DNA of 64,000 bases from Marasmius tenuissimus. Taxonomy: Eukaryota; Basidiomycota; Agaricomycetes; Agaricales; Marasmiaceae. Below, in pieces: positions 1 to 64,000 of the stretch. The first letter of the stretch is position 1, and every line of letters starts with the position of its first letter. The DNA is taken from positions 2,108,001 through 2,172,000 of the forward strand of contig JAQOTA010000069.1 in the NCBI GenBank assembly GCA_029532415.1. The letters run 5' to 3'. The translations under genes were made by a program, and so were the position numbers. The notes under the pieces are model-generated. The model ran no database searches. It had not been told where the DNA came from and saw nothing but the letters and a program-made list of their open reading frames with translations.

Positions 1-225
1 GAGGCATTATTGGAGAGCTGTCGATATGAAGAGTAAGCAACTCCTCTAAGCCCGTACAGAGGTACAAACCCAGTATTAATTCAAGCATGCAACAGTGCCA
101 AACGGAGATTATTCGATATAGGTTACAACGAGGCGGATTTTCTCGTGGTCAAAGCAATCTTCCGAGGGACGAAGCCGCTGACCGAGCATGGTGAGGTCAG
201 GTTGGCATCCTCATGAACGTCCCTA

Positions 226-1215
226 ATGAGAACCACTATTCGCTCAGAATGGCGTATCAAGGAGACCTTCGTGCATGGCCTCATACAACACGTTAGGCTA
301 CGTGACGCTCACCGAAACAAAAACCCAGTAGTTCATTCCCGATATACCAAGTTCGCCAAAGTCTGCAGGAAAATCAAGTTCTCTCTTCGGCCCATCGAAA
401 CCCGCGACTTCCCCACCCCATCTACTATCTTGGAGGAAATCTCATTCGACAAGTCTCTAGCAAGGCTCATCGTGGCTCCCGACTACGTGTCGGTCACTCA
501 AGCCGACTTCGAGGGCTTGAGGGAAGAGATTGTACAAACGATGTACCAAGTTCGCCACGAGTGCCAACGTCGCCTCTCGTACGTCTACGATGAGGATCCT
601 GTTGTTTCTGCAGACAAGGTTAGGTTTCTGTCGTTCGGACTGATTCCACTGGCCTCCAGCGAATCTCTGTACTCGGTCGGTAAGCGTGGATCATTCCACA
701 TCGTCAGGAAGCTGTCGGAGATGGGCTTTGAACCTCTTCTGACCGCCCCGGACCAGATGGATGCCCGTCGAGACTTGTTGCGTTGTACGTCTCGTGGGTG
801 TTCTCAATCCTTTGAAGGTTCCTGGCGAGAATGGGTACGTGCCTAATCCCTATATTAGCCACGAGCTTGAGAAACTGACACCCTCTATGACATGTTCCAG
901 CTTTCTCATGTCTCTTCCGAACACGAAGATGAGCTCGAGTATGAAGAGAGTCTAGACCTCGCGGGTATCTCGTTCGAGCTTGTTCATGGTCGACAAGATA
1001 CCAAATCCTTCGGGTGGTCCTGTAATTATTGTCACGCCGTCTCGACGGCGGTTATCTCGACTGTTATGGAGCACCTCAACCACGAGTGAGTGGAGCACTG
1101 ATCAAACGGACGGGCCTAGCTAATGTTTATTTCTAACAGCCATGGTGTCGCTACCCCTCAGGTCCCTGACGACCTTTTCGTCGAGGATCCGGCGGCACAC
1201 TTGGATAGGTTTTGA
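226..1215 (+). CDS. Unrecognised protein with a CxxC...HxxH motif, 3 exons
   Basis: I do not recognise this gene. Three exons join in frame: 226-834, 901-1085 and 1140-1215, giving about 289 residues. The introns start GTACGT and GTGAGT and end in AG. An in-frame stop at 214 lies just before the ATG, so 226 is the first possible start unless an upstream exon is spliced in. The N-terminal 200 residues are basic and hydrophilic with no membrane segment. The second exon encodes an acidic stretch, then GWSCNYC, then EHLNHD: two Cys and two His in a spacing that could bind one zinc ion (inference). A shorter relative of the second exon lies at 8.05-8.3 kb. Exon structure is supported by frame agreement; function is unknown. 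Confidence 0.5.
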
Positions 1216-1989
1216 CGCGGAGGCATCCGGTTCTCAAAGTGGATGATACTTGTGGCCGCGTGCGTTGGTTCTACTGGTTTCTTATTGCTGGTCTGTTGTA
1301 TAGCAGTGTATAGCACGCTCTCGTCGGGCTTATGGTCCCTTCTCCCAAGTTGATTCAGATTGATCGCACTGTCTTCTGAACTTCCCAGTTCCAACTTGTT
1401 TTGCTTGATGTGGTGCCACATTACATGACTCATTGTTTTGTCACTTAGATAGGACTCTGGATCCAAATTTTCATTTCCTTCGTGTCTTTCGAATCACCGT
1501 GAATCAATCAACCATCCTTCGCACTCATCATGGACTTTGTGAGGGGTTGTCAGATGGTACCGCGTTTCTTCTCTGCTAACCCGAAGCGTCAAACCATATC
1601 ACTAGGATTGGGACCCTCATAGGAAGGAACCATGTGGACGATTTCCTGATCAGAGCTTTTCGAAACGACAGCATCCCGACGGGCTGTGCCGCGCTGGACA
1701 ACGCTATATGGTAGCATCTAAATCACAATTTGCGGTCAGATACGTCCTTTTGATCCCAGCAGAACAACAGACATCAGAAAAGTGAGATGGTGATGATCTC
1801 GGTAGCACCACTCACTTCGTTCTCATATTAGACTGAGGCGGCAATGAGGCAGTCGCCATTCCACCCAATTCCCAGCGAGCAAGTTTCTCCGATTCGTACC
1901 TAGGTGAGATTCAGTTCTGGCGTCGGTGTGCCCAATTGATTTTTTGACCTCTGAATGGTTTAGAAAGCACCTTTGACGCGATTCCGACC
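1216..1989. other. Intergenic, nothing recognised
   Basis: No supported gene. Short open frames on both strands lack splice logic or recognisable motifs. Confidence 0.4.
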
Positions 1990-2487
1990 ATGAGCTCGGT
2001 AGATCTTGAAAGTGCAATTGGTGTTATTGCGCTCTTCGGCTCCCTCAGCCTATACCTTTGCGTCGTCTTCATCCTTGGCAGGAAAAAGAGGCGTAGATTG
2101 ACGTCCTCGCCGGACTCTGGTGACCATTTGGAAGCAAGAGGCGAGGCCGACTCTCCAACTGCGTTACGGAGACCAATGCTTTCGTTCCTCCCCTCATTCG
2201 GGGCCTATCCTTTTCATCGTTCAACTAGCGAGTCTAGCACTGTGCCACTGGTCGGCTCCTCACAGGATATAGATGATCCTAGCATCCATGACGAACCTAT
2301 CTCTTCTCCACAAGTTGCCTTATCTCCCTCCCCACCGCCATATCCCCCCCAGTCTCCGATGCTCCTTCACCCCGTGACACCAGCACCGTCGTATTCCGAG
2401 CCCCTGAATCCAGGATCTTATCGGAACACCCTGATGAGCCACGTAACATACGAGACGCTTCCGAGTTACCATACAGTAACGTCTTAG
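1990..2487 (+). CDS. Small single-pass membrane protein with a PPPY motif
   Basis: Single open frame of 165 residues. A hydrophobic segment at about residues 8-30 (GVIALFGSLSLYLCVVFILG) is followed directly by the basic stop-transfer run RKKRRR, so the remainder should be cytoplasmic. The tail is Ser/Pro rich and contains SPSPPPYPPQ, a PPPY motif of the kind bound by WW domains such as those of Rsp5-type ubiquitin ligases (family knowledge; binding is inference). There is no signal peptide separate from the membrane segment. The family is not recognised. The clean membrane segment/basic/disordered layout and the absence of an equally good frame on the other strand support it as a real gene, though an upstream exon cannot be excluded. 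Confidence 0.5.
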   Translation: MSSVDLESAIGVIALFGSLSLYLCVVFILGRKKRRRLTSSPDSGDHLEARGEADSPTALRRPMLSFLPSFGAYPFHRSTSESSTVPLVGSSQDIDDPSIHDEPISSPQVALSPSPPPYPPQSPMLLHPVTPAPSYSEPLNPGSYRNTLMSHVTYETLPSYHTVTS

Positions 2488-2923
2488 AGGACCTCCAGTC
2501 CTTGCGGCTTGATTACCAGGGAAGGAACGTAGCGGCAGACTATTCATCATGGTTCCAACGAGTGCCTCCTACCTTGGATCCCGAATGATCATCGTAATGA
2601 ACACCTACTCGTTCGGCGCGGTCGTGGAAGTTACAGTACCTTTACTGTCCGAGATAACTTGGTGCTCAGGAGATTATGATCGATCATCAGACAGCTTCAC
2701 GACCTCACGACCCCAGGCCTGACCTGAGGCTTTCCGTCTACCTGTTTGACGTTCATGAGAATCTAGTCCGCTATGTCCGTACTACATCGGTTACAATTGG
2801 ATATTTGAGAGGCATAGTGATCATGCCGCAGTAAAAGCCCGCTTCACCCAATGATTCGATCACACTCCCAGTGGGTCCCTTCCACTAGGTCGAATCACCC
2901 CGGCGAGCTATCAGCTCGAATGC

Positions 2924-4168
2924 TCAGCGCCAGGACATCCGAGGATCAAAGAAAAGACGGTCACACACCTCTGTAATCTTTCCGGGATGATCCTGGCTCT
3001 CTTGAAGTCGCGGGACGTCCACCGAGCCACAGGTTGAAGAAAAGCGTGCAATATTCCGAGACTGAAAAGACATCGTCTCATCCTCGATGTCGAGAATCCC
3101 TTCTTCGAGTAGGTGTCTTGACACTCCAACATTTCGGAAGACCGAGCAGGTCCTGCAGTGAAGAAACGCTAGGGTGATGACCGTGAATCCAATTCTATAT
3201 GCGGGGGGAATTGTCTCGAATCCCATAATGGAAATCAACATCAGATTGAATGACATCTGCATCCTTGAATCTTGGATTAAAAAGGGCGCGTTAGATCGTC
3301 GCAGGATATCAACTCACAAATAATATCGTTGGCCGTGTCGTAGGAGGGCTTTCGAAAAGGTGGGAACGTCCCTTGCTACGACCGCAATCTTGAGCCTCTC
3401 GAGGAGCCCTAGTCGCCGCATCGGGTAGACATCTGCTGGTGAGAGGACAAGGCCGCTGCTGGTCGCAAGGGCAATACAAGTGCCCTGGAAGGTGTTGAGC
3501 CCCATCGTGACTTGGATAAGGACGCCGTTTACGTTGGTGTGCATGCACGACCCCGTGCCGAGAATCCCTTCTTTGAAGAGAAAAGGGCTGACTGCCACGG
3601 AGGTTCCGGATGATATCAACCACACAGCCCCAAGGGACCGGGTGATCCAAGGACGATCGAGGTAAATGGCGTGAGTGCGGACGAGATGTAGCAATCCAAT
3701 CAACGTGTAGCTAAGAGACCATAAAGATGTGACAGCCAATGTTAGGGCGTTGCAATGGGAGCCGACCTCTGCAGCTGAGATAGGAGACTCAAAATGGTGT
3801 GCTCTCGATACAAGTCTAACGACTTACTCAGGAGAATTGCTTCGCAAAGCAAAACAGTGAAGGTAACAAGTCTATAGGTTTTGTGAGAGCTTCGATATTC
3901 TGATTGTTTTCAATTGAAAGATGTTCGCTTGCCTCGAAACCACGTATACTGCCTGGGGAAAGTGAAAACCGGACTTCCGTATTACTCGAAAGTCCACCTG
4001 AGCGTGAATCAGAATGTCCCAAGATACGAACTAAGTCTCCTCTGTTAACGCTGATAGTCGGAGTCTACGGAGAAAAGAAGATAGGCTTACTGCCAATGAG
4101 CCTATGGCAATGCAGCACAGGTGCTGCCTTTGGGTCAGGATCGAGTCAGAAGGTTCTGAGGGTGCCAT
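2924..4168 (-). CDS. Array family multi-pass membrane protein, copy A
   Basis: Five exons on the minus strand: 4168-4091, 4030-3933, 3871-3828, 3774-3318 and 3263-2924, about 338 residues and all in frame. It begins MAPSEPSDSILTQ, then QRQHLCC. Later landmarks are WDILIHAQVDF, HLVRTHAIYLDRPW, FSKALLRHGQRYYL and CRTCSVFRNVGVSRHL. Around seven hydrophobic segments are visible. Exon sizes (98, 44, 457 nt) and phases equal those of the other copies. Intron 2 starts GCAAGC instead of GT, a tolerated minor donor class. A TATA box lies 51 nt before the ATG. Family resemblance is to Agaricomycete orphan integral membrane proteins with FSKALL..G..YYL and C.VFRN motifs (recalled, not searched). Function unknown. 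Confidence 0.8.
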
Positions 4169-4218
4169 AACGAGGTTCTCGGATATTGAAGTATCGTATT
4201 CGTCGCTGTCGAGCAGGC

Positions 4219-4224
4219 TTTATA
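4219..4224 (-). promoter_or_regulatory. TATA box of copy A
   Basis: Minus-strand GAGTATAAAGCC, 51 nt before the ATG. Other copies keep a TATA box at a similar distance. Confidence 0.55.
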
Positions 4225-4800
4225 CTCTTGAGTTTTCTGCGTTGAGGTTGTCCTCGGTATGGCGAGAACGGATACGTACAGTACTTGTGTCTTTTGCAGT
4301 GCCAGCCTACCTCATATTATCCAAATGATATAAGTTTTCGGATATAATTAACTCATGCTTCGGAGGCTGCAATCACCGAGAGGCTATGGCCAGCAACTTT
4401 AACCTGGGCGGCGAAGTACTGCGGAGTGAGGCCTATACCGAGAGCACTTGTTCAAGCTAAGATCTAAGAGTTAATAGGTATCTATATTTTGCGCGACGAG
4501 TTGAACCTGAACCACGTGTGTATAGGTTTCCACTATAATCTCCTGGTAACCCCATAAGAACCGATCGAACTGCAGGCGCGCCGCTGATTTTCGTGTCGTC
4601 TTCCCAATGGCTGACTCCGAGCCCCTGCGGTGGGAACCCGCCCAAACATGATGAACAAGACGCAAATTCGGGAACGGACTTGCGTGCATCATCTCTGAGT
4701 GCGCCTTTCGGCACTTCACGACTCAAGACGTTTGCCTCAGCGCGGCACTCTGCATCATCTCAAGAGCTCGATAAAAAACTAGATGCAACCCAGCTAGACC

Positions 4801-6091
4801 CTACACCTGCTGGTTCGCGCACGATGGTCCGTCTCCTGATTGGATTCCTACAACTGGCTGGCGACTCGTATCATGAGTGGATATAAGATTCAATGAGGAA
4901 CGAGATGCCCCCACCACTCCTGCTTCAGTTGAAGCTTGGCTCTCTCCGACGCAGGAAGCATCTGCCTCGCCGCGAAAACCACGGAGGATCATATTCGACG
5001 TACACCGAGAAGAGATCGGCTCGCCGCCCATATCTGTCACTGCTTCTTCACGAAGGTGTTTCGATATCCCAATGTTCCGGAAGACTGAACACGACCTGCA
5101 ATGGAGAACAACGTAGGGTATACACGCAAAACCGATTCGATATGTAAGAGGGATGGACTCGATTCGGATCATGGCAATAAACGCCAGATAGTGAGACAAT
5201 TCCATCCTAGAACGAGAATCACGATCGAACTCAACGAAGTCAGGGTATCGACTCACAGGTAATATTGTTGCCCGTGTCGTAAAAGAGCTTTCGAGAAGTA
5301 GGGAATGTCTTTGGCTACAACTGCTGTCTTGAACTTCTCGAGGAACCCAGATTGCTTTGTGGTGTAGACATCGGGGAGAAGAATTAAGCCACTACTCGTC
5401 GCGAAGACAATGCAGGTGGCCTGAAGTGTATGGATACACAGCATGATCTGGATAAGGGTGGGGTTAACACCAGTGTGTGTACACAGGTCCGCGCCTATCA
5501 CGCCTCCTTCGAGCATAAAAGGACCAGTTGCCATGGAGGCTCCAGAAGATACGAGCCATACTATAAAGAGGCAGCGGGTCACCCAGGTACGACCAGAGGA
5601 GATGGCCTGAGTTCGTAGCAAATGTAGCCCCCCCATCAAGGTATAGTGAAGGGACCACACGCATGTCATTGCGAGATGAAGGGCACGACATCGCGAACTT
5701 CCATGCCGCGCACCTAGAGAAAAATTCAGTATGATGCACATCACGGGAGAGCTTTCTACTCACTCAAAATCACGGTTTCGAGGATCAAGAACGTCAAATT
5801 GACAAGCCTGTTTATATTGAGTTACAGTTTTTGTTCTATTGGTCAATTTGTTCGGAGCTCACCTCATACCCAGATATACTGCCTGCGGGAGGTGGAATCC
5901 GGACTTGTTCATGAGACGCAAATCGACTTGTGCGTGAAGAAGGATATCCCAAACATTGGCCTGAGGTAATGTGTGAAGTCAAGATATTCAGCTGGAGGAA
6001 GAGAACGCACTGCCAAGAGGCCCACAGCCACGCAACAAAGGTGACGTCGTTGTGTTAGAAGTGTTGAGTCCGAGGCTCCTAAAGATTCCAT
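4801..6091 (-). CDS. Array family multi-pass membrane protein, copy B
   Basis: Exons 6091-6011, 5960-5863, 5807-5764, 5713-5257 and 5206-4801; about 361 residues if the last exon is read through. In copies D and I a short intron falls near this C-terminus; here the frame is open across that point, so the last intron may be lost or retained. Starts MESLGASDSTLL with TQRRHLCC. It keeps WDILLHAQVDL, HLLRTQAIS, TWVTRCLF, FSKALLRHGQQYYL and CRSCSVFRNIGISKHLRE. Exon 2 has LMNKSGFHLPQA where most copies have LMRKSGFHLPQA. Intron 1 starts GTGCGT. Next to A in the same orientation, with about 630 nt between A's start and B's stop. Function unknown. Confidence 0.8.
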
Positions 6092-6142
6092 AGGTGAATC
6101 GATTTATGAGGTACTGGTTGGTGAGTTAATTCCAGAACGGTT

Positions 6143-6148
6143 CTTATA
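6143..6148 (-). promoter_or_regulatory. TATA box of copy B
   Basis: Minus-strand GAGAGTATAAGAACCG, 52 nt before the ATG; almost the same as the copy M promoter core (GAGTATATAAGAAC). Confidence 0.55.
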
Positions 6149-6179
6149 CTCTCCGCAGTGAACAAGATCGTAAACAACT

Positions 6180-8040
6180 GATGTAATACAACATCAGTAC
6201 TTCACCGACCATCAAGATCCAATCTTCGATTAGAGTGCAGGATAAACTGACTGGTGCAGCGTGCCACTTTTGAATATTGGGATAGAGTAAATGTACAGCC
6301 TGATACAGCGACCCCATGGGCCATGTCCAGGAAACCCGCGCCTGGGTTACGTCCGTCGGCGTATTATTGAGCAGCCTGGCTTCCGGGCAGTTTCATTCAG
6401 TTTGAGCAAATTCTCTGTTCATCCTTGTTATTGATGAGGAGAGTAATCAGAACGCAGTTTGGTGGCTAGTCACTGGAAGTCGCGAATACGGGCGGGAATA
6501 TCGGGCAATACACAAGTAGGGTCGAACCAGCAGCTACCGATCAACACCTCAGTGAACAATAATTGGGATCGATCAAACTGTTCGCTCACCGCGAGGCATG
6601 TGCCAGCATGAGCGGTAGTTGCGAGATGCTCAGGGCGTCGAGTCTACTACGTAATTCTCCTTATGATGAGCCCGTCATCTCCTGTCAAAATTGCTGTAGG
6701 AGGCTCAATCTGAGGTGCGCTTTTTTTGGGACTTGCCCCTTGGGCGTGTTATAAAGAAAGTTGTATCGAGCCTGGATTCCAGGCTGAAATGCTGATGGTG
6801 GAGAAGGAAAAGGAGGGACGTGGGAATTCAGCTTCCCTTTTGGAGAGTGAATTAGGCGCTGTCGCTGCGGCCCTCATTTCAAAATCTTTTGGTCCGTATC
6901 CTATCAGCAATCATGGGTCACGAACACTACCGGAACGTAGAGAATTACTAGCTCTCGGCCCTTCACAGCGCTTGTAGCTCGAACCTGATGGTCCGGTGGA
7001 TGAATATAACAGTATGTAATCATGACCCTCAACAGATTTCGTTTTTTGACATGTTCATGCAGATGTCGGCCCAGCCTTTGCGGTCCTTCCATGGAACATA
7101 CATTGAACATACATCGAGATGGTAATGCGTGAAAACCCTCGGGAACGCCATTCCGTGACACCTCATGACTGCGTACTGTCAGAAGGGCGAAACGTCCTTT
7201 TACACCATTCGACCCGTGACGAGGAGCATCTGTTGGCACGAAAAAGAAGGGAGCAGATTAGGTATTGGGATCATCAGGACAAGGTCAGTCGAGATAATCA
7301 AAACGAGAGCCTCTTTCTCATAACTATCTGTGGGCCGATCTTGGTTGGCGCAAGAAACTCGCCTTGAAACTTCGGTTTTTCAACCTTTCATTCGTTCGGC
7401 ACAAGGCGTTGGTATATTGCTCGCCATCTCAGGCACAATTCATACCAGCCAAGTCTCAAGGTCTCATTGATAACATCCAATAGCATGCCCTCCGCGCCTC
7501 CATAAACACTATTGAATCCCTCTCTGATCCTCCCTCTTCGAGAGATGGTGGCTATGGTGGCTATGACGTACTCGGAGGAGGCTCAAATCGTGTCCTCGTC
7601 ATCAACCTGTTGCTTTCGCTCTGCCCCAGTGGCCCTATGAGTGCTTAGATTGCTTCTAGTGCTCGAGCGGCCAATCTGACTCCTCGAAATGTCTTGCTCT
7701 TTGGTCTTCTTCGAGGCGATTTCAAAGTGAACTGCTTCCGTCTTGCAAGCGACAGTCAGTCTCAAAACCGGTGTTAATCGGTGCTGGCTCAATCTTCGAC
7801 AAATCGCTCTCTATCTGATTCGCATTTACCTTGGTTATGGTAGTTCCTCTCAGGCACTTATTCCTTGTCCGATATCCTTAGTGTTTCTCGTACTCCTAGG
7901 TGACCAATTGGAATTTGGCGGTAAACGAGTTTCACCCACTTGTCTCATGCCGAACACATATCCTACAAGCAGCTCAGGTGAATCTAGGGTTCAGCAAAAA
8001 TTACACACATCCTCTTTTTCTGATCACTCGTCGTATAATC
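6180..8040. other. Intergenic, nothing recognised
   Basis: Only short unrelated open frames are present; none has a recognisable motif or a credible exon chain. Confidence 0.35.
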
Positions 8041-8049
8041 CTCTGTATA

Positions 8050-8330
8050 CGCCACGCACGAGACATCCACATAGATCATACTGACGACGGGCTCGACGAT
8101 GAAGGAAATTTTTATCCCGGGGGCATCTCGATTGAACTCATCCATAGCCGACAAGGCACCAAGTCCTCTGGGTGGTCTTGTAATTACTGTCGCAAAGCCT
8201 CAACGGTTGCGGAGCACCTCGATTGCAAGTGAGGCATCGATTGTACGGACGGGCACAGCTGAAGTCTGTCCCTGCCCTCATGTCCCTGACGACTTGTTCC
8301 TCGAGGGTTCAGACGCGCAATTGAAATCGA
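8050..8330 (+). pseudogene. Relic of the CxxC...HxxH gene (second exon)
   Basis: Translation of 8070-8230 matches the second exon of the gene at 226-1215: ISIELIHSRQGTKSSGWSCNYC here against ISFELVHGRQDTKSFGWSCNYC there, followed by AEHLDCK against MEHLNHD. A GTGAGG donor follows at the same place, and the downstream exon start (a Val-Pro-Asp-Asp stretch near 8280) also survives. The last His is replaced by Cys, which could still bind metal. No convincing homologous first exon is seen upstream, so I call it a partial copy. Confidence 0.45.
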
Positions 8331-8471
8331 CAGGGGAATCTACAATTCATGAAGCAGCGATACCTCGTATACTATAGGCTAAGAGATTAGTTCCAAGCGA
8401 ATTTCTATCGATCTACATCTTGCTGTCGATACCAATCGCGCAAATTTCTGGTATATGTAATAAAGACGGAA

Positions 8472-9698
8472 TCATTCTCTTCCTTGAGCCTGGCGTTCTT
8501 CCGAATTGACCTCGGGTGTGCTCTCCTGACGATCCTGTACACACGTGCCTCCCTGCAGCTCTGAGCTTGCCCTGTGCTGGAAAGAGCGAGGGCTAGCATC
8601 TCTACGGAAAGACAACGGGAGGTCAACGATGAGCTCCTCAGTAACGTATTTCGTCTTTCCGAGATTCCGGAAAATTGAGCATGCCGCGCAATGCAGGACG
8701 GCATGCATAACTACCATCATCCCTACGCGATATGCGAGAGGAATTCCATCGATGCTGATTCCGATGGCCGTGAAAAGGTTGACGCACAAGAGCAGACTAA
8801 CGATGGACAATATATCACTGTAGTCTCTTGGAAACGAAGCGCACACTCACAGATAATAACCTTGACTGTGACGCAGGAAAGATTTTGAGAATGCCGGCAA
8901 ATCTTTCGCCGTGATTGAGGTTTTCACTCTCTCGACAAACCCCCAGTTTTTGGTAAACGGAAACTCCGCAGGAGAGATGACAAGACTGCCGCTTGTCGCG
9001 AGAACAATGCATGTACCTTGGACAGTATTGATTGTGAATGTGATTTGTTGGAGGGTATGATTAAACTGAGTGTGTGTACAGGAGCCTCCAGCAACGGTGA
9101 CTCCATCGAGAATGAAGGGGCAGACAGCAATTGAGGTCCCCGACGATATTATCCAGGTTAGGGCAAAAAATCGAATCACCCACGGACTGTCCAGGTAGAT
9201 GGCCCGTACGCGTAACAGATGCAACAGACCTACTGAGGCGTAGTGGAAAGATCCCAGAGATGTAACGACAGTTTTCAGGACGCCACAGTACGAGCCAACC
9301 TGGGCAGCTTGAGGAAGATTAGAAAGAGAAAATTGTACGAAGAATGGGATCACTGACTCAGAAGCACCGTTTCGCACAGTAGAAATACGACGGTGGTGGT
9401 TCTAAGTGAGGGCGGCGGCGTTAGCGAATGTGTCGGGAGATCTTGTGATAGTCAGCACTCGGTGCTAACCTCATTAATATGTAGACTATCTGAGGCAGAT
9501 GCACCCCACTTCTGCGGATCAGCCCAAAGTCAACTCGCAAGTGAATCAGGACATCCCAAAGCACAACCTGAGCCTTCGTGAGATAGCAATTTTCAAGGAC
9601 AAAAAGAGACTAACTGCCAATGAACCCACGACAACATAACACAGATGACACCTCTGTGACATACTCAAGGGATCGAGAGGGACGTGGTCTATAGCCAT
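8472..9698 (-). CDS. Array family multi-pass membrane protein, copy C (divergent)
   Basis: Exons 9698-9615, 9567-9470, 9401-9358, 9307-8851 and 8817-8472; about 342 residues. Exon 2, 3 and 4 lengths (98, 44, 457 nt) and all phases match the rest of the array, but sequence is clearly more distant: start MAIDHVPLDPLSM, exon 2 with LIRRSGVHLPQI, exon 4 ending FSKSFLRHSQGYYL, and exon 5 with CAACSIFRNLGKTKYVTEEL in place of CRSCSVFRNVGISKHLRE. It is the only full member of this sub-branch here; a matching exon 5 fragment lies on the plus strand at 25.0 kb. Probably intact. Confidence 0.78.
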
Positions 9699-9737
9699 GG
9701 GATGGTGCCTTCGGAGTGGGTAAAAGGCGAGCGGCCC

Positions 9738-9743
9738 TTTATA
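9738..9743 (-). promoter_or_regulatory. TATA box of copy C
   Basis: Minus-strand GAATATAAAGGG, 40 nt before the ATG. Confidence 0.5.
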
Positions 9744-9794
9744 TTCAAGTTGCCACACAGCCTGATGTGCTGTACAATGTAGATGTCGGCGTTC

Positions 9795-9838
9795 GGGAGT
9801 CGGGACTCCGGAGTCCGGAGTTAGCCGCACCGACTCCC
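9795..9838. repeat. Short hairpin with GGGAGTCGG/CCGACTCCC arms
   Basis: Arms GGGAGTCGG (9795-9803) and CCGACTCCC (9830-9838) enclose the perfect 14-nt palindrome GGACTCCGGAGTCC (9803-9816). It could be the core of a degraded inverted-repeat element just upstream of copy C. Confidence 0.4.
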
Positions 9839-10175
9839 ACCCAGTGCTTCCGAAGTTCTTCCATAGCCGCTCGGATGGCAATATGAAAGAATGCCTTACG
9901 AATTCAATCTAGTTCTTCGACGACACTGTTTCTTCCGTTCCTTCCAAGACAACTGTGACAATGAAGCAAATGAAGATTGTCTTGAATGATCTAGAACGAG
10001 CTGGGGTACATTGAGGGGTCTGCAGTTCCCAAAAGCACCCTATAAATCGACAACGCCACTCCGGGTCTGCTCGAACGGGGCGTTCCCTGGTACAGTAGCA
10101 TGAACGAGAGTTTCGGACTTGAGAGTGCATGCTTGAATGATTCATACCTTTGAGCACCGGGCCTTCTGCGTGAGG

Positions 10176-11897
10176 CTAGTCCTCCGTGGCAAGACCTGTC
10201 GTCGAACTCAACTCGAAGCTGTCGCCGACCTCCAGAGGCTCTGGCATCTCCATCTCCACCTCGTCTTCTCTGACTCCAAATCTGATCGACGAAATAGCTT
10301 CATCAACGCTACTGGTGGCCCTTCCGAGCCCGCCTCGTATGATAATCAATGTTGGAGCGATACCCTACACGAGTTGCTAGCTAAATCAGAAGTTACGCTC
10401 AATGACTGGTGGCCGGCACTCACCGCAGCTGCCGTGACGAGAGTTCCCAAGTCGACAGGTGCTTTACCATTAGCGTGCGGATCGAAGATGTATTGAACAA
10501 TGACCAGTCCAACTTCTGCAATCGGGTATATCATCCCAGATTGGAGGCTAGTATACATTATCGTTCGTAAATATCCGAATTCGAATCGAAGTGGAACGGC
10601 AGGTAAACATACATGATTAAAGTGACGGCAGAGTAGTCGATTTGAGAGCTACCTTGCAGATCTCGTGCTTGTACACGAACAGCCCTAATTTTGCAGCTGG
10701 TAATCAAAGTTAGGGCGAACGTCAACTCCCAGACGTAAATTCGGGCTACATGACGCAAAACCCACCTGTCCAAAGGGTAACACCGAGATCGAATATCGCG
10801 CTACATACCGACACTGCATTTCCGAGGTTGTATGCTAGAAGGTATAAGTTCTTTTTTCTTGCATCCGTGCATTGTGGCCAAGCTTGAATGTACATGATTA
10901 CTGTCGATAGTTCTATGCCTGCATTCTCCCTCGAGAATCAGAATGTAGAACAACCAGGAAACATCCAAACGGGTGGTTTGAATCACCGGACTCACCTCTC
11001 ATGACTATGGCGACAGCAATGAGTAGTGCTATGACCCGCTTTCTGGAGTTTCGGATAATGTAGCAACGATGAATCTTCGATTTTGTTCATGTATAAGACG
11101 AATCAATGTCTAGCTTGAACAAGAACTCACGAGAACGACCTCTGCGAGCATACTAGTTGGTAGTCAGTCGGCAGGAGCAGTCAACAATACTGACGAACGG
11201 AAATGATAAAACCAGCTTCACGTACTCCATTAACGCTGCCAAAAACCGAACAATAGAGCTACATACAAATCATTCAGCGAGTGGATGACAAAAGCAATCT
11301 AATTTGACAACTCCAGGATACCAGCCTGAGTTTGACCCACAGAGTGGGTACTCACATCTGCACGAGCACGCCCACGTCCTCGCATGAATACTTCCACACC
11401 TCGATGAATTCTCGGGATTCTCTGACAGAGGACAACAACGTCGCTTCTTTGACTTGAATACGTGTCTCGATGGCAGTCAAAAAAGACATGATGGCGAAGA
11501 GCGATATCATGCACCAGAGGTAGAGATCGAGTTTGTCGAGACGACCCCCCCGCCGTCGACCGATGAGGATGTACAATGCAATCCCAAACAGAACTGTGTA
11601 GGTACCTTGACGCCCGTTCGATGAGAGGAAATTTGAGTGTTGTGATCTGGACCTTGTACAGAATTTCGGGATAAACATACCGTAAGTGAAAACTATGAGC
11701 TGAATGTGACGAACGGTCGTGATACATAAGCTTGATTTATCCAATTTTCCGGTTCGAGAAGGACTCACACACAGTGTTGTTATTGGTCGTACCAAGACGC
11801 TGCGATCATTGAGAAAAGGAGAGATTCTTCGTTCCAGCTCAGCTGGCGATGGTCGACTTCGAGCCTCACCCATAAATGAATGTGTCTGGAAGATCAA
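10176..11897 (-). CDS. Seven-transmembrane protein of a second Agaricomycete family
   Basis: Multi-exon minus-strand gene, reconstructed partly. Recognisable exons in order: N-terminal LNDRSVLVRPITTL (about 11780), TVLFGIALYILIGRRR then MISLFAIMSFLTAIE (11600-11350), an exon with IHRCYIIRNSRKRVIALL (about 11070-10995), ELTFALTLITSCKIRAV (about 10720), MIYPIAEVGLVIVQYIF (about 10560-10430), and a last exon with GIAPTLIIIRRGLG ending at the TAG at 10176. The YRCY..R..R.R.I loop and the terminal GIAPTLII.R.GLG signature are ones I associate with a large orphan 7-TM family of Agaricomycetes, distinct from the array family and from DUF6534. The C-terminal tail is acidic. The exact first exons and start are uncertain. 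Function unknown. Confidence 0.65.
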
Positions 11898-11899
11898 AT

Positions 11900-13202
11900 G
11901 CGTTGTGGGGGGTAATGATGGGGAGGACAGAGTTTGAACCTTGAGCCAGTCCGTGCTATTCAGTACAGCACTTGTCTACGAATAGGCATACTATTTTTGT
12001 GATGATGGAAGCGGGAACAAAGAATCATGATGATGATCACGATGGTCACTTTAAAACGAACAAAAAAATATCGCTTTTTGTCTGATGACTGGAGGACCTA
12101 GGCAGATCCTGAAGACGAGGAAATGGATCTAGACGTACGAATATGACACGGTCTCGTCCCATAGCCGACATGCTGGGTAAAAGCTACCGTGAATAACGAT
12201 AAGCAAGGCGAATGACCACTCGGTACGAGATCATCTACCTTCTCTTCTGGATCACTTGCCAGATTTATGTGTTGATTGTGGCGTTCCAAATGTATAAATT
12301 ACAGACTAAAGCGCTTCAGAGAAGACTCAAAGCAAGGGAACGTGTTCTAAGGTTCATAAATGTCTCATCGGGAACGAGCTGTAGGGGGTTCAATGCTGGA
12401 AATGATTAATAAAGCTAGTTTTATGAAGCATACATGATAGTGCAAGAAAATAACAAGAGAAGTAACTCACCATTCTTCCCTAGATGCTCCTCACCGAGAG
12501 GCAAATCGCCCGGGCCTGAGCGGATCGTTGTTCAGGACAAGATGGGACACGCGCGCCTAATTGTTTCTCATCGGAATTTCGAAGTTCTCACACAGTCAGA
12601 CCTCCTCCGGGTCCGCCTCTTTTCCTTGCTTCACGGCCGGTGGGTAAAATACCTGGCTCTATCTTCTGCACAGCGACCTAAGTATACATAGGCTGATAGT
12701 ACGCACATGTGCAGTGGCATCAGCGACTGTCATACCTGTAGTATGAGACGATCAAGATACGACTCACGGTTACTCACCGCTGTGGGATTCGGTATTATTA
12801 TCCACCGGTCCAAGCTTCGCTCACGGGCAGTACATTACGAGAGATTCTATGAGCTTTCAAACAGCGCTGAGTAGTACAGCCTTGCCTCGGGTTTCAGCAC
12901 ATATCATATGTCACCGCCCATCACCTCGAGGCTCGTTCTGATGGGCAAAACGCTATCACCGCCACCAGCGCTTAGATCCAGACTAGAGGGCGGATAAGCA
13001 ATTATGTAGGGGCGACCCTGACTGGTCCTTGTTTCCCTTCCGTAACTCAGAGCTTGCTTTTTGTACTCTCACGTCCCTGCGTCGAGAGATCCCACAACAC
13101 TACCTCATTTCTCCGAGCCATATCCTCGAGTACTCAATCTTTTATACTGACTACACATCTGCTCGCCATAGTGTTGCTCGAGACATACCCACTTTTCAGG
13201 GA
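11900..13202. other. Intergenic, no supported gene
   Basis: Holds one 65-residue open frame at 12212-12409 with a hydrophobic start (IIYLLFWITCQIYVLIVAF). It has no further support. Nothing else is recognised. Confidence 0.35.
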
Positions 13203-15164
13203 ATGGATCGGCATCCGCTAGACGCATGGTCAAGGCCAGGAGGAGAGATATACAATGATATGCCTGGGCTAGTGGAAGCACCACCGTTAGGGCCTTCGAT
13301 ACCACCTCCACCAGGAGCTAGGTATGAAGGAGGTGGAGGCATGTTTACAGCATTTCCCGGTGTAGCTGCTGGGTACGTTCTCTTCTGATTCGATACCATA
13401 CCTGACTCTTACTCAACATTTTGTTATACGACTATTCTACTTACGACGGGACAGCCCCTCACCAGGACACGCCGGACACACACCCCTCCCACAGTTCAAC
13501 CAGAATCCACACCACCCCGCTCATCACTTACCACACCTCCCGTACCCTCATAATACGAATCCATACCCACACCATCCACATTTTCAATATACACCCTTTC
13601 CATTTTCACCATTCCAGCCGCTTCCCGCTCTCCACCATCAGGCGGGGCCATCATGGCATGGTTACCCCCACCCCCACTCCCAATTTACACCTGGATCAGC
13701 CCCTTACCCCCACCTGCCCCATCCGGCTTGGCCTAACGCTCAAGTTCCAGGCCACGAGATACCCCACGAAGACCCCAACCGTGGGCGTCCAGAACGCAAT
13801 TGGTTCGTCGAGAAAGCAGAGAGTGAGCGTAGGGCGAGGTCACAATCCGTACGACGGAGGAAGAGATCCAAATCACCGTTTGCTGGACCGTTCCCTGGGT
13901 TTGGTGCTGAGGGAGGGGTCGGGCTGGAGGGTGATAGTTACTTTGGCCACGAAGGCGAGGACAATCCATGGCAGAAACTACATGGGGCACATGGGCATGG
14001 ACATGGACATGAGCACGGTGGAGAAACCGATTGGGATGCTCTCGACCGCGGATTCGGGGGGCTTGCCATCGGAGGTGGTGGAGGAGGAAAAGGAAGAGGA
14101 ATATTGAAAAAGCCACGTTCCAACTCGTTCAGCGGCGGCGTCCACCCACCTGCTCTCCATCATCGTTCAACGTCAAACCCAAACCCGATATTCAGTGGTT
14201 ACCACCTAACGTACGAGCAACACATGCAGCGGAACGGGCTTTACGGAGGGAGAGAAGACGAGTTGCCTTACAGACCGAGTACCTGGCGAACCGAATACTC
14301 GGTCAAGGGTGGAATGATGGATGCATTGTTCAGGCAGAACAGTGATGTGAGAGGTACGTCGAAATATGCATCCTTCCTTCCATCTGTTCGTCGGGTCTAA
14401 CCTCCATGGACTAAGTAATCAACGACAACGTCAAACGAACTCTCCATCCGCACCTCCTCTACGATTCGGCGAGTCCCCTCCCACCAATCTCCCTCGACCT
14501 TCGCCTGAACCCCCGAATCCCATCAACTCTCACGCCAGCCCTGAGCCTCCTCACTCTCCCCAAAAACCCACACAAACTCTCCGAAATCGACCTCGTCCAA
14601 TTCGCTACACACCCTCCAACATCGAACATGCGTCTATTCCATAAACGCCTCCCTTGGTACATCGACGTTGTAAACCGCACAGGGTACATCACAGTCCAAG
14701 ATATCATCCACGCCCTGCACAACACCTTAACAGGAAGCGGTATGGGAGGGAAGAGTCAAGTCACGGCAGCAGAGTATTGGTGTGGCGAAATGGGAGAACA
14801 TGTTGATGTTGCTACCTCAACTCCGACGGCGACACCGTTGAGATCGTTGGCTCCACTACCGGGCCTTGGGTGGAGTGGACAGAGAAGACCGAAACGTACG
14901 GCGAGAGAGCAAGTGAGCATGTCGTGGCGTGTCCGTGGTCAACTTGCGCACACCGTTGAGTGGTTGGAATCTCTCGCGAGGGGGTACCACGATGATTTGG
15001 CTCGGCAGGATGGAGTGAAGGCCGAACAAGATGAGTTAGAGAGGGGGGTTAGGAGGGTTGATTGGTTGGCTATTGGGTCAAATGTGGACGATCAGAGGAC
15101 ATTTAGGTGGATTGGGTTGAAGAAGGGGAGGAGGGGGATGTGGGAGGTTGTTACCGAGGTGTGA
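13203..15164 (+). CDS. DUF6699-domain protein with long disordered N-terminus
   Basis: Three exons, 13203-13372, 13455-14353 and 14416-15164, join perfectly in frame to about 605 residues; both introns start GTACGT. The first 350 residues are low complexity: Pro/His/Tyr-rich repeats, an Arg/Ser patch (RRARSQSVRRRKRSKS), a His-rich stretch HGAHGHGHGHEHGG, then a Gly run and ILKKPRSNSF. The C-terminal third carries the fungal DUF6699 pattern: LHPHLLYD, ISLDLRLNP, FATHPPTSNMRLF, LPWYIDVVN, ITVQDIIHALH and a late EYWCGEM. Basidiomycete DUF6699 proteins usually have the domain at the C-terminus after a disordered region, as here. Molecular role unknown. Strand is certain from frame continuity. Confidence 0.78.
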
Positions 15165-16270
15165 CTGGGTGTTGAGGAAAACTGCACGGACGTGATACCA
15201 CTCTGACATAGAAGGTGCTCTGAAGACGACGAGACGATTCAGGGCTTGCACCAGCAGTACAAATCATGCGCGCCTCACGATAGCCCGCGGAGATGACGAG
15301 TACACCGGTGGATGAAACAGAGGAGGCACATTCCTTGGGATTTGGTATGTTTTTGGGATACAATCGATCTTTTTTTCTGTCTATTAGGCCATGTATCGTA
15401 CTAGTTCTAGTTTTTGTATCGTAAAATAAGTTGTAGCAACGTTATCAGAACGAATCTCCTGATGTAGTCAAACAACAACAGACCTTGTTGCGCTCTTTCG
15501 CTCCCTCCCGTTGCTGGTGGATGCTATTTTAATCGTGCTGCCAATCTTAAACCAGCATTCCAAATGATTGTGATCGACCTGAGCACGAAGCGGCAAAACT
15601 GGTAACGAATACACCGAGGTGAGCAGCAGATGGGTGGATAAAAGAGAGGTGCATGGCTCTTTAGAGAGGCCTTTCGGTATGAGACAGAAAGCCGGCCTGG
15701 GTCGTGGCAATGGCGCATATTCCTCGGAGTCCAAGACGATCGCTATAAACGTCCAGGATCAGTCTCTCTTCATGGCTCTCAAGAGTAATAGACTGCACGT
15801 ATGGTACCTTGCCGTTTGGTATCCTTGCCTCCGAACTCCAGAAGGTTGGGTAAAGATAGAAGGATGCGCGATGTCGACCCGCGTCCGTGTCCCTCGGATG
15901 ACCAATCTGAGTAATCTCAAGCTTGCGTCGAAAATCTGTGTCGTCGATACGGAATCTTTATAACCTCCCCTCCCCGCGGCTCCTCAAAGCCTTGGATCGT
16001 GCTCGTAGCTAACCTCATTCTCCAGGGGTTTCGTACTACACATGTTCTCTCCAACTCTCCACATCAGAGCCCGTAGTTGCCCTCTCGCCAACTTGGGTCA
16101 GAACGAAGGTATAATTGGGTGAAGACGCTATTGGTTGCAACGAAAGAAACCTGAAAAGCCGTGGTCCCGATCAAAATCGCGTCAACCTGCAGAGCTCGAT
16201 GAGAGTGAGTTCATTTCGGCAATACCGAATGATGCACCTTGTTCTCATATTTCCAGTGTGACCTCCGCCC
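15165..16270. other. Intergenic, no supported gene
   Basis: Open frames up to 114 codons (15619-15963) show no recognisable motif. The part after about 16.1 kb resembles 20.85-21.0 kb and marks the left edge of the duplicated D-E block. Confidence 0.35.
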
Positions 16271-16275
16271 TTTTA

Positions 16276-16526
16276 CAGCCGCTATCATAATCGTAGACCG
16301 GTTTTGGATATTTTTCCGTTGCGCGCCTTTGTTTATACCAAACAACCCAGCTCCACCTCGACTGAATATCCCGACGGGGGCGCTCGATGTCGGGGTGGGG
16401 CTGAGGATGCGGGGCTTCCATGTGAGGCATCTTCTCAGGCCCATTATAGGTTTTTTGTGTTTGGTATAAACAAAGTCGGGCAACGAAAAAAGAAGGAAAA
16501 CCGGTCTACGATTATGATAGCGGCTG
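16276..16526. mobile_element. MITE, mariner-like, about 251 bp, TA target duplication
   Basis: The ends are inverted copies: CAGCCGCTATCATAATCGTA at the left and its complement at the right, with similarity continuing for about 65 nt per arm. TA flanks both sides (16274-16275 and 16527-16528). No transposase frame fits inside, so it is non-autonomous. The paralogous block at about 21.0 kb reads CCCCTTTTGTGCCAGCAAAC where this locus has the element between CCCTTT and TGCCAGCAAAC, which is an empty site and confirms a true insertion. The TA duplication suggests Tc1/mariner mobilisation (established rule for that superfamily; assignment is inference). Confidence 0.85.
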
Positions 16527-17237
16527 TATGCCAGCAAACTGTTCCGGATCCTCGTGTCTCAAATACCGGAAACTTGACGCTTCTTGTCCTTGCGCCGCTC
16601 TTCTAGGATGCAAAGCATTTTCGAGGGTGTATATATCACCTCGACGTGAGCTCTGTATACAGATCAGAAAAATTGGGTTGGCACCTGCAAAGACATGTAA
16701 AACCCAGCACTGCGCACCATTATTGACTAGCAAAATTATCCACAGCGGTAGTCATCCACTAGAAGTTCTCTACCTCCAAATAGTCGTGGAGACCGAATTT
16801 GCCCTTCGGGTTGTTTGAACGATTCGAGTAGCGTAAGTGCGGCTATCAGCATCGTTGTCCGTGAGGTAAGAGGTGGAGAAGTCATGATGCATGATGTCCA
16901 GGTTGAAGGGGACGGCCCAGATGAGCGCTCGCTTGCGGCTTCTCAAAGGGGAGGCTAGATTCTCACGCGAGGGTTTTGACTTTTCCCCCCCCTCCTTTAC
17001 CTTCCCAGTGCTTCGGCTGGTACTTGTCGTCACTCTCTTCGCAAATCGCCATTTTAGAAGGACAAATCTCGAAGACGCACTCACTGAACCGGATGTACTG
17101 GATGTGCGTATCATCTGAACGTAGGAGATCTATTTTCTAGAAACTGGCGTGCTGGGTGAGTTATTTTGTCCTGCACCCCGACCGAAAGACCGGATCTTGA
17201 TGGTCATTGAGGCACTGATACATCGATGGGTAGGGTG

Positions 17238-17243
17238 TATAAG
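17238..17243 (+). promoter_or_regulatory. TATA box of copy D
   Basis: GGTGTATAAGAG, 50 nt before the ATG. Confidence 0.55.
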
Positions 17244-17287
17244 AGTTGCGCTCGAGAGTTGCAGTCAGAACCCTACATTTCCCGCCT

Positions 17288-18573
17288 ATGGAATCTTCGG
17301 GGGCATCGGTGTCAACACTGCAGTCACAACGAAGTCACCTTTGCTGTCTTGCTGCAGGCTTATTAGCGGTGAGCTCTCTTTCGTCTGCGCAGATATCTTG
17401 AGCCCTGAGAACACTGCAGGCCTACCTATGGGACGTCCTTCTTCATGCACGAGTTGATTTTCAACTCATGCGCAAGTCCGGATTCCACCTCCCGCAGGCA
17501 GTATATCTGGCAACGAGGTAAACTCTCATGATCATAGGTCAGCCAGAAGAAGTAACTATATCATACCCAAACAGAATTGCGATCTTGACGTTCCTGAGTC
17601 TGGAAGTTGTAATCTTGGGTGGGTTGGTTCCTCCTTGCAGTGTGCATCGTGATGAACCTTTCCTTCCAGTCGCGCAAGTTGGAAGTAAGCGTTGTCGGGT
17701 CCTCCATCTCGCGGTGACATACTTGTGGTCCCTTGACTATACCTTGATGGGGTGGCTCCATCTACTACGAACTCGTGCCATCTCTTTCGAACGTACTTGG
17801 GTGGTTCGATCTCTATCTATTTTATGGCTGATATCTTCTGGGACTTCTATGGCGTTTAGTTCCTACGTTATCCAAGGAGGATTAATCGACAACACGAACC
17901 TATGTATGCACATCAGCGTTAACCCCACCCTCGTGCAAATCCTGCTGTGCATCAATGCATTCCAAGTCACTTGCATATTCCTCGCGACCAGCAGCGGTCT
18001 TGCACTTCTGCCCGAGGTATACACTATGGGTCAAGTCGGATTCCTTGAAAAAATGAAGGTTGCAGTCACAGCCAAGGACATTCCCTCGTTTTCAAGAGCA
18101 TTGTTACGACACGGACAACGACATTACCTGTGAGTCAACTTTATCGTCACATGTTTCAATCGTGATCCTCATTTTCAGTCTCGAGTTGTGCGGTTGTCTG
18201 GCGTTTGCTCCCATGATGGGAACTGAAACCATTCCCCTTGCATATCGCATCGGGTCTTCGCTCGTAGTCCATATCTTTGTCAACTATCGATCGTGTTCAG
18301 TATTCCGGAACGTCGGGATATCAAACCACCTTCGCAAAGAAGAAATGAGCGACATGACCGACGAGCCGATTGCTTTTCGGTCTGGGTCGAATATCGCCGT
18401 CGGTACTTCTCGTGGCGAGGCTGATTCTTCGCATTATGAAGAGGGGCAACTTGATACGACGGACACAGGTGGTGAGTGGCTGCTCCATGCCTAATATATT
18501 ATCCGTTCATTGTATGAGTTGACAGCGGACAATCGGTCCAGTCGAGAGACCGCACGCGAGCCAGTCGGTCTAG
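17288..18573 (+). CDS. Array family multi-pass membrane protein, copy D
   Basis: Six exons: 17288-17368, 17420-17517, 17575-17618, 17670-18129, 18179-18471 and 18542-18573, about 335 residues; the total is divisible by three. Motifs: MESSGASVSTLQSQRSHLCC, LWDVLLHARVDFQ, LMRKSGFHLPQA, HLLRTRAISFERTW, FSRALLRHGQRHYL and CSVFRNVGISNHLRKEE. The exon 6 acceptor is a choice: CCAG at 18538-18541 gives a short tail ending in SQSV, like the QTV and QSA ends of I and E; reading through would stop at 18494. Exon 5 begins LELCGCLAFAPMMG, nearly the same as copy I although I lies 16 kb away on the other strand, so these two may be recent relatives. Function unknown. Confidence 0.82.
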
Positions 18574-18619
18574 CCATATCGGGCCTAGTTCATTCTCGGG
18601 CTACAGAAGCGGTGGGTCG

Positions 18620-18745
18620 TAAGTATTTTGAGCCACAAATCCTTGTCCCACTCATTGATGCCACAGCCAACCGACGATCCAGCCAGGAGGTAGTAATGAC
18701 CGTTCCTAAGCCAGTCTGTCTGGTGGTATCAGACCTGGTTTAATC
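18620..18745 (+). repeat. Second exon-6-like segment after copy D
   Basis: After the stop of D, the segment around 18650-18740 (CCACAGCCAACCGACGATCC, then CAGTCTGTCTGGTGG) resembles the exon 6 region once more. The same doubled arrangement is seen after relic F at 22.6 kb, so the doubling predates the block duplication. Not part of a recognisable frame. Confidence 0.35.
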
Positions 18746-19320
18746 TCGGGCTTTTGGGGCGACGTAGAGGGCTTTTGAGGGACTTCGAGATGGACCCTCG
18801 GATATCGTAGATTGTAGATCTGTGTGAGGTCTACTTGCGCCAGCCCGCGTCAAACAATATAAAGAAGCGTCTGGTGCTAGCTTATATGTTGGTCTCTGAC
18901 TTCCCCGTCCGCCGTTCGTTCTTTGTGAGTACGTGGCTGGGTAATTTATAATATCGCAGGATCTATTTTATCTTACAACGAACATACAGGCGAGAACTTT
19001 ATTTCAGCATGTGGTATACTATACATTGGAAGCCCTCAACCCTGCTATCAGCTTTCGGAATTTCCCGATCGCCGCTCTCCGAGCTATCATTTCCACCGCC
19101 ACGCAAATCGTCAGCTTTGTATTTGACCGCACTGCATATTCAGGGCTATGAGCGTGTGGAGAACGAGAATTTCTGGCTCATCCTGGGTCAAGTTCGACTC
19201 ACATCAACTAAAGTTGGCGTGCTGCATGGGCTAATGTCTGTCGTTCGGTACCCTCATCGAAGGATTAGACCACGATGGCCGCCTAAAGTATCGATACATT
19301 GAGTCTTCTCAGACATCACA
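18746..19320. other. D-E intergenic, duplicated at 22.6-23.15 kb
   Basis: No gene supported. The segment with GACTTCCCCGTCCGCCGTTC (about 18899) and the stretch before copy E (AAGTTGGCGTGCTGCATGGG) recur between F and G, marking this as part of the D-E/F-G block duplication. Confidence 0.5.
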
Positions 19321-19323
19321 GAG

Positions 19324-19329
19324 TATAAA
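19324..19329 (+). promoter_or_regulatory. TATA box of copy E
   Basis: GAGTATAAAAGAAG, 50 nt before the ATG. In the paralogue G the same site reads GAGTACAAAAGGAC. Confidence 0.6.
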
Positions 19330-19373
19330 AGAAGTGCGTTCTGGAACGCGCTAGTACCTCGCAATTCTCACAT

Positions 19374-20671
19374 ATGGATTCCTTGGGAACTGTGGACTCA
19401 ACGCTGCGAACACAACAGCGTCATCTTTGTTGTATTGCTGTGGGCTCATTGGCGGTGAGTTCTCCTTGTCTGTCTAGCTGCCTTGACTCCTGATTCCATT
19501 GCAGGTCTATGTTTGGGATATCATAACACACGCACAGGTGGATTTCCGGCTCATGCGCAAGTCTGGATTCAACCTTCCACAGGCAGTCTATCTGGCAATG
19601 AGGTGCGCTCGCATTGTTATGATGAATAGACCAGAGTAATAAAGCTAAGACACCTTCAGGCTTGTGTGTTTGGCACTTCTGATTCTAGAGACGGTGTTTT
19701 TGAGTAAGTCGGTTTCTCCTTGTGATGTACGATGTCACAATCTTTTTATTTCAGCTGCGCGGGCTGAAAGTTTGCATCAGTGTCGTGCCGTTCATCTTGC
19801 GGTTACATGTATGGGATCCCTTCACTATAGCTTGATAGGGGCGCTCCATAATTTACGAACTCGTGCCGTCTTCCACGACCGGACTTGGGTCGTCCGTTGC
19901 ATCTTCGGTGTCTGGTTAATCTCTTCTGGAGCCTGCGTGGCGGTCGCTCCTTTCATAGTCCAAGGAGGAATGATCGGCACGGACCTTTGCATGCACACCA
20001 GCTTCAACTTCACCGGCGCACAGATCATGTTCTGTATCCATGCATTACAAGCCTTTATTTTGGCCTTTACAACAAACAGTGGCCTTGTCCTTTCCCCCGT
20101 TGTCTATACCACAGGCCACACTCGGTTTATCGATCAGTTAAAATTCGCGATCGTAGCCACTGGTCTTCCCTCCCTTCCAAAAGCACTTTTACGACACGAA
20201 CAACGATTCTACTTGTGAGTCTATATCCCACCTTCGATATGCTCCCATCGTAATTCCCATTCTAGGACGGTGCTGTCGTGCGATGTAGTCATTATTCCCG
20301 TCATTACAATCAAGGCCATGCCCATTGCATATCGCATGGGCTTTGCATTTATAGGTCACCTCTTTTTGAACTGTAGATCGTGCTCAATTTTCCGAAACGT
20401 CGGGATATCGTTACACTTTCACGAAGAACGCATAACCGACATTGATGAGCCAATCTCATTTCCGAGGTCCAGGCCAAATACTATGACCCTCCAGGGCGTT
20501 GCTCACGGCGAGGCGGACGCTTCGCGTTTCGAAGGGAGCCAAGATGTAAGGCACACAGACATGGTAAGCGCTATTTGGGTCCCCAAATTTGTGCCCACCC
20601 ATCTCACGAGTTTGCAGCCTATCGCAGAAAATCGGTCAGGAGGACGACGACCTACGAATCAATCGGCCTAG
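19374..20671 (+). CDS. Array family multi-pass membrane protein, copy E
   Basis: Exons 19374-19454, 19505-19602, 19660-19703, 19755-20214, 20266-20563 and 20618-20671, about 344 residues. Intron 5 (20564-20617) is 54 nt and contains no stop, so retention would add 18 residues without shifting frame. Motifs: MDSLGTVDSTLRTQQRHLCC, VWDIITHAQVDFR, LMRKSGFNLPQA, TWVVRCIFGVWLISSG, LPKALLRHEQRFYL and CRSCSIFRNVGISLHF. It is closest to copy G, its block-duplication partner. The long loop ends VVYTTGHTRFIDQLKFA where most copies have DVYTT....FLEKLK. Downstream flank is shared with G and with the fragment at 34.97 kb. Confidence 0.82.
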
Positions 20672-20849
20672 TCAAGGTCTAGTCTGCTTCTCGGGCGTAC
20701 AGAGGGGCTCAGTAGTTTCTAAGACGAACGAATACACGTTTGCGTACTCACAACATTACCAGGCTTTCGTACAGAGAATCAGTATAGGATATTTTGAACG
20801 TCAAGTCAAATAGCTTGATCAAACATACCTAGAGGAAAGGGTGTCCTGG

Positions 20850-21560
20850 AACGAGTAAAAGCCTTGACCCTGACTGAGACAGATTTCTTGTACCGATATA
20901 GTCACATCAACTTACAGAGCTCGATGAGGATGGGTTGCATGACTCAATGATATCGAACGATCCACCTTGTTCTCATATTCCAAGTCTTCCCTCCCCCCTT
21001 TTGTGCCAGCAAACCTTCCCTCGTGTCGGATATATGAACTTGTGCCATTCTTCCAGTGCGGAGACCTTTCCGAAAGTACATACGTATGCTATCTCAGAGT
21101 CAAATGGCAAAAAATGGGCTGACGCCTACGAGAAAAATCAAGACCTATTAAGGATTACAACGACGCACCATTGTTGACCGGTAAGACTTATATCTTCTGG
21201 TAAAGCTGTCTACTATTGATGCTCTGCTCTGGAGAGTGTATGATTAGACGGTGTAATTGTCGCTAATAGGATCGAATCCGCTGCCCGAGATCATGACGTT
21301 CGAGTCAAAGGAGGCTCAGACGGGTGCTTAACTGACCCCCTAAAGAGGATGCCAGATTCCCACAAAAGGGTCTCACCTCTCTTCTTTTCACCTCCAACTT
21401 CAAAGCTTGGGCCGCTATCTTCTATATAGGTGACTCATATGCTCTGATTATCTTCGGAATTATTGTCGCTTAACTATATCAAGTGAGTGGTTGTGCTCAT
21501 CACACACATCATGCGTTCGCCTCTTCCTACCAGAACGTCGGCTTAAAGGGAAACTAAAAC
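20850..21560. other. E-F intergenic with the MITE empty site
   Basis: Homologous to 16.1-17.1 kb upstream of copy D: both hold CTTGTTCTCATATTCC-like sequence, then TGCCAGCAAAC, then GCACCATT.TTGAC. This copy lacks the 251-bp MITE. No gene supported. Confidence 0.5.
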
Positions 21561-21570
21561 TAAAACGGAA

Positions 21571-22530
21571 CCTCCGTAGCGATCAGCCCTTTCATGATTC
21601 AAGGAAGCATGATTGACACGGATTTATGCCTGCACACTGGCATCAACTCCACCCTCGTGCGAACTACCCTATGAATCTATATCTTTCGAGCGCCCTGTAT
21701 CGTTTCGGCAGCGTGCAGTGACCTTATCGTTACTCCTGATGTTCTCGAGGAACCGAGATCGCCCCGTCATGTGACGCTGAATACTGCGATTGTAGCCAAG
21801 GACATTCCCTTTTCGAAAGTACCTTTACGTCGCGAGCAGCGATACTACCTGTGAGTCGATAGCTTGAAACACTTTGGTTTTGATCCCCGTCCCTAGAGTC
21901 GAGATTTTTGGCTGTCTGGCATTCACACGGCGGGATTTTTGATGTCAACTCGCCCTTTGTGGTGTGATGTCAACACGGTCAACACACACTTGTCCAGTCG
22001 TTGTCCCCTTGATTTTTGGTCAGGTTTACCCTGGTCCCCATTCAATTTCCGAGTGGAGAACGACGTGTTAACCGTGTTGACATCACACCACAAAGGGCGA
22101 GTTGACATCCAAAATCCCGCCGTGTCATATTCATAATCCAACTCGAGGCTATTCCCGTTTCATTGTTTCATATCGCATCAAATCTTCGTTTGTTGCCTAC
22201 GTATCTCTTCACTGAAGATCGTGCTCAGTCTTCCGCATGTCGGGGTATCAAACCGAATACGCGAACAAGAAACATCGACGTAGAGCTCGAGCCCAGCTCT
22301 TTTCGGTCTTTCTCGGATGCCACCTTTTATACCCTTGGCGGCGAGTGCTGTCGGCGGGTAGTTCGTGCTATGGAGAGAGGCAAGTCAATACGACCGCAAC
22401 AGATGGTGGGTGGCTTCATGCCTAAATATTCTTCCTATTCATCATATGATTCGACAGTGCACCATCGGTTCAGTCGGAACGCCGTGACGACCGTACGTGA
22501 ACCAGACAGCCCAGTCATATTAGAACTAAT
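21571..22530 (+). pseudogene. Array family relic, copy F, interrupted by a MITE
   Basis: Starts abruptly inside exon 4 (GTAGCGATCAGCCCTTTCAT, compare the same region of E and G) and continues to the exon 4 end GATACTACCT followed by GTGAGT at 21851. Exons 1-3 and the first part of exon 4 are missing. In-frame stops occur, for example in CTATGAATC near 21670. Exon 5 is split by a 199-bp inverted-repeat element at 21926-22124 and then resumes with a degraded copy of the region ending in the CSVFR motif. An exon-6-like end lies near 22460-22510. Its position shows it is the duplicate of copy D. Confidence 0.8.
21926..22124. mobile_element. MITE, about 199 bp, with roughly 59-bp inverted repeats
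   Basis: Left arm starts CACGGCGGGATTTTTGATGT; the right arm is its complement ending in ATCCCGCCGTG, with two or three mismatches over about 59 nt. TCA stands on both sides (21923-21925 and 22125-22127), a possible 3-bp target duplication such as PIF/Harbinger elements make, although TCA is not their usual TWA. The internal 80 nt has no coding capacity. It sits inside exon 5 of relic F. Confidence 0.85.
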
Positions 22531-23132
22531 GTATTCTCGGGCTACAGAATCGTGATGGGTGGTATTCCAAACCATGAATCTTCGTCCCACTCATTGTATA
22601 ACTTCACATCCAAACCGACAATCCAGTCAGCAGTTAGTGATAGCTGTGCTAGTTCATTTTCGGGATTCGGGGCGACGTAGGCGTCGTATATTGTAGGTCT
22701 CTGACTCCCCCGTCCGTCGTTCGTTCTTTGTGGATATGTGGCTGAGTGAATGCCATAATAGTGACACACGATCCATATCATTTGCTGATAGACTACAACA
22801 GACAGGCAAAAGTACTATGCCGGTGGATGGAAGACTGTACACCGAACGACTTGACCCTATTATCGTCTTTCTGAAACTCCCGACCGCCACTCGCTAGCTA
22901 TCATTTCAACCGTCACACCAATCGGCAGCTTTGCATTTGACCGCACAACCTGCTACATATATAGGGCTATGGGCATGTGGAAAACGAGGAACCTGGCTCA
23001 TCGTGGATCACGTTCGACTCACATCAACTAAAATTGGCGTGTTGAATGGGCTAACGTATGTCGTCCAGTACTCTTACCGAAGGACAGCCGGCTAAAGTAT
23101 CGATGCATTGAGTCCTCTCGAACATTGCAGAG

Positions 23133-23138
23133 TACAAA
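23133..23138 (+). promoter_or_regulatory. Degraded TATA box of copy G
   Basis: GAGTACAAAAGG at the place of the copy E TATA box (GAGTATAAAAGA), 61 nt before the ATG. The T-to-C change would be expected to weaken TBP binding. Confidence 0.4.
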
Positions 23139-23193
23139 AGGACTGCGTTTTGGAACACGCCAAGTCGTCGCCAATACCTCGTGATTCTCACAT

Positions 23194-24461
23194 ATGGATC
23201 CCTTGGGAACCGTGGACTCAACGCTGCGAACACAACAGCATCATCTTTGCTGTATTGTTGCGGGCTCATCGGCAGTGAGTTCTCCTTGCTTGTCTAACTA
23301 CTTTGGTTGTTGATACCATTGCAGGTCTACCTTTGGGATATCATAACACACGCACGATTGGACTTCCGTCTTATGCGTAAGTCCGGATTCCACCTTCCAC
23401 AAGCAATCTATCTGGCATCAAGGTGCGCTCACATCGTTATAATGAATTGGCCAGACTCCAGAGGGATGAAAGCTAAGACACTTTTAGACTTGTGTTTTTG
23501 GCACTTCTGATTCTAGAAACCGTCTTCTTGGGTAAGTTGGTTCTTCCTTGTGGTGTAGATGATAATGATCCTTCTGTTTCAGCTACACGGGCTAAAAGTT
23601 TGCATCAGTGTCGAGCCCTTCATCTTGGGGTTATATGTGTGTGGTCCCTTCACTATACCTTGATAGGGGCGCTCCATCATCTACGAACTCGTGCCGTCTT
23701 CTTCGACCGTACTTGGGTGGTCCGTTGCATCTTTGGTGTATGGCTGATTTCTTCCGGAGCTTCCGTGGCAATCAGTCCTCTTATAACCCAAGGAAGAGTG
23801 ATTGACGCGAACCTTTGCATGCACAGTAATTTCAACTTGACCCCCGCACAGATCGTGTTGTGTGTCCATGCATTGCAAGCCTCCGTTACGGTCTTTACAA
23901 CGAGCAGTGGCCTTGTCCTTTCCCCCGTTGTCTACACCACAGGCCACACTCGGTTTATCGATCAGTTGAAAGTCGCAATCATAGCCACTGGTCTTCCCTC
24001 CTTTTCAAAAGCACTTTTACGACACGAACAACGGTTCTACCTGTGAGTTCATATCCCAACCTTCGCTATGCTTTAATTGTGATTCCCATTCTAGGATGGT
24101 ACTGTCTCACGGTGTAGCACTTGTTCCCATTATCACAATGAAGGCCATTCCTGTTGCATATCGCGTGGGATTTGTGATCATAGGTCACGTCTTCTTGGAC
24201 TGTAGATCTTGCTCGATCTTCCGAAACGTTGGCGTATCAATACACTTTCGCGAAGAAGACAAAACCGACATTGCTAATGAGCCGATCTCATTTTCGAGGT
24301 CCAGGCCCAATACTGTTACCCTCCGGAGTGTTGCCCGCAGCGAAGCAGGCGCTTCATGCTTTGAAGGGAGCCAAGGTATGAAGCATATAGTGGTGGTGGG
24401 TGGCATTTTGGACCTCAGGTTTACGCTCGCTCATTTCACGAGCCTACAGCCCATCGCATGA
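23194..24461 (+). CDS. Array family multi-pass membrane protein, copy G
   Basis: Exons 23194-23274, 23325-23422, 23488-23531, 23583-24042 and 24095-24461, about 349 residues. Start MDPLGTVDSTLRTQQHHLCC; later LWDIITHARLDFR, LMRKSGFHLPQA, HHLRTRAVFFDRTW, FSKALLRHEQRFYL and CRSCSIFRNVGVSIHF. The last segment ends FTSLQPIA then stop, where E continues PIAENRSGG, so G has lost the exon 6 tail by a change to TGA. All splice sites up to exon 5 are canonical. It is the duplicate of copy E. Confidence 0.8.
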
Positions 24462-25014
24462 AATTGGTCAAGAGGATGAGTAGATGCAAATCAATCAGCC
24501 TAGTCAAGTTTTAGTCTGCTTCGCGGGGGTATAGAGGGGGCTCGGTGACGCGAGCAAATACACTTATGCGTGCTCGAGAGTCAATATGGCCAGGCTTTTG
24601 TACAGAGAATCAGTGTTTAATATTTCAAGCCTCAAGTCCAGTTGTGATTTCAAAGGAGTCTCGGCAGAGTTTTGTTGCTGTAATGCTCCATCTAGAGCGA
24701 GGACACCATAGCCGAGATCGTTGGCCGGTTTGGTGTTTTCCTCCCGTGTATCTGGTCCGAATCCCTCGGAATGAAGCTCACTCTCTCCTCGATTGCGTAA
24801 GTACGTACGGTGGGCATCCTTACCGGTGTTCGGAACTGGAGCATTCTACAGAGCAATGTAACTCGTACGAGCAAGCTGAGAAACAAAAGTACTGCCCCGG
24901 GAATGTTTGGTCTTGGGTTTCTCTGTTCTTTGTCTTTGGGCACAGAGCAGTAAGATTATAGACCCTGAGCACGTCGTATTAGCCACGTGGGCGCAAAGTA
25001 CAGCAAGTGATGAT

Positions 25015-25290
25015 CGTGTTGATCGTGTGCCCAGTATTCTCGTGAGCGTTAACCTCATTGTGGCTATCGCAATAAGAATCCACGCCATCTTACTTGCATA
25101 TCACGTAGAGATGTTGATTGCCACTCACGCCGTCCTACATTGTGCAGCTTGTCCTGTCTCCCGGGATGTCAGGAAATCGAGATACATTACTCAGGAGCTC
25201 ATCGACAATCTCCCGATATCATTTCTTAAAGACTCAGGTCCTTGTTCTTCCCGACATTCGGCAAGCTCATTATTAAGTGTTACAGAAAGG
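25015..25290 (+). pseudogene. Array family exon 5 fragment of the copy C type
   Basis: Translation contains LAYHVEMLIATHAVLHCAAC, then PVSRDVRKSRYITQELIDNL, which follows copy C exon 5 (LAYRVGMMVVMHAVLHCAAC, SIFRNLGKTKYVTEELIVDL) closely and the other copies poorly. No exon 1-4 remains upstream. It shows that the C sub-branch once had at least two loci. Confidence 0.65.
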
Positions 25291-25519
25291 TTCGTGTACC
25301 TAGAATAACGTCTCAAAGGGCAACATAGATGCAATACCCGATTCAGGTCTCGGGATGGAGGGATTAGTATATAAATCAGGTACACTGGAAACTCGTTGTG
25401 TCCGCCTGCCTCTCGTTTGATTCCATCCGATGCACTGTGAGCTCGTATGATAAGTGGAACACGGATCAGGGATCGGACTACCACTCACCGCTTCTGTGTT
25501 CGTCGTCTATTCAATCTCG

Positions 25520-26694
25520 TCAAGGCGTGGAGCTTGAAATGCGTGTCCCGCCGCAGGAGGTACGGCCCAAGGTGATATTTGACCTTGGGTGAAAGGAGAT
25601 TGACTCGTTGGTTACTATGTCGATGAATCCTTCCTCGCGAAGATGCTTGGATATCCCCATATTCCGGAAAACTGAGCACGATCGGCAGTTAAGGAAAGCA
25701 CGACCTAAAATCACAAAAGCGATGCAATATGCATCCGGGACGGCCTTCATTGTGATTATGGGAATGACAGTCACATCGCGGAAAAGCGCCGCACTGAAAA
25801 TAATCACAAGTTGGAGCAGATTGAAGGTGCATTGTTGAAACTTGAGATATTGACTTACATATAGTATCGTTGCTCGTGTCGCAAAAGGGCTCTCGAAAAG
25901 GGAGGAACATCTTTGGCCATAATTACGACCTTCAGCTTCTCGAAAAATGGTGATCGCGTTGTGGTGTAGTCGCCGGGGGTAAGGACAAGGCCATTACACA
26001 TTGCAAAGACAACAGAAGTGCTTCGAAATGTATGAAGGTACACCTTGATTTGTGCGAGGGTTGTGTCCCGTATGCACGTATTTGTGCTAACCATGCCTCC
26101 TTGGAGGAGGAAGGGACTACTTGCTATGGTTGCTCCAGAATCTATCACCCACGAAACGAACAGACACCGAACTACCCAAGTATGGTCGAGAGAGATGGCA
26201 CGGGTTCGTAACAGATGCAGCCCCCCCGTCAAGGTATAGTCAAGGGACCACAAATATGGTACTGCAAGGTGAAGGATGCGACAAAGTGAGCTTTCGGCTG
26301 GAACAGCTAGGAGAGAAGGCTCATTACAGTGCACAACGCAAGGTGCAACCTACTTACTCAGAATCACAGTTTCAAGAACCAAGAGCGCCAAAACCACAAG
26401 TCTGATCGGACTTCGTGAGCGATGTAGCCTTCATTCTTTTGGGTGAGGCTCACCTCATAGTCACATATACTGCCTGCGGGAGGTGAAACCCAGACTTGCG
26501 CATAAGCCGGATATCAACTCGTGCATGGAGGAGGATGTCCCAAATATAGGCCTATAGTAGTGTCCGAATGTTATCAGTGGTCGTGCTAGGTGGCTAGAGA
26601 AAGGAGGACTCGCTGCCAAAGACCCCACAAGTATACAACAAAGGTGACGCCGTTGTGACTGAAGGGCTGAATCTGTAGCTCCTGAAGATTCCAT
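25520..26694 (-). CDS. Array family multi-pass membrane protein, copy H
   Basis: Exons 26694-26614, 26551-26454, 26401-26358, 26306-25859 and 25793-25520, about 314 residues, the shortest complete copy. Exon 4 is 9 nt shorter than usual, in the loop where others have DLCMHTSVNPTL. Intron 1 has a GC donor (GCA then GCGAGT). Starts MESSGATDSALQSQRRHLCC and keeps IWDILLHARVDI, HLLRTRAISLDHTW, FSRALLRHEQRYYM and CRSCSVFRNMGISKHLRE. The C-terminus ends early at ISSSTP because the frame differs from copy M in this segment, so the usual tail is lost. No clear TATA box upstream. Probably expressed if the GC donor is used. Confidence 0.72.
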
Positions 26695-26699
26695 AAATG

Positions 26700-29600
26700 A
26701 CAGGAACTATGAGAACTTCAAGATGATATGCAGTACCCTGACAGTGTGCAAAGTGCTTGGGGGCTGGTTCTTATGTACTTTACCATGGTATCACTTGATG
26801 CATCTATATCAGTGACCAATGTCAATCTTCACGGCCTTTCGGTTAGAGCGGTGGCTCCCCAGCGTGGTCAGTTTGGAAACCGGATACAAAATTCCCGTTC
26901 TCCAAAACTATCCTGTTACGGTGCGCGGGAACGCTTGACCATCAAAGGCTGCGGATTCGCTGGCACCCAAAGCGACAGTCAGTCGGAGCTCTGAGCAATG
27001 GCGAGTGCTCGGGACTGGACCTAAATCGCTTGCATGAGGCGAGGCATTCAAGGCGAGGTAAAGACCTCAGAAAGGAAAGAAGTTGTCGAGGTACTTGGCA
27101 ACAAGCATACATTTTAATTGGCGAGGGCAAAATCAAACGTGATGAATCAGCACAACTTTACTGTTAAGATACAGTGTCGCACGATCGTACACCGGTTGAA
27201 AATACCACCACAGGCATCACACCATTTGTGACAAGCGTATCACCTCTCTTCCACCGAAGGTTCTGTATCCTCGTCTTTCGTACATGGTCGCGCAACCAGG
27301 TTACGAAAGAGAGATAATCATGAATGAAACGTGGTAGTTCCTCTCGGGTAATCAGACGGAAGAGAAGAGTGGGTGCGAGTCAAAGACGGTATATCCAAGC
27401 ATGATGGGGTTGTTAGGCCGTTGGTAGGAGTTGGGTGGAAGAGGTGGAAGAAGGGTTGCATCCCATTTTCATAGCTAAAGGCGTGACGCGTGCGCGAGTG
27501 GCCTTGTATTAGACCCATGGACGTTTTATACTATATCAGACATTCAAGTTCAGTTCACGTCGATGTAGTGAGCCATGCAGTACCTCCGTCGTGCGGCATT
27601 CTCAGTTCAAAATCTGCAGCGCCCGATTTCGCAGATAACCTGCTCGACCCAATCCTTCGCACACGAATCCGCCATGACCTCCCCTCTCCCACAATCTCGG
27701 ATCGCGTCCATTACGAGACTGTCCAAGTCCTTCCTGCCAAGTCGAGCCTTGAAGTGGGACAACCATAACGTGCGGCCGAGTGGGGGTTGGTTGTATGTTT
27801 CTGGATCGGAAAAGGACAACTTGGTGAATGGAAGGAGGATGGGGTCGGCTACGAAACGGAACAGATTGGATCGATCAGCCCTCTTTACGATATGTTTCCG
27901 ACGGCGACGTACCGGAGTGACCTTGATTTGACTCTCCCTCACATATCGCGTATGTGTATGCGACTGAGAGTGCTTCAATTTGACTCGTGAGGTAGCCAAC
28001 CACATCTAAAAGACGAATGAGATTCATATTAGGTGGTTTTGAAGGTAGATCGATCATACGTGTGAACCACGATGTAACTCGCCTTCATCGATAGGCCGAC
28101 AACGAATTTTCATTTCGATTCCATACAAGGAGAAGGTCGTCGGAGTGGTTATGGTAGGTAGGATTTGAGCCGGAAATCCGTTGTCCAAGCCTCGACGTTT
28201 TTGGGATATGGGCGTGGATTTGGTTTCCAGATTGAGTAACTAAGCATGTTTGTTGATATACATAGGGACTGGACCCTATGGGTCGTGTATAAGATGTAGA
28301 GCACCTAAAACAGTCGAGGTTATCGGAGGGGCCATGACGGCGATTACTTGTAGATTGCAGTACATACCTTGCCCAAAGTCCATCACCGTGTCGGTTTGCT
28401 CATTGAGTTTTACGAAATCACGGTAGCTACCTCGTGCCCTGTCTTCTCTCGCAGCTGCCTTCAATTCACGAACGCACAAAGTGAGCTATACAACATCGGA
28501 GTTGACACACAAAGCACGCACCATACCATGGATTTGAATCTCGTGATAGCCAGGCTATGGTGGGCCGTGGCCCAACAGTAATGAAAGGTGAGAGAATTTT
28601 CGTTTTGATTCACGGGTGTCATCCGTAGTTGTCCTTTTCGAACAAAGTTTGAAGCCGACGGTTACGATGTAAGTGGTAGAGAGAATGATACGCAAAATCA
28701 GGCTGTGATTACGGAAGCAACTGAGACACGGTAAGTACTATCACGCGATCGATGGGGTGTTCATGGCGTTGTTGTCTGTTACTCGTTAGGCGCGCGTGCC
28801 GCGGCTGCCACCTTGCTTGTCACGAAAATCGCGGTGACATTGAACAATCTTTTTATTCCAATAATCTGACAATCCAATACTACGAGGTCGAACGACGTCG
28901 AACGTCGAACAGGCGACGATGACCGACGACGAGCGGGGAGAAAATTATCTGATCAAAGAGATAAACCATCTCCAGTTATCACAAATCTTATTGAGTATGT
29001 TTGGACCTATTTGTAAAATGCATGGGAAAATCTAATTCATGCAGGGAGAGACCTTGACAAGCAAGGTAATTTGTCTTGTTGACCCTGCATCCTCGACGAC
29101 CAACTCTGAGTCTGACGCGTCAATCCACCTCTATTCACAGGAGTATCAGCCAACCCAGAACATCGACAACGACTCCTGGTGTCAATTTCAAGGATCATAA
29201 TCTCATATCCGAATTCTCGAAACATGCTCCGCACGGATCTCTGCACTACCGCGCCTCCTGATGAGATGGATACCGCCTCTTAACTGCGGATGCAATCTCC
29301 AACCAACCACCCTCGACCTTGTTTTTAGTCTTACGTGTGGGTATGTGGGCGTGCGAGCGAATTGGATAGCTGGCGAAGTCAGGCTCTTCTTTGCTACGGG
29401 CTTTTTCATGCCGTGGATGATCCCTCCCATGCAGGGCGATGCTTAATCCATGAAGGTTTCAGGCGTTTCTCCGTGGTCTTTACTCAATTCTGGCTACGAC
29501 AGCTCGAAGGGAGCTGTAAACAAGAGCTTAGGATGCCCTTCATCCTCACCTGTGCTTACCTCGATTCTCTAGAGTCTGATTCCCTCGCCCGGAGCGACCA

Positions 29601-29890
29601 TTTCTAAAAATCTGACCGAGCTTCGAAGTTACAACATAACCCTTGGATTCGATATCTCGTCCTGCACAATGCTCTCCAGTGCTTCCGAACGAGCGCCCTC
29701 CCTTTGTCTCATGTTGATCCTGATGGTGATTACTCCTTCCCACCGACTTGGAGTACAATGATGATCTCAAGCGACCTCATTCGGTATGTGGCCTCTTTAA
29801 AAAGATGCGCGTCAGGCTGGCATCCTTTTTTCCCATTCCATCGTTTCTTCTTGCTCTCATTTTTTACCATTCCCATTTGTGCGCCTAAAC
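26700..29890. other. Long gene-poor stretch with weak candidates
   Basis: One candidate is a plus-strand frame at 27575-27931 (118 codons) starting MQYLRRAAFSVQNLQRPISQ, which resembles a mitochondrial presequence; a TATA-like TTTATACTATAT lies about 45 nt before it. I do not recognise the protein and an opposite-strand frame overlaps it. From about 28.28 kb the sequence is a decayed copy of 40.13-41.2 kb. Nothing else supported. Confidence 0.35.
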
Positions 29891-29894
29891 AATC

Positions 29895-32081
29895 ATGGCA
29901 AAGATAGAACGCAACCAAAAGGAAGAAATCGCACTGGGAATGACACTTATCGGCTTTCTCTTTTCTGCAATGTGGGTAATCTCAGGGACAAACACACGCG
30001 AAAGCAATATTTGACAGTTACGTCCCCCATAGCCTGTACGGCCTGTTCTTATCGCAAGTCTACACGTACTGCAAACGGTTTTCCCGGGACTTTGTTGGCG
30101 TCAAGCTCTTGGTACGTCCTCGCTCGGCGTGTGTCCGGTACTAGACTTTGACACAGGTTACTCACTAGGTCTTCGGGACTGCGTCAGTTCACTGTCAGAT
30201 ATCTTTTGGGTTCCTGATTTCACTCGCGCCACGTAGTTTCTTTAACACCGTGTCTTTGGTGTTGGTGACACATTCCTGCTGGTAAAAGAGCTTTTACCCA
30301 GGTTCGCCTATGTGAAATGTCTGACAACTATCCATATCAGGTATTTTTTCGTGACTACCGGGAATATGAAGGTGATAATCTGGTGGGTATCTTACCTCTT
30401 CTCTATTCAAAAATGCTGATAGTCTCGATATCCAGGAGTATGGATGTACGTGGCCTCCAAATTCAGATATTCTCTCCACATATCTACCACTCAGCGCTTG
30501 CCTCCTTCCCCAGGTCGAACCGGCTATATCGGTACTCAACACAACCAGTCCCGCTCAAACGACTAGCTGATCACTCTGCTTAAGATGGTTATATCTGCTC
30601 TCACGGAAGGGTGAGGCTTCCCCGAGGTCCGTTTGTGGATGTTCTAATATTCCGTCTCAGATTCTTCATATACCGTGTTTGGATGCGTGAGTCTCCGTGC
30701 CTTATCTTGTAATGCGGGTGATTGAAGTGTTCTCTCTAGTGAGTCGGAGGAGCACCTTGTTTACGGGCCTACTGGTACGCTCTCACAAGTTCCATCTATC
30801 TGATTGACCTGATGATATGTTTCAACTCCACAGATGATCTTTGCTGCCACACATTTTGGTCCGTCTGAACCTTCTTTGACTCGGGTCCAAAAACTATTAA
30901 GTACCTTGATTCTCATCTCTCTCTAGTCTCTAGAATAGGTATGTAGCCATCTGTTCTCGGCGCTCGACAGGATCTCATCTAGCCCTACAGTAACAGTTGT
31001 TCAATTTCTGGTGATACGCGATATTCCGTTTCTCTCGAGTGTCGGAGTATCTTCCAGTCTCAAGGTGAGACGCGTCGATTAAACACCTCTTCCCGATGGC
31101 TTACCCCTCACTGGCAGGTTCCAATCGTTATGAGGTTCAGCAGCGCAGCTGTCTGTGATACCAGCATCGCCATCTCCTTATGCTATTACCTGCAACGGGT
31201 ACGAACAGGTTTCAAGAGGTGAATTGCACTTTCTCGATTGACCACACCGAGAATCTAAGTATATCATTCATTCTCAGAACGGACGAAATTATCGACTACC
31301 TCATGATCCTCGCGATCAATTCAGGCTGTTTAACAAGGCAAGCGCTTTTCCGCCCGGGCTACCACGTGCATTGACATAGTACTTTCGTACCAGCGTGGCG
31401 TCGATAGGTTGCCTTCTTACTGCAAGTCGACAACGTAAATTTGTGCCATTCGAATAATTGTCTGACATCCCGCCACAGTTTTTAATCACCTCAAAGACGT
31501 GGGCGTATTTGACTATCTGCTTTGTGATCAGCCGTTGTGAGTACCACACAGATCCTTGGTAAAATTATGATGCTGATCACATCCTTCCCAGTATACGCGA
31601 ACACCCTACTCGCTGCGTACGTCTCCGAGGTCACCGTCGACGACACACATCTCAACTGACATATCCAACCCGCTTCAGGCTAAACACGCGCCAAGTTCTA
31701 CAACCTACACACGGGCTGGATACCCCAATCCTTCCAGACTTATTTCGGCCTCGCCGTCGTGACCCTTCAAGTCTGGAGAAGATATTTGACAGGGCCTCCG
31801 CCCCGCTCGTTAGGAGCCCGAACCCCTCCCCGAAAACTCCCGCTCAAGTCCTCGTTGTCACCGAGATAATCTCTCGAAGTGACTCGAACGTGTCTTCTTC
31901 AAGCTCGAACAACGAGGTGTGCCAGACTCCAACCATATCGTTTTCTCCGACGTGTCTCAGGACCCCCGATTCCAGATTATTAATTCGTCAACTCCGCCAA
32001 AGCTGGCCAGCGTACCCCGGGGAACGAGCTGCACGTAACCGAGGGACGACATTGGAGAGAAAGCAGTGGACATCTCTATGA
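29895..32081 (+). CDS. DUF6534-type multi-pass membrane protein, copy 1
   Basis: First two exons are clear: 29895-29971 (MAKIERNQKEEIALGMTLIG, then FLFSA) and 30033-30111 (LYGLFLSQVYTYCKRFSRD). The middle (30.2-31.1 kb) keeps YREYEGDNL-like and RVWM-like landmarks but exon borders are unclear. Near 31.12-31.22 kb is a TM exon with VSISLCYYLQ-type sequence, then RTDEIIDYLMILAINSGCLT, then YANTLLAAYVSEVTVDD. The last exon begins LNTRQVLQPTHGLDTPILPD and runs open to a stop at 32081 with a Ser-rich tail. The CYYL..RTGFKRTD..I..L......G.LT signature is that of DUF6534, a domain much expanded in Agaricomycetes; function unknown. Some middle exons may be damaged. Confidence 0.62.
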
Positions 32082-32951
32082 TTCATTGACTGATCCCTGT
32101 GTTAGTAACTTATGTAGTCTATCGGTTTTGTATCCGGCATTATGCCGTTCATATCTCTGACTATGTATCTGAACTTGATCAACCTGGGGTCTGTTGTCCG
32201 GTACGAAAGCTAGCACAAGTGTAACTCACACATGGAAATCTGCAATCTACGATATATAGAATTCCGCCTCGAGGTCACTCGAGATCCTGCTATAAATCGA
32301 ATGCAATCGGACTAGACGGATTGGTTCGCATATGTTCGCCTTTCGCTTAGCTGGGTCCCCACGATGGCGTCTGACAGCCACTAAGCGTTGCTTGAATTCG
32401 AGGGTTCCAAACTTAGTCCATTTTGTGAACGGTATTACGAGTTTGACGTTGATGTATTGATCCAGTGTAGTATCCCTTTCTCCGTGGAAGCCTCGCATAG
32501 TTGTTGCAAGAGCGCCGAGGGTATCTACGACGGCATCAAACAAGGACTCATACAGGCAATCATGAGTGGGAGCATTACTGGGCTCTTTGAGTGGTAAGCT
32601 ACAGCTCGCCGAGAAGTTGTAGCATGCTGTATCGGCAATCGCTTGGCTGCGAGAAATTGTTGAAGTAATTGGGATTCGGACAAGTGCCGGCGACGGGCGT
32701 CTGATACCTCGAAGTCCTTTATAAGGTTGTTGCGACTCTCTGTGGTATCACCGAACCATGGCCATTGCAATATTGTTTTATCATGATGCTTGAGCCTTGT
32801 GGGCTCTGAAGAGGTCATGGGCATGCGTCTGAGATATGAAATAGCATCATAAGAGTAACATCGCATTCAGCCTAACAACTTTTAAGTGACGGTATAGTTG
32901 AAAGGCCAAAGGCAGGAGAAGGAAGGGTGAAAGACAGAAGGAGGCTGTCAG
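32082..32951. other. Gap between DUF6534 copy 1 and copy I
   Basis: The first 300 nt match 43.85-44.15 kb (segmental duplication). A minus-strand stretch near 32.38-32.58 kb reads FDAVVDTLGALATTMRGFHG and could be an exon of an unknown gene, but no start or partner exons are convincing. Confidence 0.35.
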
Positions 32952-34256
32952 CTAGACTGTTTGATTCCCATATGCCCGTCTGCCTCCTGACTGAATCCCT
33001 GCAGTGGGCTGAGGGCTTACACGGTGAGCAGGACGTAAGAATAGGTATCGAACTAACACCCACTGTTTCTGTGTTCGTTGTACTCTGAGTCGCGTCAAGG
33101 CGCGAAACGTCCACCTGAGCGCGAGAGGCATGGAGGTTGATACTATCCGACCCGGACGGCCTAAAAAATATCGGCTCATCGATCATGTCGATCAGACCCA
33201 TTCCTTCCTCGCGAAGGTGCTTTGTTATACCGATATTCCGGAAGACTGAACATGATCTGCAATTGACGAAGACGTGGGCTATGAGCGAGATTCCGATGCG
33301 ATATGCAAGGGGAATGGTCTCAATTCCCATCATGGGGGCGAATGCCAGACAGCCACACAGTTCAATGCTGGGAATAAGAATTACTATGGATCTCGAACGC
33401 GGTAAAGAGACATCCAAGTTGACTCACAGGTAGTGTCGTTGTCCATGTCGTAAAAGCACCTTTGAAAAGGACGGAATGTCCTTTGCTATGACTGCGAGCT
33501 TCAACTTCTCGAGAAATCCGGTCTGGCCCGTGGTGTATACATCGGGCGGGAGTACAAGACCACTGCTGGTCGCAAAGACTACAAAAGTGACTTGAACTGC
33601 ATTGATGCACAGCAGAATTTGCACGAGGGTGGGGTTGATGTTGGTATGCATGCACAGGCTTGTGTTGCCAATCAAGCCTCCTTGGATAACGTAGGCACTA
33701 AATGCTATTGAGGTCCCAGAAGATATCAGCCATAGAATAAAGAGACACCGGACCATCCATGTACGGTCAAGGGAGATGGCACGAGTTCGTAATAGATGGA
33801 GCCCTCCCATTAAGGTAAAGTGAAGGGCCCACATGGCAGTCATCACGAGATGAAGAGCGCGACAACTCGAATTGGAACCAACAGGAGCACCTAGGCACAA
33901 AAAAAAACCTTCATAGCCGCGTTTCAAGGAGACATTATTTAACATACCCAGGAGCACTGTCTCACAAAGCAAGAAGATGAATGTAGCAAACCTGGTGGAA
34001 TGTGGTGAGAGCTTTGGTCCCTTTGGCTGACAATTTGAGCTCACCTCATTGCCACATATACAGCCTGTGGGAGGTGAAACCCGGACTTGCGCATGAGCTG
34101 AAAATCAACTCGTGCGTGAAGCAAAACGTCCCAAAGATAAACCTGTAGTATTATCAGCATTCAAGCCAGTAGGCCAAAAAAAAGAGAGCTTACCGCCAAT
34201 GAGCCCGCAGCAATACAGCAAAGATGACGCCGTTGTGTTTGAAGTGCCGAGTCCAT
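32952..34256 (-). CDS. Array family multi-pass membrane protein, copy I
   Basis: The best-resolved copy: six exons 34256-34194, 34142-34045, 33991-33948, 33890-33428, 33367-33060 and 32998-32952, about 340 residues with every phase in agreement. Start MDSALQTQRRHLCC is a few codons shorter than in B or D. Then LWDVLLHARVDFQ, LMRKSGFHLPQA, HLLRTRAISLDRTW, FSKVLLRHGQRHYL and CRSCSVFRNIGITKHLRE. Exon 6 gives GIQSGGRRAYGNQTV, which defines the true C-terminus of the family. Exon 4 is 6 nt longer than usual. Likely functional. Confidence 0.85.
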
Positions 34257-34312
34257 GGCTCTGGAAGGGTTGATCGGTGAGGTTTGTGTGGGTCAGATAC
34301 ACTGGAATGTGG

Positions 34313-34318
34313 TTTATA
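34313..34318 (-). promoter_or_regulatory. TATA box of copy I
   Basis: Minus-strand AAATATAAACCA, 57 nt before the ATG. Confidence 0.5.
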
Positions 34319-34959
34319 TTTAGTTGAAATGTGTGTTTTACATGCTTTATGATATCATTAGCAGTTAGCACTAGGACCTACTGTACTCCCTAACCCTTGA
34401 CCTCCGATCTGTACTTCGTCATGCACAGCTATTAATCTCCACTTTTACGATCTAACTTGTTTCCTTATGCCCTATGCCTCTGTCTCCACTTTGTCATAGA
34501 CACTTCATTAGCAAAACAGCAAATTACCCGGTCGGCTTGTTGGGTCCCTTGTTTGGGCTTTTGAGCCGGAGCCGCAAGTGACAACCCCACAAGTTTGAAA
34601 GCTGGTGTCTATGATGTCCCCTAAAATATACCAAACAGCTAGCAAAGGTCTGGGTGACTGAGTACTCGGATACTAGCGTATCAAGACAAGAGATGGCAGT
34701 CTGGCTCTCCGCCCTTTCCACTCTGAGTACAGCCCGTCACATAATATCGGTCCGGTAAGTGTCCTTAGTCACAGATAGTCAGATGAGTCGGATAATGTCG
34801 AGCTCGGGGCGAGAGTCGTTGGTACGGAAATTACAGAGTGCGGGATTGAGCCCCAAAGTCCTTCGGGATCGCGAATGTGAAGAATAGAACAGTGAAAAAT
34901 AAACTGTAGATATATCGGGAAAGTCACAAAGTAAGGTAACGGATGCGACTGTTACACAG

Positions 34960-35170
34960 GAGGACGGGTTCATGCAAATCAATCAGCCTCATCAAGGTTT
35001 AGTCGACTTCGTGGGCATACAGGGGGGTCTCACTAGCTTCTAGGGTGAATGAATACACTTGTTTGTGCCCTCGAGAGTGGACATGGCCAAACTTTCATGC
35101 AGAGAACCAGCATTGGGGATTTCAAACTTCATGTCCAGTTGTTTCTCAAGGGACTCTCGTGAACTTCACG
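34960..35170 (+). pseudogene. Fragment of the E/G-type 3' end
   Basis: Plus-strand match to the exon 6 region and 3' flank of copies E and G: ATGCAAATCAATCAGCCT, then GAATACACTT, then GCCCTCGAGAGT, then CAGAGAA.CAG. Orientation is opposite to the neighbouring copies I and J. No coding exon 1-5 remains. Confidence 0.6.
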
Positions 35171-35239
35171 GTGTTCATGAGCCTATATGAGCTGCGGAAT
35201 ATTTTTCTGATGTATGAACCATGAATTTTGAAACGAAGA

Positions 35240-35700
35240 TACAGTGAACACTCAAGTATGGTCGAGAGAGATGGTATAAATTTGTAGTAGATGGATTCCC
35301 CCGACGTCATGGTTCGGTCCATACTCCCGCACTACGAGACTTCCTCTCCATACTTCCGCACTACAAGACTTCATCTTCATACTTCCATACTCTCGTACTT
35401 CCGTCTATTATTTCCAAAGTCTTCAGTCTATATTTCACTTGTTGATTTGTTATTAGTATCCTAGATAAGTATATAGGCTCTCATGTATCTAGCGATTCCT
35501 CAGTCTATCAACTCCATTCCTCAGTTCTCATCATCTCTAAGTTCTCAGTTCTCTCTTTCCTTCGGAGTTCTCAGCTTTTCCGTTATGCGGCAAGTCTAGT
35601 CCTCACACCCGAGTAATGTGCATATTAAGTGACCACACACAAAATACCGCGAGATAGAGGGCACGACAACGCGGACCTTCAACTCGCGTAGCTACAACAC
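35240..35700 (-). pseudogene. Array family exon 4 fragment split by an insertion
   Basis: Minus-strand exon 4 sequence at 35240-35312 (the HLLRTRAIS region: CAAGTATGGTCGAGAGAGAT on the plus strand) stops, and the adjoining part resumes at about 35623 (TAAGTGACCACACAC, then GAGGGCACGACAACGCGGAC). About 310 nt of unrelated sequence lies between. No other exons are present, so this is debris between I and J. Confidence 0.65.
35313..35622. mobile_element. Insertion of about 310 bp in the exon 4 relic, type unknown
   Basis: Sequence absent from all other copies at this point. It is pyrimidine-rich on the plus strand with repeated CATACTTCC/ACTACAAGAC-like phrases and a run of TCTCAGTTCTC-like words. 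It has no obvious inverted repeats or coding frame. It could be a solo LTR fragment, but I could not define TG...CA ends with a clear target duplication. Confidence 0.4.
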
Positions 35701-36189
35701 AAGGTCTGTTACCATGTGCTGTCATTGCAAGGCTCTCAAAGACTCTGGTGTAAGTGAGAGTTCAAACCCAGGACCGTGATTATACTATACAAAACACCCT
35801 CATCTCTTGAGGCCTAGCTCTTATATGGCACCGCGGGATGTTCCGGCTGAAGCTCTACGGGAAGGAATACAACAACTCCAACAAATCGAGTTCAATCAGC
35901 GGGAAGCAGCAATCTCGGGGAAAAGTCTCCGGTCATCATGACTACTGCGAGTTTGGGGCTATCGAAATTGGTAAATTGTCAAGAATTTAATGTGAGCTTC
36001 AATGTGGCGTGTCATTTATCTAAGTCATAAAAAGAACGAACTGAAGTAAACGCATTAGAGAAAGGGTAGTTCACAAAGTCAAGATAGCACGACGAAAGAA
36101 TAGGACAAAATCTACGGAACATGTATCCAAAATGTCCAAAAAAAAATGATAAAGGCAAGCGAATGCAAAAGACAAGGGGACATTATCAG

Positions 36190-37468
36190 TTAGGCTGACA
36201 AGTTTGTGTAGGGTCGTCTGCCTCCTGACTGGACTCCTGCCATGGACTGTGGGCACATATGTTAGATCGAAGGATAGATTTTAGGCCGAGGAAGACGCTA
36301 CCCACTATTTCTGTTTCGGGTGAATTTTGGTTCTCGGTGTGAGACGCACGGAGATCAATACTATCTGAACGAGTCCTAAACGAGATTGACTCGTTGTTTA
36401 TGTCGATTGTTCCTTCGTCGCGGAGATACTTTGATATCCCGACGTTCCGAAAGACTGAACACGATCTACAGTGGACAAAGACATGGGCAACGAGCACGGA
36501 TCCGATGCGATATGCAAGGGGAATCGTCTTGATTCCCATTACGGGAGTGAACGCCAGGCAGCCACACAATTCAATACTGAAAATGGAGATCAATGTCGGA
36601 GGGTCGTGCCAAGACATTAACTCATAGGTAGTGTCGTTGACCGTGCCGCAAAAGTGCTTTTGAGAAGGTGGGAATGTCCTTAGCCAGGATTGCGACCTTC
36701 AATTTTTGGAGGAATCCGGGTTGACCCGTGGCATATACCCCGGGCGCAATAATAAGGCCACTGCTCGCCGCAAGAACTATGCAAGTGCCTTGGAATGCAT
36801 CGATGCCCAACAAAAGTTGCACGAGGGTGGAATTGACACTGGTGTGCATGCACAGGTCGGTGCTGATTATTCCTCCTTGGATAACATAAGGATTAACTGC
36901 CATGGAGGTCCCGGAAGATAGCAACCATATAGCGAAGAGACACCGGACCACCCAAGTACGGTCGAGGGAGATGGCGCGGGTTCGTAATAGATGTAGTCCC
37001 CCCATCAAGGCATAGTCAAGGCTCCACAAAGATGTCACTGCGAGATGGAGGGCACGACAGCGCTTACTACTAACTCGCGCAGCTGAAAGAAAGGATTCAT
37101 TACAATACAAGCTACAAGGAAAAGCACCTCACCCAAGATCACGGTTTCAAGACTCAAGAGTGTCAAACTCACGAGTCTGATTATAGGTCAGCACAAGTCA
37201 TTCTGTGGGCCGATAATGTGAGTGAGGTGACTGACCTCATTGTAGTGTATATAGCCTGCGGGAGGTGAAATCCGGACTTGCGCATAAGTTGAACATCAAC
37301 TCGTGCGTGTAGTATAATGTCCAAAACGTAGGCCTATAGTATCATCATGAGTGAGGACACTGGTTAGCCATACAGAAGGAAACTCACTGCCAGTGAGCCT
37401 ACAGTGATATATAGAAGGTGACGCCGTTGCATTTCAAGTGCTGAGTCCAAACCTTCCGTGAAGTCCAT
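36190..37468 (-). pseudogene. Array family copy J with mutated intron 4 donor
   Basis: Exons 37468-37388, 37333-37236, 37176-37133 and 37082-36626 are open and have normal borders. The next intron should start GTGAGT; here the minus strand reads CT then ATGAGT (plus-strand ctcatag where other copies have ctcacag). Reading into the intron gives Leu then TGA, so the product would be 227 residues ending RHGQRHYL and would lack the last membrane segments. Exons 36576-36302 and 36236-36190 are still in frame and end GVQSGGRRPYTNLSA, so splicing would restore 333 residues. The original ATG position reads TTG, but an in-frame ATG lies six codons upstream (MDFTEGLDSALEMQRRH). A second change is Leu for the conserved Trp in exon 2 (AYVLDI). 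Confidence 0.75.
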
Positions 37469-37512
37469 ATTGAGAACTGACAGGCCACAGTCACGGTTCT
37501 AGAACGCGGGGC

Positions 37513-37520
37513 TTTTTATA
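37513..37520 (-). promoter_or_regulatory. TATA box of copy J
   Basis: Minus-strand GCGTATAAAAAGCC, 45 nt before the ATG. Confidence 0.5.
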
Positions 37521-37529
37521 CGCCCTGAG

Positions 37530-40125
37530 CGACAGAGTTGCGGCTCCGAGTTGTTGATGCATCGGGATTGATTCTCTCGAGTTTGTTGAAATCTTCTAAC
37601 CCGAGTCTGAATGATGGGGGCCACAACAAGACATGAATGTATGTGTTGGAGCAATCCTGTAAGCCATGAAAGTTAGCGCGTGATGAAGGGGAAAAGTTCA
37701 GGGTGGCCAAGTATGTCATGGACATTGGATCCTCGACCATCAGGCATCATTGACAGCAAATTATCAGCATAGATGAGAAAAATCGTTCAAATCAAGGCTA
37801 CGAGAGCGCGAAGAGAAGGATAAGAAGGAAATCCAGAGAACACTTGAGGGGGAAAAGCAGGGCAGCACAAGATATTTATCAGCCAGGACCTAAAAATAAC
37901 ATGGCAGCACGCAACGCCACATCATGCACGTCAAACAGGAGTCAGTAAGAGCACATCGCCCCCCTCCCACCCGGACATCCTCGTCCGTTATTCCAACTAG
38001 ATCCCAAGTATCATCCATTACGACACTTTGATTACAGAACAAACACGCGCTCAGGATGATTTAGGTATGCCATTGCTTGTGAGCAAAAAGAGTGGGAAGA
38101 TGGTAGGGGCTGAGGACATTCACAGATTGTGCTGACAAGTCTGGAACGGTCATTGTATGGGCCAACCTGCAAGACCATCACTGTAATTAGTACAGCTTTC
38201 CTCGTTCCAAGTCTGACGCGTGACAGATTATCACTAGTCATAGGGACGGGTTTCCAATCCGAGGCCGCGTTTTGTCGAGCAACGGTCTGAAGGACCAGTT
38301 AAATATGTGATGTAAACCGTCTTGACTCAGACAAAGACCCCCTTCTCTACATCATCGGTTGCGGTGTTTTGAACAGTCACGGTTCAATCAGGGCGATCCC
38401 GAGAACAAAAAAGATTCGGGTTAAGAGTCGCCATAAAGCCCCGATATGAGGCATGTCGGTCTCAAGCTAACTACCACCTCTACACAAAGTCCCAATCCTC
38501 TCGCCCAAATTCGCCGTTCTTGTTCCGGGGCTGTTTTGTTCCACGGCACGCGGTCAAGTCAAGGCTTAGTACTCGTGCTTTTGGACGGACTGAAAGAAAG
38601 GCCAATAAAAATCGGGAGGTAATCCAAGAAGGCGCACGGAAACAAAGGACCATCAGCAGGGGATTTCTTATTTGCGTTCAATGACGGCACACCGGTGTTC
38701 TTACTTTGTCTCTCCCGAGCGAGCAATCAAGATTCCTTACCGTAACCCCTGCACTTTCTCCCCTGGCAACGACGACAACGATCCTTTACGCCTCAACTGT
38801 TCAACGTCTAACATCTCCCCAAGGGACGCCAGGTGGAAGCCATGCGCTCCGGTATCCTGGCACTGATATAATTCTAAAAGCCACAAATCATCTGCATCAA
38901 CTAGAAACCACGACCATGGAGAGTCGGGGAGAATTGATATGAAAGCGAGGTTCGAAAGAATGAAGGTCGCGACTCGCGAGCTGAACTCTCCCCTTCAGCT
39001 ATTGGAACCTCTCCCTTACCTCATTGAACATATACGGTAGCACATGTGAGCTTTATGAAATGGATCAGCTGGATTTCTGGCAACAAACAGGTTCAGGCGC
39101 AACAATGAGCGAGTCCCGAACAGTCTCTAGGAGATGAGATGACCAGCGCAAGCCGCCTCGAGTAGAGCACGGTCTAGCACCGATGAGCATGAAACGAGAA
39201 GTAGATTCGTGTACAAAATGGAGATAGTGCGAATTCCTCAACGAGTGGGATAACACCCCGGCCTCACTATTTTCATGGTGGAATTTTACGACAATAGGAT
39301 CAGAGTTGTGAGCCACAGTACCTTCGTTATTCCCTACAGCAGACGTAAGATAACCCTCCGTCTCCCATGTGAGCACAACAAACCCGCCCGATCCCCTCAA
39401 GCTTCGAATCGGATCCATCATGAACTATTCATGATATACAAGGTCCGTGCTCACCAATCCTGATAGAACGAGCATGGGCTCGAGTGGGTTTGTGAAACGA
39501 AAGAGCTGTTGTGAAATAGGGAAGATGATGGGAGCTGGAAATTCTCGGTACGAGGTGCCACGACGAGATAACTAATGCATAGGCTGACCGCGAGTTCTTG
39601 TACTGTCATGGCCGTTATAACGGATAGCTTCTGTCTAGTTGATCATACCTCAATGAGAATGTATTTGGAGGACTGAATCCGACATACTTGTGAACCACGA
39701 TGCCTCGAACAATGACCCTCCTTTGACATTCTCCCCAGGATTGGCTCTGCCCGATAAAGACAACATTGGTGAACGACCAGATCAGCTTGTTTATCGACGT
39801 GATCAGTTACACTGAATTGTCAAGCCCTAGAAAACCGAATTCAGTCGCCCTGAAAACTCCGAGAAAGAAAGAGGGTAAATCACAATGACCACAACAAAGG
39901 TGGATGATGGCCCGGTCAATACTCCGTGCTCCCAAAAGCGAACGTCCACTAAGATCATGACAACTTCAAACTCGCGGGTTCGACGAGAATCCTGAGCATG
40001 ATGGGATAGAGAATTGGAGGCCGTTTTGACAGGCGGATTGGCGGTTTTTCTTTGTTTGAGTTGTGGTTGCTGTGTCTCTTTCTGACCTCTTCCCAGCATG
40101 AGAAGTTCGAGGGATAGAGTTGTTG
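37530..40125. other. Gene-poor stretch, no supported gene
   Basis: Several 60-118 codon frames exist, the longest on the minus strand at 39065-39421. None has a motif I recognise or a partner exon. Unassigned. Confidence 0.35.
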
Positions 40126-40129
40126 AAGT

Positions 40130-40490
40130 GATTACGGAAAGATATCGATGAGTTGCTCAGTCATTCCTCCTCGCGTTTGTGCAGATAGAAACCTTTCATA
40201 TCGACCATCAGGGCGCTGTTTCCTGGTGTATCGGAACGGTTCACGAGCTGAAGAGTACAGAGGTATCAGAACAATATGGCTCTCAGTTGTAGACCACATT
40301 ACCTTGCCCAACGCCCATAACCCTGTCAGTGATTTCATCAACTCCTCAGTCCTGTCTCCCTTCGTAGCTGCCTTCGCTGAACAAACGGATTGAGGAATAC
40401 TTGAATATGACACAACTCGTATTGCCTGGGCCGTGGTCTGAAGTCGATAGAGCGTGCAGTAGGGCTCTTTAATCTTAACCATTCACAGCT
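40130..40490 (-). pseudogene. Duplicated unknown exon, pairs with 28.28-28.5 kb
   Basis: The minus strand at about 40290-40400 and at 28365-28470 shares AAGGCAGCT then GA.GACAGG and a GGGCAAGGTA donor-like end. The two frames have diverged and neither gives a convincing gene. It marks the left part of the DUF6534 segmental duplication. Confidence 0.35.
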
Positions 40491-40769
40491 ATTGTATGTC
40501 AATTTATTGGACTTTAGACGCGTGCGATCCAGTGATTTTTCGGTGTGTTCGCTGTCATTATCGGTGAGAAAATTGATATTTCTTGAACAAGTCCAGCGCA
40601 TTACTGAGAGCTGGCTGTGAGCTTTTTTCAACTTGTAGCGCCAACAGCATTCCGAGGTGTTTTTGAAAATAGTTTGAAATTTGGCTGTTGGCTTTGACGA
40701 AATTGACCCTGATGATGACGGAACCGGGAAGACCGACGGAAGGCACAGTCGTGCGGTCACGCGATTAGG

Positions 40770-41192
40770 GTGTTCATGGCGTTGTTGTTTTCTATTTGTC
40801 CTCTTGACCCTTCCACCTCTAATACGACCAACTCCGACGTGTCAACCCAACTCTACTCACAGGAGTATCAGCCGACCCAAAATCAGCTCCTGTTGGAGTC
40901 AATCCTAAGTCCCATAATCCCATATCAGCATTCTTGGAACACACTCCGCACGGATCTCTCCACTACCGCGCCTCTTGATGAGGTGGATACTGCCTCTCAA
41001 ACGCGTATGCAATCCTCAACCAACCACCCTCAACCTTTTTTTGGTCCTCGTCCGAGATTGCGGGTGGGTTGGGTGGAAGTAAAGCCCTTCTCTGTCGAAA
41101 TCTCTCCTACGTGCTTTTTCATGCCGCGGATGTCGATGATCCCTCCCATGCCTACTCCACAAAGGTTTCAGATGTTTCTCCATGATCTTTAG
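40770..41192 (+). CDS. Candidate small secreted protein, 140 codons
   Basis: Open frame starting MFMALLFSICPLDPSTSNTT, whose hydrophobic start could be a signal peptide, followed by a Ser/Thr/Gln/Pro-rich chain and a basic C-terminal part. I do not recognise it. Related sequence at 28.75-29.45 kb keeps SQEYQPTQN and the later part but is split after MALLSVTR, and an inverted copy of the first 100 nt at 59.58-59.66 kb stops after MALL. Three copies of this start region suggest it belongs to a repeated unit rather than to one conserved gene; a spliced gene in another frame is possible. Confidence 0.3.
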   Translation: MFMALLFSICPLDPSTSNTTNSDVSTQLYSQEYQPTQNQLLLESILSPIIPYQHSWNTLRTDLSTTAPLDEVDTASQTRMQSSTNHPQPFFGPRPRLRVGWVEVKPFSVEISPTCFFMPRMSMIPPMPTPQRFQMFLHDL

Positions 41193-41692
41193 TTGAATAT
41201 AACCACAGCAGCTTGCAGATGACTGTAAAAAGATGTTTGATAGTTAAATCCGGGAAGGGAACGGCATAGTCAAAGAAGTGGGAGGAGGCGACACCACTCT
41301 AAATTTAGCATTCACGTACCAAAACCTCTTCCAAACCACCTCGAAGCTCTCCAAACCTCCTCAAGTACCTCCAAACCCACCTCAATCCACTTCCAAGCCC
41401 ACATCAACCTCCCCCGATTACTGCCAAAACATTTCCCGAAGACACCGATCTCGCCATCCTTTTCCCAGCATTATTTTACATGTATTGACAACTCGCGGGG
41501 TGTGCCATCCATTTCCCAAAGGGCTGTGATTGATGATTCCCACCGAGTTGGAGTACGGTGATGGTCTCAAGCATCCTCATTAGGTATTTGACCTCTTCTT
41601 TAAAACCTGTCAGGCTGGCATTCTACCGTTCGTATCCCATTGTTTCTCGCACTCACTTTCTACCGCTTTCATTCGTGCACGATTATACAACC

Positions 41693-43729
41693 ATGGCAAA
41701 AGTAGAACGCAGTCAAAGGGAAGAAATTGCGCTGGGAACAACACTCGTCGGCTTTCTCTTTTCTGCAATGTGGGTAATCTCCGAGGATGGGCTCAAGCTA
41801 CAGCAGCAGTTGACATTTGCATTCCTTATAGCCTGTATGGCCTGTTCTTATCGCAAGTATACATGTATTACAAACGGTTCCCTCGTGACTCCATTGGCGT
41901 CAAACTTTTGGTACGTCCTCGCTCGGTGTGTGTCGTACTAACCGCTGACAAAGGTCTGCTTGGTAGGTCTTTGGGACCACGTCAGTGCATTGTCATTCAT
42001 ACTCTAGATTCCCAATTTATGCTTCAGCCACATAGTCTCTTCAACACCGTGTCTTTGGTATTGGTGGCATACTCTTGCTGGTAAAAGAGGTTTCGTCCTC
42101 GCTCGCCTATATGCAAGGCCTCACGAGCATTCGGACCAGGTATTATTTTGTAACTACCGGGAATATGAAGGTGGCAATCTGGTGTGTACCTTCCCGTTTC
42201 CCCATTATAAATTGCTGATATTTTTTGTTACTCAGGAGTATGAATGTATGTAGCCCTCGAATTCCGATGTTTCCTCCGGAGATTCACCACTCAGCGCTTC
42301 TCTCATTCCCCAGGTCGAGCCTGCTATTTCGGTACGTAGCCCAAGAAGTCTCGCTAGAGATACTAGCTGACTGCCCTGCTAAAGATGACTATATCTATTC
42401 TTGCGGAAGGGTCAGACTTTCTTCGCTTGAGAGGTCCGCTTTCAGATGTCCTGACATTTCGTATCGGATTCTTTATATACCGTGTTTGGATGTGTGAGTC
42501 GTGAACGTATCTCTTAATGCGGGTGATTGATGTGTTGTTTCTCAAGTGAATTGTCAGAGGACCTTCCTAACGGGCCTTTTGGTGGGTTATCTGAGATCAT
42601 AGTCGTCAGACTGACTTGACTAACGTGTCTTAACTCCACAGACAATTCTTGCTGCCACACATTTTGGTCTGTCATTTTTCCTCAACTTGGATCCAGGACC
42701 TAGAAAGTACCTCAACTCCCTCTAGTCTCCGGAATAGGTGGGCAGCTGTCTGTCCTCAGCGCTTCACGGGATCTCATTCACACCCGCAGTATCAGCAGTG
42801 CAATTTATGCTGATAGGGACCATTCCCTACTTCTCAAGTGTCGGGGTCGAACCCAGTCTCAAGGCAAGTCGAACAAGCATCCCTTCCCCTACAGCTAATG
42901 TCTACTCGCTCGCAGATTCTGACTGTTATGAGGTTCAGTAGCGCAGCTATCTGCGATACCGGCATTGCCGTCTCCTTGTGCTACTATCTACAACAGATAC
43001 GAACGGGCTTTAAGAGGTGAGCCAAGCTTTCTTGAACAACCAACATCAAATATCTAATTGTGTCGTCCACTCCCAGGACGGACAAAATTATCGACTACCT
43101 CATGATTCTCGCGCTCAAGTCAGGATGTTTAACAAGGTGGGGGACCCTTCCAACCGGGCTGACATGCATTGACATAGTACCATCCCACCAGCATTGCATC
43201 CATAGCTTGCCTTCTCACTGCAAGTCAACACAAATTTCTGCCATGTAAAAGGTCGTCTGATGCCCCATCACAGTACTTGATTCGTCCAAAGACGTGGGTA
43301 TATGTAGCTCTTTCCTTCGTGATCAGCCGCTGTGAGTACCACACAGATCCTTGGCTGAGATAAAATGCTGATCGCATCCTTCTCAGTATATGCGAACACC
43401 CTCCTCGCTGCGTATGTCTCCGAGATCACCGTCGACAAAAGATAATGCAACTGACATCTTCAACATATTTGAGCTTGAACACGCGCCAGATCCCACAGCT
43501 CACACACGAGATGGACACCCTAACGCTTCCAGACTTTCTCCGACCTCGCCATCGTGGCCCTTCAGATCTAAAGAAGGTGTTTGACAGGGCCTCGGCCCCG
43601 CTCGTTAGGAAGCCAATCCCCTCGACAGCAAATCCCGCTCAAGTCCTCGTCATTACTGAAATAATCTCTCGAGGCGACTCGAACATTTCTTCGAGCTCGA
43701 GCAACAAGGTGCACCACACTTCTACTTAG
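41693..43729 (+). CDS. DUF6534-type multi-pass membrane protein, copy 2
   Basis: Exon 1 41693-41769 (MAKVERSQREEIALGTTLVG, then FLFSA) and exon 2 41832-41910 (LYGLFLSQVYMYYKRFPRD) match copy 1 in length (77 and 79 nt). Further landmarks: WYYFVTTGNMKVAIW near 42160, FRIGFFIYRVWM near 42480, the exon 42916-43016 with FSSAAICDTGIAVSLCYYLQ, then RTDKIIDYLMILALKSGCLT, then WVYVALSFVISR, YANTLLAAYVSEITVD, and a last exon starting LNTRQIPQLTHEMDTLTLPD with a stop at 43729. The CYYL..IRTGFKRTD..I..L signature is DUF6534. Better preserved than copy 1, but middle exons at 42.5-42.9 kb are uncertain. Function unknown. Confidence 0.66.
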
Positions 43730-44144
43730 GACACCCGATTCTGGATCGTGGATTCGTCAGCTGTTGAAGGTGGCCAGTGTAGCCCGAGGAACGAGCTGCG
43801 TGCACCAGAGGGAAGACGTCGGAGAGATAGCAGTGGACATTTCCATGATTCCTTGACTAATGACTGTGTTAGTAACTTATGTGGCCTGTCGGTTTCGCAT
43901 CCGGCACTACGCCGTTTCTATCTCTATCTATGTATCTGAACTTGATCAACACAGGGTTTGTCATCCGGTATGGAAGCTAGTACAAGTAGAACTCACACAT
44001 GCAGATCTGCAGTCTACGACATATGGGAATCCACCTCGAGGTCACTTGAAAGCCCTCAACGTATCAAATGCAATCGGACCAAACCGATCGATTCTCTTAC
44101 GTTCGCCTTTCGCCTGGCTGGGTCCCCACGATGGGCTTTAGAGT

Positions 44145-44660
44145 CATTCGATAAGTGGTACATCGATCTAGAAAACGGGCTACCACTCACCACCTCTGCT
44201 TCCGTCGAGTTTCGGCTTCCCTCAGGGTGCGAAACGCCTGACTCACTGCGAGAGGCACAGCTCCAAGTGATATCCGACCTGGACCGAAAAGACATTGTTT
44301 AGTCGTAGATGTCGATGACCCCTTCTTCGCGAAGATGCTTCGATATCCCGATGATGGTCCGGAAAGTTGAGCACGATGTGGAGTGAATGAAGACGTGGCA
44401 TGTAATCATAAATTCGATGTGATATGTGACGGGGAAGGCCTCAATTGTCAACAAGGGAATGGACGCCAGGAGTAACACAGGTATATCCTGAAATGGGGAT
44501 CACAATCGAAGGTCGTATTGGAGGCGCGGAGTTGGGATATGGACTCACAGGTAATGCTGTTGTTCGAGTCGTGAAAGAGTCTTTGAAAAAGAGGGGATGT
44601 CTTCAGTAGCTGTGATCGCGGCCTTCAACTTCTCCAAGATCTGTGATTGACTAGACCTGT
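44145..44660 (-). pseudogene. Array family relic: exon 5 and the end of exon 4
   Basis: Minus strand keeps the exon 4 end (IPSFSKTLSRLEQQHYL), the GTGAGT donor, and a decayed exon 5 in which the VFRN region is disrupted (extra bases at CGATGATGGTCCGG). The C-terminal exon 5 part reaches 44150, where it abuts the duplicated DUF6534 flank. Upstream of 44660 similarity stops abruptly. Confidence 0.7.
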
Positions 44661-44679
44661 GACAGGCCCTTCGATGAGC

Positions 44680-47600
44680 AAGCGTCAATCGACGGACCTG
44701 GAGATCTGAGTTTGATTTGGCAGAGTACTTTTCGACTACCATATGGGTTCGTCAAAAGTGATCGAGCTATATTATTATCGAAAATACACGTGGCATAATT
44801 TTCTACCTACTTCACGTTGCGTCCTGAGCCAGCCACACCAGCAAACCCAGGACCATCTGCTCAGTGTCTGACCGTGATGACCAGCGAGTGGTAGACTTAC
44901 CTACCCTGATATGTCGCTGGCCAGTTCTAGTCAGTATTGTAGTCTATGATTATACACTTATAACATACCGACAGTCTGAAACCTGAGTGAGAAGGCAATG
45001 ACAGCCTGAGAGATCCTAATGAGATGTTGATTAGTAGCAGATAAGATGAAGGAAGATTGAGGACATCTTATCAGAAGACGATCAGCCGCTGACCAGAGCG
45101 CCTAAGACAGTTTGCGCCTGGATAGAATACGTCCGACTCGCGATGTCTGGGCAGAGGATGCTCAGCTTCTGGTCAAAAAGACTCAGAATGATTACTTCTC
45201 ATAAGAAACTTATCAGTAAATGTCCATAAGTGGTCAGACTATTCACAGCATGTCATTCACTGGCACCTGAAATTCCCGCCATTTTGAACTCTTCATAGCT
45301 AAGAGCCCTTGGAAAGTCACCCATAGAAGTAACTACTAAGTAAAAGTGGGATATCCTTGTCTTGTCGTTGTCGGGTGTCTTGTCAACATTGCTGACGACG
45401 ACGTTGCGACATCAGCTACTGATGGCATCCAAATTTGGTAGTGCGGAGTGTGAAATCGGGTAGGTTCACCTACCGAGCGTGGAGTTTGAAAGAACGGCTG
45501 GTCACGAGCCTACCCCAACCGGCGCTTGCGCTGAAATCAATAGCGCCGGTGGGCTAGTTCACGGGGCAACCAATACGTCATCCGATTGTGCTGCTCTTGG
45601 TTCTTAACCACCACCATCGCGGTCGCCTTCCCATTTTTTCTTCCTTACCTGGTCTTCCGATCAATGACATGGCGTATTCAACCTGTATTCAACTCAAGTA
45701 TACGTGCCTCAAGAAGAATCGGTGATTTAGATCTGGGAATTTGGGGACCAGGTACACGTTCAGACTGGCTGTTGCAGTTTAACACTGATGCTTGCCGATT
45801 GCCTTGCATGCCATGGCCTACCAATAGAAGAACCATTGTCAGTTACAAGTAGATCTATGGTCCACATTGATCATCACGGCCATTCCCCAAACTGACCCTA
45901 ATCACGCTGACTTGTCACGATCGGAGTTGGTACTGGCGTCAGTTATCCAAGTCGTGCTACCTAGTATCTTGAATACACACGAGCTGGTGACGACCTACAT
46001 GTCACTGACGTCATTTACCTTCAGGCTCCAATGGCAAATCGACGCTCGACCGCTCCTGCTCAAAAATACCGCACGGACCACGCGGCCAGGTATATAAACT
46101 CGACGCCCCCCATTGCGAGCCATCTCCCTTCTTCCCTCCCTCCCTACTCTCCACTGTCTTGTTCACCCTCTCTAGAGTCCCCCCCGTCTACCACCTCCCT
46201 TGACCCTCTGATCATAGCAGTGTGGGTACTGACTCGTCGGCCTTCCTTCCTGTATACTGACTGAGTCCTGCAGGTCAAATAGCCTTGAATGATTATGTTG
46301 TCAGCCTGGAACAAGTAGAGTGGGTATGGTTGCGCTCAGACATGGCTCTTGGTCGTGAGTAATCAATATCTTCTTCTCATCTCTATGTCTCATCCCTTTC
46401 CCAGTAGTTGCCTGTGCTTCCGCAGGTCACCCGCGGCCATGGCAAGCGGTAGCTGTTTGTGTATCGCGCATACATGCTGTTTATATGCGGCTACATTCTT
46501 CTATCATGGTCGTTCCAGGCTGTCGGCCGATTGAGCGTGTTTGCCTGGTGCTGATAGCAATAGATGTATGCTCCAGTGGTCCTCTTACACGGTTTGTCCT
46601 TGTTGCCTCACCTTACTCGTTCGTGCTGATACTAACCTACGCCTTTCAGGAAAAAGTTGCTATTGGGAAGCCACTCAAGGGATGAGAGTTGACGAGCCTG
46701 TCTACGCTGCCGTTGCTGATATCATTGGGAATGACGCGCGAGTTTTTCTTTCTCATCTTTTGTGGCCTGTCAATTTCCCACCTTTATTACCACTCACGGT
46801 ATTGCAATTGTCTGCATTGTATTTACGTCTGCTTTCAATGCCATCTAATTTGTTTCTGTAACGTTCGTGTGATCCTCGAGAGGGGTGCCTGCACTGCCTA
46901 GCTAATAGCAAAGCTTTTGCGTGAATGATAATACTCGCCAAGCTGTGTGTCACTGACCACGTTTGTTAGACTGATAGTATCTGACCAACTCGGTCAGTCT
47001 GACCGCATCTTACGATAGTAACCAGTCTGGTGGTATCTGATAATCACCGTTAGTCTGGCAGCTGCAATCAGTCCGGTACGTCCTCTCAGACCCTTGTCAT
47101 TCTATTTCATACTGACAACGGCCTATCCCATTCTGCCAGACTTACTGCTATTAAAAGTTACTATAAGTCTTCCGCTGTCCAACCAGAAACGTAGATCATC
47201 TTCAGGAGATGATCTGCCTAGTCTAGACTGAAGCTGCCTCGACCCGTATGACGGGGCTCATCAGCGACTTGGCAGGTCAGCCTGGTTTCGCTGGTGCAAA
47301 CGCCGCAGAGAACTTCAAGACACATCTTGAGAGAGCCCCAGTGAGTACCAGACAGGCCTGTGGGTGGGCTTTTAATCCGAAGAGTAAGTAGAAATCCCAC
47401 CATTCTTGCTGGTACTGAAGCCAGTAAGACCGCGCTTCTCATGTGGTAGCCGATACTCATAGAACAATATTTACAGTAGCCTAGTATCTGTTTTTAGTAC
47501 TCCCTCTGAATGGGACTGAGCTGAGCTCGAATCTATCATTACAATGATCAATTTCTGGTCTCTCGAAGCAGACCTGCCGACTTGTTAATGTTCAATAATC

Positions 47601-47800
47601 CACTGGTGGCGTTTCAATACCAGTAGTATTCAATGTCGCACGGGACTTGCTTCATCACGCCTTACTCTCCCCTTCTGCAACGTTGCCATCAGGTTCCAGC
47701 CACTTTTCGGATGTCATGCAGCTCCGATGAGTTTGGCTTGATGCCATTGTGAATCTCGCGGTCGTCGCCTTCAACTTATTGGATAAGCCCACCGTCAGTC
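44680..47800. other. Gene-poor stretch with hairpins and one promoter-like site
   Basis: No supported gene. Visible items: palindrome GTAGGTTCACCTAC near 45460; inverted repeat CCGGCGCT...AGCGCCGG at about 45519-45551; GGTATATAAACTCG at about 46090 followed by a CT-rich tract, which looks like a core promoter without a recognisable gene after it; and a perfect 9-bp stem AGATCATCT/AGATGATCT at 47193-47215. Confidence 0.35.
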
Positions 47801-47822
47801 CGACACAGCCTCCATGTTGTCT

Positions 47823-48627
47823 TCAAGCTACTATAAAAATCCCTCCGAGAACACTCAACATAATCGTCGTCAAGGCCATTACTGCACACCCGCCATGCAA
47901 CCTCGTTCCCAATGCATGATTCTCTCCACTCCCTGATCCTCCCAAGTCCGTGGCAGTAGGAGGAGGGGAAGGAGAAGGGTTCGCCAACACAGATCCCGTA
48001 GGCTGGGTACCCAATTCTGTCCTGAGGATCGTCCTTTGTGCAGTCGATGCTGGCGCCGACCGCTCCGGCCCGTCGATGAGAACGTCGAAAGTGTGCTCCA
48101 GGGTGTAATTTTGGAACGAGAGGGGTCCGGAACCACACGATTCGCCTACGACGGCCTGGGAAGTGTCTGCACTCATCGCGTAGGTTATGTTCCAGTGTGC
48201 TGTGAAGCTGAACGAAGGTGAACAGGACGAACAGAGGAAAAGAGTCGTTAGTTGTTTGACCTCCCTCCTTGATCATCGAGGCCACGACTTGCCTTCCATT
48301 CACGGCGTAAGCAAAGCCAGAACCCCCGGTAGAAGGATAGATACGACACTCCGCCCGTTCAAAATCTGAACTTCCGATTCCAACAACGCCTCTGTGCGTC
48401 CCATTGGGATATGTGACGCTGACATTAACGTAGCGACGAAGGCCCCAGTAGGTGTTGTTATCTTGATCTAACTCTGCAAAGCCTATGGGGAGGAGTGTAC
48501 CTGGGCCTAGAGTACGGCTCAAGTCGGGGAGGATCAATCGTACAGATGAGGGAGGGGAGACGGTTTGCGCGGAGTAAGAGTTGAAAAGCGACAAGATTAG
48601 GAGAGATATAGTTAGTAGAACGAGCAT
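47823..48627 (-). CDS. Secreted, probably surface-anchored glycoprotein
   Basis: Two exons, 48627-48261 and 48199-47823, give 247 residues; donor GTCAAA and acceptor CACAG agree in phase. Residues 1-20 (MLVLLTISLLILSLFNSYSA) form a signal peptide. The body has several N-glycosylation sequons (NNT, NVS, NGT, NIT, NYT), three or four Cys, and sequence such as FAELDQDNNTYWGLRRYVNV. A Pro/Ser/Thr-rich spacer (NPSPSPPPTATDLGGSGSG) precedes a hydrophobic C-terminal end (VMALTTIMLSVLGGIFIVA) that could be a GPI-attachment signal or a membrane anchor. The family is not recognised; the layout is typical of fungal cell-surface proteins. Confidence 0.7.
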
Positions 48628-49560
48628 CTCTGACTATATGGAATCTTGTCAGAAAATCAATGGATGGCTTAAATACCTTCATACGAAGCCACGGCTCAAT
48701 AGCGCGTATGCCATATCCTCACTGGACTTGGCGAAGACTATGATGTTGAATTGGCTGTAGAGATGGATGGCGCTCGTGGGAGCTCCGCTACGGTGAAAAC
48801 GGCTGAACACGGACGAATAATACCGTGTCTCGAGGCTACATGTTGAGCTAGTAAATGACCGAGGAAGTGATTTAGTGTTCGAAATTAGAAACACCGTCTC
48901 CGCCGGCCTCACACCTTGCTTGGCCATTCAGTACTTGATCAGTACTCAGTACTCGGTGGCCATTGTCGCCTATTGTCGCGCAATTGGAAAACTGGTGTAG
49001 ACACACGTGGACAAAAAATGATTGCGCTTGGAATAAACAGGGAGACCTTGTCAAGCAAAGCGATCAGTTCAAGGAACGAGACATAGGTCATTTGTGACAT
49101 CGATATCCGTCCGCAGTACTCTTGGCAGATTTTCTATCAACTCTATGAGGTTTGGAGTACGGTTGCGGGAGGATGAATAGTACAATCAAGGCGACCGCAT
49201 GCATCGTCCACGGATCCTGTTGGGTGTTTGATATCATGAACAGTACAGTACCTCCATACACGGAAGTCTGGCCTGAGAACCGTACCGAACAGTCATTATT
49301 CAACTTACTCTTGTATATGCGGTTGTGCTTACGCAGGCGGCCAAAGGCACGGCTGACTTGGGATCTTGGGCACATCCTACGGGCCTACGCGCATGATGTT
49401 CAGCTCCGAGAAATAAAACTAACCTTTCAATTCTTGGGACTTGCGCCCAGTCTGAACTCTTTTGCCACCAGCTCATGATCCGTTGGAGTTCAAACGCATA
49501 TTTCTCACGCCACCAAGCTAAAGTCCCAATCGTCAGGATGATCGATGTATAGAGAGCATC
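48628..49560. other. Intergenic, nothing recognised
   Basis: Short open frames only; none supported. Confidence 0.35.
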
Positions 49561-49569
49561 GCAACTTCA

Positions 49570-49840
49570 TGCCGACCCGCGATCGAGAAGATCATTTCAA
49601 CTACGCAGATACCAATAAGCGTGCTGTGTAGAGCGTCGGGGGTAAGAAGAAGGCCATTGCATGCTGCAAAGGCGATACAGGTCCCTTTTGGGTCCCTTGG
49701 AATGTTTGAATACCTAGTTTGATCTGTAGTAGGACAGAGTTGATGTCGATAGTGCCTCCTCTGAGAACGTAAGGATTAAGCGCCATAGAAGCTCCACAAG
49801 ACGCCAGCCATAAAGCAAAGAGACTGTTTGAAGCGCCTCG
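49570..49840 (-). pseudogene. Array family exon 4 fragment
   Basis: Minus-strand translation gives SSGTSMALNPYV-like and LRGGTIDINSVLLQIKLGIQ followed by FQGT, matching the middle of exon 4 of copy J (SSGTSMAVNPYV, GIDAFQGTC). Frame is broken (the FQGT segment is followed by a short duplication, CCCTTTTGGGTCCCTTGG) and no other exon is found. Confidence 0.65.
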
Positions 49841-50439
49841 GTGTTCATAGGTCCCAAAGATTTCAAATGTGGGAACCGTGAGATCAGTATTGGTCGCGAC
49901 TCCTGCACACGGTTCTTATCTACTCTGCGACGATGATCACTTGATGCGTTCTAGCGGTCCGCAACGTCCAGCATCTGGGGTGCAGGTGAAATTAACTCGC
50001 ATCACAACATGCCAAATTCGGATCACGGATTTCTGTTGGAACCTTTCTCCTGAACAAGACGCTTACCTCCTCTGGCGTAAAAGTGATATGCAGTGCGCGA
50101 AGGTGAGCATAGATTCCAAGCTTGGCTGATCGTCGTAGTAACGCTGAGTACATCTTGAAAGATACTGGACCTGCTGCTTGAGACTTAGCGGGAACTGCCA
50201 GACAACTTGGTGTAGGAAAAGAAATCTGTAAAAAATGGGTTGCGAATGAAAACTAGTAAAGTTCAAAGGGTCCGACTGTTTGACGTCTAGGAGTAACCCA
50301 TATGTGACAACTCGTCAAACTCTTCCAACTCAAAAGCCTTCTATGCCACCACAAAACTAGATGAGACCTGAATACGCCGATTGGCTCCCACACGTTTATC
50401 TACCTCCTGGTTGAAGCACTTCGATAGGCTATCAATTCG

Positions 50440-51696
50440 TGCAGTGAGCAAAACATAAATTAGGGATCGGCTTAGTGCCACTCACCCGGGCCGCCTCTGC
50501 TACTGTCGAATTTTGGCTCTCTTCGAGGCGTGTAACATCTGCCTCCAGGCTGCGAGAAGTACGGAGACTAATATCACTATTCGACCGAGAATAAAAAGAG
50601 ATCGGCTCGTCGTTTATCATGTCGATCATTCCTTCTTCGCGAAGATGCTTCGAAATCCCGACGTTCCGAAAAACCGAGCACGCCCTGCAGTGATTAAAGA
50701 GGTGGGCTACAATCACAAATCCGATACGATATGTCACGGAGATGGACTTGACTGTCATCACGGGAATAGCCGCCAGAAAGCGAAACAGCTCCGCTCTGGA
50801 ATGGAGATCACAATCGGAACGTATGGGAGAGGTGGTGTCGGCATATAAACTCACAAGTAGTATTGTTGTTCGTGCCGTAAAAGTGCTTTTGAGAAGGAGG
50901 GCAAATCTTTGGCCACAATTGCCGTCTCCAGTTTGCTTAGGAAGCCAGTCTTCTTCCCAGTGTGGACTTCCGGTACAACGTTGAGGCCATTGTTAGCCGC
51001 AAAAACAAAACAGGTGCTTTGGAATGCGTTGATGCACATCACAATCTGTGCGAGAGTGGGATTGTGGCTGGTATGCATGCACAGATCCTTTCCGATCATA
51101 CCTCCCTGGAGGATGAAAGGACTGACCGCTATAGAGGTTCCAGCAGAGAGTAGCCACAGAGTAAAGAGACCCCGGACCGCCCAAGTATGGTCAAGGGAGA
51201 TGGCGCGAGCCCGCAGGAGGTGCAGGCCCCCCATCAACGTATATTGAAGGGCCCACACGCATGTCATCATATGATGAAGGGCACGACAACGCGAACCAAT
51301 AGGGGCGCCTGGGAACAGAAGAATATTATGACTGCGTCCCGGACTCGGTGAGATCGATAAACCTACTTAAAAGCACCGTTTCGCAAAGCAAAAAGACAAA
51401 CTTAGCGAATCTGATTAGACGTAATAAGGTTTTTGGTTCCGTTGAACGGTTGATGTGAGTTCACCTCATTGCTACGTATATTGCCTGCGGGAGATGAAAT
51501 CCGGACTTGCGGATGAGCTGGAGATCGATTTTGCGTGGATGAGAACGTCCCAGAGGTAAATCTGGTACGCTATCAAGAGGAAAGGCGATTGGCCAGACAA
51601 ACTTGGAGAACTCACCGCCAATGAACCTGCAGCTATACAACAAAGGTGACGTCGCTGTGTTAGAAGCGGGGAGTCAGAGGCTTCCAGAGAGCTCAT
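50440..51696 (-). pseudogene. Array family copy L with a 1-nt deletion in exon 2
   Basis: Exons at 51696-51616, 51561-51465, 51410-51367, 51308-50855 and from 50795. Exon 2 is 97 nt; it is 98 nt in every other measurable copy. The frame reads IYLWDVLIHAK and then continues as IDLQLIRKSGFHLPQAIYVA in another frame, so a base is missing within 51521-51537. Otherwise exons 1-5 are well kept: MSSLEASDSPLLTQRRHLCC, HLLRARAISLDHTW, FSKALLRHEQQYYL and CRACSVFRNVGISKHLRE. The exon 6 region has an extra stop (GGAGGTAGATAAACG). Either a recent pseudogene or an assembly error at one base. Confidence 0.75.
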
Positions 51697-51739
51697 AGGT
51701 AGGATTATGAGGTGCTGGCCCCGACTCTAGAGCATAGTA

Positions 51740-51747
51740 CTTATATA
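51740..51747 (-). promoter_or_regulatory. TATA box of copy L
   Basis: Minus-strand GGCTATATAAGTAC, 44 nt before the ATG; intact even though the reading frame is not. Confidence 0.5.
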
Positions 51748-51759
51748 GCCTACGATGGC

Positions 51760-52670
51760 TGACATGATGGGGCTTGATCGAAGAATATTCGCCAACGTCC
51801 TCCAAGAAGACGAAGGCAAAGTGCGAAAAAGACGGTCGGGACTCTTGAACGGCCGTCGTAAGAGGTGATAGAAGGCGGGCGGTGTACTTGGAAACTTGGA
51901 ATGTGCGAAGGCGGTAAACCGGTCGAAGGGACCTGATTAATCGATCATTCTTCGAATGACATGCCGTTGAGTCTGAATTAGTGGGATGGATGACGGGGGG
52001 CCCTTTTAATAATAACGATGTGGTTAACATTGTATCTTGAAGTCCCTGAGTCCAGAGGGGGTTGGTTCAATCGAGAGCAACTAGGACGGCGTAGAGCTTT
52101 TGCACTTCGGATTTGAGAAGAGTCTTAAACTTGAAATACATCCTCCGAAGTGCCTATCGCCATAAGCCGCTCTCCTAAGCATCTTTGCGCCCTAGATCGG
52201 GCGATTTATCCGACTTCTCAAAGGGCTTCGGGCTCCATTCTGGTACGACGATTGCAGGGCCCTAGGCTGAAGGTGGTTCGACAGAATGATGAATGAAGAG
52301 ATTCGGAGCTCTTAATGAAGGGGTCTTAGTGAGAACGCGCGTGTCCAGATGGGTCACGGGTTGCTAGGAGTTCCCGAATTGTATGTTGCATGTAAGAAGA
52401 ATCGGTATGGGGGTATTACGGTGAGCCACGAGCGAAGACGGAGCTTCGTTCAGTGAGACGTAGTAAGAGCAGTACAGCTATTCTCTCGGCGTGCCATAAC
52501 CTTTTCTCCACGGTGTAAAACCCTCGAATGGCGTAGATATAGCGGCCGAGTCCGGACCAAGTCGATCAGGTCAATCTCATTGCTTTGGGGAAGGAAGAAC
52601 AGGCCACGTAACTAATACAGGGCAGGCTCTGGTTCCCTGAGCGCGACTAGTCAACCACCGGGAGGACTGT
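51760..52670. other. Intergenic, nothing recognised
   Basis: No gene supported in this stretch. Confidence 0.35.
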
Positions 52671-52680
52671 GGAGAAGAGA

Positions 52681-52812
52681 TATGGCTGTCATAAAAGATA
52701 GTTAGGAAGTAACCTTGGAGGAAAAATTGCGTGGAAAGAGTTCACTCTGATAGAAGCCATAGTTCCATCTTCCAAAAGTTGAGTTACTACGACGGCAAAT
52801 TCTGCGAGAAAC
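52681..52812 (-). pseudogene. CHS7 relic: exon 2 end, intron and exon 3 start
   Basis: Plus-strand GAAGCCATAGTTCCATCTTC (minus strand: E-D-G-T-M-A-S-I), followed by a donor-like GTGAAC, matches CHS7 exon 2 end EDGTMSSII with its GTGAGC. The neighbouring ATGGCTGTCATAAAAGATAG matches the exon 3 start and intron end at 58.80-58.84 kb. About 130 nt survive, including the intron, so the source was genomic DNA and not a retrocopy. Confidence 0.6.
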
Positions 52813-53320
52813 AGGATAAATCTTGGCATGGTATGTTGATTGAGAGCTAGGCCATAGCTTTTTTCGAGTAGACTTTAGTTTACACATTTTGTTTGACGCC
52901 TGTACAACACTACCGCGTGATCTCTTGAGGGTAGGCTTAAACTACTTAAAACGAGCATAGCATTACTACTGATGGGAAACTTTGCGTATCCCTAGCCTGC
53001 GACGCGTTCTTCCACGGACCAATTCATGGCCCTCGACTTCTCTGCATAGCCAGACTATATACACGTGCATGCTTCACAGAGAGTTCAAGATCACGGCGCA
53101 GGGATATAATATAAAACTTTTAAATAATAAAGCACTTTTGCTATAGCACCGCTTTTAAAAGCCCAGCGCCTAAACCTCTATACCGTTTCCAGCTCTTACA
53201 CAGAGATACATGAGATAAGTACGAGGTGGACACAAGGCGAGAATCATGAAGGAGGTCACAGTCTCCGTAGAGGTCTTCGCAGCCAGTAGGTAAAACGGGA
53301 ACTCGGAGTTCGTAGCAAAG

Positions 53321-53424
53321 AGGGTGTTTAAATAGGGTGTTTAAAAGGGCTTTTAAAAGAGCTTTTAAAAGAGGTGTTTAAAAGAGGTGTTTAAATGGGT
53401 GTTCGAATGGGGCATTTAAAAACA
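53321..53424. repeat. Short tandem repeat of 12-13-nt TTTAAAA units
   Basis: About eight imperfect units: AGGGTGTTTAAAT, AGGGTGTTTAAAA, GGGCTTTTAAAAG, AGCTTTTAAAAG, AGGTGTTTAAAAG, AGGTGTTTAAAT, GGGTGTTCGAAT, GGGGCATTTAAAA. Related CTTTTAAAAG palindromes occur at 53.15 and 54.17 kb. Confidence 0.7.
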
Positions 53425-53429
53425 TTGCT

Positions 53430-54300
53430 AAAACTAATGGGATCTTATAGGTGGCCCACTGGTGCAGTGTCAGTCAAGAGTGACCGACGTGTATGAGGGT
53501 CAAACATACCTATCAACCAGCCTTGTTTTTCACTCCTTTCTTCGCTCGGGTTTCACGCCTCTGTACAGCCGGCACAGTGATTGAAGCACTTGGCTGCTCG
53601 GCATACACGGCCAAGACACATCCTTGAGAGGGTTTAGGGGGTACAGGGGGTCACAAGCTTGGTCGCTACAAGTAGTTGTGTGTACGTCGAAAGAGAAGAT
53701 CCGGTCGCGAGCTCGTCGCTGGAGACGATGGTAGTTTGGGTTGAAAGAGAGTTCCACACGCCAAAAAGGGGCTTCCGCTCACGACGCGGCGCACGTGCGT
53801 TTTGTTCGGACTTTGCCGATCTGAATCAGGCAACAGGTTTCCCTTTGTTTCTCTCCTCAACGAATCCGACCTCGTTCAAGCTCCTCGCAGCTCTCACGAT
53901 TTTCTTGCAGATTTCAGCACCGTTGTCTGATATTGTTTTGAGAGTATGTTTCTCGGGGAGCAGAAATGCAGCCGCATTCAAACGATGGGATTCAATTCGC
54001 TGCCGACTTTGACCTTCCGTTCACATTGCTGCCAAATCGATCAACTCTGCGTCTATTTACACTGTACAGAGATTACTCAAGTTCGGGGGCTGCGAAAAGC
54101 ATATACACATATCTATTCATGGTGTTTGTAGGTATTACAAGCCCGGGGACGTTAGCTAGAGGTGGGCGGCTTTTAAAAAAGGTGCGATCGCACCAGTGCT
54201 TTGTTATTTAAAAATTTCAAATTCTACTCTTGCACGGCGAGAGCTCGACTCCAACACGAAAGAGAAAGAGAGAAAATGGAGAGGGCCTGGCAAGTTCAAG
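53430..54300. other. Region after the TTTAAAA array, no supported gene
   Basis: Overlapping frames on both strands at 53.53-54.2 kb have no recognisable motif. The 14-nt perfect palindrome GGTGCGATCGCACC lies at 54181-54194 next to GGCTTTTAAAA, perhaps the other edge of the same repetitive element. Confidence 0.35.
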
Positions 54301-54312
54301 GTGAATCGTCAA

Positions 54313-55639
54313 CTACACCAACTGATCCGCATACGTCTGTCTGCCTCCGGGCTGAGCATGCGCGCGAACCCCTCCAACAGGCTGTGGATTCATTTGATAA
54401 GCAAAGCATAGACTAGAAATTAGATTACCACTCGCCGCTTCTGTTGCAGTCGAATTCCGGCTTTCATCAAGACGCAAAACGTCTGTCTGCCCGTGAGAAG
54501 CACGGAGGCTGGAAGTATCCTGCCGAGACCGAAAAGAAATCGGCTCGTCGCTAATCATATCGATCGTTCCTTCTTCGCGAAGATGCTGGGATATCCCAAT
54601 GTTCCGGAAAACTGAGCACGATCGGCAGTTGATAAAAACATGGCCTAGCATCACGAAACCAATGCGATATGCAACGGGAATGGCCTTCATCATGATCATG
54701 AGAACAATAGTCAGATCGCGAGACAGTGCCGTCCTGAAAAGAGTCACAAATTGGAGCTTATCGGAGGTGTGATGTTGGGATACTGACTCACAGGTAGTAC
54801 TGTTGCTCGTGTCGTAAAAGTGCTTTTGAAAAGGAGGGAACGTCTTTGGCTATGATCGCAATCTTGAGCTTCTCGAAGAACCGCGATTCCGCCGTGGTGT
54901 AGACATCGGGGGTGACGATGAGACCGCCACACACTACAAAGACAGTGAATGTGCTTCGAAATGTATGGAGATACAGTAAGATTTGCGAGAGGGTTGTGTC
55001 ATAACCGGTGTGCGTGCACATATCCGCGCTAAAAATGCCTCCTTGGAGGAGAAAAGGACTACTCGCCATAAAGGTTCCAGAAGAAATGACCCATATAACG
55101 AAAAGACACCGGACGACCCAAGTACGGTCGAAAGAGACGGCACGAGTTCGTAAAAAATGGAGCCCTCCAATCAAGGTATAGTCAAGGGACCACAGACACG
55201 TTATTGCGAGATGAAGGTTTCGACAACGAGAACTTCTGGCTGGCAAAGCTAGTAGAAAAAGCCCATCACAATGCATGAAGTACGAAGCAAAAAGAAACCT
55301 ACGTACCCAAAATCACGTATTCAAGAACTAAGAGTGGCGGAATTACAAGTCTGATTATACAATTTCGTAAGTAATGCAGCCCTCAAAGTTGTTTTTTTTT
55401 TTTTGGTTGAAGCTCACCTCATAGTTACATAAACTGCCTGCGGGAGGTGAAATCCAGACTTGCGCATGAGCTGAATATCGACTCTTGCATGAAGGAGGAT
55501 GTCCCAAATATAGACCTAAGCAGGGCCGTATAATTAGACATCCAACTAGAAAGCCTAAAGAAGAACTTGCCGCCAGTGAGCCCACAACGATACAAGAAAG
55601 GTGACGCCGTTGGGATTCCAACGCTTCTAGAGGTTCCAT
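54313..55639 (-). CDS. Array family multi-pass membrane protein, copy M
   Basis: Exons 55639-55571, 55515-55418, 55350-55307, 55248-54792 and 54733-54313, about 362 residues if the C-terminal part is read through. Intron 1 has a GC donor (GCG then GCAAGT). Start MEPLEALESQRRHLSCI; later IWDILLHARVDIQ, LMRKSGFHLPQA, HFLRTRAVSFDRTW, FSKALLRHEQQYYL and CRSCSVFRNIGISQHLREE. The C-terminus ends ADQLV, like the QTV and QQV ends of I and B. Closest in exons 4-5 to copy H (both have HTFRST and an ITMKA/IMMKA motif). Likely functional. Confidence 0.8.
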
Positions 55640-55672
55640 GGAAGGTCCCGGTCATGAATCTGGAACGAAGTT

Positions 55673-55680
55673 CTTATATA
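55673..55680 (-). promoter_or_regulatory. TATA box of copy M
   Basis: Minus-strand GAGTATATAAGAAC, 34-41 nt before the ATG. Confidence 0.55.
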
Positions 55681-55699
55681 CTCTGCAATGACCGGACGG

Positions 55700-57458
55700 T
55701 GGCTGTTGTTCCATTAAGAACCAGAGTTCACCTCGTGGACCATGCCTAGATTTTGCTGTATATCTAGCCCCCTTCCCTCCTCCCATCAGCATTACAATTA
55801 CCATCAAGATACCATCAGTTGGTCTAGAGGCTTCCATCGGAGGGTCAGAAGATCAACGCGTCGAGTTAGGATGCCGGGTGTTGAGCATCCCCCGACAAAC
55901 AATCAAAAGTGCGTCGAACAAGGGCAGGGCAGGCTGAAGGGTCGGTCAGAGATATCTAGACTGGTCGTGTAAAGGACACTATGAGAGTTCAGCATCGGCG
56001 TAGGGATGCCAGGTGATTGAGGGGAAATCCACGTGAAACAAAGCGGGACGGTACGAAAAGGTCCCCTCCTTCAGCATCCGGGATCGCTGAATTGCAGGTT
56101 CCAACCGTGACACCCGACTGTGGAGATACTAAGGCGAATGGTATAATTCTACCATAGAGAAGTGACGGCCACGGCCCAAACACCGAGCAATAGAAGCAAG
56201 CCCACTTCCCAGCACCCGCGGCCGCCCATAAAAATAACCAACGATTTACAGCCAGCTAGCTTTGCCTACCACCAATCACGACGAGCTTTCCCCCCAGGGG
56301 AAAGACACGATGAGAGCAAAACTCAACCTGTAAGCAAGAGCGGTCGTGGCAAAGCTCGAGGTTATGGTGACCAGCTCAGCTTCAACGACGACAAGAGCAG
56401 GAAAAGAACGACTCCAACAAATAGAAAGCGATGGAAGACAGCGACCAGACTTCCCCGAGGTTGAAGAGAACACAACCACCCCAAGAGATGCGGAGCAGGG
56501 GAAACCAACGATCCGTCAGACCAGCAATAAGGAAAAGAGACGAAATCCCGAACGACCAGCCCCCATTCCCCAAATCCGAGAAATTAGAGGGTAGCAAGCG
56601 AAAAAAAGGGAAAGGAAAAAGACTGACGAAGTCAGGTTAAGAAGCTCGAAAAAGCCGCAGGTAGACACGGACCCAGTTGACTGGCCTGAAGAGAGGCAAG
56701 ATGAGAGCAAGGTCCAGACCACATGAGAGTAACTACTCACGAGGTTGTCACTATAGAGCTGGATTCCTTTTCAAACCTCGCCACCGACTAACAACGCCTG
56801 ATGTTCACCAATCAAACGTGAAGGCACATGGACAAAAACTCGGTGCTCTGAGCAACGGACAGCGAGGCTCATGTTGATGAGAGGGAAAAACGCATCGAAT
56901 GCGGTAGCATCCGGCGGATCATAACAGGTAGCACGCAAATGAAAAGGGGAAAAGTCTAGGGGGGAGGTATCCATAACGGTAATGATGAAGCGTGAAGAGA
57001 AATAATCATCAATGAAGAGTTCAGGGTATGGCATTAGTCTGCAAAGACTCTAGATAAATAGTCGAACAAGGTCAAATTTCATCAAAAGGCGTAAGCATAA
57101 GCATCATTCGAAACACGGGGTATGAAAGCGAAAAGACAAAGAACAGGAATGCAGGTAACGCGCGGGGAGTGGAAAGAATCCATGTTACAATGAACGAAAA
57201 GAAAAAAAACTATCCAGCACAGAAAATCGAAAAACACAGCACCACAACGAATGAACGAACACATCACCCCTCTCCCCGTCTTCCTCCTATTCCACCATCC
57301 CGGGCGTCCTCCATGGTCATGACTGAAGAGCAAGCAAGCGTCATCTAGTCGAACGCGTGTAGAGCAACATCCTCATCTCGAATTATCATTCATCTTCGTC
57401 CTCGACTTTGGTAGGTTTTTTTTACATCGAGGGTTCGGCGCGAAAAGATTGCCACCTG
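55700..57458. other. Intergenic and CHS7 3' flank, no supported gene
   Basis: Purine-rich plus strand gives long hydrophilic frames at 56.16-56.64 kb (Lys/Arg/Asp rich) on several frames at once, which points to base composition and not to coding. The part next to 57458 probably includes the CHS7 3' UTR. Confidence 0.4.
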
Positions 57459-59411
57459 TTAGTTGTAAACCGCGTCATCCCAGGATTCTGTAAAGAGAGG
57501 GGGGATAACGTCATTCGTTAGTACAGAAAAAGGAGGGGCAAGGCGAAAAGAAAGAGAGCGAGACAGGCGTAAACAAAACTTAGAGAACGAAAAACAAAAA
57601 AGTATTGGTGTCCAGTCCAGGGTGCAAAAACTATAGGACGCATAGGCTGGGAAGAAGATAAAGGAACGCGTAAAAGAGAACCGTCATCACCCCTACCCGC
57701 CGGCGAAGAGGAGCAGGATAAAAGTTTCCGATTGCGGTCCACATCAAAGCAGAGAATCTAGGGATGACCAGGCGCAACCCCACCGCCCAGAGAACACGAA
57801 CCGACCCCTTGACGACGACTGACTGGCCAGTCGAACGAGGGTGGGAGACGAACAAGGTCGGGAAAGAATGGGAGACAGATGAAGAAGAAAGGATAGAACC
57901 TCTCCTGTTGCCGGGAACAAACGACCACTTCCGTTTCAGACACGCGAAGTGGGGGAGAAACGGGAGGGAAAAAGCACTAAAACTCTGGGCAAGTGGCTAA
58001 TGACCCAATTTCCCCGAAAACAGACCCAAGCCCTCGACGGCATGCGAAAAAGAATTGAGGTAATGAAGGTAAGGAAAGGCGAAATGAGGTTAAAAGGGCG
58101 AACGCCGCACAGTAAACGTCAAAGCGAACAGGGTTCGAGTAGATGATAAAGAACGGGGGAAGAGGCCTCGAAGTGATGATGTCATTGGAGAAGAAGGAAC
58201 GGGGAGGTTCCGAGAAGAAAAGAAACCAAAAAACAACGAAACCGAAGCGAAACACACAGGCAGGCAGGCAAACAGACAGAAAATTCGCAACTCACCTTCA
58301 GTTATACTCCTCCACGCGAGATACAACACTCCCACCGCCGCGGTCTCCAAGATTGTAGCAATAAACGAACCGTCGATTTTTGCCGAGGTTGACTGGAGGC
58401 CAAGGATCAGTCAACCGTGACCGAGGAGCAGAATGAAGAGCTTACCCGACAAACAACCTTACCGAGTAAGAACCATGCCAACTGAGAGAGCACGAACAAC
58501 CCCGCTGCCAGTATGAAGAACCACATCGGACGTGTTTCGTTTAGGACGCCGAGGACGATGTATGTCATCAAGCCGAAGTAGGCGAGGGCCGAGCTGTAAG
58601 AAAGGAAGGTTCAGCGGCTAGTAGACGTGACGCTGACGCAGTAAACGACGTACAAGGCAGGCCATATACTCGTAAGAACGAATAACGCTATGCTTCGTAA
58701 ATCGGATGGGTTGCCTGATGGGTCTCCAAGGGTGGATGTGATGCCTAGGCCGACGTCGAGAGCGATGTAGGTTGATCCACCGAAGATGAGGACTGTGAGG
58801 AAGAGGTATGGCTGTTGTGGAAGATAGTCAGGGAGGAACCTTAGAAAGGTTATACGGGGAGCTCACGATGATAGAAGACATCGTTCCATCTTCTACTAGT
58901 TGAGTTGCTACTATGGCATTGGCGAGGAGACCCCAAAAGAAAGCGACGACGAGTCCGACATGTATTCCTGTTAGAACTACAAGCCCTGTGGACCCTTGTT
59001 CGAGAAGAGATCCGCTCGTTAGAAGTTGGAGGGGAAGTGTCAGGAAATACATGAGCAAAAGGAACCGGAATTCGATTCGACCTATAGAAATCAAGTCAGC
59101 TTCATTCATGCAGAAAAAGTCCAGAACGTACCGACAGCAGCTTTTCTCCGCCCAACAAGATATAACAGACCCAGAACGACAACCATGCTAACCGCACAGA
59201 CCACCACATTCGAAATATTTCCCAGACTACTCTCGTTTCCAACTCTCAGCGTCCCACATTTTGGATTGACGCCCACAGGTGCTGATTTTGGGTCGGCTGA
59301 TACTCCTGTGAGCAGAGATGCGTCGACACGTTGGAGTTGGTTGTAGAAGAGGTTGCACCATTGGTATGAAGGTACGTCAGAGCAGAGCCATTTGAAATCA
59401 CCGAATCCCAT
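57459..59411 (-). CDS. CHS7: Chitin synthase export chaperone (Chs7 family)
   Basis: Six exons, 59411-59132, 59081-58867, 58811-58654, 58593-58446, 58392-58296 and 57487-57459, all phases consistent, give 308 residues. Chs7 is an ER membrane protein needed for export of the class IV chitin synthase Chs3 from the ER (known from yeast). Family landmarks: N-terminal MGFGDFKWLCSDVPSYQWCN, CGTLRVGNESSLGN, membrane segments VVVCAVSMVVVLGLLYLVGR and FLLLMYFLTLPLQLL, VEDGTMSSI, SALAYFGLMTYIVLGVL and AKIDGSFIATILETAAVGVL, YLAWRSITE, and the typical acidic end ESWDDAVYN. About seven membrane segments. The last intron (58295-57488) is 808 nt, far longer than any other here; the terminal exon is chosen because its sequence and phase fit the family C-terminus. 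Confidence 0.88.
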
Positions 59412-59539
59412 TGTTGACGAATGTTACCGCAGTGATGAGGGCGATGAGAGGAGGGGAGCCCTGTCAGCGTCGACTGTGGAGGGATAACGAATGCTGGGAA
59501 CGTGGGGGGGATGACAAGCGTCGTTCGACAAGGAAGTTT

Positions 59540-59700
59540 TGGGACGGCAGGGTGCGATCAAGGGTCAACAGGACAAACAAGTCACAACAACGCCATGAGC
59601 ACCCCATCGATCGCGTGACCGTACCGTGCCTTAATCGCTTCCCGTCATTGTCAGCGTCAAAACCAACAGCTGGAATGCTACTGGCTCTACTCTTCGGATA
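59540..59700 (-). repeat. Third copy of the 28.74/40.7 kb flanking sequence, inverted
   Basis: Minus strand reads CAGCTGTTGGTTTTGACGCT, then CGGTCACGCGATCGATGGGG, then TCATGGCGTTGTTG. The same order is found at 40.68-40.79 kb and, in part, at 28.74-28.78 kb. Here it lies about 130 nt upstream of the CHS7 start. Confidence 0.6.
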
Positions 59701-59719
59701 ACGCTCACAGTTGGCTCTC

Positions 59720-60350
59720 ATTACCGTGCTATCCTGACAAAAAATCCTCATATCGCGCCGACGACTATTACAAATGCACGGAAAAATAATTGAACCGCAT
59801 GAAGTCTGGAGATCACACATATGACACCTGTGAATTGGATCAGGAACTTGACTTCACGCTCTATCGACATTAGGCCGTGGCCTGGCTAGCACGAGGTTTC
59901 AATCTGCGATACGGTGGGTACTTTGCGTGTCAACCTCAACGTGATTATATCTCATCTCATTTGTTCGTGAATTTAGCACCTATATGAGGGAGACAGGACA
60001 CGAGGCGGCGGTAATGGATGGCCTCGAAGGTTGATACGTTTTATGGGCATCGGTAGCTATGACCGTCCTGACAACCTCGACTATCACAGCTACTCTCTGC
60101 GTGTATCGAGAAGTGCTTTGATACGACTATGGGCACTAAGAAACACTCATGAGGACTCGAATCACCCAATTTCATCAGTTGTAATCTATCCTCGGAATAT
60201 CTTCGCGCGGAGAGCAGAACAGAGACATACTCGAGCTTCACAGGTATGTTCTACCCACCTTTGGATACATCTATTGTATATCTTACTATCCTAGAACCTT
60301 GTCGACCGAACACAAACGCGAATAAACAAGGCCGTCGTGGTGGATCTTCA
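59720..60350. other. Intergenic, nothing recognised
   Basis: No supported gene. Confidence 0.35.
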
Positions 60351-60359
60351 ATACCATTT

Positions 60360-60650
60360 TTCCAAATCGTATTCAGCCTCATTTATCTCATGGTCCCGCG
60401 GCCTACTCCCATAAACGCCGGCCGTTTCTCAGTCCAACAACACAATCGACATTCACGACTGACCCGACCCCACACAAGTGTGTTCCTCGACAAGGAGGTG
60501 GCATCTAACGGAAGAGGAAGGGGGGAGCAAGTTACGATGGATTCTAAGGCCTTCGGTGCGGTTAACTTTTGGAGTGATCTTCAGGAACAGGTATGTTCAA
60601 TCTACCTCCAAGTCCATCTGTTTGATGCGGTTGGCTAGACATGACTAAGG
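60360..60650 (+). repeat. Direct repeat, copy 1 of 2
   Basis: Shares CCCATAAACG.CGGCCGTTTC, then CAGTCCA.CAACAC, then GTGTGTT.CT.GACA, then ACGATGGATTCT and GAACAGGTA with 61.68-62.27 kb. An open frame here reads TMDSKAFGAVNFWSDLQEQ before a GTATGT donor, so it may hold the first exon of an unrecognised gene. Confidence 0.45.
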
Positions 60651-60669
60651 GTAAAGACGGAATCTCGCC

Positions 60670-61660
60670 GTCAAAACATGAACACAAAGACTTCTGCGGC
60701 TGCTAGCTGTTGGTCATTTGGGTGCATCGAATTGCACGGGAAGGTGATGACGCTTTCGCGATCCAGACACAATCCGCCAATATTCACAACCGCCACACGG
60801 AACGAAGCAAGGGAAAACGGAGACGTTGAATGTAGAGAAGGCATAAAAACGGAAACCACCGTCATCCAGCACGAGGGAAAAGTCCGTTCGAAGAGATTTG
60901 CACCACCGGGCCCCCAACATGCTCTGATTACTTCCAGCTGCCGTCTCTCACACGTTCCGTCTTAGGCTTCCGTAGGCCGACTTCTACCACTGCCATGTTA
61001 ACCTCTCCATCGGTATTGCATCCCCCACACCATTCTCGCCCATCTCTCCATTAGTATTGGCCACTACACCCCCTTCCTTTGCTTGTGGTGAGTACGTGGA
61101 TACGTGTTGGACCTTTGAGTCGCAAAATGTCTCCAAGTTTCATTTCAAACTTTTAATCGATAATTTGCTTTTGCTCTGCTGTATTTGTCGGTCGCGTGTA
61201 CCTGATCGTTTTGTGTTAGCCTCTCGATTTTTGATCGTCTTGGGCTACGTTCTTGATTGTTTTTCTTACTTTCCTTCATTGTGCTTGCCCTCTTTCTCTC
61301 CTTCAGACTCGGAGAATGGTTGCTCGTTGTCTGTTCGAGGCCTCGAGTTTTAGCCTTCCGGCTCTCGTGTTTGACCTTCGTCCGTCAGACAAATCATTCA
61401 AGGTTATGCCCCGTTCAATACCGCAAGGATTTCATCTTCCGTTCTTTTCCCTCTCATTCAGGGTCATACCACCCATTTTATGTTTTGGTATTTCTCTCTA
61501 CCGGTGAGGGTTTCTCTTAACATTTGCGGAATGGGCTTGCATTGTATTCCTCGACATCCAGAATAGTGTATCCGAGTTTGTTCCACCCAACTTCAAAGCC
61601 ATCTATGATCTATCTGACTGCCCTCGTCGACTGATCAGAATTATTTTTCAACTCGAATCC
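60670..61660. other. Spacer between the two direct repeats
   Basis: Contains a hydrophobic plus-strand frame at 61057-61353 with no recognisable family. Nothing supported. Confidence 0.3.
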
Positions 61661-61664
61661 AGCC

Positions 61665-62275
61665 CCATACCTCTCGTAGTCCCGCAGCTTCCTGGTCCCA
61701 TAAACGTCGGCCGTTTCAGTCCAGCAACACACATTGACAATCATAACCGACCTGACGACACGCGTGTGTTACTTGACAGACGGATGGTATATGACGAAGG
61801 AGGGCGCGAAGAGAGGGAGGGAGGGAAATTATGACGGATTCTGAGACTTGAACGTGCGGTTAGCTTCGATGGCCTCACATTTGAACTTGAAAAGCCGAAA
61901 AGTGTCGCGGAACCCCCTCCATCTTTCGTATTGTGAGCGAGTCCTGAAGGTATCCCTTACAGTTTACTATCTCTCCTACCGCACGAAAAACGGATCCTCC
62001 GCCCAACTCCAGCTTCTGCCAGTAATCTCCTACAAAGCATGCTCGGGATTCCTCTCTCAGTACGTCCAGAGGCCCGAATCCGCAACACGAGTACACACCT
62101 ACAGCAGGTTCGAGAGCACATAGTGAAGAACATCGTCATTTGGTAAACGAATCGGTTTCCAACTCTATTCTTGCAAAGACGATAGGGATGTTGTTTTCCA
62201 ATAGTGATTTAAAGGAACAGGTACATATAATCCACCTCCAAACCGACCCATTGTATATCTTCCTGATGTCTCAGA
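61665..62275 (+). repeat. Direct repeat, copy 2 of 2, expanded
   Basis: Second copy of the 60.36-60.65 kb unit. It is interrupted: the first half (GGTCCCATAAACGTCGGCCG to TATGACGGATTCTGAG) ends near 61850 and the last part (TAGTGATTTAAAGGAACAGG then TACATATAATCCACCTCCAA) appears at about 62200, with roughly 330 nt of extra sequence between them. Confidence 0.45.
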
Positions 62276-62279
62276 CAGA

Positions 62280-63050
62280 CAGCATGGGAGAGCCCCGTTC
62301 TTCCACATAAGAGAAGTCAGAACAAGATCGACTCTGTATGTTATGTCACCATCAAACATGAACGCGCAGTCAGCCCCTCGCGGTCACAATATTCTCCGTC
62401 TTTCTAGGTCGCACATCCATTTTGAAGTTAGCAAGAGTGCGGTGAAGTGCACACAAATCCGATGATTGCGGGTTCACAATTCTCACTCTCCCCATAAACC
62501 GATACCCAAGGAAAAAGACATGAAACCGCGTTCCCAGAAGAACCCCGATCTCCGCCTTCTCGGGCCATCGTGTTTAGGTTTCTCGCTGACGATTGATTAG
62601 TTTGATGCCGATTTACAACCTCCCGCGCCGACTCTGCATGAAAGGAATGTGACGCGAAGACGAACTCGATGACGACAAGAAGCTATCTCGATGCTTGCTG
62701 TTCGGTGGCGTTGTGACGTGTGCTGTAGTGCTACTTTCGATTTCTGTGTCTACTCTCCTTGTTATTCCCTTGCTTCCTGCTTCAGTACGCTTATTTGATA
62801 TGGTACTTGGAGCTCGTTAAACATCTGTTACATTTCCACTCTAGATTCCTCCTCCTAGACCTTTTCTCTCTTTTCGTACCTGTGGTACCTTTCCGGACTA
62901 CCGGTGTTCGGCGCATGTTTTATTGTGATTGCGGGATGGCTGCTCCTTGCCATCAAAACCTAACGTGCTGGATAACTTATCCCGTATACCAGTTGACGGT
63001 GGAGAGTGCATTGATGGTTGCCCTCTGTTCGAGCCCATCCCACTTCAGAG
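62280..63050. other. Intergenic upstream of copy N
   Basis: No supported gene. A hydrophobic frame around 62759-62900 has no recognisable family. Confidence 0.35.
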
Positions 63051-63058
63051 TATATAAG
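63051..63058 (+). promoter_or_regulatory. TATA box of copy N
   Basis: GAGTATATAAGAG, 41 nt before the ATG; same core as copy M. Confidence 0.55.
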
Positions 63059-63091
63059 AGTCGTGTTCGAGGATTACGAGCAGGACCATCT

Positions 63092-64000
63092 ATGGAATCA
63101 GGAGCCTTAGACTCAACGCTTCAACAACAGCGTCACCTTTGTTGTATCATTGCGGGCTCACTGGCGGCAAGTTCTCCTTTCTTTCACCACCTAGCCCGAC
63201 TACTAGTAACATAACACTGCTGCAGGTCTATCTTTGGGACGTCCTCCTTCATGCACGAGTTGATTTTCAGCTGATGCGCAAGTCTGGATTTCAACTCCCG
63301 CAGGCAGTATATGTAACAATGAGGTGAGCCTCAGCCAAAAGACCGATTATTGTGTCACATACCAACCATAATCAGACTTGTTATTTTGGCACTGTTGGCT
63401 CTTGAAACTGCGATGACAGGTAAGTGAGTTTATTCCTGTGTTGTGCATCGTAATGATGTTTCCTTCTAGCTGTGCCACTTGGACCCTCGCGTTGTCGCAT
63501 CCTCAATCGCGCGTCAGTATTCATGTGGACCTTTGACTATACCTTGATGGGCGGACTTCATCTGTTACGAACTCGTGCCATTTCCCTTGACCATACTTGG
63601 ATGGTTCGGTGTCTCTTTATTCTATGGTTGATATCTTCTGGAGTCACTATGGGGCTAGGTCCCCACGTTGTAGCACGAGGCACAGTGGGCAAGACGGACC
63701 TGTGCATGCACACCAGCATTAACCTCGCCCTGGCACCAATCATACTGTCCCTCCATGTGTTTCTAAGCACATTTGCTGTCTTTGCAGCGTGTAGCGGCCT
63801 CATCCTCACCCCCGATGTCTACACCACCGCGCAATCACGGTTCCTTGAGAAGCTCAGGATCGCAATTGTAGCCAAAGACATTCCCTCTTTTTCAAAATCG
63901 CTCTTACGACACGAACAAGGGTTCTACTTGTGAGTTGACCGTTGATCTCCCAATGTTATGCTCCAATCCTTTACCCCATTTTAGGATCGCAGTGTCTCAT
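63092..64000 (+). CDS. Array family multi-pass membrane protein, copy N (runs off the window)
   Basis: Exons 63092-63166, 63226-63323, 63377 to about 63420, about 63470-63929 and 63985 onward; the window ends inside exon 5. Intron 1 uses a GC donor (GCG then GCAAGT). Start MESGALDSTLQQQRHLCC; then LWDVLLHARVDFQ, LMRKSGFQLPQA, HLLRTRAISLDHTW, FSKSLLRHEQGFYL. In exon 4 the segment LGPHVVARGTVGKTDLCMHT replaces the usual SPF..QGG, and ALAPIILSLHVFLSTFAVFA is close to the H and M type. No frame damage in the visible part. Confidence 0.78.

Follow-up and report, generated by a model that had tools for sequence, protein, structure and literature searches.

Known seven-helix families and the Marasmius array

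SNB1 of Coprinopsis cinerea is described as a DUF6533 protein with seven predicted transmembrane (TM) segments and an outside N-terminus. Fruiting-body patterning requires it, and a knockout phenotype is described; its authors could assign no mechanism and state that it does not conform to the GPCR classes (PMC10949477). DUF6534 proteins of Agaricomycotina are proposed as a new GPCR class by Liu et al., who report that Ste2-type receptors occur in Ascomycota alone and that several fungal GPCR classes are reduced or absent in Basidiomycota (PMC12842992). DUF6533 and DUF6534 are both among the enriched domains of a Ganoderma study (PMC8955403). In the searched passages of literature on DUF6533, DUF6534 and Ste2-like Agaricomycete proteins, subscription papers being mostly outside the search, no Ste2-like fold was found for DUF6533 proteins.

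Marasmius tenuissimus is named among the causes of cacao thread blight (PMC8581569). The window, that is the whole stretch analysed (64,000 nucleotides, C19:2108001-2172000 of a 71 Mb genome), contains 17 loci of a 7-TM family, namely 12 gene-like copies and five relics. Copies were modelled by splice-aware alignment; relics were located with a family HMM over six frames and with tblastn, which agree on the main places. The reversed window gave no family-HMM row. Nine copies are open (A, B, C, D, E, G, I, J, P). Supported relics are F, H, R, L and N, with R weakly supported (HMM). Positions are those of the window.

2924..4168, minus strand, copy A: open, 338 aa; intron 2 GC-AG
4801..6091, minus strand, copy B: open, 361 aa; reference copy
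8472..9698, minus strand, copy C: open, 335 aa; clade differs from that of the other window copies
17288..18494, plus strand, copy D: open, 332 aa
19374..20671, plus strand, copy E: open, 362 aa
21567..22398, plus strand, relic F: fragments of exon 4 and exon 5, with stops
23194..24461, plus strand, copy G: open, 349 aa; nearest copy is E
25039..25230, plus strand, relic H: exon 5 fragment
25520..26694, minus strand, copy I: open, 314 aa; intron 1 GC-AG
32902..34256, minus strand, copy J: open, 378 aa
35612..35698, minus strand, relic R: short exon 4 fragment; weak, E 0.0016
36186..37468, minus strand, copy K: gene-like; intron 4 donor without GT
44302..44667, minus strand, relic L: exon 4 end and exon 5
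49620..49831, minus strand, relic N: exon 4 fragment
50432..51696, minus strand, copy O: gene-like; exon 2 frameshift
54313..55639, minus strand, copy P: open, 362 aa; intron 1 GC-AG
63092..64000, plus strand, copy Q: exons 1-4 and the start of exon 5; gene cut by the window end; intron 1 GC-AG

Complete copies have four introns of phase 0,2,1,2, in agreement with the common gene architecture noted in the initial annotation. Its count of 18 loci is reduced to 17: nine intact copies, one cut and two damaged are retained, and relics number five instead of six. The claimed sixth possibly corresponds to an exon 5 block of relic F that stands apart. Copy K was scored as frameshifted by the aligner; it has instead lost the intron 4 splice donor. 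The last-exon match of copy Q lies across the window end, past 64000. Site S (28.9-29.6 kb; tblastn E 0.16, no HMM row there) was dropped, and four further weak family-HMM rows (E 0.5-0.6) were left uncounted. The four family motifs each match at 10 to 14 places in the window; QRRHLCC has 14 matches, at least two of them outside family genes.

A genome search with one query gave 133 matches, merged to at least 57 loci, damaged copies included. At least 39 of the 57 lie at C19 1.94-2.23 Mb, 14 of these 39 inside the window. The remainder are elsewhere on C19 and on C16, C10, C3 and C30, with four distant loci on C39. From the fetched part of these loci 38 gene models were built, and 28 open copies were kept for selection tests; ten models were excluded as frameshifted, stop-bearing or partial, one being a C16 gene whose two parts fell in different fetched stretches. 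In a tree of the 28 open copies and 10 relatives, E pairs with G, I with P and D with J. Copy A adjoins a protein of Marasmius sp. AFHP31, and two M. fiardii proteins group together in another clade, groupings that point to turnover within Marasmius. P0009, whose start appears to be mis-spliced, was excluded from A5 and A6. Among the roughly 8000 candidates scored in each homologue search, those sharing most words, every homologue obtained with the window copies and with the related Marasmius proteins belonged to Marasmius (10 and 12 rows). With the C39 subgroup as query, hits extended to M. crinis-equi, to Dendrothele bispora (E 9.6e-28) and to Leucocoprinus birnbaumii (E 3.6e-15). Local expansion and decay, proposed at the outset, are supported.

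Relation to DUF6533 and predicted fold

Pfam scans at E up to 10 match DUF6533 (PF20151 / IPR045340) in seven of the nine open window copies (best E 4.9e-4), at N-terminal TM1-TM2 where the location is shown. Coverage in these seven and in 7/7 relatives runs from model position 1 to 43 or 45 of 46. A sub-cut-off match is also present in 8/8 proteins (six from Marasmius, one C39 model, copy C) and in 4/5 of a further set. The Pfam cut-off of 24.1 bits is reached by no member with a printed score (best 21.6, P0008). A family profile of 28 open copies and nine relatives was compared by hhalign with 12 DUF6533 stretches of the same genome (10 fetched as hits, two by place); TM1-TM2 aligned with score 34.5 and probability 75 over 42 columns, against 13.3 for the reversed control and at most 17.4 for 40 column shuffles. 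Homology of this region with DUF6533 is thus indicated at profile level. Yet the scores are below the cut-off, and the 115 matches listed for the DUF6533 model against the genome include no locus of the window family at E 0.001. The family is therefore, as judged from these comparisons, a divergent relative of DUF6533 7-TM proteins expanded in Marasmius, and not a Pfam member.

DUF6533 proteins share with it the TM1-TM2 motif at the same place and seven predicted TM segments. They differ in carrying the pattern YD..L..E..RY, where the window family has WD..H..D..R, and the window family differs in forming a Marasmius-expanded tandem array. SNB1 is likened to it through DUF6533 membership and the published description, not by sequence. 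The labels 'orphan' and 'uncharacterised' of the initial annotation do not hold for a relative of DUF6533, whose member SNB1 has a reported knockout phenotype (PMC10949477). DUF6534 (PF20152) proteins are likewise numerous basidiomycete 7-TM proteins but form a separate Pfam family; no DUF6534 row was obtained in Pfam scans of any member scanned. A DUF6534 gene pair is present in the same window as the array.

The predicted model of a same-contig paralogue has seven TM segments, short extracellular loops and an extracellular loop 2 (ECL2) with hairpin strands. The about seven hydrophobic segments first counted agree with this, and no other topology was predicted. Structure comparison covered the families present in the searched structure lists. 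Ste2 is the best VIA-align row for both predicted models, with 234 and 245 residues superposed at rmsd 3.3; in model 1, AdipoR and rhodopsin rows are not far behind Ste2 and other GPCRs. The best Foldseek rows are class A peptide/chemokine GPCRs (query TM-scores about 0.3-0.5). Matches in a viral structure library are mostly viral GPCRs, with some rows unnamed. The models thus predict a seven-helix bundle of GPCR type, with a Ste2-like arrangement and an ECL2 hairpin.

In class D receptors H4 is shifted inside by about 20 Å. Cysteines at the TM3 top and in ECL2 are a GPCR feature, and the pair is found, with ECL2 strands, in class A. In the family the corresponding cysteines (C75 and C146) are invariant in 28/28 open copies. 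ECL2 strands and cysteine positions are thus shared with class A peptide/chemokine GPCRs and set the family apart from Ste2; the class A rows have lower Z than Ste2. DRY and NPxxY, the class A motifs, are absent from the family alignment, in which TM3 ends mostly in RTRA and TM7 in SCSVFRN. Identity between Ste2 (PF02116) and the window family models is 9-12%. The STE2 profile gave no row in the family's Pfam scans at E up to 10, a setting at which most weak matches are still removed by the filters of HMMER. One weak match to the STE2 profile, located at C20:118230-118436 (E 0.0062), falls in another gene. LPLSSMWA, the Ste2 motif on H7 (PMC8942848), is absent from TM7 in the family alignment. 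An Sru GPCR row of Pfam in P0015 (E 0.024) is sub-threshold and gives weak support. No sequence match to solved structures was obtained at E up to 10, and none of the matches to transporter or enzyme families was credible. Single-member matches to the NCBIfam models phosphoethanolamine transferase (E 0.0032) and PspC (0.43), single-copy matches to Pfam zf-RING_13 (E 0.092) and TctC (0.18), and YbgT_YccB (0.15) in P0003 were taken as chance.

Variation across copies and competing explanations

Across 28 copies, column entropy is higher outside (1.70 bits) than inside (1.21). The loop after the ISSG segment (ECL2), initially named among the most variable parts, is variable (1.61 bits) but is exceeded by the outer ends of TM6 (2.35), TM7 (2.04) and TM5 (1.79). 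In the third intracellular loop (ICL3), described as strongly kept, this applies to the second half only (1.22 versus 1.74). Selection figures are from six non-overlapping pairs, chosen from 33 with pS below 0.5. dN/dS is 0.43 in these six independent close pairs and 0.27-0.64 in the 18 closest pairs listed. pN/pS is 0.78 in outer and 0.37 in inner helix halves (difference 0.41, CI 0.23-0.63), and 0.64 in extracellular and 0.36 in intracellular loops (difference 0.28, CI 0.08-0.50), the outside ratios being inflated by lower pS there. pN alone is higher outside in 6/6 pairs (difference 0.079, CI 0.037-0.123). The extracellular side thus changes faster than the inner side, and the outer/inner contrast holds when midpoints are shifted by up to 3 residues. 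Of 128 possible helix orientations, the ratio difference is reached by one, the observed, and the pN difference by three, the observed included. All 33 close pairs show the same direction with a smaller contrast (outer 0.64, inner 0.41). In one C10 gene pair pN exceeds pS in the outer helix halves; few sites are involved, so no positive selection is claimed.

The cluster is probably a local, fast-turnover array of cell-surface receptors of GPCR fold, Marasmius-expanded divergent relatives of DUF6533, serving as chemoreceptors. A 7-TM protein with an SNB1-like structural or developmental role, not a ligand-gated GPCR, whose copies diverged after duplication under relaxed constraint, is an unlikely explanation. 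SNB1, itself 7-TM, is needed for patterning and lies outside the GPCR classes according to its authors (PMC10949477), and weak constraint fits both the dN/dS range of the 18 listed pairs and the several relics. Relaxation alone, however, predicts neither faster extracellular change in six of six pairs nor two cysteines invariant in every open copy, and a family of more than 50 loci is more in keeping with a recognition repertoire than with a patterning factor. Membrane recognition proteins for which the 7-TM fold is no more than a platform, acting in self/non-self distinction or in conflict between organisms, would also account for the decayed copies, the local arrays and the faster change on the extracellular side. 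This is improbable, as the extracellular loops are short, much of the change sits at the outer ends of helices, a pattern that small-ligand pockets would show, and Pfam scans gave no credible extra domain.

Retinal-binding lysine defines rhodopsins, and histidines define PAQR proteins. In the 28 open copies TM7 is without lysine, and a single histidine, located where TM1 ends on the inner side, is shared by all of them. Pfam scans contain no HlyIII or rhodopsin row, and Ste2 ranks above AdipoR and rhodopsin in both predicted models. A transporter, channel or membrane enzyme resembling PAQR/adiponectin receptors or rhodopsins is accordingly very improbable, close as those rows stand in model 1.

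Proposed receptor function and significance

The receptor-repertoire reading follows from a kept cytoplasmic side, a variable outer pocket and an ECL2 that would be held to TM3. A receptor role, at first argued from topology and birth-and-death alone, now draws also on the GPCR-like predicted fold, the invariant TM3/ECL2 cysteines and faster extracellular change. The N-terminus would lie outside; K+R content peaks in the loops presumed to lie inside. A small ligand or peptide would be bound among the outer helix ends, chiefly of TM5, TM6 and TM7, below an ECL2 hairpin pinned by a putative disulfide to TM3. Because copies differ mainly at this outer site, the cue sensed would vary from copy to copy. 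Relay of the signal to a heterotrimeric G protein would fall to the conserved cytoplasmic side (ICL1, inner helix ends, second half of ICL3, FRN end of TM7). G-alpha genes and STE3 genes are present in the genome.

Tentatively, the DUF6533 superfamily, with the array as a fast-evolving branch, may represent class D (Ste2-type) GPCRs of Basidiomycota radiated into large chemoreceptor repertoires. Class D kinship is suggested by the predicted folds, sequence tests being negative. If true, it would place a Ste2-type family in a phylum said to be without Ste2, and the repertoires would be comparable to the odorant-receptor clusters of animals. The reduction or absence of GPCR classes reported for Basidiomycota (PMC12842992) raises the question of how mushroom-forming fungi sense their environment. 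With its Ste2-like predicted fold and its pattern of extracellular diversification, the array provides a specific candidate repertoire that can be tested. It suggests a mechanism for SNB1, which the authors of SNB1 could not place: under class D kinship, SNB1 would be a receptor for a developmental cue. The fungus may thus possess a cluster of chemosensors of a type that has received little study.

Array copies and a close pair elsewhere

Introns of the array family start with GC in place of GT at four sites in the window copies, the last of them in copy Q, which is cut by the window end.
Window 3872–3932: intron 2 of copy A, GC start.
Window 26552–26613: intron 1 of copy I, GC start.
Window 55516–55570: intron 1 of copy P, GC start.
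Window 63167–63225: intron 1 of copy Q, GC start.

In the close family pair L040/L041 on contig C10 of the same genome, pN is higher than pS (0.264 against 0.130) across the outer, presumed extracellular helix halves, though on few sites.

Features between and beside the copies

Between copies C and D lies a gene with a DUF6699 match (window 14415–15164, + strand; E 1.9e-16). Short inverted repeat arms, read by eye, flank a small spacer at window ~16275–16528; the element resembles a small non-autonomous transposable element. Similar protein sequence (SxGWSCNYC), also read by eye, is present on the + strand at window ~950–1090 and ~8100–8230; the two stretches appear to be a gene and part of another copy.

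Other 7-TM-type genes

A duplicated 7-TM-type gene pair, other than the array family, matches DUF6534. Identity between the blocks is 75–80%. The pair is possibly decayed.
Window 29.9–32.3 kb, + strand: DUF6534 gene.
Window 41.7–44.1 kb, + strand: DUF6534 gene.

Elsewhere in the genome, the STE2 profile is weakly matched, under the cut-off, at L057 on contig C20 (118230–118436; E 0.0062). The match sits in a 7-TM-like gene that is distinct from the array family and may be a further Ste2-like candidate.
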